Position numbers and translations under genes: made by a program | Part shown: positions 1-64,000 of the stretch, piece by piece | Numbering within the stretch: position 1 is the stretch's first letter | Layout of the letters: each line of letters begins with the position of its first letter | The notes under the pieces: generated by a model | Told to the model about the DNA's origin: nothing | What the model saw: the letters and a program-made list of their open reading frames with translations, nothing else | Databases searched by the model: none | Source of the DNA: Antedon mediterranea | Lineage: Eukaryota; Echinodermata; Crinoidea; Comatulida; Antedonidae | Reading direction: 5' to 3' | Assembly: GCF_964355755.1 (NCBI RefSeq) | Contig: NC_092674.1 | Location: 7,631,001-7,695,000, forward strand | DNA: 64,000 nucleotides

Positions 1-282
1 TATGAAATTCTGAAACAAAAAATTAAATAGGTGAAATACGATTATAATCTAGGTACGTCATCAAACGTCATTTCATTTAGAGACTGTTTTTCTAATTACA
101 CGGTAAAATTAGGTAGGAGGAGCTTAAATAAACCATATCAATATTAACCAATGTAATTGAAATATAGTACGCATGTATTTTAATTGAGATTATAGAGCCA
201 CATTCAGAGAACATTTTAAGTTTATATTTTCAAATCAAAAAGTTATTTCACATGTATAGATATAATATGTTAATTTTATATG

Positions 283-600
283 CTAGATGTATATTTTATG
301 CTAATTTTATAACATTCACATTTTAGAATATGCACATTTTATTATGCTATTTTTTTAATATTCTAATTTTTATTATGCTAATTTTAGAATATGCTTATTT
401 TAGAATATCCTAATTTTAGAATATGCTAATTTTTTATGTACTAATTTTCTAATATGCTAATTTTAGAATATGCTATTTTTTTAATATATTAATGTTTTAA
501 TATGCTAATGTTTTAATATGCTAATTTTTTACTATGCTATTTTTTTAACGTGCTTATTTTATAATATGCTTATTGTATTATGCTAATTTTGGTTTGTAAG
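283..600. repeat. AT-rich degenerate minisatellite
   Basis: Imperfect tandem units of about 16-18 bases built on 'atatgctaatttta' run through this stretch. It lies just beyond the last recognisable exon of the YWTD gene. No coding exon is visible on either strand between position 1 and 610. Confidence 0.75.
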
Positions 601-610
601 ATGCATTAGT

Positions 611-2087
611 TTACTGAACCTCATCAACAGCAATATCCAACAATGTTCCTTCTTGATAAAGCAGATTGTACTCTATTCTTCTTCCCTGTCCGTTACAATC
701 GGAGGATTCAAGGGTGTGGTTCTCACCATATATGGTGGTCCTATCTATCCAATATAGTCTATCGAAAACAGAATAAAAAGATTAAGATTAATTTTATTAT
801 GGCAGATAATACATAACTTTTCTATCAATGTAAATACATACAACAGTATTACATTTTAAAATGTTATTGCTAAAAAATAAACAATGTCCCAAATGGCGCC
901 CCGTAGAACAAAATGTTGTTTTATTTAGTTGGTTTAAAGATTATTTTATTTAGTATGAAACATAAATTTGTGTGTCGTACCTTCCACCGTTAACGGTAGC
1001 GTCAACGATGATATCTGTTGGCTCTCGTAAGTTTTCAAACAATATGGTTCTGTTTTTACCACTAAGTGATGACCGTTCAATAGTTCTTCGACCCGAGTCT
1101 GTCCAAAAAATATATCCATTTACCGGGTAAACTGCAATGCCTTGCGGCTTGTCCAGTCCGGTTCCTATAATTAAAGTTGTTTTTACCGAATCGTAGGAAG
1201 ACATACGAATCCAATTGAAACCCTCGTCAATCCAGTATAAAGACCTTGAAAACCAATCTACAGCAATGGCATTCACCAGATAGCCCGACGTGCCAAACAC
1301 AGTCTGCACCGCATCTCCTTCACTTTGAAACCATTCTCGAGCGTTATAAATGGAGTTTGTAAGACTGTCGCTCATAATAGCGTTACGTTCGTAATAGTCC
1401 ACGCTAATCGCGTTCCACCTGTAGTCGCCAGCGTACCGCGCTGATGTGGTAATTGTGGTGTTATCCTTGTATGACTGAGCATTCGCCGGCAACCATCTAA
1501 TTTGTCCTTGTTTATTGTCGACAACAGACCAGAAAAGAAGATTCTCATTAGGTAGATTCATTAAGGAAACCGGCACAACTGAAAGAGTAAGACAGCTATG
1601 AAAAGATACCGATCAACGGCTTAAAACACCGATGCATTGGCACGTTACACAGGGCCGATTCAGGCTTGGCCCTAGCCCAATGGTTTCATGGGCAAGTTAA
1701 GCTAACTTCGGTGGGGTGGGACTCAAATTACCCGGGTAAATAACTAACTGACCGGGCTTTTTACACATAAAAGATACCGTATTAGGAGTTTCCCGTGCAC
1801 ATTCCCGAGGCAACATTATGGCATTATACTGTACGTGGAGATTTACTGTGTAGTACAGACAGGGAGTTGTCTATTAACTCACTGGTACAGAGAATTGAGT
1901 TCAATAGAGCCTCACAACTCTCACTTTTAGGTACGATATTTCTGACCCCTAAATAAATTCCTATGTATTAAAACGTAACGTAAAATAATACCAGTGACCT
2001 TTAATATCTTTAAAATATTAAACACGTACCTGGAAATATCAGCCACAATAGAATACAGATGCCATCACAGTGGATAACAGACAACAT
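611..2087 (-). CDS. secreted LDL-receptor class B (YWTD) beta-propeller protein, 3 exons
   Basis: Exons on the minus strand are 2087-2030, 1578-981 and 758-611. Phases agree (1 then 2) and the sum is 804 nt, 267 aa. Exon 1 gives a start Met and a hydrophobic signal peptide (CILLWLIFP) and ends at a GTACGT donor. Exon 2 starts after a ctttcag acceptor and holds propeller blades with LYWIDEG and IFWTDSG. The exon 2/3 join recreates GGRLYWIDR, a textbook class B motif, which strongly supports the splice. In the family such propellers bind extracellular ligands. The protein has only about four to five blades, fewer than the usual six, and no EGF or membrane segment. Exon 3 ends either at the TAA (611-613) or at a GTAAAC donor two bases earlier, in which case the gene continues outside the window. 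The shortness argues for the second reading. Confidence 0.8.
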
Positions 2088-4284
2088 TTTGCAGTAATTC
2101 CTCAAAACATTTAATGATTGAACCGGAAGGTATTATGCACTGTTACTGTATTTTACCGAAATATCACCATGAAGGGTTATAATACTGTATGACTCCATTT
2201 TGTACAACTATAGAGTCAAGTATTATTTGATTAGATACTTCCTTTGGTAAATCATAAAGGTACAGTAACTCTTACTTACAAATGGACAATAGATTTTGTT
2301 TTACCCATTGTGTTATTAAATTATTCACGCATGACACTAAACGTACGGAATATTGGTAAACCCATACTCATATTGTATTTTAAAATTTGTTTCATTACCA
2401 TTAGCCATAGTGTATGGATAAAAGTAAAGGGTACTACTGTGTTTACAATATAATTGGTTGACAATGATTCAATGATACAATTTATTTCTTTATCGACCCT
2501 TTTCAGGGTATGAAAGAACATTCTTTCAACCATAGGCCTATACAAAAAAAAAAATAACTAAAAACTTCCAGACATAAATATCTGGATGCATAATTTATAT
2601 ATCGAAAAGCAACATCTAACTAAAACAAATACAAAATGTCATGAATAAAGTTAAGTGTAAAATTAACCAGCAGTCAACAATACCGCGCACGCGTATTTAT
2701 TTTTGTGGATATGTTTCTGAACATGCTCAATTCTGCAGAATTAATGTCTGACTGTTTTGATTGCTTGTGCGCATCATGAGAGGGAACGAAAGACCACTAC
2801 TATACACACTGTGTTTGTTGAATTGTCTATAATTATTGAATTTTGCCGGGGATTCCCCATCATTTAAGTGTTTCCGTAGTACCCTATTTATCTTCATTTT
2901 ATGGACCGAATTTCCATAATAATTACGGACGTTCCGAACTTTGAAATAACAGTGTTTAATTGCTTCTTACTGCACATTTCAATCATATTTTTTTTCTTGA
3001 GTGAGGCTTAAGCAACACTGCTGTACAGTTTATAGTGCATAATAAATTGTGGTTTTACTTACTTAGCATTTATTTCAAAATAATACAACTCAACATTTTA
3101 CACAAAATATTTATAGTAGCGTCTTCAACTTTCTTTAATTATTAATTGATAATAATAATTAATTTGAATTGATTGATTATAATTGCACAAATATGAACAC
3201 AAATAAGACAGTTTAACAAGACAATTTTAATCATGTATTTTACCACCAGTTTTAATTTTTACATTTTAATTAACATCGTATCTAAAATTTTAAATGAAAA
3301 CAAATATGGTTAATACTGAATTCAAGCGTCTTATTATGTAAATATACTTGTATTTTAACTACTTTAAACACTTACTTTTAATTGTCACAAATGTACTTTA
3401 TGTATATAATATATTCATTACAGAGAATTTAAATAAACATGAACACACAAGACAAAAAAAAAAAGATTATAATTGTCGGAATGTATTGGCTTACGAATAC
3501 CGTCATCAAGAACTTCCTTTGACGTTCACATTGAACGCAAAAATGTTATCTTATTTTAGTTTCCTGTGTTATACGATATATTTTGGTAGCGCAGCCCAAT
3601 AAAGAGTGTCGACATTTCCGAACTAGTGGTGCCATTTATCGTAAATGTGAATTTAACAAAATTCGCTTCACCACAGGCCCACGTACCAGGAAGGGGGAAG
3701 GCTGTTGCCCATATACTCGGTATCTACGGCCCTGGACTCTTGAGCAACCCCTTAAAATAGTTTTGCGACCCCCTTCGCCGCCCCCCCCCCCTGATGAAAA
3801 CAATCTAATTACATAATTATTTGTACTCTTTGGACTCATAAACATGCATTATCTGTGTGTTATGCAACAAACAATATAATATTAACGCACTAGAGTTGTG
3901 TTCAGCTAAGATGTTGTAATTTATACGGTTTGAACAATGTAAACGGCAATGATAGTTTAACATACTGACAAACTGATACATTGTTTTTGGTCCATAGTCC
4001 AACGACAAACCACATGTGAGCGTGGTATGACGAGTCAGTTATCTGTTGTAGCTGCCCAATCAACAAGCGAGTTAACCAATGATAAACTGTCGGTCATCAT
4101 TGGTTAACTCATTGTTGGACCATGGACCTATAAACAATTACAAACCAAGTTTGAATATAATAATCCATGGCTTGTAATTGGTCAAATTATTGATGCACGT
4201 AAGTGCCCTTGCGTTCTTGCATATCAAGTTTCAAGTTTATTGTTTCACACAATACAAAATAATACAGAACATAAATAATAAATA
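2088..4284. other. intergenic, no gene recognised
   Basis: AT-rich sequence without a supportable exon. It contains a poly-C run near 3781-3791 and an inverted repeat at 4069-4083/4096-4110 (GAGTTAACCAATGAT and its reverse complement around a 12-nt loop) that looks like the core of a small MITE. The short open frames here show no domain, splice or codon signal. Confidence 0.6.
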
Positions 4285-5234
4285 CTAGATGGTGCCCACT
4301 CGAATACATAGTAATTTCAGCGTTAAAAAACTGGCGATTTCAAATGTACATAGGCATACCGCAGGATAATACATTTCGTTTACAGGAACGAATAAATAGA
4401 CACGGTGATTTATGTACTCAACTAAAATTAGCACCCTGGTAATTACTTCCGATGGAGAAACTTGTCACAAAATGAGACCAATTGTGTGAGATTGTTTCAA
4501 ATTTAAATTTAAACAAACTTAATTTGTGTTTTGTATGTAAGATTAGGATTGAGGGATGTGGAAGAGGATGGGTGCAAAGACGAACAATTTTTAAATATAT
4601 TCTTTATCCATTTAGTAACGAAATATTAATTGTTTTCATGTTTTACAAATAATATACCATATACCTGAAACTGAAATAGTACAGTACATGTAACGATATA
4701 TCACTAAAACGACGTTTATATATTTTTTTGTAACTACAGTATTATTAATACAAACGTTGAGAAGTAATTGTCAGTAATAAAGTTTATTTGTATAAAACAA
4801 TTTGTGAAAAACACCTCTATTCGGGGCAAATCGTAAATTCGCTTTAGGCCTAATCGTCAATAAATAACTCAACTTAATTAGTAGGCATGATGGTTTTCAA
4901 TTGTTTCTTAGAGCCAATTCATACTTAAGTTTGTTCCTACCCACCAAAGTTGTTAATAATAATAAGATTTATACAGCGCACATATCCACAAAAGTGCTCA
5001 AGGCGCTTGTGAAAACCATGAAACAAATTAACCTTAAACCTAAATACAATTGATAATTTTGCCTAAATTCGTTTTATTGTCAATAACTAATTATCTAATT
5101 CAATTTAATTAGTAAACAGGGTTACATCAGGTGGTTAAAATCAGTACGAACCAACTTGATGTACCATCGAGTCAAAATTCTAGAAATAAGGCACGATTTA
5201 CAGAATTTTTCCCTTACGTAAATTTATATATAGA
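4285..5234 (-). mobile_element. Helitron-like non-autonomous element, copy 1
   Basis: Read on the minus strand it begins TCTATATATAAATTTACG (from 5234) and ends CCATCTAG (at 4285). It is preceded by A and followed by T, with no target duplication. Helitrons typically show a 5' TC, a 3' CTRR and A^T insertion. The same ends occur at 35994-37750 and 50627-52240, and internal blocks (for example 'ttagtaaacagggtt' and 'agcaccctg') are shared. No coding capacity is seen. The family assignment is inferred from the ends only. Confidence 0.6.
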
Positions 5235-5296
5235 TTGTTATTACTTATACTGGTATGTGTGTAGTTTTTTCTCTTTTTAGTCGCGTGGAAGCGACT

Positions 5297-5430
5297 CTAT
5301 AGTTCACTATGTCGGTCGGTCGGTCTGTCTGTCTGTCTGTCTGTCTGTCGGTCTGTCTGTCGGTCTGTCTGTCGGTGTGTCTGTCTGTCGGTGTGTCTGT
5401 CTGTCTGTCTGTCGGTCCGGTATCACTATG
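5297..5430. repeat. GTCT/GTCG tetranucleotide array
   Basis: A run of (GTCT)n mixed with GTCG, framed by 'tatagttcactatgtcgg' on the left and 'ggtccggtatcactatgc' on the right. The same flanks frame a second array at 6003-6087, so the array belongs to a dispersed element rather than being a free microsatellite. Confidence 0.85.
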
Positions 5431-6002
5431 CGTTTTATCGCTTTATGACCTTATCTTGATATCAGTTTAATCTAGCTAAGTCAATTTTTCACAGAATATT
5501 CCTTATGGCCAGGAATCGATGTGGTTATGTTTTCACGGTGCGCAATAAAAAATTACGCGGTCTACGCACGATTTAACGAAATCACGTTTGTAATAATATC
5601 TTAACAACCATGAATAACAATTAAATAAAATTTGGTACTCATAAATTTCAGGGCATAAATCATCATATGGCAATACAATTACGTGCGTAGCGCATGTAAC
5701 GCATGCGTACGCGCGCTTAAAATTTTCAAAATTTATTTTCGATGAAATAAGAGTACGTTTCAGGCAATTTTAAGCGTTTACAAAATTGCCATGAGTGCGC
5801 AGATTTTTGCGCGCGCAGTGCGCGTTAAATGTTATTGCGCACTCTTTTTGCCCGATTTCTGTTTTCTTGACTTACTTTTCAACTCGAAATTACGTTATAC
5901 GAGCACGTCAAAAGTGACAGGCTACGCACGTGTAAATTAAAAAAATATAAATGTTTTTAAACATTTCAACATTTTTAAACATGTTCAGTAATTTCGGTCA
6001 GT

Positions 6003-6087
6003 ATAGTTCACTATGTCGGTCGGTCCGTCTGTCTGTCGGTCTGTCTGTCTGTCGGTCTGTTTGTCTGTCGGTCCGGTATCACTATGC
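6003..6087. repeat. GTCT/GTCG tetranucleotide array, second copy
   Basis: Shorter version of the 5297-5430 array with the same left and right flanking sequences. The 570 bases between the two arrays hold no recognisable gene. Confidence 0.8.
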
Positions 6088-6654
6088 ATTGTAGCACGTG
6101 ACTTAATGGCTGTTGGCCTTGTTAATTAATAGAAGACTTTTTACAATTGTTTATTACGTGATTTGTTACAATTTGAAAATATTTATGTATTTATAACATA
6201 AATTTAAAAAAGGCTCTGAAGTGTCCGGAGAGAGAGAGATTAAGGGCCTCTTTACATAAATTTGTATTTAAATTTATATTGATCGATTATAGCATGGAGG
6301 TATAACAATACCTCCATGATTATAGCAACAGTTACATTCTACATAAACATCAAATAAGCCGTTGAGCCAATATTTGTTATAAAGGTGAAGGTAGGCCAAT
6401 TGTCCGCTAGAGAGAATTTATGGGATTACGATATTCTGTCACTGAAAATAATATGATATACATTTAATTTTCAAAATGCGATACTGCCGGATTGCCAATA
6501 CCCCAGTTATACCAAACTATACCAAATTTGAATGCCCGTTTTAAAATAGAGGAATGTTTTTTACAATGAAGATAGGCCTAATATGCAGTTTGTCGGCGAG
6601 AGAGAGTTTTTGGGCTTACGTTCTTTTTGTTAACGATTTGTGAATGTTGGGGTG

Positions 6655-6830
6655 TATATGAGGTGGAATGGGGAGGGGAGGGAGTTCAGGTTGGGTTGAT
6701 GGGTTGAGGAGAGAGGGTATAGATGTTGATATACCCAGGGAAGATATATGAGGTGGGATGGGGAGGGGAGAGAGTTCAGGTTGGGTTGATGTGTTATGAG
6801 GGGAGAGGGTAGAGGTTGAAAACAAAGGAT
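6655..6830. repeat. G-rich direct duplication (about 90-bp unit)
   Basis: Two copies of a purine-rich unit containing 'ggggaggggag' and 'ttcaggttgggttgatg'. The G runs on the plus strand could fold as a G-quadruplex. The apparent open frames on the minus strand are proline-rich readings of this repeat, not genes. Confidence 0.75.
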
Positions 6831-7359
6831 GGACACGAAAATCGTTGCCATAGCAACTGTTATGAGAACAGACCGAAAACGTGATTGTTTTAAATTCTAA
6901 ATTTAAAGGTAAATATTATTTTAACAATTCTGTATCTGAATACGAAATAAACTGTAATTACTTTTTTAAGTTTTGAAGCAAATCTATCCTTTAGATTTAG
7001 AATCTTTAGTTTATGCAAAGGTAGCTTTTTATTACCATGTGTTATAACGTATACAAGTAATTAATTATAACCACAGGCATATACGGCGTCGATTTCAATT
7101 ATAGATTCATGGAATACGTTTATAATTACATACAGTAGAGCATTTAATTAATTATGAAGTTATTTTTGAATTTTGAAATGAATTATGAAGTGTTATTGTG
7201 AGATGACAATTTTTATTTAACTACGGACAGATTTTTTGAACGTGTGTAATTATTATAGGCCTATGGTTTAAATTTAAATTTGAATTTAAAATATACCTAC
7301 AATACAGATAAAAATATTGATTTTGTATGGGAAATGAAATTAAGACTACAGTATTCAAA

Positions 7360-7625
7360 GATATCGATCGGACTAACTCATTTTAATAGATAATCTAAAT
7401 CAGCTTTTTGACTATCAATCGATCGGATAACTTGTTTTAATAGATAATCTAAATCAGCTTTTTGACTATCAATCGATCGATCGCATAACTTGTTTTAATA
7501 GATAATCTAAATCACTTTTTGACTATCAATCGATCGGATAACTTGTTTTAATAGATAATCTAAATCAGTTCTTGACTATCAGGTATCGATCGGGTAACTT
7601 ATTTTAATAGGTTCTTGACTATCAA
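7360..7625. repeat. 55-bp tandem repeat
   Basis: About five units built on 'taatagataatctaaatc' plus 'tttttgactatcaatcgatcgg', with small internal expansions of ATCG. Noncoding. Confidence 0.85.
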
Positions 7626-7937
7626 CTTATATTATTATGATAAATGTAAGTAACAATCATACCTGAACAGCTAGAAAGTGGGAAAACGGCAAATATCACA
7701 AGAATTTGAAAGATGAACATCTTTTTACACAATTCTGTATAAACGCTTAACTGTTCGACAGTTCGTACTGTGTCTGGTTAATGTTAAATAGCATGTTTTG
7801 TTGGCTTTATAACATACCTGATTGTATTCTTGCAGTGTGATTGGTCAATTACGCATCACGTGTCATTTGAATTCAGCCCAGTTTACTTAACCGGATTCGG
7901 ACAAATTCATTGCTCTAGGCCTAAATTTGTGTAGTAA

Positions 7938-8098
7938 CATCGCATGTGCACGCACGTCGATTACGTGCTTTGCGTCCAACTGGAACTAGGAATATAGGGT
8001 TAGAGGTAGTGGTCATCTTAATATTATCGCATGTGCACGCACGTCGATTACGTGCTTTGCGTCCAACTGGAACCAAAAATTGAGAGGAAGAGGTAGTC
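7938..8098. repeat. 85-bp direct repeat
   Basis: Two copies of a block containing 'cgcatgtgcacgcacgtcga' and 'gtgctttgcgtccaactgg', about 85 bases apart. No gene is visible in the surrounding 7640-9538 interval, where the only other notable structure is a palindrome at 8446-8486. Confidence 0.75.
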
Positions 8099-8445
8099 TG
8101 GGCTCCAGACGGAGTTTTTTCTTAATATTAGTAAAAATATAAATATTTTTGCACATATGGCGTTTCATACGTGTATTACTTGAGTTTGGATACTCCGTCT
8201 GGGGAAACACGCAAAAGTCACGTGGTTTGACACCAAGAATTCTTGGTGCATAGATTATCCGGTTGACTAGTTTCAGCTGCATGCGATTGGCTACTCACTC
8301 GTACACTGTTTTAATATTCATATTTCAGAATTTCAAAGACTCAACAACTAAGATGGTACGCATGCGCTATGTTACGTTTAGACAATGTGTACTTTGGGTA
8401 CATTGATGAAAGTTTCTGAAGGCTAGAAAGGATTTTATATGGATC

Positions 8446-8486
8446 ATTTAATCAGGGAGATGTAATTTACATCTCCCTGATTTAAT
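8446..8486. repeat. near-perfect 41-nt palindrome
   Basis: Arms 'aatcagggagatgtaa' and its complement meet with almost no loop, so either strand could form a long hairpin. Confidence 0.85.
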
Positions 8487-9538
8487 ATTACGCGGAGATA
8501 ATTTGATTTAATTCCCACCCAGACCTGTCCTGTTCTGTGTAGTGGTGTAGCCCTGTTGTGTGTGAATCCTGTTGTGTGCCGGTGGTGGTATTATGTAGGC
8601 CTACCTTATTGGCGTTTTATTTGGCAGGTCATACGTGCGAGTTGAGTAGGACCTACGAAGGAGGCCTAGGCTAAGGACTAAACAATTAATAAACAAAACA
8701 ACTTGGCAACACGATTTCATATTTTAACAGTCTCGATCGTACATTCAGCACTGTACGTTGGCCTACTCGATCTTTTTCATTTTGAAACAAAATGATCATT
8801 GGTTGATTCGAAATCCATATTTACATACCGCCCGCCCCATATAGCCAAATACGGTATGATAACCTACGTCATTCTAATCGGATGTTTGCGGTCTGCAAAT
8901 CGATTTCTATACGTGTTTCACAAGTCTGTATTTTCAGACAAAAATCGCGGTCGAAATAAAAACAAATAAATTAAAAAAAAACAATACAGACTTGGGGCAA
9001 GTCTAAGGAAGAGGCAGTAGTCGTCTTAGTTTGATCGTATACGTGTGCGCGGATAGCTACTAATCATATTGGGAAAAAACAACAAACAAAAGTATCAAGA
9101 ATAAAGTTATTTATTTATACAAAAAAATAACCAAATATACTAAAGGTTTATTAATAATAATTAGCACGTTTATATATTAATTTTAAATCATTTTAAATTG
9201 TTCCCGTGTTCCACTAGTAATAGTAAAAACTATATTCATATGCGTCGTAAGCGGTGTCCGTCAGATATATACAAAAGATAAATTTTATTTTCAATTCCTG
9301 TAGTTGTACGGCTCTTGTTTTGAAGTCAGAAGACCAATGCTACTGTATTGCGGCAAGTTGAAAACTGTATATGATGTAATACGAGTTGCCAGTCAATCTA
9401 TACAAAACAAACAGTACGAATTAGTAGAGAAACTAATTCAGACTTTTTCTTTCAGAATATTTTGCATTATCTTCGGCTAAAATGTAATTTCTCCCGATAT
9501 TTTGGATAAACAAAAAATCTAAATCTCCTTATGTATTA

Positions 9539-9681
9539 AGCTCTGTCTACATTATCAAACGAGTTTGATAACAAAAAGTGAGAGGTGCCCAAATATTGGT
9601 AGTGATATGACATCATCATGTCCATATATAGGCAAATCACATTTTTTTTGTCACATAAAGTTTTATATTGTAGACAAGGCT
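9539..9681. mobile_element. small MITE with terminal inverted repeats
   Basis: About 143 bp. The left end 'agctctgtctacattatcaa' is matched by a complementary right end 'ttatattgtagacaaggct'. The internal block with 'tgatatgacatca' and 'gtccatatat' recurs at 55499-55616, so the family is dispersed. Confidence 0.65.
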
Positions 9682-9868
9682 GTAGTTTCAGCATGGACCT
9701 ATAGGTCCATGGTTTAAGTATTGGTTTGAAAATGTTTGCAAGCAATTAAAAGGCCATATTTACAATAGAAAAGTTGTTCAAAATTAGGCGGTCTGCTGCT
9801 AATAATTAGGATAAATTACAAGTAAGTCCCATGACCTAATTATAAAAATATGATTGTAACTTACTGGT

Positions 9869-11233
9869 CTAGTTGCAACACGAGCATCCACCAGGACATT
9901 TACAGCTTGGACCACACTTGCAGTCTGATCCTGTAGTAAAACAAATACGGTATTACAGTATAGTAAGACGTATGTAGCAGCTTGGTTCACAAGCAACAAT
10001 TAGATGATTGATAATTTGGGAGGTGTGGCTCATGTACGGCAGTCGAACATACTGTAGGCGGTTAGTAGCGATTAATTTAAAAACGGAAAAGTGTGTCTCG
10101 GATAAAAGTGATTTAGGGAAAAGGGGGAAACTTGAATGCTTGGTTCCACACTACAGAATGTATACGTGCAACGCAAGCAATTTAACCAATCACAAGCAAC
10201 AATTCAGGTGGAATCTTGAGTCTATGAATGGATAGGTTGGGAAAGGGATAGTTTGCCCTGTTTGGGGTACCAGATGGCGAGCACACGCAATCATGCCATT
10301 TATAGACGTCCTACCTGAACAACATTCTGCTGTATTTGTGCAGGGACAACATCCACCATCTGAGCATTTACAGGATGGTCCACACTGACAATTCCTGCAA
10401 TCATTTGGACATGCTTGGCTAACACAGAGGCAGTTGCCGGCTAAAACAAGAGAAAAATAATTGTTAGGAAAGTTGCTTAGACTTGGCTTATTTTTTTTTT
10501 AACAGAGGAAGTGGTTTTGTATTGGATTAGTCAGGAGAGAAAATAAAATATGGTTACCATCCAAATCAATTTAATTTATTATGTCAACGTGGCGTTATTT
10601 TGAAAAGCAGTGGTTGGAGGGTGTTTACCATATTGGTACCGATTTAGAGAATAAACGACCATAAAATAATACTACTGTAGGCCTATGCATAGGAAATGAA
10701 ATGAAAATACGATTGTCCCCGTGAAACTTTGAAAATAGACCTGATTGGAAGACGAATACAATCGTGAGTATGGAACCTGGAACACCACCTGGGAGCATAC
10801 CACAGACAGACATGTATTGTCCCCCAAAAACATGGAAAATCAGACTTTGAATAGGTTATTTTGTAGTTTTAATAACGTTAATCACTTCAGCAGAAAAAAA
10901 AGTTTTCACTTATAAAATGAGAAAAGAAATGGTTAAATTCAACCAAAAACCCATTGGCTGGCAGCAAATTTGACTATTTTTCCTTTAAATTACAGTTTTT
11001 AAATTTCTTTACGATCAAATTTTTGGTTAAAATGTATAACTATTATGTGATATTAAAATGGCATATTCAACCAAAAATTTTGAAAAAAAAAAAAAAAAAA
11101 TTTTTCTGAGGAACAATACATCCATAAACTGTAGTATCATCGTTCTTTAAAATGTATACGATCACTTCCGTAAATACAATGGTTTAAAACTGTGAATATA
11201 CTTACTTGTCTTGCATTCACATGGGTTTGGCAT
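9869..11233 (-). CDS. metallothionein, 71 aa, 3 exons
   Basis: Minus-strand exons 11233-11206, 10440-10315 and 9930-9869 have consensus splice sites (GTAAGT, GTAGGA; ttttag and tactacag acceptors). All junctions are phase 1 and the sum is 216 nt. The protein starts MPNPCECKTTGN, ends CKCPGGCSCCN and has 22 Cys in 71 residues, arranged as CxC, CC and CxxxC, with no aromatic residues. Two internal segments share CGPSCKC, suggesting duplicated metal-binding units. Metallothioneins chelate Zn, Cu and Cd through thiolate clusters in the cytosol. Length and Cys content fit the family; exact metal preference cannot be read from sequence. A promoter-like block with MRE and CRE motifs lies 150-225 bases upstream. 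Confidence 0.92.
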
Positions 11234-11381
11234 CTTGAAAATTTGATAGAAATATACTTCTTCGAAATAGCAGAATGTCTTTTTTAGCAGCTACCGTTTC
11301 TGTCAAATCAGGTATATGTGGCTTTAGTGAATTTTACGTTGTTTTTATCCTAATTGTACTGTGTAGAGCGTGTGAAAAACA

Positions 11382-11458
11382 TGACGTCATTCTATACATC
11401 TGCTAAGTATTGTGTGTATATACTACGGGTCGTGTGCAAAATACTAGGCTCGTGTGCA
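11382..11458 (-). promoter_or_regulatory. metallothionein promoter: two MREs, TATA-like box, CRE
   Basis: On the minus strand, TGCACAC occurs at 11438-11432 and 11458-11452. Both match the metal response element TGCRCNC bound by MTF-1, and they lie exactly 20 bp apart. A TATA-like 'gtatatac' lies near 11415-11422 and a perfect CRE/ATF palindrome TGACGTCA at 11382-11389. This arrangement, about 200 nt upstream of the metallothionein start codon, fits metal-induced transcription. The TSS position is inferred. Confidence 0.65.
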
Positions 11459-11469
11459 GCAGTGGAGTG

Positions 11470-12589
11470 CAAAAAACAAACATATTGTGTTTTTTGCAGC
11501 CGAATTAATACGATGCATCAAGGTCAGACAATACAAACTAAAAGAATGTGCAAAACTTTATTGACCTCCAGAATTTTCGATTTAAAATTCATTGATTTTT
11601 TTTAAACTAAATAATATTAGGCCTACAGACCGCTCTGAATATTATATACTTTTAATGGACATTTAAAACTAAGAACGTCCGACCCAATCGAAGAAGTTTT
11701 ACGTAGACTTAATAATGTTCAACCCCTACCCCAAAAATGTGAAACATTCCAGTCCCCCACTCCCTAGAGGTTTTGCGCGGGTAGCTCTGACCTCCTGAAA
11801 CTATATTTGATATTCATTAAATTTGAACGAATTTGTAACTGTTTTTACGTACAAACGACCAACACGCTTGGTCAGAGCATTTTAGAGATTAATAGGCCTA
11901 CATTTGTGATTGATCGCGTAACGTTTAGGCTACGTTAAATAAAAACATCACAAAACAGATTAATTCGGATCCGTTAATTCACGATAAAACGCTTCTTGAT
12001 TAACTGTTTTATCGTGAAGCTATTTCTGGACAAACTGTTTTTAAACCGGGTATATTTTAAAACGTATTTAAAAATCAGGTTTTTCCTCAATAACGGCCTG
12101 CCAGCATTTTATACTGTACGCACACTGTATTAGGCCTACCCATTCTATTATTTCAATGATCTACAATAATATACCAAAAGCAAGCACGTATACGAGTAAA
12201 AGACCGGGGAAGGGCGCTATTATGATTAGCTTGTTTTCATACGGTAAAATGTATCAATAATAACTGAACGTTATCATGTTCATCGATCATTATTGATTTA
12301 TGAAATAATTTCATAAATCAATAATAGTACAAAGTGAGAAAAACAATAATTGGTCCTGAGCAATTTGCATTAAACTTTTTCAAAATGGTAGTTGCAGCCA
12401 TTTTTGACAAAATTTCGTATTAGAGAGTGAATATAAATATATATGTTGTGAATTATTTGACACTAAAATGAAACCTGTAACACCAGCCATCACAAAAATA
12501 TAAGCTATTTGAATATTTTGGCCACCATCTTGAAAAGACCCCCCCCCCCCTCCCCCACCCACGGGGTTACAGATTATGCAAAAACGTTT
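11470..12589. other. intergenic with two hairpins, no gene
   Basis: No exon recognised. Inverted repeats occur at 11978-11990/12006-12018 (TTCACGATAAAAC and complement) and a 37-nt palindrome at 12289-12325. A poly-C tract lies at 12540-12557. Confidence 0.6.
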
Positions 12590-12915
12590 TTCTGGTTTTA
12601 TTTATTTTGAAATGTCTTTTAAAATTGTTATTCCGTTTAAATTTCTTACAACAATGTTCACATTCATAAGGTGTCTCTCCTGTATGTAATCTCAAATGAT
12701 CTTTTAAATGGTTATTCCTTTTAAATTTCTTCCAACAATTTTCACATTCAAAGGTGTCTCTCCTGTATGTAATCTCAAATGCGTTTTGAAATTCCCACTT
12801 GTTTTAAATGTCTTTCCACAATGTTCACATTCATATGGTGTCTCTCCTGTGTGTATTCTCAATGTTCTTTTAAATGGCTATTCTAATTTCTTCCCACAAT
12901 TTTCACATTCATAAG
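12590..12915 (-). pseudogene. broken C2H2 zinc-finger array
   Basis: Minus-strand reading shows about four fingers with the pattern [11 protein letters not shown] and the linker HTGETPYEC, close to the classic TGEKPY linker. One linker has lost a base ('cattcaaagg' against 'cattcataagg'), and another finger has lost several bases near 12870-12880, so the frame is broken at least twice. No start, DNA-binding partner domain or splice context is seen. It is best read as a decayed fragment of a KRAB-less zinc-finger gene. Confidence 0.75.
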
Positions 12916-13439
12916 GTTATATCAACCAAAATGTGTACTTTACCGACGACGCGTTGTACGTCGTGTACTGTGTATTGACGTATGCTACAGCAAAAGGGTA
13001 GGACTACGAATTATTTTTTTTACGATCTAATTGTTCGTATGTTCACCATTTAAAAAAAATTACGATTAACCCTTTCACCATGGGGTACCCAAAATAGATG
13101 TTTCATTGTAGGCCTACATCACTAAACAAAGAACATTTTCACTTAGCCAACATCTTATTATAGGTAAGTTATTAGATTTCAATGTCCTGTATGTCATGAA
13201 CTTCTCATCGTACATCAAAAGTCCAGATGGTACGCACGTACACTTGGGAAGTATGATTTCCCCGACGGAAAATGCTCTAAGTTTGCGGACGCACCCCCCA
13301 CTCTTCTGGAGATATATATTTTGTTTCATGTTTCCAAGTATAGGCTAATAAATCAATTTCCGGGACCTACCAACTCTATTTTTCTATATTTTCTTGGCTC
13401 CATCCCAACCACGGTGGTCTAGGATATTTTAGAAAGTTG

Positions 13440-14470
13440 CATTTTTTTTTGCTATATTTGATAAAATTTGGATATGTTGTAGAATAGACATCACTGAATC
13501 CAAAAAGTATTTGCTCCATTTTTTTTTCATACGCAAGGGGGGTTGGCAGCCATTTCAAAATGGCCGCCATTTTGGACAAAATATTGTAAGTATATGGCAT
13601 TAAAAGATGTTATCGAGATAGAAATTCAATCATAAAAGTAACAATAAATGTTCACATAATATTTCACATCATTTTTGTAACTGAACAAGCCAAAATGGCC
13701 GGCATTATGCCCAAAATGGCTGCCATTTTATCCAACATGGCCACCATTTTATCTAAAATGGCCACATATATCAATCAAATATTTTTTTAAACTTTTATTC
13801 ACATATATTTGGTAAAAATTAGATATTTTGTAGAATAGACATCACTGAATCCAAAAAGTATTTGCTCCATTTTTTTTTCATACGCAAGGGGGATTGGCAG
13901 CCATTTCAAAATGGCCGCCATTTTGGACAAAATTGTTTCAAATATTGTAAGTTTATGACATTAAAAGATGTTATCAAGATAGAAATTCAATCATAAAAGT
14001 AACACTAAATGTTTAAATAATATTTCACATCATATTTGTAACTGAACAAGTCAAAATGGCCGCCATTATGCCCAAAATGGCTGTCATTTTAGCCAATATG
14101 GCTACCATTTTATCTAAAATTGCCACATATATCAATCAAATATTTTTTTAAATACAATTGGATATGTTGTAGAATAGACATCACTGAATCCAAAAAGTAT
14201 TTTCTCCATTTTGTGTTTATAGGCAAAAGTGGTTGGCAGCAATTTCAAATTGGTCGCCATTTTTGACAATTTTTTTTTAAATATTGTAAGTTTATGGCAT
14301 TAAAAGATGTTTTATCGAGATGGAAATTCAGTCATATAAGTAACAATAAATGTTCAAATAATATTTCACATCATTTGTGTAAAAGAACAATGGCTGACAT
14401 TTCAACCAAAATGGTCGCCATTTTATCCAACATGGCCGCCATTTTTATCTGAAATGGCCACATAATAAAA
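13440..14470. repeat. ~360-bp satellite rich in AAAATGGCCGCCATTTT, left arm
   Basis: Three tandem units begin near 13487, 13840 and 14172 at 'gaatagacatcactgaatcc'. Each unit carries several copies of AAAATGG(C)NGCCATTTT-type palindromes. Noncoding. Confidence 0.85.
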
Positions 14471-14849
14471 TTGTTTTTTCTTTAACTTTGATTAAATACA
14501 TGGGCTATAAAGGAACCAACATAACAACATAATAATATTTGTGTTTAATACTTTACTTATTCGTCGTCACTTTCGTTATCACTATCACTGTCCGAATCGG
14601 ATGTAGACAACAATGGTCATATATTGTGACAGTTATTCTCGTCTGTTTCGCATTTACACATCTCGGTATATTGTAGATTGTTTTTCTTGCACGTGCATGT
14701 ATTATGGGAACATACTTAAACATGAACACCGTATTAGCTCCACAACTGCTTCTGGAGCAGTTTGCTTCTCGTATAATACTGGTCTTAGTTTACCGTTCTC
14801 TATAAACCAGCCAAGTTTTGGCATGGATCGGGAATTATTGGGTCAATAG

Positions 14850-15805
14850 TTACATGGCTCCATATATATTGGCCTGGAGATGTGCATGTAGTATGTGCTG
14901 GTGCAACGCTCCAGACGTTGGTGGCAATTTTTCCACACCTTGATTATTTGGCAGTGTTTTGAACCGTTTCCATCTCAGGGTTGATGAATCTTTGGCTGAC
15001 ACCCTTTTAGTTTCAATAAGACCGCACAGAAACTCCTCGCATCCTGCCTTCACATTGAAAGATGGCACATTGTCTTCTCCGAGTTTGACTAACGCTTCTA
15101 TGATGTGAGGAGATGACTTCATATACATCTTAAAAGCTGTTTTTTCCTGTGTACATCCAGTGATAGCATGGAAACCTGGTAGTCTGGCTGCCTTTTCCGG
15201 TCCAAGGGGATCGTATATTGATTAAAGAGTAATTCTTCTTGTTTCAGCTGTGCCTGTTAAAATACCAGAATTTTCCCCTAACTGTTGTAGGCGCCTTAAA
15301 ATTAAAACAAATAAGTCGACTTCATTTCCTGGTGTAGATGCTACTTCAATACCATGAGGGATCATTAGTATATCTACCTCTTCTTTGGGTGCTCACAGGT
15401 GTTGTTGGGGAATGTTCAGGTGTGTTTGTGTTCATCTTTTCGCATGACTGTTACAATAGGATGTTTACAATTTCGTACTGATTTGTCGGCAAGATAAATT
15501 GTGAGTTGATCTTTTGTCGTGTTGCTTGACAAGAATATTGCTTTGTTTTTAATCAGTGTGGAATCTTCCACAATAATTTCCACAATGTTAGGAGGAGATG
15601 ATTGATTTCGGATATCGTCTTTAAGCGAAAGTGTCTTCTCATAATTGTCAAAGACAACACGTCCACCAACATAAATGTATTTGTTAAGTAGAGAATCTAT
15701 GCAGGCTACAAATGCCTCCACAAAATCTTTGCAGGTGGTAAAAGTCTGAACATTCATAAGAGTTTGAACAACTGCCATTCCATCGATGATGAGATAGCGA
15801 TTCAC
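14850..15805 (-). pseudogene. broken gene of a multicopy metazoan family (PIN/nuclease-like signature), left copy
   Basis: Minus-strand reading from 15805 gives YLIIDGMAVVQ, then VVFDNYEKTLSLKD, TKDQLTIYLADK, EEVDILMIPHGIEVAS, then LGPEKAARLPGFHAITG and LPPTSGALHQHILHAH. I recognise this order (an opening IDG, an EEADT-like block, SPDTDVF, GFHAITGAD, LPPTxGAL) from a large uncharacterised family repeated in invertebrate and fish genomes. The acidic positions resemble PIN/FEN nucleases; that likeness is my inference. The copy is dead: a stop interrupts it near 15225, the DTD block is deleted, and a stretch after GFHAITG is missing. Confidence 0.55.
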
Positions 15806-15835
15806 AGGCTGAGGTGATATTAATCATCCTATTGT

Positions 15836-16385
15836 AACAGTCACGTGAACACACAAGAAGAGGTAGACACACTAATGATCCCTCATGGCATTGAAATAGC
15901 ATCTACACCAGGAAATGAAGTCGACTTCTTCACGCAAGATACCGACTGGTTTGTTTTAATTCTAAGGCGCCTACAACAGTTGGGGGAAAATACTGGAATT
16001 TTAACACTCAGGCACAGCTGAAACAGGAAGAAGAATTACTCTTCAACCAATATACGATCACCTTGGACCAGAAAAGGCAGCTGGACTACCAGGTTTCTAT
16101 GCTATCACTGGATGTGGTGTTACGGGTCACAGGAAAAAACAGCTTTTAAGATTGTATATGAAGTCACCTCCTCACATCATAGAAGCTCTAGTCAAACTCG
16201 GAAAAGACAATATGCCATCTTTCAATGGGAAGGCAGGATGCGATAAGTTTCTGTGCAGTCTTCTTAGAACTAAAAGCGTGTCAGCGGTTCAAAACACTGC
16301 CAAATAATCAAGGTGTGGAAAAATTGCCACCAACTTCTGGAGCGTTGCACCAGCACATACTACGTGCACATCTCCAGGCCAATAT
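15836..16385 (+). pseudogene. inverted second copy of the same gene fragment, right arm
   Basis: Plus-strand copy of the 14850-15414 segment, inverted. It retains a block the left copy lost, read as QDTDWFVLILRRLQQLGENTG, but has its own frameshifts (for example near 15985 and 16120) and lacks the N-terminal IDG part, which lies in the single-copy spacer. The arms therefore decayed independently after duplication. Confidence 0.55.
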
Positions 16386-16436
16386 ATGAATCTATAATGT
16401 ACCGAGATGTGTAAATGCGAAGCAGACGTGAATAAC

Positions 16437-17085
16437 AGACTTCAAACCAGTCAAAATAAAGTTGCTAGGTTTATATTAAATAAAAATGATCGTGCACATA
16501 TTGGTAAAGACGAACTGAACCAAATCGGTCAATTATGTCTAGAGGATAGAATTTGCCAACTCAAACTTAATCATGTTCATAAGATTTTTTATGGAAAATC
16601 AGTACCTTATTTAACTGAAAAGTTTAAAAGAGTTTCATCTAACCACCATTATATGACTAGAAGTAAGGTCAATGGATTTTCAGTTCCTAAATCTGATAGT
16701 CAAATATCTACGTTTTATTATACAGGCATAAAGGCATGGAATAACCTACCTCATTCCATTCAGCAAATAGAAAACAAATTTAATTTTAAGAAAAATGTTA
16801 AATCACATTTCTGTTCTACCAAATAACTATATAAGTCAATCATAGTCTTTAATTTAACTTGTTTTTTATATTATTGTTTTTGTTATATTTACGTGTTTAA
16901 TGCAATATTTTGTAATGTTTTATTTTAGATTGTAAAGGATCCCAATGGAAATAAGCTGATAAGCTTTTTGGGCTATCCTGGAAAATCTTTTATAAATGTA
17001 TTATTTGTAATGTCCGTAATTTATGTTATCACTTTGTATGTATTTTTTATGATGATTTTCCAAATGAATTCAAATCAAATCAACA
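16437..17085 (+). mobile_element. 5'-truncated LINE: C-terminal RT tail and 3' UTR
   Basis: About 130 codons (to the stop near 16825) read RLQTSQNKVARFIL, then HIGKDELNQIGQL and IKAWNNLPHSIQQ. This is the thumb/C-terminal tail typical of CR1/jockey-type LINE polymerases. A 3' UTR follows and ends in 'gaattcaaatcaaatcaa'. Comparison with the left palindrome arm shows an empty site: 'cagacg.gaataac' is continuous with '..catatgaccattg' there. Insertion therefore followed the inverted duplication. The catalytic RT domain is missing. Confidence 0.75.
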
Positions 17086-17224
17086 TATGACCATTGCTGT
17101 CTACATCCGATTCGGACAGTGATAGTGATGGCTAAAATGACGACGAATAATTAAAGTAATTAAACACAAATATCATTATGTTATAGCCTATGTATTTAAT
17201 TAAAGTTATAAAAAACCAATTTGA

Positions 17225-17898
17225 TTATGTAGCCATTTCAGATAAAAATGGCGGCCATGTTGGATAAAATGGCGGCCATTTTGGTTGAAATGTCTGCCAT
17301 TTTGGCTTTTTCTGTTACACAAATATGAAATATTATTTGAACATTTATTGTTACTTTTATGATTGAATTTCTATCTCGATAACATCTTTAAATGTCATAA
17401 ACTTACAATATTTGAAACAATTTTGTCCAAAATTGGGGCCATTTTTAAATGGCTGCCAATCCTCCTTGCGTATGAAAAAAAAATGGAGCAAATACTTTTT
17501 GGATTCAGTGATGTCTATTCTACAACATATCAAATTTTTACCAAATATATGTGAATAAAAGTTGAAAGAAATATTTGATTGATATATGTGGCCATTTTAG
17601 ATAAAATGATGGCCATATTGGATAAAATGGCAGCCATTTTGGCTTGTTCAGTTACAAAAATGATGTGAAATATTATTTGAACATTTATTGTTACTTTTAT
17701 GATTGAATTTCTATCTCGATAACATCTTTTAATGCCATATACTTACAATATTTTGTCCAAAATGGCGGCCATTTTGAAATGACTGCCAACCCCCCTTGCG
17801 TATGAAAAAAAAATGGAGCAAATACTTTTTGGATTCAGTGATGGGTATTCTACAACATATCCAATTTTTACCAAATATAGCAAAAAAAAATGCAACTT
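17225..17898. repeat. ~360-bp YY1-like satellite, inverted right arm
   Basis: Two units in the opposite orientation to those at 13440-14470, with 'ggattcagtgatg' at 17501 and 17830. Confidence 0.85.
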
Positions 17899-19115
17899 AT
17901 CATATCGCTAAATTTCATACTGGACTATATAGGCCTATAGTTGTAATTTTGTTTCATATAGCATGCAATGTATAATTGCAATTTCCGGGGACCTAGCAGC
18001 TCTGTTTTCGCACATTTACCTATTTTAACTTAACTTTTAAAAAGGTCATTCCATATTTTAAATTGAAAGAATGGATTATTTTATACCAGTCATCGGACAT
18101 CGTGCAATGTGTTTTGCACGCAGTATTTTATTTATGTATTATAAAAAATGAAAAAAGTGGCTACCCTAAATCTGATTAAAATGGCCTCAAATTACGGTAT
18201 AGAACGCGTTGCTTCCGAGGGCTTCTCCCCCTAAACTTGGCGGCCCCCATTGTCCACAGCCTAGTGATGCTTGCTTCGCTCGCATAGCGACTGATCCCTT
18301 GGTTAGACATTATACTTTCAATTAGGCCGAATATTCCTGCATTTAGCTTGCATATAGCAGCTTAGTATTTAGTATGACACATTATCACTGTATTTGGTGC
18401 TTGGAAAATGGTAAAGCGTGGTCGATCTTATGTTTGGTGGGAGCGAGAAACATGAGCAAGAATACAGTTTTGAACTACCGCCCGTTTTATTTGAAATGGC
18501 GCACAGTAGCACTGCCGCTATACTATAATTATAACTAAAAGCTTGGCAGTTGCAAAAATTGGCCTAAAAAACACATGGTGTTCGTACAAATTTGCCGTTT
18601 TAATATAGACTAATGGATAAAGAGGAATTAAAAGGTGCCCAACTTAATTCCCATTAATTAATCAAAATCATACAAACGATCTAATGCTAATTTAAATGCC
18701 TTTTATGGTCTTAATTAGTACATAATATCTATCAAAAAATGTACTTTTATCACAAAACCAGTCATTAACATTCGATCGTCCCGGCGGAAGTACAAAATAG
18801 GTGGCGCTGTTTATTTTAAAAGCAATAGTACAGTATAAACAAAATATTTTCCAAACGCGAAAAGATTTTTTTTTTCTCGTACACGTAAAAAAGTATTATT
18901 TAACGATCGTTAAATAGTGCGTACTATGGCACGCTTGTTTTTCCTTTACTATAAAACATGGATTTTTTTTATAGAAATGGCAACATTTCATAACATAGTA
19001 ACCATTTATGTCAAAAATAAAAATGTCGAAAATGGCCATTTTCAAAAATGTATCTGTACTAGTACAGGGTTTTTTTTTTTTTAAAAAGGCCAAATTTTGA
19101 CCATTTTATTTTTCA
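17899..19115. other. intergenic, no gene recognised
   Basis: No supportable exon on either strand. The sequence leads into the hairpin satellite; fragments of its unit start to appear from about 18940. Confidence 0.55.
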
Positions 19116-20930
19116 ATAAAACTGGTTACTATAGCATAATTGACATGCGCAGAACCTATTATTCGACTCTGCGCATGTTTATTATGCTATAGTAACCATT
19201 TATGTCAAAAAAATAAATGGGTCGCAAATTGGCAATTTCCCTATATAGCATAATTGGCATGCGCATAACCTATTATTCGACTCTGCGCATGTTTATTGTG
19301 CTATAGTAACCATTTATGTAAACAAATAAAAGGGTTAAAAAATGGCAATATTTCGAGAATTTCCTTGTACTATATATAGGCCTAGTAAAGGGATTTTTGT
19401 TTTAAAGTCCACATTTTGACCATTTTATTTTTCAATAAAACTGGTTACTATAGCATAATTAACATGCGCAGAACCTATTTTCGACTCGGCGCATGTTTAT
19501 TATGCTATAGTAACCATTTATGTCAAAAAATAAAAGGGTCGAAAAATGGCAATTTTTTGAGAATTTCCCTGTACTATAGAACAGTGATTTTTGGAAATAT
19601 TGCCAGATACTGGTTACTATAGCATAATTGACATGCGCATAACCTATTATTCGATTCTGCGCATGTTTTTTTTTATATCAACAAAATAAAAGGGTCGAAA
19701 ATGGCAATTTTTCGAGAATTTTCCTGTACTACAGCACAGGAATTTTTCAAAAAAATGGCCAAATTTCTACCATTTAATTTTTCAATAAAACTGGTTACTA
19801 TAGCATAATTGGCATGCGCAGAACCTATTAATCGACTCAGCGCATGTTTATTATGCTATAGTAACCATTTATGTCAAAAAAATAAAAGGGTCGAAAAATG
19901 GCAAATTTTCGAGAATTTCCCTGTACTATAGCACAGTAATTTTTTCCAAAAAATGGCCAAATTTGGACATTTTTATTTTGGATAAAGCTGTTTACTATAG
20001 CATAATTTGCATGCGCAGAACCTATTATTTGACTCTGCGCATGTTTATTATGCTATAGTAACCATTTATGTCAAAAAAATAAAAGGGTCGAAAATGGCAA
20101 TTTTTCTAGAATTTTCCTGTACTATAGAACAGGGATTTCTTCTAAAAAATGGCCAAATTTTGACATTTTTATTTTTGGATAAAACTGGTTACAGTGATTT
20201 TTCAAAATATCACCAAATACTGGTTACTATAGCATAAATGACATACCCAGAATCTATTATTCGACTCTGCGCATGTTTATTATGCTATAGTAACCATTTA
20301 TGTCAACAAATAAAAGGGTCGCAAATTGGCCATTTTTCGAGAATTTCCCTGTACTATATAGCACAGGGATTTTTCAAAATATTGCCAAATAATGGTTACT
20401 ATAGCATAAGTGACATGCTCAGAACCCATTATTCGACTCTGTGCATGTTTATTATGCTATAGTAACCATTTATGTCAACAAATAAAAGGGCCGCAAATTG
20501 GCCATTTTTCGAGATTTCCCCTGTACAGTACTATAGCACAGGGATTTTTCAAAATATTGCCAAATAATGTTTACTATAGCATAAGTGACATGCTCAGAAC
20601 GCATTATTCGACTCTGCGCATGTTTATTGTGCTATAGTAACCATTGATGTCAAAAAAATAAAAGGGTCGAAAAATGGGAATTTTTCGAGATTTTTCCTGT
20701 ACTATAGCACAGGGATTTTTTCTAAAAAATGGCCAAATTTCTACCATTTTATTTTTGGATAAAACTGGTTACTATAGCATAATTGGCATGCGCAGAACCC
20801 ATTATTTGACTCTGCGCATGTTTATTATGCTATAGTAACCATTGATGTCAAACAAATAAAAGGGTCGCAAATTGGCCATTTTAAACAAATTTTTAAATTT
20901 TTTTTTATTATGCTATAGTAACCAGTATTT
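19116..20930. repeat. hairpin-bearing satellite, 10 units of roughly 170-230 bp
   Basis: Each unit has a ~75-nt inverted repeat whose arms are 'ggttactatagcataat' plus 'catgcgcag', and their complements. The arms begin near 19124, 19241, 19441, 19611, 19792, 19990, 20221, 20394, 20571 and 20768, with a half unit at 20907. Linkers contain 'aaaagggtcg' and 'ctgtactatagcacag'. Open frames here are readings of the repeat. Confidence 0.9.
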
Positions 20931-21115
20931 TGGAAATATTTTCAAAAATGATGATACAGTGATTTTTTTTCAAAAAAATTGGCAAAATTAATATTATCTA
21001 TTAATATAATAAAGTTTCTTTCTGATCAAAATAAAAGCACTAATATTATTTCATAACACCAATTTATGTAGAAAATTCTCGAAATTTGTTTACGAAAAAT
21101 CCTTTTCTTGGAAGA

Positions 21116-22070
21116 TTCATAACTCAATTTAATTTTCATATTGAATAATTTTTCTATGTATACAACGCAAAGAATAAAACTACCAGGATAAAAAGAAATA
21201 GCCTGCATAAATATATTTATTAATATGTAATAATCAAGAAAATTAGTTTATAAATAGGCTTTGCAACCTTGAACCTTATCATACCTGACATAGCCTAAAT
21301 TGATCGCCTTAATTAGTTTTAATTATGATTATTTAATTATATTATTGATGGCAAATCATTTTTCTCTTACCCTAAAAGTAAAATGTTTAGAACTTGAGAG
21401 AATCCTGGAATACACGTCATAAGTTTTTAAATTGTAACAGCAAAATAAATATTCAATTGATAGAGAATGTTAAACAACAAATGACTACTTAATTATTACT
21501 CTTAGTTTCCTACTGATATAAAAAATAAAATTGATAAAAAAAAAACCCATGAATTGTACATAGCTATTGAAAAACGTTTTCCTAAATGAATCTTAGTCAT
21601 TCATTTCATAACTCAATTTATTGTTCACGTTCAACAATATTTCTATGTATACAACGTAAAGAATAAAACTGCCGGAATAACAAAAAATAGCCTGCATAAA
21701 TATATTTAAATATGTAAAAAAGTAAAATTTAGGTTTATAAATAGGCTTTGCAAGCTTGAACCTTATCATACTTGGCATAGCATAAATAGATCGCCTTAAT
21801 TAGTTTTAATTATGATTATTTAATTATTTTATTGATGGCAAATCATTTTTCTCTTACCCTAAAAGTAAAATGTTTAGAACTTGAGGGAATCCTGGAATAC
21901 GCGTCATAAGTTTTTAAATTGTAACAGCAAAATAAATATTCAATTGATAGAGAATGTTAAACAACAAATGACTACTTAATTATTACTCTTAATTTTCTAC
22001 TGATATAAAAAATGAAATTGAAAAAAATACCATGAATTGTACATAGCTATATCGAAAAAAGTCTTGTCAC
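21116..22070. repeat. 489-bp tandem duplication
   Basis: Two adjacent copies, starting near 21117 and 21606, differ at only a few positions (for example 'cataactcaattt' and 'ggctttgcaa' in both). AT-rich and noncoding; it lies just downstream of the RPTP1 3' end. Confidence 0.88.
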
Positions 22071-22199
22071 ACCAATATAAATAAACCTTATGGACACTGT
22101 CGTCTGTTATTGCCTTTTGGAGAAAGCATATATCATATCATGAATGACATGTAACTTAACAATGATGTTTGGGCAGTATATACTGTAGAATATATGACG

Positions 22200-22640
22200 T
22201 TTTGGCAGAATATGCTGTGGCAGAATACAATGATGTGGCAGAATAGATAATGTTATGGCAGAATAGATGATGTTATGGCAGAATAAATGATGTTTTGGCA
22301 GAATATATTATGATTTTTTAGCAGAATATTATGATGTGGCTGAATATTATGATGTGGCTGAATATATGATTTTATAACAGAATAGGCTATAATATGATGT
22401 GACGAATATAATTATGTTGTCGCAGAATATTATGATGATGTAGTGGCAGTAAATGTCATTTTGACAGAATGTAAATTTCTATTAAATCAGAAGTTTTGCA
22501 GTATATGTTGTTTTGGCCGAATACGATTTTGTGGCACAATATACTGTTGTTGCAGCTGTAACGAATATGATTATTTTGTGGCAGATTATTTTGTGGCAGA
22601 TTATTTTGTGGCAGATTATTTTGTGGCAGATTATCATGTT
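22200..22640. repeat. degenerate GGCAGAATA minisatellite, ending in a 15-bp array
   Basis: Units of roughly 17-21 bases containing 'ggcagaata' become regular at 22568-22634, where 'attattttgtggcag' is repeated four times without change. It lies in the 3' flank of RPTP1. Confidence 0.8.
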
Positions 22641-22676
22641 TGTAGCAGACTATAATATAAAATACCATAATTAATT

Positions 22677-22682
22677 TTTATT
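22677..22682 (-). terminator. candidate polyadenylation signal of RPTP1
   Basis: AATAAA on the minus strand, 94 nt beyond the RPTP1 stop codon. Position and motif fit; there is no transcript evidence. Confidence 0.5.
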
Positions 22683-22775
22683 ATTATTATTATTGTTTAA
22701 AAACACTAAAAAACGATGGCTCCACAATGATATCACCGGCGACGGCGCACATGATAGAAGTTTACATCCATCTAA

Positions 22776-25468
22776 CTATAAATTTGCATAATCCTGACAG
22801 TAGTCCGTCAAATAGAATATTGCCGCTTCATAGCAAAAGTTGTATTGAGCCTAAAAGTAAAGTTGAAAGATCAATGTATTGACTTAGATCAATGTATTTA
22901 CTTGCATCAGATTGTACAATAATAATCATAAACATTTGTAAATAATCAAAGCAAGGAAATGTAGGTCACACAATTATAGAAACGGATTAAAAAAAATAAG
23001 TAATACAAATAACAAATATGGATGAAAATGATAGTAAAAACTACCACAAAACCAGACAGTAAATGATAAAAGATATTACCTTAGAGTCCACCATAGTAGG
23101 GCATGTTGAGCGCAGAATTTTAAGTACCTGGAATACATCCACCATTTTTTCTTTTCTCATTTTCTCGATCATTGAATGTACTAAACAGAATAATCCTGAT
23201 CTACGAATCCCATTTCTAAAAATTCAGAAACACAATGATAATGAATATTTACAATACATTACAGTATGGTACATACGAACATTATGATTTTCTAAATATA
23301 AAATTATGAAGGAGCATTTGTAGACGCCGTTCTGTGATCTTCTGAGATCAAATTGAGATTACAAATGCTTTGCAGCTAAGAATGCTCAATCAAAATCAAG
23401 ACCGTGTTCAACTGTTTTTATTTATGAATAACAATTTTTAGTCAGTAGTGCCATTTCTAATGGCAGAGAAATAAAAAGAAAACAAAACAAACTGTTTGTT
23501 GGAGTAGGAACAGGCCATACAACAAATTGTGACGTCCTCAAGCTTTGTATAATAATTTTTAAAATAGTTTAACATTTTTAATTATTAAAACCATTGAAAC
23601 AAATAATTATTACGTACAGGCAATGAACGATGATTGGATTTTCGTTGGAACCAACAATACTTGCGATTAACTTTACAAACGGATCCAACTTTGGTATCAT
23701 CTTGCTTTTTGGCCATTGGCGAAACTCGAAGTGATCAATCTCCCGTAAGTTGTTATCCTTAGATAGAATATAAATAAAAACATAAATGTGATTATCAGGG
23801 AAGAATTTCCTTTAATTATTTTTTCTCAGATGTTTGCGATATACTCCGACTTTTACCCATACTCTGACTTCTACCGATACTCTCTACACTATTCTAAATA
23901 AGTCACAATAATGATTATAAAATACTTTACTTTAATTTGCAAATGTTTCTCGGGGTGGAACTCGAATTCTACGACTTCCAGATCACTCGGCTGGCGTTCA
24001 AACCACCTAGCTATTTTTAAAGATTTTTTTAATTGGCCTAACACTTCCTAGTATTATGATAATTTATTTGAACTTAAAAAACCCATTTAAATTACTCAGT
24101 CAAAAATTCAAACAAATGAATTGGCAATTTTGTTACTACAGTAGTTATAACTAGTATAATCAATATAACTAACTTTAGCTACAATATAATATACAGCTTA
24201 CGGTCTCAATCATCCTACCCATAAACTAGGTAGTCATATATACATACCTTATTAATTGATATTTTTCTCTCGATCATGAAGTTGTTCTTAACCGCCGTTT
24301 TGACTGTGACAATAAATTGTCCGCATTTCAGCGGTTGTCTGATTTGTTTATGGAAATAAGTTGCACACGTCTGGTCCATGTCATTCAGCTGTACGATGAT
24401 TTGAGATTTATAGTCAAACACCAAACGCCAAAAATCCTCACTAGTGTCCACTGGATTACCCAGTGGAGCTTGCGTAACGATGTATGCGTTGCGGTTATAG
24501 TAAACCTAAAATAAAAGTAATACTTTAAATTATTATTATATTATCATACAGTGCATGAAAGACGGATATTTCTAGGTTCTATACTGCGATTCGGCTTAGT
24601 ATTTTGTAAAAAAAAACATTTTGCACAATTAGCACGCCATAAATATACTAGGTGGACCTCGTACAGAAATAATAGCAAGGTAAAAATTCCGAACATTTAT
24701 TTTTTCAAAATCCTGAGTCTGGAATGAATCGCATAACAAGACAAAATGAATCCCGTTTCAAGACAGAATGAATTCCGTAACAAGACAGAATTAATCCCGT
24801 AACAAGACAGAATAAATCACATAACAAGACAGAATGAATCCCATAACAAGACAGAATGAATCCCAAAACAATACAGAATGAATCCCGTAACAAGACAGAA
24901 TGCATCCCGTAATAAGATAGAATGAATCCCGTATGTGAATCCCGTATGTGAAGATTTCATAAAAAAATAAAACACACACACAAATTAATTACAACAGACC
25001 TTACTTGAATACAATTATGTTTGGTTGTATGTTTTCAAATCACAATGATATTTAAAAAAACAAATCGACTTACGTCACAGAATGATGCGTTGATGTAATC
25101 AGTACCACGGTCGGATGATGACATCAAAAATGGACGAGCTTTGTTTACTGCAAGACAAAACTAAAACATGTTAATCATGGATCTTCGTAAACAGAAATAG
25201 AAGCATATGTACACAAAGGATCGGATTCAGGACTGGATTTCCCTCACCTCAACAATAAAAGGCCGAGCAAAGCTTTAACACATATACGGTAGAAATAATG
25301 TAAGTAACTCAACGTTTCACGTGTTCAAGTATCTAAGGCTCATGGCAAACAAAAATTGTGGTACTTACGCGGCAATACTTCATTGAATCTATTCTTGAAA
25401 ATGTTCTCCGGTTTTCTTCCATGTGACGTAAGATCATCAGCGGGACGTGAAAACAAACTGTTCAAAGT
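22776..25468 (-). CDS. RPTP1 exons 24-29: degenerate second phosphatase domain D2
   Basis: Begins TLNSLFSRPADD, keeps DYINASFCD and VTQAPL, but the WPD loop is RQWPKSK (general-acid Asp replaced by Lys) and the P-loop is VHCLNGIRRSG. Cys and the CX5R Arg remain while the SAGxG part is changed. Weak or no catalysis is expected, as for many D2 domains, which mainly regulate D1 or dimerise. The final exon codes 24 residues and the stop. Confidence 0.86.
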
Positions 25469-28400
25469 CTAAAGTAGAAAGATAAGAAAACGTGTTGTGA
25501 ATTTAAACATGAAATGTTCTATTCTGTTGTATGACGTCACAAGAATGATGTATTTATGTGAAGAAATGTGACGATTAATTGCACATGAGTACAAACCAAC
25601 TAGTGTTGTAATAGCTATGCCACACAGCGCAATAATGAAATTGATTCGAAATCAATTTACCTTGAGTTGATAATCAATGGTCAAAGGATTCCTTTGCATC
25701 TGCCTCAGTGTTTCAACGTCGGTTATAGGAATTACAGTTTCTCCACAAAACAACTCTTCAAGTATAACAGCATAGATGAACTTATATTGTTCCTAAAAAT
25801 GTCAGTTAAAAATCTATATTATATGAGAGGGTTCAGTTGTACGATTGTTCGTTTTGGTAATATGTAATGCATGGGTTATCATAATGACCAGAATTGTAGT
25901 AGTATTTAAGTAAGGCATTAAACTACATGGAGCGGTTATCTTTGCTAGTATAATGCTAATACTACAATGGATCCGTTCTTGGCGTGAATAACAAGGAAAC
26001 AACGTGGATTTTGTTCTCCGAATAATACTTTTTTTAAATTCTCATTTTAGGCAAATTACCAAGGAATTCATTCACTATCCTTCTATCAAAGGTGGCAATC
26101 CCGTTCACAAGACAAACACATACACAAGATGCTCCTAATTACAAGTCTTTGGGAGTGGAGTTGCAAATTGTCATGAGAACAAATCCTGACATATGACAGG
26201 ATTTGAACCCAGGACCCTTGGATTGGTAGCCAAACATCATAACGATCAAGCCACAACTTTCTACTATTTCATGCGCTTTCATTATGATTTGGTTCTTTAT
26301 TCTTGTTTTTATATGTCCGAGTTTTTACTCTTTATGTACAGATGATCATTCATCGCATCGGAACAGAAATCGTAACAATGGAAGGAACATAAAAAAAACC
26401 AATATTAATGATGTACAACCTCTGTTTGAACCATTTGAGTACGATTCTGTCTCATTTTTCTCACGAAATTAAATACATCCACTTTTCCTTCTTCTCTCGA
26501 CATGTCGAACATGGCAGCAATAGCAATCACAGTTCCTGTTCTACCGGCTCCAGCGCTAAAAGATAATACATATTGCTGCCAGTTACAGATAGTAAAGATA
26601 AGGCATAGCTGTTAGGCCTAAATTCCATTAATGTGTTAATACAGTAAGCTTGTATTTGTAATACAGTAATTTAGACTTGTGATCAACCATAAAAATTATA
26701 TTATGATAAACTGTGAGTATTGGATTACCTGCAATGTACAATAACTGGTACACTGTTAGAAAATTCCTGCTGAGTTTTGCTAAATGTTTGTATAAAATGG
26801 ACCAACTGCGGGACTTCGTTTGAAATACTTTTGTCAGGCCATTCAGTGAATTGAAATTGATATACCTTATAGATATTCTCGTCATGCCCTACCTATACAG
26901 AATGATAGTAAAGCAATGTTTTGAAATACCAAAAATTTTACATACGCCTAACATTTTTAATTAAATAAACGTAATAAACGTTAATAAAACGTACTTTATA
27001 TGTTTCGTAGTTTTCTTTTTTTGGGCTGCCCATGCTTTATTATTATTATTTTTTTTACATTTGTAGAGTTTAACTTTGTTGCCCTCTTCAAAAATAAAAA
27101 CATCAGTAATTTGATATTCATATGTTTTTGTACAATTGCATTCAATATTGCATATAAACATTAGAAGCTCAGGCTACGCAATTGTTATAACGCAAGTAAT
27201 TTGACCAGACCAAATTGAACTGACAGGATTGGTCAACTTTGTTGTGTTTTATATATGGAAACGAAGCTTAAGCAAAGCAAATGTATTGCTCATTTGAAAC
27301 CATTTGCAAAAAAACAAAAAAAAAAACAAAAAACCAGTAGCATATACTTAAAACGTATTGATGTATACCTTCTGAAGTTGAAAGATACGGGCCACATAGT
27401 AACCGTGGTTCACTTCATTGTCGTTCGTTACAGAAATGTCTCCGTAGACTTTTCTACCGTTTACATCTGGCCAATACTGTTCACATTTTTTCTGTAAAAA
27501 ACATAAGATAATTCAATACGCCTTTTTTTTTGTAAAAACACATGTATCTCTAACAACATTTACGAACTGTGTCTGAAGTCGAAAAAAAAAAAAAAAATGA
27601 AGCTGTGATAATTTTTCTGTTATTCTTTCATTTACGCAAAAATGTTTTGTCACATATCCGAACTATGCGAATACAATCAGAATGAAAATATCTTCACATT
27701 GTTTTGCAGTGTTTATTTATTGCAGCAAAACAATATATAAAAAAAATAAAACTATTTCCTTATTTATCACAGCAATATATTCATCGTTACCGGTATTCGC
27801 TATCAAAGATTTTATCTTAAACAACGTTTAATACCTTGCTTCCTTCAACAAGATTAGTCACTACAACAATAACTCTAGACTTCTCCTTCCACACCATTCT
27901 CCACATATCGTTTACTGACGCCATATTTGGCCCTGCAAATAATCAAAAATAATATTTAATATATGGTGACTTTATTACACTACATTGCATATCTACCTCA
28001 CCTTAAAATATACAATACATATAGATCTGTGTTGAGCAATAACATCAAAGCTACAAACATATATATGTAGATGCATATGTCTATATAAAACAAGAGGAAT
28101 ATTTAAGTTAGAAAAAATAACATTGAAGTCAAAGAAGCTTATATTAAACATTTGATTCATTGGCATCATAATACCAATAATACTGTACTACATAATATGT
28201 CTTGGAACTGTTGCTAGACTAGGAAGCTAGTATCTATTGTATTGATTGTACATACAGAATATATATAATAGGGCCTATTTGTAAGAATCAATAAATAAAA
28301 GGAAAATAGTGAGCAAATTCAAATGTATTTAGAGAAAATAATACAACCATGCTAAAAGCCAATTAAGAGCGGTAACTTCCGTATGACCATTTGCACTCAA

Positions 28401-31400
28401 CGCGGGGTGTAATAATGTTGTAATATTGTGAATTTTGACCAACATATTCATTGTTCTCACCTTGGCAAGCGATAAACTCGTGTGGTGTTCTATAGCCCTA
28501 AAATTTAAATGAAATGTACCGGTTAATGACCGCTTCAATTTTTATTGTTACAAAAAACAATTAGCCTAACCAACTGTTGAAACCGTGTAATAATTTTTAA
28601 ATTCATTACATTTTTATTATAACTTACATCTAGGTACGAAGCATTTATGTAGTCGGATCCAGGAACGTTTTCAATCTGGTCCAATACCACGCGAGTGTTG
28701 TCATCTAAAAATGAAAGAAACAGTATACGTATAAATAGACTATGCTTACGTAACAGCATACGTACCGTATAAATAGACTATATTAAGTAACAGTATATAT
28801 GTATATATGTATAAATAAACTACTATATTTTATACAGCTTTTAACAGTCTATATTAGGTCAACAGTATGCGTATACGTATATTATTATATTTAATTAAAT
28901 ATATACGTATACATAGACAGTTATTAGGCCTATATTTTATACAGTTTTTAACAGTTTATATTAGGCCTATAACAGTATATAAAAGTATAAATCAATTATT
29001 ATATTTAAATAAATATACTGTACCAATAAATAGACAGTTATATGTTATACAGTGTTTTCAACAGTCTCTACGTACGTAGAAGTATAAGCGTAAAAATAAT
29101 TAATTTATTTATAATTACAAATAAACATTAATTAAACTTACATGGAATGACGTTTGCATATCGATTCTTCTTTCTATTTATTGACGATTTAGCGATTGTG
29201 CTCGGGAATGCAGGCAAGTTACCAAGATTCTGAATTGAAATATTGAATATATTTGTTATGATATTATTTAGAAAAGGCTATAAGAATAAGAAAAAAAAAA
29301 TACTTCTTTGCTATTTCGTTGATAAGCTACTGTAAAGTCATCAAAAAGTGGACCGAAAAATGATTCAATCTCAAGCCCTAATTAACTACGCGTCTTACTC
29401 ACCCTCACGGGTACGGTATGAAATAGTACTAGTTGTAAAATGTGCGCATGCGCAAATATTATATTCAGATTAGATTAGTTGGCTTACTAGGCCTTATTTG
29501 TAACATATACTGTTAATGTTAAAAACAGTATATGTTACAAAAATGTAATAGAATCTTCAGCGTACCTCAAACTCTTTCTCAAAGCCATTTTCAACATTCG
29601 TTTGCCGCATCATCACATAGTCATGTAGCTTTGATAACTCAACGGGCTTGTATTCTAGGTTACTGTCTAATTGTGTGTTACCATACACTGGTTCAGAATC
29701 AGGTTCTTGATAGGCAGATTCAGACTCAAAGTCTGGCTCCACGTTTGCAACACATCTACTGTCATCTTCGTCGATACATTAAAAACATAAAATAAAATAG
29801 CATTGTTATTAAAGATTGATCTTCAAAGATTGCAAAATGTCAGCTTTAACTCAGTATTTAAAAACAGGTTAAAGTGAAATTAAGTTGTCTTGGCTTACAG
29901 AAGAATTGTGTTTTTCTTGTGTGCGGAAAAATATATATACAGCTAGGACAAGATCAATACAGTGGTTATATGCTTTATTGTCACTCATTTTTACTTAAAT
30001 GTAACAACATTTTGATGTTACCTCCTGATTGTGTTACTTGTGAAGTGTGAGGTATACCAGAAGATTTCTTACTTCTGCGTCTGAAAGATTTCGAAAAGTT
30101 CAAAATAATAATGTGTAATAATATTATTATTACACATTGGAATAGCTACGATTATTATAATATTTACAATTCTATAAAAGCTTATACAAATTACCGTTTA
30201 ATTAGGACTGCTAGAATCAAGAGAATAACAACAAATGCGAAGATGCAGCCAATTATTACACCTATCGGTATACAGAAATTTAAATGTTAATAACAAAATA
30301 AAAGGTTAATGTTCGTGCTCAGATGACCCTATGTTTTGATACAGAAATCGGAACGTTTCACTTCTCTGTAGTCGATTTGTATTTCTTTAAACGATAGATT
30401 TTTAAAACAATGAACTTCTAAAGGTAGAGTGAATTAACTGTTGCTGTTTTAATATGAATTTATAGATATACTTTAGAAAACACTATCAAACCTTCTTTAT
30501 CATAGTTTTTTGTTTTCTCATTCTTGTTGCTATCTTGACGATCACAATCTATCTCAAACACAAGTTTCTTTGTGTCAGATGTCGTATTAACGTTTAAATA
30601 CGACGCTAATACTGTGAATGTATATTCTATACATGGCTCAATTCCGTCACCAAATATAACTTCAGTTTCTCTTGTAGTTCCTTGACGAAATATACCACCT
30701 GACAGTTTATAATGGTAGGTCACCTGACTGTCTGGTGTGTCGCATGAAGGGTTCCATTTCACCATTAAATGTGTTCCATTTGCAAAATAATTACTTTCTA
30801 TCGATGGCTCTATATACGAATAGAAATAGAATTTGTAGAGCAGGTGTTGTTTTTACTTACACTACAAATAGCAAAAATATTTAAAAATGATTCAACACAA
30901 AAATATTTGTTTAATTGTCAATGCTCTTTGAATCCCTGTTAAATTTATGTTATAAAAAGATAACAAGCAGAAAGTAGTTTTCTTTTGTTTTGACTCGCCC
31001 TCATTAAACAAAGTTTTTTTTAATGACATAAATAAATAGGTCTAAAAGAAATTAATATAATGGGTTGAATATATCATGTTTGCATAGTATTCAACAATTT
31101 AAATGTATTTTTGCATACAAAGTCTAACTCACTTGAGGGTGCTGTTTGTATTCTCTTTGTGTCAGATGTCGTATTAACGTTTAAATACGACGCTAATACT
31201 GTGAATGTATATTCTATACAGGGCTCAATTCCGTCACCAAATATAACTTCAGTTTCTGTTGTAGTTCCTTGACGAAATATACCACCTGACAGTTTATAAT
31301 GGTAGGTCACCTGATAGTCTGGAATGTCACATGTAGAAGCGTTCCATTTCAACAGTAAATGTGTTCCATTTGCAAAATGATTACTTTCTATCGATGGCTC

Positions 31401-34400
31401 TATATACGAATAGAAATAGAATTTGTAGAGCAGGTGTTGATTTTACTTACACTATCAAAATAGCAAAAATATTTAAAAATGATTCAACACAAAATATTTG
31501 TTTAGTTGTCAATCCTCTTTTAATCCATGTTAAATTTATGTTTTAAAAAGATAACAAGCAGAAAGTAGTTTTCTTTTGTTTTGATCCACCCTCATTAAAC
31601 TAAGTCTTTTTTTAATGAAGTAAATAAATAGATTTAAAAAAAAATATATATAATAGGTTGAATATATCATGTTTGAATAATATTCAACAAACTAAGTAAC
31701 ACAATATTAATCGTGTGTTTTTGCATACAAAGTCTAACTTACCTGATGGTGCTGTTTGTACCGATATCTTCTCTCCCCAATTACCAGCAATCTCCTTGTT
31801 ATTAACAACTCGAGCGTTTACTACATAAGCAGTACAACTTGATAAACCTGAAAGTTCAACTTCTAATTGAGAACTGTTTGTTGTTACATTTCGTATATTC
31901 CTATCGATGTCCGAGTATTGCACTTGGTATCGAAGAATAGAGTTACATTGGATTCTATCAGGAGTACTTGAATCTAGCTGAAACAATAACATACAACATA
32001 TTAAGAATGAGTAATAAGTAATAGTAAACAAAAATTAACAAAATATAGGCCTAAAGTATACTACAAAATATTTGTTTGTCTCTGTGTGAGAATTGCTTAA
32101 CTTACTCTCAGTAACATTACGTATAATATAACAAGTTTTATATATTTGTTCAAAGCCTACTGTATAATGTTTAACTAAACTTATCTTACAAAACAATTAA
32201 ATAAAATAATACCTTTAAATCTAAAATGACCATATTTTCTTTAATAGTTTTTAATGTTATTTCTGGTTCTACCAAAGGTTCTGTAGTAAAATAATACGTT
32301 TTGCAATAAGAAAGAACAAAAAGTAATATAACCTATTTTTCCCCTAATTTGTGAGTATTTTTAATCTACTGGCATATTTCAAAACTAAAAAAGACTGAAT
32401 ATAATTAATGAATGTGGTATTATCATAATAAATATATTAATATGTGTATTATATTAAAACAAAATCAGGAAAGTGAACATTAATTGGAATGAGCATAGTG
32501 ATTATAGCAAGCGATTATGACAAATAATATTAGTGCTTACTTGAACAGACCAGTTGTGTCGAACTTGTGTTACTTTTTGGCCCACCTTCAAGTTTACCGT
32601 TTACCATTCTAAATAATTGCGATTGAAACTGAACTTTCGTATTTGGTATTAGATTATAAACTGTCACTAAATTTGAATTAGGACTAGAAGAAGAATTCCA
32701 TTGGTTATCTTCATATGAATAATACCAGATCTTCCGTTTTATAATTGTTCCTGTTCCATAGTCTTCACCAGGAATCCAAGTGACGTCAAACGTTACGGTA
32801 GTTGCTGTCTGCTCTACAATAGTTGGCGGTTCAGTACGGTATGGTAATGCTAAAACAAAAGATAATTATTATCCTCATCATCATAATTGTTATCATTATT
32901 ATTATTATTTAATACTTATTTGTTAAATAAAATGCAGAATATTTTCTTTTTGTAGTTGTAATAACAAAACTTACTCGACTTTCCCTAGTAGGCCTATTAG
33001 AAATTATCTTAAATATTGATTATAATGTAGGTACTTTTATAATACTTTAAAAATAATACTGATAACGTTATCAGTGTAATGTATGCTTAATGTATAACGT
33101 AGCATAACGCATAACGTAGCAAAGAGATTTATACCATAACTATGTGTTACCTATGCTGCATTTAGGTCCAGCCCAGGCCCTATGACATTTAGAGCAACTT
33201 CCATCTTGATTACAATCTTCAGAGCCTTTGCAGTGACATGGGAAGTTACACAAATCACCAAATAATCCAGACGGACATTCAGTACGTGCTATACAGTATG
33301 ACAAAGCAGAGTATTAAAGAATACAGATATTAATTGTATGTGAACATAATGAGTTACTTGGTTGCAAAATAACAGTAATGGGGTGCAAAAAAGAACGTTT
33401 AAATTAATAACTTTATATTATTGTTGTATTTTTAAATACAACAACATATTATCATCATTATATATATTGCATACTTTTAATAAGCCTATTGTAATTGTTG
33501 GTCATAATGTAAAATATAGGACTAACTAGCCTACCTAGACATTTTTCTCCAGTGTAACTATCATTACATGCTGACTCGGAAGAACAACCTGTATACCGAT
33601 CACAATGTCTATGCTCACAGTTACATTTTTGGTGGCAATCAGCTCCATAGAAACCAGCACTGCAACCTAAAAAATAATAAGACTTTAACACTTACGATAC
33701 CTGAACCTAATAAAGAACATACATTGTATAACTAACCTTATGCATTATTTGAAATTAAAATACAAACTAAAATACATATAACTGTCCCATTTATTATTTT
33801 ACAAGAAAACTATAATAGAACTAGATTTCAACAAATAAACAAAAATGTGGTATACTAATATTATGTTTACGTGCAATAGTATACTGTTTTTAATTTCCTT
33901 TTTCGATTTTTTTCTTTCTTATTTTTATACTCGTTTAGATTTGAATAATAAAAATATTTATATTAAAACTAACTTGTTTTACAATCATTTCCTCCAAACC
34001 CATTTTGGCATGCACAACCAACTGGATCAGGTGGACATAAAAGAGATCCTTTGCAATTTCCATTAGAAGCACACACAACGTTGCAGTCACGACCCCAGTC
34101 GTTATTTCCGCAACCTGTTGCAAATAACAAAACAAACCATTGTATTAAAAATCATTTTATGCTATGGTTTGTAAGAATACATAACAATTGTAACTTTGCC
34201 CTATTGTTTTAAATATTTTTAGACGCACCATCATAATGTTAAAGTGCGCCACTGCTATAAAAGTACAGTACCAACAATTATTATATTAGGCCTACTATTT
34301 TGGCAAGAAATCCTGCTGGACAAATGCAGGAAACTGCGATAAACATGCACAATATACATTTTTAAGCAATTGATATAATTTCTCAATTTTTTTTTCTTAA

Positions 34401-37400
34401 AAAAAAATCATTTTATTACCAGTTAGGCAATGAGCGTCTTTGAATCCTGCTGGACAAATACAGACACCCGTCTTATCGTCACATACTCCACCATTATAAC
34501 ATACTGGACAGTCTTTTTCACAGTCTGGAGGATTCCATTTTGGTGAGGGACAAGCTAATATACAAAATACATGTAGTTAACAATGCTCCATATAATGGCC
34601 CGGAAGCGTTTTTTTTCTCCCAAAGACTTTCTCTGAAAGATACGTGAAAGATAGCAGCCGAACTACTTCCTAAATATAACTAAACCTAACCCTCTAAATA
34701 ATGTTTTTTACTATAAAGTAAAAAGAAGTTGATCGTCATGCAAGTCCATAGTCTAATCCATTCGACTACACAGACAGGTCGACTGAAAGCGTATAAAAAA
34801 ATGTATTCAGAGAGCGAGCGCAGATTTTTAGAGGCAGTCTTTTGGAAAAATATTTATATATTTTATCTCATACGCAAAACTACTCAACAGTAATACAATT
34901 ACAACAATATATTTACTTTATTATATTAGCCTATTTACTTTATTTACTTCATATACAAAATCATAAAGAAGTCCATTAAAATATATATAAAAATTAAAGC
35001 CTAAATGTATGTCTGTTTGTATTTAAACGTTGTTAGACAATAACTGTTACAAATTACCTCTAACAATCAGTCTCATGATACCATGGGTAACATCCGGGAT
35101 ATCACCTGTATAACATTCATATACGCCATCATCTTTCATTCGTATGTTCTGAATCACAGCAGACGTATTACCTCTCAGATTGTTTATTTCCTCACCGTAA
35201 TTATGTCTCCAATGTAAATCGTTCATATCACCACCTTTACTGAGATTGATAGTGACAGACTCTCCAATACCGACTGTTATTGTTCTGTACTCCATTCTAA
35301 TTACAGCTGTGAAGAATAAGAGATAAAAATGTTGTTTTAGAATCTATATATAAATTATGGTTAATTCTGACATAGGCGAGCACAATGCAAAAACTTCGGT
35401 ACAAATCTCCGCCTTATCTATCTGAGATGTACCGCGAAACGTAGATTTGATAACATTAGTGTTCACAGCGACGCTATTGTTCCATATTTCTATCTTAGGA
35501 AGATGTTATAATGAGTTTTTTAACACAATTTATGATTTCAACATTAGATTTTCATTTCAATTTCAATTCTTCCCGGTCAAAGTAATTTCCGGGTTTAAGA
35601 TAAGTTCACTGCAACAACCTGGTTTCAAATATTTTCTCTCTTTTATTTTATACACAAGGGAAGGGAGCAGTTTTTTTTTTCTCTTTTGTGGCGCAAACAC
35701 CACTTTTATTCACATTCATATTATCTCATATTACATAAAATCGTATTATTTAACTTGTAAATGTCGTTACAGTTCATAAGTAACATTTTTACATATATGA
35801 ATTCTGTATTACTCCTTTTTTCATTAATTTTCGTATATTTTGTTATACACTTGACAGGATCATCATTGTCATCTATCCCGTTGATTCACACATTTTCATT
35901 TGTTTGTTTTCATTTTACAACCCGGATTATACAATATATTTATATACATGATAAAAAAAAACAATAATAACTCAGTACCACCAGTAACCCGTATCTATAT
36001 ATAAATTTACGTAAGGGCAAAATTCGATAAATCGCGCCTTACTTTTAGAATTTTTACTCGATGGTATATAAAGTTGGTTCGTACTTTCGGTACTGATTTT
36101 AACCACCTGATTTAACCCTGTTTACTAATTAAATTAAGTTAGATAATTAGTTATTGACGATTAAAACGAATTTAGGTTCAACGATTTGCCCCAAATAGGG
36201 ATGTTTTCCGATCGTGGTATACACTGTTTAATGGATGTCCATCTTGAAAAATACCCGCCACAAAAATCCGAGGAGGCTTCGCATTTTCCTATCTCCTCCT
36301 ACGATAATTGTTTTTAATAGCTGAAAACCGGTTGAACAGCTAGAGTACAGCATCATAATGTTGAAGACAGGCCGTTTTTCTTAAAAAAATACTATTTTGA
36401 TAGATTTAATATACGATTATACAAATGTATTGATTTGCGATGAATGGAACATCCCAATCTCCCAGTCTGCCAGAGTTTGGTTTAACACAAATAGTTAAAT
36501 TTATGAGCCCTTGGTTTAACACATACGGTAGGTAAATATATGGGCCCTTTGAGAATAAACTTGCAATACTTTGACAATACTGTAAATATTAACTATTTTT
36601 GGTCCTCCTTTGAATCGAGCATTTCTTACTGTGAATGTTCGTACTGTTAATGTAATATAAAAATATATACAAATAAACTTTATTACTGAGATTGTGGATA
36701 GGCTTCACTGTTAGATATACAAATAAACTTTATACTGACAGTTCCTTCTCAACGTTTGTATTAATTAATAATTACCAATAATATAACGTCGTAGTGGTGT
36801 ATCGTGACATGTACTTTAATATTTCAATCGAGTATGACAGTGACAGTTTTAACAAAGTAATTAAATCGCAAATGTTTTACTGTATTTAGAGGTATATTAT
36901 TTATAGGCCTATAAAACATGAAAAATATATTTCGTTACTGAGTGGATAAAGAATGTTTAACACAAGTAGTTAAATTTATGAGCCCTTGGTTTAACACATA
37001 CGGTAGGTAAATATATGGGCCCTTTGAGAATAAACTTGCAATACTTTGACAATACTGTAAATATTAACTATTTTTGGTCCTCCTTTGAATCGAGCATTTC
37101 TTACTGTGAATGTTCGTACTGTTAATGTAATATAAAAATATATACAAATAAACTTTATTACTGAGATTGTGGATAGGCTTCACTGTTAGATATACAAATA
37201 AACTTTATACTGACAGTTCCTTCTCAACGTTTGTATTAATTAATAATTACCAATAATATAACGTCGTAGTGGTGTATCGTGACATGTACTTTAATATTTC
37301 AATCGAGTATGACAGTGACAGTTTTAACAAAGTAATTAAATCGCAAATGTTTTACTGTATTTAGAGGTATATTATTTATAGGCCTATAAAACATGAAAAA

Positions 37401-40400
37401 TATATTTCGTTACTGAGTGGATAAAGAATATATTTAAAAATTGTTCCTCTTTGTACCTCTCCGCTTTCCCATCCCTCAACCCTAATGTTACATACAAAAC
37501 ACAAATTCAAAAATTTGGACTCATTTTGTGATAAGTTTCTCTTTCGGAAGTAATTCCCAGGGTGCTAATTTTAGTTGACTATACATAAATCATCGTGTCT
37601 ATTTATTCGTTTCTGTAAACGACAATGTATAGTCCTACGGTACGTACATTTGAAATCGCCAGTTTTGTTACGCTGAAATTACTGTGTATTCGAGAACCAT
37701 CTGTGGGCACGACCTAGATGGTACGCGAGCGAAGCGAGCGTACCATCTAGTCACTGTAATTCTTTTTCGGTTAATCGTATCAAATTAGAAATTATATTAT
37801 CATAATCTTATTTCTTAAAGCTACCCATTTTTCTATACTTGTTTCTTTATTGTTATATGTTTCACATTCAATGTTATATAACATATTGCTTTTAAATGAA
37901 TTCCATAAAGATTTACCCACTGGCTTATTTAGTGCAGATAACATTTTTATTCTATAAATAGTAAATGCTGCAAAAGTGTAAATATAATCTATTAGCTTAT
38001 CTCCCGTTCCTAGTATTAATTGTTTAAATGATATATTATTGTGATTTAAACTTACAAAGATACTAAGCATTTTCCTCCAATATTTCTGAATAAATCTACA
38101 ACTAAAAAACAAATGATTTTCATTTTCAATTTCTCCACATTTGTCACACGTTTGTGTTTCCTTAACTTTCCACTGATACAGCCGTTTGTTGGTAGGCAGT
38201 ATTCTATGTAACATCTTATAATTGAATTGTGCTAGTTTCTTATCTTTCATTTTACATACTTTCCGTAACCAAGAAGTTTTCCAATCAATGTTGTTATCAT
38301 TGAAGTACTCTTCCCATTTTAGTTGTGACATTGGAATAATGAAATATTCTTTCACAAACCATGAGTATATTAGTTTGGTAGTATTAATCTCATACTTGGT
38401 CCCAACTAATTCATCATTATCATCACAATTGAAAATATCTACCTCCTTAATAATACGTTTCCATTGAATTGGTATTGCCTTAATAATGCACAAATACTCA
38501 TTTAACCAGTTTGTTTTACATTGTAGTTTCACCAGTATTTCGTTTGATGTTAAAAAAGTGTTCTTATTAACAATGTCTTTAATACTGATAATGCCACTGT
38601 CAATCCAATGCTTGTAGAAAAGCGATTTTTTTTTTAGTTTAACGTAGTGGTTTCCCCACAGTTGCTCATTCATTATATCGTTATAAGTTTCAGGTTTTTT
38701 TTTAGAGATTCTGTTATAATTTATGTAGGCTTTTATCATATTTTTGTAAAACAGTGGAATTTTATCAGAATTAACATCAATAATGTTATAACATGACATA
38801 TTAAGTAAAACATTAACATCACATATTTTTTTAATATAATACATTGGAATATTTTTCCATTTAGCACCATCATCATTCATAATTCTTTTTAACCAGCCAC
38901 ACATGAGTGCGTTAACATGAAGAGTAAAATCAGGCATTTTAATGCCTCCCATCTCAACATCACCAATTAGAGTTTTTCTTTTTATCTTTTCCCTTTTATT
39001 GTTCCAAATAAAATTATATATTAGATTTGTAACTTGTGTATATACATATTTTGGAACATCAGTGATATTTGCAGCATATGTTAATTTAGATAGTGCAAGA
39101 ATTTTCAGGATTATTATTCTACCAAAAATTGAGAGATTTCTAGCATTCCATTGTTTTAAAGTCTTTTCTAGCTCTATTAATTTAACATCCCAGTTTTTTC
39201 TGGTACATTCTTCTGTATTATATCCTACATATATGCCTAAAATTTTGATCGGGTGTTTTACCCAATTTAATTCTAAAGGTCTATCTATTCTGTTCTTCCA
39301 TTTACCAATCCAAAAAGCATTGGTTTTTTTTTTATTTAGTGTCATTCCAGATACTTCACAAAAACGTTCAATTACACTGACTGCTGACTTAATACTTTTG
39401 TCATTACCAACATACAAAACAGTATCATCGGCTAATTGGCTTATTCTAGCTTCTATGTTATTTTCATTATTTGGAAGTTTAATACCCTTATAGTCATCTT
39501 TGTTTCTTATTCTAGATGCCATTACTTCAACCACTAAAATGAATAACAGAGCAGATAGAGGACAACCTTGTCTAATACCTCTTTCCATTTTAAAATTGTT
39601 TGAAACCCAACCATTGTTAACTGTGACACATTCAACGTTATTGTATAATACTTTTACCCAGTTACAAAAGAACATTCCAAAGTTAAACTTTTCTAGAACA
39701 TTGAACATAAAATCTCTACTAATAGAGTCAAAAGCCTTCTTAAAATCTACGGTAATTATTGCCCCTTCGATATCATTACACTCTGTATAATAAAGCAGGT
39801 CTTCTATTAACCGAATGTTTTCACCAGCGAAACGGCCTTTTATATAACCTTTTTGGTCTGAACTTACTATTGATTTAATAACCATTTTAAGTCTGTTACT
39901 TAATACATGTGCAAGAATTTTGTAATCGGTGTTTAAGAGGGTAATGGGACGCCAATTATTCAAATTTTCTCTTTCTCCATCCTTGAACAAAAGGGTGATT
40001 ACACCTCGTTTTTGCGAAAAGGATAATTCTTGAGAATTATAACTTTCATTTAACGCATCGCAAATTAAATGTTTAATATTATTCCAAAAGAACACATAAA
40101 ATTCAACACTTAGACCATCCGATCCAGGTGTTTTATTTTTTTCCATCATTGAAATGGCCTTTTTACATTCATCAATAGTGACGTAACCTTCACAATTTTC
40201 TTTTCTATTTCTGAAAGCTTGTTTATAGTAGAATTACAAAGGTATTTATTAATTTTTCCAGGGTTTATAACATTTTTTGCGTATAAACCTTCGAAATGTT
40301 GTATTTGTTCCTTTAAGATATCAATTGGGCTCGTTGCTAAGCTCCCATCTTTAGTAATTAAACTTTTTATGTGTTTCTTTTTACTTTTGGATCTTTCTAA

Positions 40401-43400
40401 CCCAAGAAAGTATTTTGTATTCCGCTCGCCTTCCTCTATCCATTTTACTCTGGACCTAATTTGCGCGCCTTTTGCTTCTACATTATAAATGTTTTCAAGC
40501 TCTATTTTTTTGTTTTCAATTTTATTTTCAATGGTTATATCACAATTTTGAGTATTCATAATTGTTTCATTTAAGTTTTTTATTTGTTTTTGTAATTTTT
40601 CTTTCTTTTTATTCTGGTTTTTATTTTTTTGTTTTCCGTATGCAATTGAAAATTCTTTTATTTTTGTTTTTACAAGCTCCCATAACAAACTTGCACTTAC
40701 AGGTTCTCTATTATTTTTTAGTATTGAAACATCAATTATTTTAATTACTAATTTTGTAAATGTTTCATCTTTCAGAAAGCTATTGTTGAACATCCATAAA
40801 CCAGGACCGCGTATTTTTTCATGCAAATCTATTTTAATTGATACCGCCTGGTGATCTGTGAGAATGGCTGGACGAATGTCACAGGCTAAAACATCTCCAT
40901 TTGAAAAGAGATCTTCTGATATTAACCAGTAATCCAGCCTACGGAAAATGTTGTTAAATCTCTTACGCCACGTAAATTGTCGCTTATTCATGTTTTTGGA
41001 TCTCCAAATATCATTTAAATTTAAATTTTTCATTAGGTTTTTAATCATAAAAACAGATTTATCAGACCTATTTGCGCTACCTTTTTGGTCAATGTCACTA
41101 TTCATGATACAATTCAGATCTCCACCTAGAATGATAGAATTACCCTTCCCTCCATCAAAGTCATTGTAACATTTGTGTATGGTCCTAAAGAATGCACTTC
41201 TATTTTTGCTTTCATTAGGAGCATAAATATTTATAATGTCCAATTCCTTTTCATTTATCATTAAATTAAGAAATATATATCTTCCATCAATATCAGTTAA
41301 CTTTTTAACAATTTTGCATTCAAGACCTTTTCGTAATAGTATCGACACTCCTCTACTATGTGAATTACCTATACTATGGATCACTTCACCTTCCCAAACA
41401 AAGTTTGATTTATTAATAATCTCATTTGTTAGATGGGTTTCCTGAAGCAGACATATATCCGCTTTTTGATCTTTTACCCATTGGAATAGCTTATGTTGCT
41501 TATTTATATTTCTAGCTCCTCTAACGTTTAGTGTTATACAATGTAAATTCATAAGATTAGAGTAAAGAGCTTCCTAGGGAAATTACAATATTTAGAATAC
41601 ATATTATTAAGATTAAATTACTTGTTTTTGTTTCTCTTTCTTAAACTTCTTTTTTCAATACTCTTTGTTTTTTCTTCTGTCCTGCCTTCATTTCCGGACT
41701 GTTCCTTCAGATCTCTCGCTGCTTTCTTGTTTGTGCTAACACTTTTACTTTTTTGCATACTTTTTTCAAAGTAGTCAGTTACCTTCTTCTGTTCATGCTC
41801 CTCTCTTTCCCCAACTTCCTGCTCCTCTCTTTCTTCAGCTTTCTGGTACTTTCTTCCCGGTACTTCTTGTTCCTCTCCTTCTTCAACTTCCTCCTCCTCT
41901 CTTTCGTCCACTTCCTGCTCTTCTCTCTGCTCCTCTCTGTCATCATCTTCCTGCTCATTTTGGTTTGTGTGTTGTTCTATAGTGATCACACTTGTTTCTT
42001 TCTGCGCATTTTCATCATCTGATGATTCACTACTTCCATCAATACTAAACACTTCATCATGTGTTTCTGTATCAGATTGTACCGTAGCTCTTTTCCCGTA
42101 GTGGTTATCGTTAGCATTACTATTTTTTGGGTTTTCAAAGTTAAAAACCGATTCCCAAACTTTATTAATGTATGCACCAGGTGAACCAGATGATGATACA
42201 TTATGCGCTTCAACATTACATCTGTCCCTAGTATGCCCTGGTAAATGACACTTGAAACAGATTATATCAGCTTTGCATTGAAAAGCTAAATGCCCAGTCT
42301 TTGTACATTTGTTGCATTTCACTTCCTGACCGTCATGAAAAGCCCGTGCTCTAAAACCATTTATTATTATCTGTCTTGGTATAGGCGATTTTAGCTTTTC
42401 TACAACGACAGCTCTGTCACCGTTTAGCCAGCTGGTTAATTGGCCATTAACCCTTATTTTTAGCCTTGTAACATCTCCTATTGGTTTGCATCCTAGCGCT
42501 TTCAACTTGCTAGCAATCTCTACGTCAGCAACCGATAATGGTATATCCTTTATGACTATTCTCGTTGTTGTATGCCAAATAAGGATTTTTATCATGAATT
42601 GTAATATTACAATTCCTAATGTTTAGTCCATTCGTAATTAGTTTCACTCTATCATTTCTATTATTTAGATAAATTCGCCATAGGTTCCGTATTTTTTGAA
42701 CACCTATTATACTTTCTGCAGCAATTATTTTTAGTAGGGCTATACATAGGTCTTCATCTTTGAAAAAGCTTTTTCCTGTTGGTATTTGATCAGCCTTCAA
42801 AAAGATTGGCTTCACTACACTACGTTCTTTGTTTACTGTTTGCCCGTTCATCCTGCTGATTTCGTCACCGTCAGCCTGTGCAGCACTGTACATTCCTTTG
42901 TTAGTCCCGTTTCTATGGGTTTTTGACGCCATTGTTTGGCTTTCACCGGGCTTAGACGTGAACGATATACAAATTGTTTTTTCCTAGTATTTCTTTCAGG
43001 TAAAAACTTCCACCTTAACAAAGACTTGGTTTAACTTGACTTATTCACTATATTATACTCACTTAGAAATCAATCGAGATTTAGAAAACGTCAAATTTTA
43101 ACCGTATTTCAGGAGCTGTAATAAACTATACCTTGGTTAAGTAAAATCACAACGCCCTCAAGGGAAGGGAGCAGTTAAAATAATAGATTTGACCCTAAAG
43201 GTGACTGAAAACAGGCACTTTCCCAATACAGTGTCCTTTTGGAAGACGAAAAAAAAAATCAGATATATCCATTTCAGTTTTTTGTTTATTTTAAAACATA
43301 CCGCGCGCATGTGTGAAGGTACAGTAGTTAAATAATAGGAATTATACTGCAAATTAATAAAGATCAAATTAAATATACGCCATAAAGAATCAGAATATAT

Positions 43401-46400
43401 TGTGGGGAATAGTATTATAAAATTACATAGGGAGATTTGATGATAAGACATTTTTCGAGTGAAATCCCGATAGCTGAGTTTTATTGAGTAAGCTTGCAGG
43501 AATAACTGTAGGCTATCTTCCTGAGATGTCTGCCCATGTCTTCTTTCTTGGGCCCACTCTGTCACGGCAGTTAGTTTCAAAAGATGATTAAATTAAATAA
43601 TGTATTAATAATTATTAGGATGGTATTCATTTGAATAAACGCCTCTCCAATAAAACATCACTTTGAATAATAACCCCCCCCCCCCACCCCAACCCAACTA
43701 TCTAATAAACGTCCATCCACATATTTATAATAACACAATTATACTATTTGTAGTAGAATTCACCGCACTGTTTATCAAGCATTTGTTATTCTTTTTTACC
43801 ACTTTTCATATCTATTAGAGGATTTCATTTGATTATAAATGTTACCATTATTAAAACTAAAAAATTTAACATATATCCCTCGAATAAGCACCTCCCTCAA
43901 ATGACATCCGCCTCCACAAAGGGCCCTACCAAACAATAAAAACTATACTTTCAAATGTTATTAATCATCTAAAACACTGTGAAACGAAGTAGTTTAGTTT
44001 TACGAATGTCAAGCATTTTCAATAATGGTAACCGACAGAAAACGTATAAGGAGAACATTATCATTCCGAGAACCATCGTCTACACTTCCTAGAGGGGGAG
44101 CGAGCGAAGCGAGCTCACCCTCTAGTAAGAGTAAATTTTAATAGTTAAAAATAATGGTATTAGGTTCCATTACGATCTATCTGTACTTACTCACCAGAAG
44201 CGGATGTCAGTACAATTGCTGAGTTGGTGATTACTTCGCCGTTCTTTGCTTCAAATGAAAATACTCCAACTCTCTTAGGTTGTAAGTCAGCAACACCTAA
44301 AAACGTGTGTTCGGTGTGCTCTCGAAATTGAATCTTACTATTTGTGTTAAAGATTTTACCATTTGGCATAGGTTTCGTTTGTAGTTGTGTAATGTATCCA
44401 GGCACACGAGGCGTAATACCAGTATCATCCCAAGTCACATTATCTTCCCCATCACTATTCTTGTATAATATTCCAACTGATAAATCTGTAATGTTTTTGT
44501 CGTCTCGAAGTGCGTATCCTCGAAACAGACTATTAATAGTATCAAGATTACTACGTGATGTCAGTGGTGTATCAGAATATACAGTTATATCCAATGTATC
44601 TTAACGAAGAGATATAAAAACAATGTTTGAATTAATACAAATATAGGCCTAGTAATCTTATGGATAAATATGGCAAACCCTACAGAAAATGTGAATGTTT
44701 GCATTGAAGATTTGAATACTTTTTTAACATATTGTAGGCCTAATAATATATAAGTGGTTTGGAATAATATATCATATTTAATTGCACTTTTATTAGGTTT
44801 AATTGTAACTTAATTAGTACTAGTACTAGTACAAATTAGGGGAAAAGAACACATCTCTGTAGAAAATAAAGTGGATTTGTAACACTATAAAATATAAACG
44901 ATGGCATTAACTTGATTTTATTTTTCCTTCCTATTTTGTGGTATACCATGTTAATCCAACTTCATCCAAATCATCATTTTTAAATATATGCGCATGCGAT
45001 TATGGATATTCTTATGCCATCCAATCAGACTATTTTTTACCTTTAATTACAAATAATTTTGGATTAAGGTTAAACGAAAATGAACGGTATTATCATTATA
45101 TTGATGGTACTCAATTTTTTGCGTATTTTACGTATCTCCTCCAAAACCATTTGGCAGACTGATGTTTATTGATGGTCCGCAAACGATAGGCTACGTCACT
45201 TTCCTGAACTTTAAGGATAAACACCAAAAAGGCAAAAATAGCAGTAATTTGACGTCTCAGCGACCATGTTATTGTATAAACTACGCAATCTCCTTTTTTT
45301 TGTGTACCGCCATGGCCGGATGCGATTTTTTTTCGTACATAAGTTGGGGACCCCCTCATGAAACGTCACAAAATAAACATGAATAATTCATCAGTTAAAT
45401 TTTCTTGTTCCGTGTGCACTCAAGCGTATAGCAACAAGAAGTGATTACACAAGTGCGGTACGATTCTAGGCCTATCTCCGCTGTTGTTGCGGCGTGCGAT
45501 TTCATAGAAGAATAGCCGCGTTTTGTGTGGATTGTCGAAATGATCAGCCTTTAGTTTATGGTGTTTTTAATATAATTTATTACTAAAGAATTACGTGTTA
45601 AAATTATAGTTTCTATTAATACTATTAGGCCTAATTATTAGTCTCTAAACCCATGTCTATTCTAGTAGTAGCTGTGTGTGTGTGTGTGACGTGTGTGTGT
45701 TAGGTATGACCAAAGATAGTTACACTATCTTTGGTATGACACAATCCGAGTAATAAGTCAGCAAAATTAAACAATAAACATTACACAAAAATACATTTTT
45801 TATTCTCGTGGGTCTAATCTTCCCATCTCATGTGTTCATATACGCGCATTTTTAAAGTTCCTTTGAGTACATGCATATTGTTTGATAATAAAATAGCAGA
45901 ATTAAACAAATACAGTACGCAAATTATACACATTCTTTATTCTTGTGGGTCTAAGCTTTCTTTGGGCTATGTCCAATGAATTACTACTTAGTTTAATGTC
46001 TTGCCTAGCTGTCGATTAGCCTCGACTCGACACATTTTGTGTGAAGAAAAGTGCGCGAAGGCAATCACGTGAATTGACTTAGAATCCTAGGCCTACTGTA
46101 GAAAGTATCGTATCGCAGTTGTGTAATCACTTCTTGTTGCTATACGCTTGGGTGCACACGGAACAATAAATTTAACTGATGAATTATTCATGTTTATTTT
46201 GTGACGTTTCATGAGGGGTCCCCAACTTATGTACGAAAAAAAAAAATCGCTGGCCGGATCTACAAATACCATGCCGGGCCGCCAAAAAACAGTCTTTAGT
46301 CAACCGTATCGAATGATCGCGTCGTTGAAGGTTTAATTAATTACACCTATTCTTTGAACAGAATGTTTTTCGTAAATCACGGTTTGGCTCAGTGAGTAAA

Positions 46401-49400
46401 ACGCCGTGGCCATTGATATCAATCATGCTTAGTATGTTCGAGTTCGCGACAGGTGTACAATTATTAAGTATCACCGCTTAAACCTAAAAATCAAAACTAG
46501 ACCGCAATGTAATTACAAAACTAGCAACAAAGATAAAAAACCTCACACAAAAAAAATTACAAAATATAAAAAACAATGAAATAAAAAAAATGTAAATAAA
46601 CAAATAAAGAAAAAGACACACACGCAATACTAAAACGAATCCAAATGGCTGTCGTGTTTCCGCTAACGAAAAATACACCCAAAGTGTTTGTGTCCGAGCG
46701 CATCATCTAATTTCGACTACTCTTGTTGCTGTGTTGATTTCAGAGTTCATTAAAATGTTTAATCTGCCGACTCATTGACATTTTGTAACTTACAGATATT
46801 TCAAAGTAAAGGAATACTCCGTGTATAACAAAAGTAATGGCCGTAAATAGTTCCGAACTGTATTCTTGACAATTTGTTTGCTTGTTTTTGTCAGGGGTGC
46901 GGCCGGGAAGAGTACGCAAATAATTAATCATGCCATGCGAATTATTTACCTCCGCCAAGGAGGTATATGTAATCGGTAGCGTGTGTTTGTTTGTTACTTG
47001 GCCAAATTGAAAATTGGCCAAGTATGTTGATCTGTTTGGTTTGTGTGTGTGTTTGTTACTTGGCCAAATTGAAAATTGGCCAAGTATGTTGATCTGTTTG
47101 GTTTGTGTGTTTGTTTGCTTGTTACTTGGCCAAATTGAAAATTGGCCAAGTATGTTGATCTGTTTGGTTTGTGTGTTTGTTACTTGGCCAAATTGAAAAT
47201 TGGCCAAGTATGTTGATTGGTGCGGTTTGTGTGTGTGTGTGTGTGTGTGTGTGTTTGTTTGTTTGTCATCACTCTAGCGTTCACAATTTTGATTCGAATG
47301 ACTCCAAATTACTACCATACATGTCACCTGGTGCAAGAACGACACTGCCCAATTTTGGTTAAAATCCGGACCACGGTTCCAATTCTGGACCACTTTTAGA
47401 AATTATTTTCAGACCTGCTAGTGTTAAAAGATAGGACAGAATTATCAAAAGCCGGTGAGCAGTCTTAAATTAACATGTAAACTAAAATTGCATTTTCTCG
47501 AGAACTACTTCTCCAAAAAACTTCATTTTTGTACAAGAGGCAAGAGTTATAATTTGTGATTTGTAATTTTAAAACATAAATTGATTTAATATACAGGTTT
47601 TTTGATGCGAGTAGTTTACAAAACCTATTTCTTTTCAAATTCACTCGTTTGATTTTCGCGTTGCTGTTCTATTGTTAGTCGACTGAAGCTATTGTTAATT
47701 GAAAGGCTTGTTACATAACCATTACACCAAACTCGCATACACATGCTTGTAATGAAATTAGCCTAAATCACAAACAGCATTAAGACACGCACAAATATAT
47801 ATATATATTTTTTTTTTACCGGAGAAATCTTATGTAGGAGAATTTTACAGTAGGCGGAGGTATGCCCTCTCGGAGTGGCTTTCTAGTTATTAAGGCAGAT
47901 AAACCGTGTGGAGCACGGGTTATTGGTATACCACAATTTAATTAGTAGCAAGTTTAAAAATTAGCAAGTAGGTAACATACAAATAAAAATTAAAATTGCA
48001 AAATATCAAAACCAGTGAAATAAAAATAAAACAATTCGTGTTTCCGAAGCAATGTGTTTTTCATTCGACTTTTGTCAAATTTTTTATTTTATCTCTGAGC
48101 TGATTACCACTTTCGTAATGTTTCCGCGCACATCTAATTCGCACAGCACAATTTTTGTTTAGCGTTTTTATTTTCGTAAAATCTGAACAGTCAAAGTAAA
48201 TCTAAAGTTCCATATCCACAATTGCTTTAATTTTTTAGCCTACATATATTTTAAAGTGAAGGGATAGTGTATAACAAAATCCATGGCCGTAAATACAGAA
48301 ATTCCGAATTTGATTCGTGATACAATTTGTTTTTATTTTAATAATTTGTCAAAGTACTTTTATCAGATTGCGCTTTTATTATACTTGCCCATGCAAAGTA
48401 TATAACCACATATTAAGGCAAAAATAAAAGACTGTGCGGAGCACGGGTTACTGATAGTTATTAATAATTGTTTAAAAAAATATATCTTCGGATATAAACA
48501 TGTTTCAGTGGGATAGTAAATTTCTAAATAGGAGTCAACATTTGAAATTATCATATATTGTAAAATCGGGAGAAATTAAAACAAAATATTGTTTTACAGT
48601 TGTTGAATAGAACTATTTCATAATAAAGAAATGGAATCGTACATTTCAGGTTACCGATACAACAACTCAAAAAGTTGAATGCTATACCATGCGGAATAAT
48701 AATATATCTAGTTTCAGATAGATATCTGTGATAGTCATCGTTATAAGTACGGTACACTTGTGAGAAGTTATTGCTAATGAATAATACACCACCCTCCTAC
48801 GTTACAAGGTATTGGCATAGAATGTCTAGAATACTAAAAACACATATAAAAAAAGGATTAAAAAAGATTTAGATTTATCTCTGCAACACGATCCGACACC
48901 GCGCATCGCGGGGAATATGTAAATAGCACAGTACAACTGTTGGTATTTGTCGCCGCCAGACACTCAATTGACTATTATTTTAATTTTATTTTATGTCTTT
49001 AGGCAATGTGGCCGGCCAAGGATTACCAATAGTGAATTAATCACTGTCCTATCAGATAGGTGGTAATCCCCCTAATACAGGGGCAATTGTGTGAACCAGT
49101 TCACCGGGGTAACCCCCTACGAATACCTATCTTGGCGAGTCTTAGGTTTCTGTTGTTAGATTGCTTTAATGCAACTATACAGGATTCTTTTAAATAAGGG
49201 GCATGCATTTGAAATGTTACACATTAACAATATTATACCATTACGGTATATCAATGGACATTTGACGTCTTCTGACAAAAATAAACACGGGTGTCCGTTA
49301 AATAAGTAAGGGATGAACAAGGGATGAGATAAACAAGGGATGAGATAAACAAGGAATGAGATTGCAACATACCTGATGATCCAAATTGCCAACATAAACA

Positions 49401-49436
49401 AAGACTACAAAGCTGAAAACATTTAGAGAAAAACAT
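22776..49436 (-). CDS. receptor-type tyrosine phosphatase with Tie-like ectodomain (RPTP1), 29 coding exons
   Basis: Exons (5' to 3', minus): 49436-49373, 44599-44195, 35306-35058, 34554-34420, 34114-33974, 33666-33535, 33288-33151, 32849-32541, 32280-32213, 31977-31743, 31399-31133, 30809-30492, 30261-30195, 30080-30022, 29765-29566, 29229-29142, 28704-28628, 28497-28461, 27932-27835, 27491-27369, 26892-26729, 26555-26420, 25792-25661, 25468-25369, 25147-25074, 24505-24248, 23757-23618, 23215-23080, 22850-22776. All have GT/AG borders and matching phases; the total is 4425 nt, 1474 aa. Order: signal peptide, Ig, Ig, four EGF, four FN3, one TM, phosphatase D1 and D2. It should be a plasma-membrane receptor that removes phosphate from tyrosines. 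The ectodomain resembles Tie (angiopoietin) receptors, not known RPTP ectodomains. Coordinates may be off by a base or two. The gene has absorbed a LINE, a Helitron-like element and tRNA-like SINEs in its introns. Confidence 0.88.
23951..24012 (-). ncRNA. tRNA-like SINE head in RPTP1 intron
   Basis: The minus strand shows an A-box-like 'tagctaggtgg' and a B-box-like 'attcgagttcc' at tRNA spacing. Folding looks poor, so a SINE promoter or tRNA relic rather than a working tRNA is likely. Confidence 0.4.
24715..24945. repeat. 21-bp minisatellite in RPTP1 intron
   Basis: About ten units of 'aacaagacagaatgaatcccg' with point changes. Confidence 0.9.
25661..29229 (-). CDS. RPTP1 exons 16-23: catalytic phosphatase domain D1
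   Basis: All key motifs are present in order: KKNRYANVIPYDNTRV, SDYINASYLD, FIACQGP (usual IATQGP), the WPD loop FTEWPDKS with its general-acid Asp, the P-loop VHCSAGAGRTG with nucleophilic Cys and Arg, and the Q-loop region MVQTEEQYKFIY. A functional tyrosine phosphatase is expected. The loop usually reads GVGRTG or GIGRTG; here GAGRTG. Confidence 0.9.
26196..26256 (-). ncRNA. tRNA-derived SINE head in RPTP1 intron
   Basis: Minus strand: A-box-like 'tggcttgatcg' and a good B box 'GGTTCAAATCC'. The body probably runs down to about 26080. The interval sits in the intron between exons 22 and 23. Confidence 0.5.
28735..29090. repeat. AT-rich intronic repeat
   Basis: Loose repeats of 'ttatacagtttttaacagt' and 'taaatagac' between D1 exons 16 and 17. 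Confidence 0.6.
29500..29538. repeat. perfect 15-bp inverted repeat
   Basis: GTAACATATACTGTT and its complement around a short loop, 28 bases past the exon 15 donor. Confidence 0.85.
29566..30261 (-). CDS. RPTP1 exons 13-15: membrane span and juxtamembrane stalk
   Basis: Exon 13 is the single transmembrane helix (VIIGCIFAFVVILLILAVLI) followed by KR; exon 14 begins with the stop-transfer cluster RRSKK. Exon 15 is acidic and ends ENGFEKEFE, the lead into D1. It contains SEPVYGNTQ: pY-x-N is the binding consensus of the Grb2 SH2 domain, and RPTP-alpha has a comparable pYANF at its C terminus. Phosphorylation here is inference. Confidence 0.83.
30492..31399 (-). CDS. RPTP1 exons 11-12: FN3 domains 3 and 4, recently duplicated
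   Basis: Two exons 590 bases apart encode nearly the same FN3 domain (both start EPSIESNHFANGTH and share YHYKLSGGIFRQGT). Flanking intron sequence is duplicated too. The second copy diverges after SDTKK, replacing RIQTAPSS with a short Asn/Lys-rich membrane-proximal stalk. Confidence 0.87.
31743..32849 (-). CDS. RPTP1 exons 8-10: FN3 domains 1 and 2
   Basis: Exon 8 (309 nt) holds one FN3 domain from PPTIVEQT to STQLVCS, with the conserved core W (DVTWIPGED) and Tyr (VYNLIPNT). The second FN3 domain is split by a phase 0 intron: 32280-32213 and 31977-31743. The second half reads LRYQVQYSD, then LSGLSSCTAYVVNARV and ends VQTAPSG. Confidence 0.85.
33151..34554 (-). CDS. RPTP1 exons 4-7: four EGF-like modules
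   Basis: Four phase 1-1 exons of 135, 141, 132 and 138 nt, one module each. The first reads CYNGGVCDDKTGVCICPAGF. The second contains LCPPDPVGCACQNGFGG, whose PDPxGCxC pattern is a hallmark I know from the second Tie EGF module. The third opens CSAGFYGADCHQKC, again Tie-like. The fourth is CPSGLFGDLC then WAGPKC. Tie proteins have three such modules, so one extra is present here. Confidence 0.85.
35058..35306 (-). CDS. RPTP1 exon 3: second Ig-like domain
   Basis: 83 codons. GIGESVTINLS marks the B strand and RMKDDGVYECYTGD the F strand (DxGxYxC), ending MRLIVRG. The B-strand Cys is absent, so no canonical disulphide can form; as I recall, the corresponding Tie2 domain also lacks it and also ends LIVR just before the EGF block. 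Confidence 0.82.
35994..37750 (+). mobile_element. Helitron-like non-autonomous element, copy 2, inside the LINE
   Basis: Begins TCTATATATAAATTTACG after an A and ends CCATCTAG before a T. The last 37 bases (37714-37750) form a near-perfect hairpin with loop GAGCGAAGCGAGC. It splits the 3' UTR of LINE copy 1 and is therefore younger than it. It contains a 475-bp tandem duplication. Confidence 0.65.
36479..37428. repeat. 475-bp tandem duplication inside the Helitron-like element
   Basis: Two adjacent, almost identical units; 'gagcccttggtttaac' occurs at 36505 and 36980. Identity appears near complete, so the duplication is very recent. Confidence 0.9.
37792..41552 (-). pseudogene. LINE copy 1 ORF2 (endonuclease-reverse transcriptase), one frameshift
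   Basis: Starts MNLHCITLNVRGARN. The apurinic-type endonuclease motifs are complete: LLQETHL, NIYAPN, GGDLNC, RRLDYWLIS and LTDHQAVSI. The reading frame shifts once near 40200, in an A run before the RT domain. The RT part then shows KTPGSDGLSVEFY, NWRPITLLN, VDFKKAFDS, GIRQGCPLSALLF and ADDTVLY. A C-terminal zinc motif CDKCGEIENENHLFFSC follows. The domain order fits the L1 superfamily, probably the Tx1 clade. The active site reads LADD instead of the usual YADD or FADD, also in copy 2. Confidence 0.88.
41618..42932 (-). pseudogene. LINE copy 1 ORF1 (zinc-knuckle RNA-binding protein), one frameshift
   Basis: Starts MASKTHRNGTN at 42932. The frame shifts near 42565-42575, where DKNPYLAY in one frame continues as TTRIVIKDIPLS in the next. 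Two CCHC-like knuckles follow (CNKCTKTGHLAFQC and CFKCHLPGHTRDRC), then a long Glu/Arg-rich repeat (EEQEV units) and a basic tail. ORF1 proteins of LINEs coat the RNA. The charged tail is unusually long and repetitive. Confidence 0.82.
43175..44088. other. intronic repeat relics
   Basis: No exon. Contains a poly-C tract (about 43675-43687) and fragments of a dispersed repeat with 'ttgaataaacgcctc' and 'tcgaataagcacctccctca', also seen near 52640-52690. Confidence 0.5.
44089..44125 (+). mobile_element. 3' terminal hairpin of another Helitron-like element
   Basis: CTAGAGGG ... CCCTCTAG with the same GAGCGAAGCGAGC loop as 37714-37750, followed by T. Just upstream 'ccgagaaccatc' also matches the end of copy 2. 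The 5' end was not located. Confidence 0.5.
44195..44599 (-). CDS. RPTP1 exon 2: N-terminal Ig-like domain
   Basis: 135 codons beginning DTLDITVYSD, with no cysteine. The late stretch ADLQPKRVGVFSFEA has the shape of an Ig F strand with Phe in the Cys position. It lies where Tie receptors have their first Ig-like domains. The acceptor is cgttaag, the donor CTG/GTGAGT, both phase 1. Confidence 0.75.
45316..46259. mobile_element. ~940-bp foldback/MITE-like element with ~160-bp inverted ends
   Basis: The left end (ggccggatgcgattttt onward to about 45480) is repeated in inverse at about 46100-46259. Shared landmarks are 'aagttggggacc', 'catgaaacgtcacaaaataa' and 'tcttgttgctatacgctt'. Inside are a GT run, a hairpin at 45710-45734 (CCAAAGATAG and complement) and an internal repeat with 'cgtgggtctaa'. 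No transposase. Confidence 0.75.
46381..46450 (+). ncRNA. tRNA-like SINE head
   Basis: A-box-like 'tggctcagtgag' and B-box-like 'tgttcgagttc' at the correct distance. It looks like the head of a tRNA-derived SINE; the acceptor stem does not pair well. Confidence 0.45.
46948..47886 (+). mobile_element. non-autonomous element with ACCTCCGCC ends
   Basis: Opens 'ttacctccgccaaggaggta'. Its end carries 'ggcggaggtatg', a short hairpin 'gccctctcggagtggc' and then TTCTAG before T. A 3' hairpin followed by CTAG is Helitron-like, but the 5' end is not a clear TC. It contains a minisatellite and a GT microsatellite (about 47226-47254). Confidence 0.5.
46996..47216. repeat. 57-68-bp minisatellite with palindromic ACTTGGCCAA core
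   Basis: Four units, each holding 'acttggccaaatt' and its complement 'aattggccaagt' around GAA, separated by 'tatgttgatctgtttggttt'. The long open frames here are readings of the repeat. Confidence 0.9.
48968..49130 (-). mobile_element. SINE 3' fragment
   Basis: Inverse copy of the 3' half of the SINE at 57868-58165, sharing 'ggttaccccggtgaactggt', 'ctgataggacagtgatta' and an ATAAAATAAAA-type tail. It is located between the RPTP1 signal exon and the next exon. Confidence 0.7.
49373..49436 (-). CDS. RPTP1 exon 1: start codon and signal peptide
   Basis: Reads MFFSKCFQLCSLCLC then WQFGSS and stops at a TCAG/GTATGT donor in phase 1, exactly matching the phase of the next exon (44599-44195), where the joined codon makes Asp. 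The Cys/Leu-rich core is a plausible signal peptide. It is chosen as the first exon because no other hydrophobic Met-led exon in the right phase was found between 44.6 and 55 kb. The 4.8-kb intron that follows holds mobile elements. Confidence 0.7.
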
Positions 49437-50626
49437 CTCTACTCCTGCCCTACTAACCACTATATCTGGGTGGTTCTCAGTTGTAATGCAACGTTCGTCA
49501 GTAAATAGAATATCTTTTCCTTGTATGATCGTTTTATGTTTAACCAAGCTTCCCGTTTCTTCAATTCCTGAAACTCGATGATTGTTTTAATAGCTTAAAA
49601 TAATTCCTTAGTTTTAATCGGGGGTTAATGCACTGTACGCAGTTTAATTTTGAATAGTTCTTGTTAATATAATATCATTTCCTTGTGATGTATTTTTGAC
49701 GTTTTATGTTTAAACAAGTTTCCTGTTCTTTCAATTTCAGACACCGGACACAGATGATTATTATAATAATATTTAAATTGTTTCCTTTTACGTTACTTGA
49801 ACATTTACTTCTCCATTTCAACTTACAATGTTGTATTTAATATACTTTTTATTTACAGTGATTCCTTAATTATCTGAGGGGCTGATAGGTGAGGAGAAAA
49901 GATGAAGAGGTCACAGGATGATCGAAGATGGGAACCGATGTTAAAAGGAAGAATTTAGATGAGATAGGTAACTCTGACTTCCTCGACCAGTATGATTGGT
50001 ACCACATTTTTTGTGGTTTTCACAACTTAACATAGGGGTCAGCAGGGAAACAATAAACAAAACATGATAACAAAAAACTACTTATGCACACAAATAATAT
50101 AATACAGTTTTGTCTTTCGCACATATATACACATTGTTTTGTTCTTCAGGTTGTTCATGGATTTAGGATCAAAGGTCAGGGAATAAGGTATTTTTTGCTG
50201 TAGAAGCCTAATAGGCGTTATACTAAAACAACGGTACTGAGATCATTTAATAATTTGTAGAGTATTTAAAAATACTCTACCATTTATTATTTTCATTTTA
50301 CTCATTTTTAGCTATATACAGCTTTGAAGCTGTATATTGTAGCTAAAGCTAATTAATTTTAAATACTCTACATTTATTATTTTTAAAACAATGTTTCATG
50401 TGTGGGCCAATCAAGATTAAAACAAATGTTAGGGTAAGAGATCACATGAAAAAAGTATATTAATAGTTATATTACCATCATAATAATCCACATTGTTCTT
50501 TACTAATTCCAGTTATGATTCGAAATGGCCAACTAGGTTAATGTTCTATTGAACACGATATCTCTACTTTAAATTCGAGTGTTTGTTAAAATCATTACGT
50601 TATTTCCAATGCATAATTACCTCTGA
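49437..50626. other. RPTP1 5' flank, no further exon seen
   Basis: Candidate promoter region of RPTP1. Inverted repeats occur at 50258-50280 (GTAGAGTATTT and complement) and 50311-50343 ('gctatatacagctt' and complement). No TATA box or CpG island stands out. Confidence 0.45.
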
Positions 50627-52240
50627 CTAGATGGTTCTCGAATACACAGTAATTTCAGCGTAACAAAACTTGCGATTTCAAATGTGGTACAGCAGGACTA
50701 TAATACATTGTCGTTTACAGAAACGAATAAATAGACACGATGATTGATGTAGTCAACTAAAATTAGCACCCTGGGAATTACTTCCGAAGGAGAAACTTAT
50801 CACAAAATGAGTTCAAATTTTTGATTTGGACTCATTTAAAGAAACCCAATTTGTGTTTTGTATGTAACATTAGGGTTGAGGGATGGGAAAGCGTATAGGT
50901 ACAAAAAAGAACAATTTTTAAGTATATTCTTTATCCACTCAGTAACGAAATATTTCTTTCATGTTTTATAGGCCTATAAATAATATAGGCCTACATCTAA
51001 ATACAGTAAAACATTTGCGATTTAATACTTTGTTAAAACTGTCGATTGAAATATTAAAGTACACGATACACCGCTACGACGTTTATATTTTTGGTAATTA
51101 TTAATTAATACAAACGTTGAGAAGTAACTGTCAGTATAAAGTTTATTTGTATATAATAATGTGTTTATATATCTAAAAGTAGAGCCTATCCACAATCTCA
51201 GTAATAAAGTTTATTTGTATATATTTTTATATTACATCTATTCAGTACGAACATTCACAGTAAGAAATGTTCGATTCAAATGAGGACCAACAATAGTTAA
51301 TAGGTATTTACAGTATTTTCGAAGTATTGAGCAAGTTTATTCTCAAAGGGCCCATATATTTACCTACCGTATGTGTTAAACCAAGGGCTCATAAATTTAC
51401 CTACTTGTGTTAAACTCTGGCAGACTGAGAGATTGGGATGTTCCATTCATCGCAAATCAATACATTTGTAGAATCGTATATTAAATCTATCAAAATAGTA
51501 TTTTTTAAAGAAAATCGGACTGACTTCAACATTTGATGCTGTACTCTAGCTGTTCAACCGGTTTTCAGCTATTAAAAACAATTATCGTAGGAGGAGATAG
51601 GAAAATGCGAAGCCTCCTCGCATTTTTGTGGCGGGTATTTTTCAAGATGGACATCCATTAGACAGTGTATACCACGATCGGAAAACACCCCTCTTTGGGG
51701 CAAATCGTTGAACCTAAATTCGTTTTAATCGTCAATAACGAATTATCTAACTTAATTTAATTAGTAAATAGGGTTAAATCAGGTGGTTAAAATCAGTACC
51801 GACGCGCGATTTACCGAATTTTGCCCTTATGTAAATTTATATATAGATATTCTTTATCCTCTGAGTAACGAAATATTTTTTTTCATGTTTTATAGGCCTA
51901 TAAATAATATACCTCTAAATACAGTAAAACATTTGCGATTTAATACTTTGTTAAAACTGTCACTGTCATAATCGATTGAAATATTAAAGTATATGTCACG
52001 ATACACCACTACGACGTTTATATTATTGGTAATTATTAATTAATACAAACGTTGAGAAGGAACTGTCAGTATAAAGTTTATAACTAATTACCTAACTTAA
52101 TTTAATTAGTAAACAGGGTTACATCAGGTGTTTAAAATCAGTACCGAAAGTACGAACCAACTTTATATACCATCGAGTAAAAATTCTAGAAGTATGGCGC
52201 GATTTACCGAATTTTGCCTTTACGTAAATTTATATATAGA
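50627..52240 (-). mobile_element. Helitron-like non-autonomous element, copy 3
   Basis: Starts at the plus-strand 'ctagatggttctcg' and ends at 'aaatttatatatagat', bordered by A and T as in the other copies. A second internal copy of the TCTATATATA end at about 51854 and a repeated block ('taacgaaatattt' at 50943 and 51867) suggest two fused or nested copies. Confidence 0.62.
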
Positions 52241-55200
52241 TGAGTAGTACAAATCATGTACCAAAAACTTATTTTCTATATATTAGATTCCTTTGCTTTC
52301 TGTTGTTTGTATCCTGAATTAAATGCTATTGAATTACATAAGGAATAAGCATACCATTATTCTAAGGACTACTCAGGCTCTAAAGTTGGCAATTAAGGAA
52401 GCGATTGGAAGAGACAACAAAGCCGATAATAACGAGGAAACAATAATAACAAATCAAATATTTCTGACATTGAAGGTCAAATAAGGGAATAATGTTTTTA
52501 AACAATTTGGAATATTAATTGAAAAATGTATCAATGTGACAACATGTTGAAATTAATTCGCTAACAACATGAGACAGAAGATACTCTAGTTCAATCTAAT
52601 TTTCTATTCAGTAATAATGTAATTATTATAGCATAATACATTATCTGATATTGAGGGAGGTGTTTATTCGAATAAATACGGTATATAAAATATAATGTAT
52701 TACTATGATGAATGACAACATACAACTTACATAAACAAACATACATAAACTACTGAAATTACTGGACACGCAGTTAGTGTACACGTCCAATTCGTTATGA
52801 ATACGTCATGTACAGGGAAAAATGGAAAAGCCCAGAATATGCCACAAAGAAACTTTAAAACGTGGAGGACTCGCTGCCTAAATTGTAAAGGTGTGACAGG
52901 GCCTTTAGGGTTTAAAATAAATGGTTCACAAAAAATATTTTTGTTTTGTAATGCATATATATAATTAGCTCTTTAATTTTCCTTACTGATTTAGTTTTTT
53001 GATTATTTTATTTTGTATCTCCATTGAGATCCTGAAACTGATACCAACAGCATTGTCATTTTTTCAGTATTTTGCTTTTGATTTATAAATTATTCATAAA
53101 TATTACTTTCCTGCATAGTGTTTTATATAATATTATTATCATGTTAAATTATCATATTTTAACTTTTCGTGTAAACTATTATATGTACCGTTGTTTTGTG
53201 AACTGTTGAGGGCATCATGTATGTCAGCCTATGCCGTTTTGAGTTACCCTCGTTAAACAAAGAAAAATTCAATAACATGTAAAACTAATCTTAACAGCGC
53301 ATGAGAAGAAACATTCAATCAAGTGTTGTCGGTAATATATTTGGTATATTTCACAGTTTATTATCGTATCACATGATATTTATACTCCTTCAAACGTTAT
53401 TTATTCTATACAGAATAGTATAGCTAGACCTATGCAAGTGCACATATGCCTAGACGAACATCAGTAGGCCTATAGCACTATACTCAATACTCAACAATAG
53501 GGGCTACTATCTATAGTCACATTCCAACAGGCAGCGTCTGTTAGACTAGGCTCTAGAAAACGTATAGGTTAACAAATGGCATGATACTTACTTAAATCAA
53601 GTGAAAATTGTTCTGCAATCGACCAGCATTAGGAAAATGTAGGCTTACACACTTTGATAGATAATGTTTTAAACTTCGCGCTAACTTGCTACGACACGTC
53701 ATTTCAACTCAGGGCCTGCGGGCCGGCTGCAATATAATTGCATTAGCATCATGATTGTACTGTAGATTCATTGTCAATATTCATTAATCCACAGTATACC
53801 AGTCCGTTGTAAACCGATATTATCCTTGTTGACGGAAACAATCAGTCTTTAATTCATGCTATTCTCCAAATTCAACTCATAACATGCATTATTTAGTAAA
53901 CGTAACGTAACGTTCTTGTTTTGGTTGCTCTACGTTGTTTTTGTCGTCGGTAAAAATTTGAAAAGCCCGGCTCTTTGTCCAGTCGTTATCATAAAGTCAA
54001 ACAACAATAAAAGAGGCCACCAGTTGTCAGAAAAAACAAGAATTACTTATAAGCAGCGCACTTATTATTTATTTATTTATTTTATATTACTATTCTTCTT
54101 TCTTAATTTATCTTATTTCAACATTATAGTAGTATTATACTGACGACGGAATAGTTTCTGAGAACCACTGATACGAAGTGAATTTAAATAAAATACTTCT
54201 TACAGAATATAATGAATGTATAAGCTTTTATTACCGAAAGAAGTAGTAAGTATAATATTATTAAGCAAAATCTTAATTAAAATATGATTTCATAAATAAT
54301 AATAACCAGTTCAAAACGTAACATGACACACTCGCCTGTGCCTAGTTAGAATTGATAGTGTAATGTACAGAGCAATTTGATAATGATTTAAAGCTATTTA
54401 GGATATAAAAACTTTATTTATTTAACATCTTATTTTTATCATTTTTTAGAAGTAAAAACAGTAAATGTTGTCGATAAAGAAAGCACAGGGCAGATCGGTG
54501 TTGGATGGAGGCGGAATTATTTTTTTCCATTATTTCGCTGATTTTCAACGGACAATTAACACCTACAGCTCGTTTTCTTACTCCAAAAAAAAACGGACAT
54601 TCACTGTTATAATACAAAAAGCTTTGATTATTTACATCCTATAAAGACTCATATAAACATATACTCGCTTGTATGCAGTATATATTAATTTTATGTTCCA
54701 ATATTACATAAAGAACTCCTTCTGAAATTTGTCATACTCCATTTTATGTTCATTTTACCGCATTTTTAGTTTAGATTGAATAAGAAAGTTTCTTTTCTAA
54801 GATATATTGTCGCCGCCTCCCCCCCCCCCACAATAAAAAAACAAAATAGTCAGTTAAATTTAAAAAAAAACGCATTAGTAGGCAGCCAATTTTGGTAAAT
54901 ATATATTTTGTCGATCCAATTTTTGATAGAAGTGAATAATTATTATGTGACATTAAATTGGCATATTTTAAAAATGATTTTGTTTTCAGGAGGACAAACT
55001 TAACACAAAACAGTTAATTCAAACAAACTGAATTACACAGGGCTGTCCATTTGAAGATTAGTACAACATTAATACACGCTTTTCCATGAGTTCTTGTCTT
55101 ATTTAACTATTCAAAATGGTCCATGGTTATAACAATTTAAATCCAAATGATTACTTTACATTCAATAAGGAAAATAGAACACGAGGATATATTTCATTGT

Positions 55201-55384
55201 CGAAAAATGTAACAATTTACTTCCGGTTACAGTAAATTCTAAGTTAAAAACACAAATAGAAAGAGACTACAACCATAGAGAGCCAAATAACAATAAGAAG
55301 AATTGATGGTCACAAAAGTGGAAGCTTAAGAAATATGAATAAAAAATGAATTAAATCCATTTAACAATTGTATTTAGTATTATT
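52241..55384. other. intergenic between the two RPTP genes
   Basis: No supportable exon. Contains repeat relics (52630-52690, 'tttattcgaataaatacgg') and a poly-C tract near 54820-54829. It separates the RPTP2 3' end from the RPTP1 5' region. Confidence 0.6.
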
Positions 55385-56888
55385 TTACTTTACGTTAGCA
55401 TATTCCTCGTACATTTTCAGATAACACAGGGCAGCATCGTAGCAAAAGCTGTACTGAACCTATAAATACAACATTAAACACTATTACTATTATCAAATAA
55501 AGCTCTAGTTTAATGTTCTAAAAGTGATGTGCCAAAATATTGTAGTGATATGACATCACTATGTCCATATATGGGCACATCGCATTTTGTGTCACATAAA
55601 GTTGATATTGTAGACGATTACTTCGAAAGGCTTCAGATTCTGAAGTAGTTTGATAAGATGTAGATTTTTTTGGTTTATTTTATTTACGACATAAACAAAA
55701 TTGTTTTGTTTTGCAATGAATGTCTTTTTGGCGATTCAGCTTTAAAGCACCCATTGGGTTAATTGAGTTTGAGAGCACACATTCAACGAATTTTAAACAA
55801 AAGTAATTGTTAAAATGTATAAGAAATTAAACGAAAATAATCGTTGGTATGATAGAAATTCAAGAAAGATAAGAGAGACAATAAGACGCAATAAAAAGAA
55901 ACTACCTCAGAGTCCACCACAGTAGGACATGCTGACCTCAGTGTTTTAAGTGTTTGGGATACATCCACCACCTTGTCTTCTCGCATTTTCTGTATCACTG
56001 AATAAACTAGGCAAAATAATCCAGATCTACCAAAATCATCCCTATTGCATAAATGCATTGTATTAATAAACCAATACAGCCGTATTAGAATAGAAATACC
56101 AGGGAAGAGTGAAATTACCTTCACTCTTCACCAACTTGACGCCAAGTTGTTACTGTAACAAATTGTTTTGTTGTGAAAAAGAGAAATACATGTTTATCAC
56201 AGTGGAAAAGCATTTATCATATAAAATAATTATTTCAGTTAATTTTACTTTTTGATTTTACTTACATGCAATGAACAGAGATTGGTGAAGTATCATCTCG
56301 TTCCATTATTTTCATAATGATTTTAACAAATGCATCAACTTCTGGAACAGGTTCGTTTTTTGGCCATTGGTTAACCTCATACTGAACAATGTGTCGTTTT
56401 CCATCATCCTTAATGAAAAAAACAAATCAATGAATCAATTCCATATTTACAGTAAGAAGATACAGGAAATGATGGTTGATAAGCAGACGATTGATTTAAA
56501 TCACCATCTCATTTATTAAATTAAAATAGGTTACTACGATTACTTATAATTATTTCGTTTCAATTATTTCATTGATAAGTAATCTATAATATATGGCATT
56601 ATTCACTGACTTTACAAAAAAACAAATATTAACCTTTTCTAAGACGATTCGTCTCTCATTCATAAATTCATTCTGATAATTTGATTTGACAGTGACTGTA
56701 TATTCACCAAATGTTTGTTTCTGATTGATCTTTTTTGGGAGGTACAGTGCACTCGTTATATCTTCCATCTCATTTAGCTGTACTGTGACGTCACATCTAT
56801 AGTCAAACACTAAACGCCAGAAATCCATAGTATTGTTAGTATGCGATGGCGTCTGAGTAACGATAAAAGCACGATGATCACTGTACCG
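55385..56888 (-). CDS. RPTP2 D2-type pseudophosphatase core, C-terminal four exons
   Basis: Opens RYSDHRAFIVTQTPSHTNN, then FWRLVFDYRCDVTVQLNEM, VNQWPKNEP and VHCMDDFGRSGLFCLVYS. It ends EEYANVK and a TAA. Within the P-loop the catalytic Cys and Arg persist, but SAG has become MDD, placing acid groups in the phosphate pocket. Catalysis is very unlikely; phosphotyrosine binding would also be hindered. Confidence 0.85.
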
Positions 56889-59800
56889 CTTCGGAATAAA
56901 ACAACATAAACATTAATTGAAAAAAACACGATTATACAAAACAAAAGAGAAAATGTGGGGGATACTTGCGCATGTGTCTTTTTATATCGTTGTATAATAC
57001 TGTAAATTATTTTATTCGAAAGAAATCGCTCTTGACCAAAAAGGTAGTGTCGATAGAGTAGATAATTCTGTTTTTACAATAACACATTTTATGAAAAATC
57101 TGAATCTTAATGACATCTGGAGAAAAAATAACCCGGATACATGTCAATTCACATGGCGAAGGAAATCCACCCAAACGTACAGAAGGTTGGACTATTTTTT
57201 TATATCTAACGACTTATGTGAATATGTTAACACATGTGATATCAGGCCGTCAATCATGTCTGATCACCAAGCCATATCCTTAAAAATAAGTTTAACTAAT
57301 GAAGAAAGAGGCCCAGGATTATGGAAAATGAACAATTCTCACTTAGATAATGAAGATTATATAAACAACATCAAAAACATAATAGAAAGAGCTAGATTAG
57401 AAGAACTTAACCCAAAGGATAAATGGGAAATGATTAAAGTAAAAATAAAGGAATTCTCCATAAAATATGGGAAAATGAAAAATAAAAATAAATGCAAAAG
57501 AAAAGAAATACTTCAACAGGAAATTGCTATCATTAATGATTTAATTATGAAAAAGGATAATACTGATAATAATATCCAGTATGAAACAGAATTATATCAA
57601 AAAAAGAATGAACTTGAGCAAATTTACCTATTGGAAGCTAAAGGCGCTCAAATTAGGTCAAGAGTAAAGTGGATAGAAGATGGCGAACGAAACACTAAAT
57701 ACTTTCTTGGTTTAGAGAAAAATAATAGTAATAAAAAACATATTAAAAAATTAAAAAAACAGGACGGATCCATTATATCAAATTCCACAGAGATATTGAA
57801 GGAAGAGGTTAATTTCTTCAAAAAAATATATGCAAAACAAGATGTTCCTTACAAATCAATTGATAAGGAGCCTCGCTCCTAGTTGGTTCGAGGCCGACTC
57901 GCTCCTAGTTCTGGTGGTGGAACAAGTCTTCTCGGATAAGGACTATAAACCGTAGGTCCAGTGTACACAGTTATAACCTGTGTGTACTTTAAAGAAACCC
58001 AGTTCATTATTCGAAAAAGAGTAGGGGGTTACCCCGGTGAACTGGTTCACACAATAGCCCCTGTATCAGAGGGATTACCACCTATCTGATAGGACAGTGA
58101 TTAATTCACTATTGGTAATCCTTGGCCACATTGCCTAAAGACATAAAATAAAAAAATAAAATAAGTACCTATCTCATGTTAATTTAACTAAACTCACAGA
58201 GGCAGAACAAGAGATGTGTGAGGGTCATCTCTCTCTCTTCGAATGTGAGCAAGCAATAAAGAAAATGAAAAAAAATAAAGCTCCAGGCAGTGACGGTTTA
58301 ACAGTTGAGTTTTATCAACTCTTCTGGTACCTTATCTGTGACCTTGTTTGTGATGCACTAAATTATGGTTTTGCCACACAAGAAATGTCTGTGTCACAAA
58401 GAAGGGGAATAATCAACCTTATTTACAAAAAAGGTGATCACAAAGATTTAAATAACTGGCGCCCTATCACTTTACTCAATATTGACTACAAAATAGCTTC
58501 TTTTGTTCTTACAACAAGATTACATCGAGTTGCAAAGTATATAATAAACAATGACCAAAAAGGGTATGTAAAAGGTCGCTTTGGTGGTGACAATATAAGA
58601 CTAATAGAGGACATAATTACTTACATGGAAAATGAACAGCTTGAAGGTATACTTATAAGTTTAGATTTCCAAAAAGCATTTGACAGTGTCAATAGATCAT
58701 TTTTAATAGAAGCCTTAAATAAATTCAATTTTGGTATTTCATTTGTGAACTGGGTAAAAGCACTGTATAACAATACAAATTGTATATTCACAAATAATGG
58801 TTGGCAATCAGAAAGTTTTGCAATGCACCAAGGTATTAGACAAGGATGTCCCTTGTCTGCTCTATTGTTTATTTTAGTAGCTGAAGTCCTAGCTACAAAA
58901 ATAAGAGCATGTGATATGGTCAAAGGCCTGATTGTTCCTGCAGGCAATGGTATATTTAAAGATATTAAGATTGCACAGCTAGCAGATGACACTGTGCTTT
59001 TTCTAAAGGATATAAATAGTATAGATAACAGCATAAGTATTATTGAAAAGTTTGGAGAGGTTTCTGGATTAAAATTAAATAAGAATAAAACAAATGCTTT
59101 TTGGCTTGGCAGTTTAAGAGACTGCAAGGACACACATGGTAACATTTCTTGGACATCCACACCAATTCGGATATTAGGTATCTATGTTGGACATGATAAG
59201 GAATATTGTTATCAAAAGAACTGGAAAGAAAAAATAGACGCATTAGAAAATACCCTAAAAACATGGGAGAAAAGACACCTCACTTTTTTTGGAAGAATTA
59301 CTATTGTAAAAACATTAGCGCTCTCAAAAATTATATACAATTCCTGCATTTTGCTAGTACCAGAAAAAGTAATAAAAGAGGTGGATAAATTAATTTTTAA
59401 ATTCATTTGGGAAACTAAGAAAGAGAAAATAAAAAGAAAAACCATGTGTGCCAATTACAGTCAAGGTGGTCTAAAAATGGTAGAATTCAGATCTCAGGTA
59501 ATATCTTTCCAAGTTAAATGGTACAGGAGACTGTATGAAAACGATGATGCCAAATGGAAATATTTACCTACATTTTATATAGAAAAGATAGGCCCAAAAT
59601 CATTAACCTCAAATTTATCAAAAGTTCCGTGTAATATATCCGTACCACCATTTTACCTCTCAGTTATTAAGTCTATAGCAGTAGCTAATGCTTGTAATAA
59701 TAGATTAAATAAGGAACCAATAAGCTATGATGACATTATTAATCAATCATTATGGGGTAATGAGTTTATATGTATTAAAAAGAAGCCGTTATATAACTGT

Positions 59801-60625
59801 AACTGGATTAGTTCAGGGTTTTTAAAAATATATGATGTAATAAATAATAATGTGTTTAAGCCTGCGATAGAGATAAAAAGAAGGTTAAGATGTACACAAA
59901 ATTGGATCAGTGAATATTCATGTATATTGAAAGCCATTCCAAAAGAATGGAAATGTATTTTAAAATCAACACATGACATTAATGTAAATGATATACCTAT
60001 TACAAACAATAAGGTCTTAAATATGACGTCTAGACAATTATATAGATTCATAATAGATGCTCAATATATTACACCTACGGCACAGGTTAAGTGGGAATCC
60101 ATATTTGGTAATATGCCATGGACAAAAATATGGGTTAAGAAAGTTTCTGGTCTTAAAGAAAAAAAACTGGCACATTTTAATTTTAAATTGTTGCACAGAA
60201 TATTGCCAACAAATGAAAGATTACATAGGTGGAGACTTGTAAATTCCCCATGTTGTGACACATGCAATGTTATTGAGAATGATAAACATATGTTAGTAGA
60301 GTGCATAACAGTAAAATGTTTATGGAGAGAGATAAACGAAATAATTAGAGCAGTAAGCATACATATTCCTGTTTTTTCTTTCAAAAGACTTTTTTTGAAA
60401 CTGACAATAATTACGTAAATAAATTATACACTTTAGGAGCATTTTGTATTTATAAAGTAAAGATATTAAGTTTATTGGAAAAAGAAAAAAAAATCAATCT
60501 CCTACAAATGTTTAAATCTGAAAAAAAGATAAGAAATATGTAAATCTGCAGGTATACTGTATATGCTCAACCAGATTAAGGAAGAAAATATGTAAATGAG
60601 ATACCATGAATGATGAATCTATTAT

Positions 60626-60671
<46 letters not shown>

Positions 60672-63600
60672 TTTTTTTGTTTTTTTTTTTCTTGCTACTA
60701 TACTGTATGTTTTGTAAACATGTATACCTTGATGATTTGAAAACAAAAAGACAAAATGTGAAAAGCTTTTTATAGATTGATGATAAAAAAAAATGATGAA
60801 GGATAAGAAGGTTTAGGTTTAAGTGGGGAAGTGTTTTCATCAAAGCTTTCATATTATAGGTATATACCGTATATATGTAATTTGCACATTCTTACTGCAT
60901 GTGGAATTTTGAAATGATAAAATGGTTAAAAAGAAAAAAAAGAATGTCTAATTTTTTTAATGGATCATTAAACACAAATGTTGTTAAATGATAATGTATG
61001 TATAAAAAAATAATAGAATAAATAATAAGTAAAAAAAAAATAATTGAATGAACCCACATAGGAAAAAAAAAAGTTAAATGAAACTTTGATGGGTTATACT
61101 GTAGATGCAAAAAAGGATAATCTGTTGGAAATAAATTTTGTAAACATTTAAAGATCAAAAAAATCAATGTTAAAGGATGAGGAAAATATAATGTTAACAG
61201 TAAAAAGTTAGTAAGTAATTAGTATAACAGAGAATATGCATTGTTTAAATGAAAATATGTTTGCATAGATAAATCCAAAGAAAAATAAAATGGGACAAAC
61301 CCATGGGATGGATTTATTAAACATAAACGTATTATATTTGTATGAAATAAATATGCATGTAGATGAAAAAAAAAACAAAAACAACTATGTAAGAAAAAAT
61401 AAGCTTTGTTAATGAAAATGTGTTATAGATAATATGTATAAAAAGAGGAAACTATGTAATCAATGTGGTTAAATGATAATGTATGTATAAACAAAATAAT
61501 ATATGGAAATAGTTTTTTTTTTTAAAGAAAATAAGTAAAAAAAAAAAAAAAAGTGGAATGAATCCACATAAGAGAAGAAAGTAAAAAAGTTAAATGAAAA
61601 TTTAAGAAGTTATAGATGCAAAAAAGGATCTGCTGGTTTTGTAAACATTAAAGAACAAAAATATTAATATTAATGTTAAAGGATGAGAACAATATTATGT
61701 TAACAGTAAACATGTAGTAAGTAATGAGTATAACAGAGAATATGCATTGTTAAATGAAAATGTGGTAGATGAAAAAATCAAAAACAACTATGTAAGAAAA
61801 AAAAATAAGCTTGTTAATGAAAATGTGTTACAGATAATATGTTTAAGCAATGTGATAATATGTAAACAAATGAATAAATAAGCATATGTATACAGATGAT
61901 TAAACAAACATTGTAACTATAATGATATGTGAAAAATATATGTAAAGAGAACAGTGGTTTGTAAATAAAAGTGGGATGAACCCACATAAGATAAAAAAAA
62001 AAAAGAAATCGCTCTGTCTATCTTACTACGAGTAAACCTACAATGCCTACTGTACGTCATTTTTGTGTTTCTTAAATGTATCAAGATGATTTGAAAGGTT
62101 AAAATAACAAAGTATATTGTGCCATTTTCTAATATCAAACTTAAACGAGTTTCCACATGTTCATATTAGAACTCCAATATCAAACTGGCTCAATTTAATT
62201 GTTAATAGATTTAAAAGAGTTTTTCACATTTTCATATTAGAACTTAATATTACATATTGTGAGACTGGTTGTAACGACATCCTCTCCTCAATACATGCTT
62301 TCCCACAACCTGGTACCTACCTCAGCATGTGAAGCGTTAATGTATTCTTCACCAGCGTCAACATTTATTTGGAAACACCGTTTATTTACTGTATTAAATT
62401 AAATAAAAACAAATCATTATTGAGTAATTAATATTGTAGTATTATATTTGATTTTGGTCATCGGCTCAGCAAACTTCAAGTCAAGTCTTCTTTTAATTAA
62501 CAAAAATGGTGTAGGCCTAATTTCACTGCATTTCACAATAATGCTTAAAAACGTTCTTCTTTAAAAAAAAATATTTTTTTATATTTGTATAGACAAAGAA
62601 AATTAAAAAATGTTTCATTATCAATTGTTATCATTTAACATAATCAAATCGTAACATACTAATACTAAGGTATAAAACTTACAGATCAAAACATCTGGTC
62701 GTCTGGCACGTGACGTGTCATCATCCAAATGACGTAGAAGCAAACTGTTTACGGTCTAAAAAGAAAAAAAAGTGAGGCTATTATCTTACGAATTGATTAT
62801 TTGTTATTTTTATGTTACCGTTTTATAATAATTGAAAATCGTGGTTGAGGAAATGAAACCCATAATACACTATTTAGACATGTAATTTACAAGAAAGAAA
62901 TTTAAAAACGTATTATTTATTATTATTAGTGTTGGTATTTATAAATATTTTTATTTCCATATAATATTATTCTCTACCAAGCCTCTTCCTAAAATGCTAC
63001 GTTTTCCTAAAACAGGTGGAGGAGGAAGGAAGGTTGATCTATTGTATGTAGGCCTATATGATTATTTTTAATCTACTACGTCTATATTTTTCTATAATAT
63101 TTATAATTACAGTTTTATTTGTTTTTACTACTGTTAAACTTGTTATTTTAAAAAGGTTTAAAATAAATTTTAATTAAATTAATAAATCAGTACCTCAAAT
63201 TCTTTCTTGAAACCGTTCCTGACGCTTGATTGGCGTTTCGTTACATAATCAAGAAGTTGGGACAACTCAATAGGTTTGTATGCTTTGTCATCTAGTTCTG
63301 TGACATCAACAGCATGAGTTGGCACAGGCTCTTGTTCCGGAATTGTTTCGGGAATTGGTTCTATGTATACGGGCTCAGCAGAAGAAATGACAAGAGCAGA
63401 CATATGCATTTCATATGCACCTTGATCATTAACATGATCTTGTTTATGTTCGGGTTCTATGTATACTGGTTCAGCAGCAGAAGACATGGAAACATCAGAC
63501 TTAATGTTTTTATATTCACTTTGCTTTTCCAGATTTGCAACATCATTAACAGGATCCTGTTCAGGCTCAGCGTATATGGGTTCAACAGAAGATGTGGCAC

Positions 63601-63953
63601 CACTAGCTTGAACACTTTCAAACTCATTGGGTTCATATTTTTTGTACAAACTTTGGTAATTTTTATCTTTTGCGTTTAGATCTTGTTGACGAGTAGAAGC
63701 TTTAGTAACCTCTGTTTTCGCGCTTGATTGTTTTAAACTAAAATAAAACAAAGAAATGAATACGATTAAGTCGATGGTTATTTTGAGTTTCTTCTTCTCC
63801 TTTTTCCTTGCAATGCCACCCCGAGTAAATTGTTATTTCAAAATTGGCAAAAAACTATATGACTGATACTTTACCGTTTCAATATTATCAAAGTGATAGT
63901 AACTACGAAAACGGCCACAACTACTGAACCAATTACAACACCTATTACGTAAC
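55385..63953 (-). CDS. second receptor tyrosine phosphatase paralogue (RPTP2), lacks D1; 5' end outside window
   Basis: Minus-strand exons: 63953-63875 (TM), 63737-63194 (juxtamembrane), 62755-62683, 62388-62321, 56888-56634, 56408-56266, 56041-55906, 55459-55385. All borders are GT/AG with consistent phases, and exon sizes match RPTP1 (136 and 75 nt at the end). After the membrane span and a 181-codon stalk the next exon starts TVNSLLLRHLDDD, which aligns to the first exon of RPTP1 D2 (TLNSLFSRPADD). The whole D1 domain is absent; no D1 exon exists between 62755 and 63194. The remaining domain has WPKN instead of WPD and HCMDDFGRSG instead of HCSAGxGRTG. Expected: a membrane receptor with an inactive phosphatase fold. 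The ectodomain is not visible in this window. Confidence 0.85.
55499..55616. mobile_element. relic of the 9539-9681 MITE family
   Basis: Shares 'tagtgatatgacatca', 'tgtccatatat' and 'tgtcacataaagtt' with the first copy; the left end is decayed. It lies in the last intron of RPTP2. Confidence 0.6.
57033..60543 (+). pseudogene. LINE copy 2 ORF2, interrupted by a SINE and a frameshift
   Basis: The endonuclease C-terminal half keeps RRLDYFFIS and MSDHQAISL; the frame ends inside the SINE at 57882. After the SINE the frame resumes (YLSHVNLTKLTEAEQE) and includes KAPGSDGLTVEFY, NWRPITLLNIDYK, LDFQKAFDSVNR, GIRQGCPLSALLF, QLADDTVLF and CDTCNVIENDKHMLVEC. A frameshift in a T run near 60390 diverts the end; the original frame would stop at 60541-60543. 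Confidence 0.86.
57868..58165 (+). mobile_element. SINE inserted in the LINE
   Basis: About 300 bp with a B-box-like 'ggttcgaggcc', a middle part with 'tctcggataaggactataaa' and a 3' end 'ataaaaaaataaaataag'. A short duplication (ataag) seems to flank it. The 3' half is also present at 48968-49130 in inverse. It is the youngest layer at this locus. Confidence 0.7.
60545..62003 (+). repeat. repeat-expanded 3' region of LINE copy 2
   Basis: Begins after the ORF2 stop. Holds a run of about 44 T (60627-60670) and at least three loose repeats of blocks such as 'aatgataatgtatgtataaa' and 'gaatgaacccacata' (about 61050, 61558, 61976). Around 1.45 kb, against roughly 0.36 kb in copy 1 without its Helitron. 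Confidence 0.7.
63194..63953 (-). CDS. RPTP2 membrane span and repeat-rich cytoplasmic stalk
   Basis: The membrane helix reads GVVIGSVVVAVFVVTITLII and ends KR, followed by a stalk of 181 codons. The stalk repeats the sequence EP(I/V)Y(A/I)EP three times (PIYAEPEQDPVND, PVYIEPEHKQDHVND, PVYIEPIPE), plus LYKKYEPNEF. Each tyrosine is in an acidic setting and could be a phosphorylation and SH2-docking site. The segment ends RNGFKKEFE, like the RPTP1 stalk (ENGFEKEFE). Confidence 0.83.
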
Positions 63954-64000
63954 CTAAAAAGTAAAATATTACTGTACTTGAACATGGACACTTTTTATAA

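Follow-up and report, generated by a model that had tools for sequence, protein, structure and literature searches.

The locus examined here raises the question of whether a receptor-type protein tyrosine phosphatase (RPTP) can carry the ectodomain of a receptor kinase, as suggested by a sequence-only reading that recognised motifs of the angiopoietin receptor Tie ahead of tandem phosphatase domains, and, if so, what the role of such a receptor might be. The window, i.e., the whole 64-kb stretch of DNA that was analysed, corresponds to C5:7631001-7695000 of a 354-Mb assembly (~11 large contigs, 32% GC). Assembly of exons by hand, with GT-AG borders, yields a gene on the minus strand (hereafter gene A) that starts with an ATG at 49436 and terminates with a stop codon ending at 22776, exactly the span proposed originally. 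The reading frame consists of 29 exons encoding 1474 amino acids, with 0 internal stops and with splicing predicted from conserved exon borders, and the order of modules is signal peptide-Ig1-Ig2-EGF1-4-FN3 (four copies)-TM-juxtamembrane-PTP D1-D2. The features of the window are as follows, with the basis of each assignment given last.

49373..49436, minus strand: exon 1, start codon and putative signal peptide (MFFSKCFQLCSLCLCWQFGSS); exon assembly
44195..44599, minus strand: exon 2, Ig1-like domain; assembly, 56-69% amino acid identity to paralogs
37792..42983, minus strand: LINE-type retrotransposon in the Ig1-Ig2 intron, not a part of the receptor; RVT_1 E=2.6e-34, Exo_endo_phos E=1e-12
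35058..35306, minus strand: exon 3, Ig2, without the B-strand Cys and ending LIVR, both features shared with Ig2 of Tie2; C-terminal part aligned to Tie2
34420..34554, minus strand: exon 4, EGF1; assembly and Tie2 alignment
33974..34114, minus strand: exon 5, EGF2 bearing the PDPxGCxC insertion typical of Tie; assembly, Tie2 alignment, signature comparison
33535..33666, minus strand: exon 6, EGF3 (CxxGFYGxDC); assembly and Tie2 alignment
33151..33288, minus strand: exon 7, EGF4, an extra module at the position of Ig3 in Tie; assembly
32541..32849, minus strand: exon 8, FN3-1; assembly and Pfam
31743..32280, minus strand: exons 9-10, FN3-2 (32280-32213 and 31977-31743, phase-0 intron); assembly and Pfam
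31133..31399, minus strand: exon 11, FN3-3; assembly
30492..30809, minus strand: exon 12, FN3-4; assembly
30195..30261, minus strand: exon 13, transmembrane helix (GVIIGCIFAFVVILLILAVLIKR); assembly
29566..30080, minus strand: exons 14-15, juxtamembrane region with the YQEP and YGNT tyrosine motifs; assembly
25661..29229, minus strand: exons 16-23, PTP D1; assembly, Pfam, alignment
22776..25468, minus strand: exons 24-29, PTP D2, up to the stop codon; assembly, alignment
55388..63832, minus strand: 3' part of paralog B, the tandem neighbour of gene A, the ectodomain of which continues beyond the window

Each of the modules EGF1-4 is encoded by a single exon, and phase-1 introns bound every module of the ectodomain; FN3-2 shows a 1:0:1 phase pattern, with a phase-0 intron in its interior. 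In R3 RPTPs, FN3 exons are usually of phase 1, and interruption by a phase-0 intron is likewise known from FN3 exons of these receptors (PMC5336234). FN3-4 arose from FN3-3 by a recent tandem duplication (90% amino acid identity), and the hydrophobic transmembrane helix of about 20 residues is followed by KRRRSKK. The juxtamembrane motif EPVYGNT/GPVYNNT is retained in two paralogs, and the stretch 49500-49367, which includes the start codon, matches the 5' end of the adjacent paralog with 79% DNA identity. Much of the length of gene A is due to the LINE in the Ig1-Ig2 intron, which encodes an endonuclease and a reverse transcriptase. Next to this element, between 36.4 and 37.6 kb of the window, there is a direct duplication of ~475 bases with nearly 100% identity. 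An Rfam scan of the window gave no match.

A Pfam search with the assembled protein identifies Y_phosphatase in two stretches (E=1e-131) and fn3 above the cut-off in four stretches, along with weak matches to Ig and EGF models (E 0.002-0.03). For Ig1, no Pfam Ig model matched. The structure predicted for this domain is all-beta, with low confidence (pLDDT 57); in a VIA-align comparison the best matches of the model are V-type Ig domains with Z of about 5 (5.8 for the top one), nearly all matches being V-type. A Foldseek search with the same model (pLDDT 57) gave nothing at E<=0.001, and Ig1 of Tie2 is absent among the structural matches listed. Thus, the order of modules anticipated by the sequence-only reading holds in the 29-exon model, with the qualification that the assignment of the first module as an Ig domain, which rests on the predicted fold, is plausible but unproven.

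The relationship to Tie, proposed originally from sequence motifs, can now be assessed by alignment. A search of all PDB sequences with the Ig2-EGF4 segment identifies human Tie2 with E=1.4e-32 (116 bits), and the alignment begins in the last part of Ig2 and continues across EGF1, EGF2 and EGF3, in this order. Contactin-1 (3e-6) is matched by the Ig part only, and the best EGF-only match, a chain described as "EGF-like domain-containing protein" (6u11), scores 1e-4, or 25 bits; the matches to SREC (E=0.002-0.004, about 20 bits) and Notch (0.005) are weaker still. All three motifs initially recognised are present, namely an Ig2 with the B-strand region ESVTINLSK, devoid of Cys, and the terminal LIVR; PPDPVGCAC in EGF2; and CSAGFYGADC at the start of EGF3.

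The CxxGxxGxxC frame is common to the EGF repeats of Tie, MEGF and gene A proteins, as is apparent also from the tandem EGFs of MEGF10/11, SREC and PEAR1, so that the head could in principle be an ordinary MEGF/SREC-type EGF array that resembles Tie by convergence. As a control, a 1540-residue MEGF-like open frame with 35 EGFs from the same genome was compared with the Tie-like EGF blocks, which align with it at 33-40% identity. The EGF2 signature of Tie is present in 14 of 16 Tie-like blocks and in none of the 35 EGFs of the MEGF-like frame; MEGF10/11, SREC and PEAR1 have no Ig2, no PDPxGCxC EGF2 and no phosphatase; and the block aligned to Tie2 extends into Ig2, with the modules in matching order. 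In the maximum-likelihood tree of EGF blocks, nine MEGF windows are set apart, at 100/100, from a group formed by human Tie2, the Tie kinase of this genome and every Tie-like block; the branches are long, and the order within the Tie-like group is not fixed. The probability of convergence from a MEGF/SREC array is therefore negligible, such an origin of the EGFs of gene A being ruled out at the sequence level by the Tie2 scores, the signature and the tree. By alignment and tree, the head of the ectodomain of gene A is Tie-like.

This likeness extends only through EGF3. Gene A shares with the Tie kinases (TEK/TIE2 and TIE1) an Ig2 ending LIVR, EGF1-3 in order with Tie-type EGF2 and EGF3, and FN3 repeats ahead of a single TM helix; unlike gene A, however, Tie kinases have a kinase where gene A has phosphatase domains and an Ig3 between EGF3 and FN3 where gene A has EGF4, whereas gene A has four FN3s and the genome contains 75 or more copies of the ectodomain. 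Thus, with no kinase and no Ig3, gene A is an RPTP with a Tie-type head, not a Tie receptor. The part of Ig2 that we take, from the Tie2-Ang2 structure, to contact angiopoietin in Tie2 is not conserved in gene A. Therefore similar ligands, which had been envisaged for the phosphatase and the kinase, should not be assumed, and angiopoietin-type binding by this head appears doubtful.

The phosphatase half matches RPTPs (E=1e-130), and a single TM helix separates the adhesion-type ectodomain from the tandem PTP domains. Alignment to PTPRS and PTPRA shows that D1 retains KNRY, WPD, HCSAGAGRTG and QTEEQY; among single-domain chains, the best match of D1 is PTPRK, followed by PTPRT and mu. D2 finds its best match in the D2 of PTPRS and LAR, scoring lower with their D1, and has WPK in place of WPD, with the Cys and Arg kept in HCLNGIRRSG. 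In a PTP tree that includes human phosphatases and others from the same genome, the D1s of the Tie-RPTPs form one group (87/94) and their D2s another (98/95); the Tie-RPTPs grouped in this way include a divergent copy located on a different chromosome. The phosphatase block is that of a two-domain RPTP with an intact D1 and a D2 lacking the WPD Asp, in agreement with the initial assignment. The layout FN3-TM-D1-D2, with an active D1 (predicted, in the case of gene A) and an impaired D2, is shared with the two-domain RPTPs (LAR/PTPRS, PTPRA/E and PTPRK/M/T), which differ in that none is known to have a Tie-type head, and some relatives of gene A keep D2 alone. The four EGF exons between Ig2 and FN3 set gene A apart from the R2A layout, in which Ig is followed directly by FN3, and the LAR-type phosphatase of this genome is a separate locus (C6:28.77 Mb). 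To our knowledge, no known type of RPTP has a Tie-type Ig-Ig-EGF head, and no description of a Tie-RPTP was found in the literature searched, outside which lies the 2006 sea urchin phosphatase survey.

The loss of the WPD Asp in D2, the loss of D1 in neighbouring copies and the intronic LINEs of gene A and of the adjacent copy might indicate a decaying copy in which the phosphatase is no longer important. The 29 exons are open, however, the catalytic residues of D1 are all kept, and a comparison of gene A with three paralogs by the simple Nei-Gojobori method gives a D1 dN/dS of 0.11-0.18 despite high dS. Decay of gene A is thus highly unlikely, the dN/dS values being consistent with a functional D1.

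Another possibility is that a neighbouring Tie-like receptor gene and an RPTP gene have been joined in error, all the more so as many Tie-ectodomain genes of this genome have no PTP exons. A search of the genome with the EGF block identifies 75 Tie-like EGF1 exons, a number that is a lower bound, and 26 of these are followed by same-strand PTP exons at about 6-18 kb; PTP exons on the opposite strand are found downstream of none of the 75. Paralog F (C5:7777500-7796499), a tandem copy, repeats the whole series of modules that begins with Ig1 and ends with D2, with 45-91% identity per exon. In gene A, the splice phases are compatible from FN3 through the TM and juxtamembrane exons into D1; if the two were separate, the phosphatase part would be left without an ectodomain and the Tie part without a TM. 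Because order and strand are repeated in this way, a wrongly joined gene pair is rejected as exceedingly improbable, and because the same module order recurs in tandem copies, a chance origin of the architecture is excluded. Genomic order thus runs counter to the possibility, allowed for at the outset, that the ectodomain and phosphatase exons belong to different genes, and in no fewer than 26 copies the two are predicted to form a single gene.

What had been presented by implication as a single curiosity belongs to a family of Tie-ectodomain genes that numbers at least 75. The same genome encodes a true Tie kinase on C6, with a Tie-type Ig2, EGF1-3, Ig3, FN3s and a kinase domain that is 57-62% identical per exon to human TEK. 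The class with both D1 and D2 includes gene A, paralogs F and G and one C6 copy, and the Asp, Cys and Arg of D1 are kept in all four. The class with D2 only includes paralog B and a C1 copy; in both, D2-type exons come after the juxtamembrane exon, and no match to D1 lies between. For some Tie-ectodomain genes, no PTP exon was found within the stretch read; about 10 kb was read for some loci (L014-L017 and L019), the counts of PTP exons are themselves lower bounds, and the absence of PTP is provisional for some of these genes. The clearest case is L012 (C6:26197500-26207400), where the ectodomain of the next gene starts about 7 kb after EGF1.

Several additional observations pertain to individual members of the family. 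The juxtamembrane exon of paralog B (63179-63832, minus strand) contains repeated motifs of the EPIYAEPE/EPVYIEPE type, candidate SH2-docking YxxP sites, and an intron of this gene harbours a second LINE (56998-60418, plus strand). L012 belongs to an array at C6:26.05-26.28 Mb of tandem Tie-ectodomain genes ~10 kb apart, with no PTP exons in the stretch read; it has an Ig-like exon after EGF4 (weak Ig_2 match) and a very Tie2-like EGF2. At L026 (C5:8060000-8069499), a complete Tie-RPTP is preceded by a partial copy that spans Ig1 to FN3-1; the next Ig1 follows after about 4 kb, and no PTP match lies in between. A PTP exon and EGF exons of the Tie-like kind are present on C17, a small contig that is unplaced; given this contig, the assembly may leave some family members unplaced.

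The modules of these genes differ in their divergence. Comparison of gene A with paralogs B, F and G (L031, L024-L027) gives an unexpectedly low dS of 0.16-0.71 in the ectodomain (29500-50000 of the window) vs 1.05-1.46 in the phosphatase domains, and dN/dS of the ectodomain modules (three paralogs, simple Nei-Gojobori) is 0.32-0.65. D1 is strongly constrained and the outside less so, given the lower dN/dS of D1; in every module compared dN/dS is below 1, a ratio that does not demonstrate diversifying selection. At the DNA level, gene A and paralog B can be aligned in the 5' region, across the exons of the ectodomain and over some of the intron sequence between these; in the PTP half, two D2 exons align and nothing else. 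In the simplest reading, the ectodomain halves would have been exchanged between tandem copies, through gene conversion or unequal crossing-over.

These genomic comparisons are best explained by a scenario in which a Tie-type head (Ig-Ig-EGF1-3 plus the extra EGF) would have been joined via FN3 repeats to the TM-D1-D2 part of an RPTP, in a single fusion by exon shuffling at phase-1 FN3 introns that would have preceded the expansion of the family. The grouping of the Tie-RPTP D1s and D2s in the PTP tree fits, and thereby suggests, one fusion event; the EGF-block tree is silent on a PTP-bearing clade. The best reading is that the fusion is ancient and was followed by expansion into a large receptor family. 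That gene A has the architecture described, represents a Tie-RPTP fusion and works as an active RPTP is, in our estimate, quite probable. In such a receptor, the head would bind an extracellular or cell-surface ligand, and binding or clustering would control the access of D1 to phosphotyrosines; D1 would dephosphorylate tyrosines of nearby proteins, D2 would regulate or dock, and the juxtamembrane tyrosines (YQEP and YGNT) might recruit SH2 adaptors. The copies that have only a D2 lacking the catalytic acid, or no PTP, could be non-catalytic partners or decoys that compete with or modulate the active receptors.

Tie kinases have been studied as receptors of vertebrate blood vessels, and their opponent in vertebrates, VE-PTP (PTPRB), a phosphatase with Tie2 as its target, has an unrelated ectodomain. 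Like gene A, VE-PTP is a receptor phosphatase with FN3 repeats, its tie to Tie being functional; it differs in having FN3 repeats only, one PTP domain and no Tie head. The established VE-PTP/Tie2 antagonism offers an analogy, in which a Tie-RPTP would mainly antagonise the true Tie kinase by sharing its ligand or pairing with it through the ectodomain and dephosphorylating it. The presence of both proteins in one genome, with a common head, speaks for such a role, as does the huge expansion of Fibrinogen_C, the ligand fold of angiopoietins and also of FREPs/ficolins. However, a single Tie kinase vs at least 26 PTP-bearing copies would be odd for a dedicated brake, the presumed ligand-contact region of Tie2 is not conserved in Ig2, and Fibrinogen_C expansion is common in invertebrate immunity. 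We therefore regard a dedicated antagonist of Tie as unlikely, though as the main alternative to the role favoured below.

In this genome, Fibrinogen_C domains form tandem arrays with more than 150 scored exon matches genome-wide (C1:9.0-11.25 Mb, C1:40.3 Mb, C10:12.3-12.9 Mb and others), which are not linked to the Tie-RPTP arrays. In a coelomocyte cluster of a sea cucumber, a gene annotated as TIE1 is among the top genes (PMC11925454), and starfish coelomocytes contain a Tie-2-like and a PTPRF-like protein (PMC13409769); these labels, which are automatic, may refer to true Tie kinases.

The role that we favour for the Tie-RPTPs is that of a repertoire of recognition receptors which would be displayed by coelomocyte-type cells and whose output, through the phosphatase, would be inhibitory. 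It is favoured because of the tandem expansion, the exchange of modules and the variable outside over a conserved D1, and because of the Fibrinogen_C expansion and the Tie-labelled genes and proteins of coelomocytes; we would put its chances only slightly short of even. Like the sea urchin Sp185/333 and the FREPs, the family consists of tandem lineage-specific arrays with variable outer parts; it differs from these in being a membrane receptor with a built-in phosphatase, and its immune role is putative. In a broader and more tentative version, somewhat less probable than the repertoire as such, a large and diversified ambulacrarian recognition system would have been assembled from a Tie head set on a kinase (one gene), on an active phosphatase, on an impaired phosphatase or on no enzyme, possibly expanded jointly with fibrinogen-domain ligands, and would amount to a paired activating/inhibitory repertoire unrelated to the paired receptors of vertebrates.

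A Tie head set directly on a phosphatase and then multiplied, in a genome that still keeps a Tie kinase, opens the question of whether one extracellular code is read out with opposite signs, as well as that of the role of Tie receptors before blood vessels and of Tie-type cell recognition in echinoderms. Automatic labels such as "Tie-1-like" or "RPTP-like" in echinoderm data may conceal members of the Tie-RPTP family.

Elsewhere in the window, an open frame at 950-1612 (minus strand) resembles, by eye, the YWTD propeller of LDL receptors (an LRP-like gene) and is a neighbour of the array, and a C2H2 zinc-finger fragment is located at 12570-12877 (minus strand; zf-H2C2_2, E=2e-11). The vertebrate setting implied by the sequence-only reading is not borne out by the Hox genes, which point to an ambulacrarian, i.e., an echinoderm or a hemichordate; the number of large contigs, the assembly size and the GC content raise the suspicion of a crinoid. 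A bryozoan origin is rejected by the same Hox genes and by the GC content of 39-40% in a published bryozoan, and a search of the assembly for mitochondrial COX1 gave no match. A single Hox cluster of twelve genes, with identities assigned by eye, occupies C2:7.83-8.21 Mb and includes posterior genes of the Hox9/10 type and three of the Hox11/13 type, one of them inverted, which is the ambulacrarian pattern.
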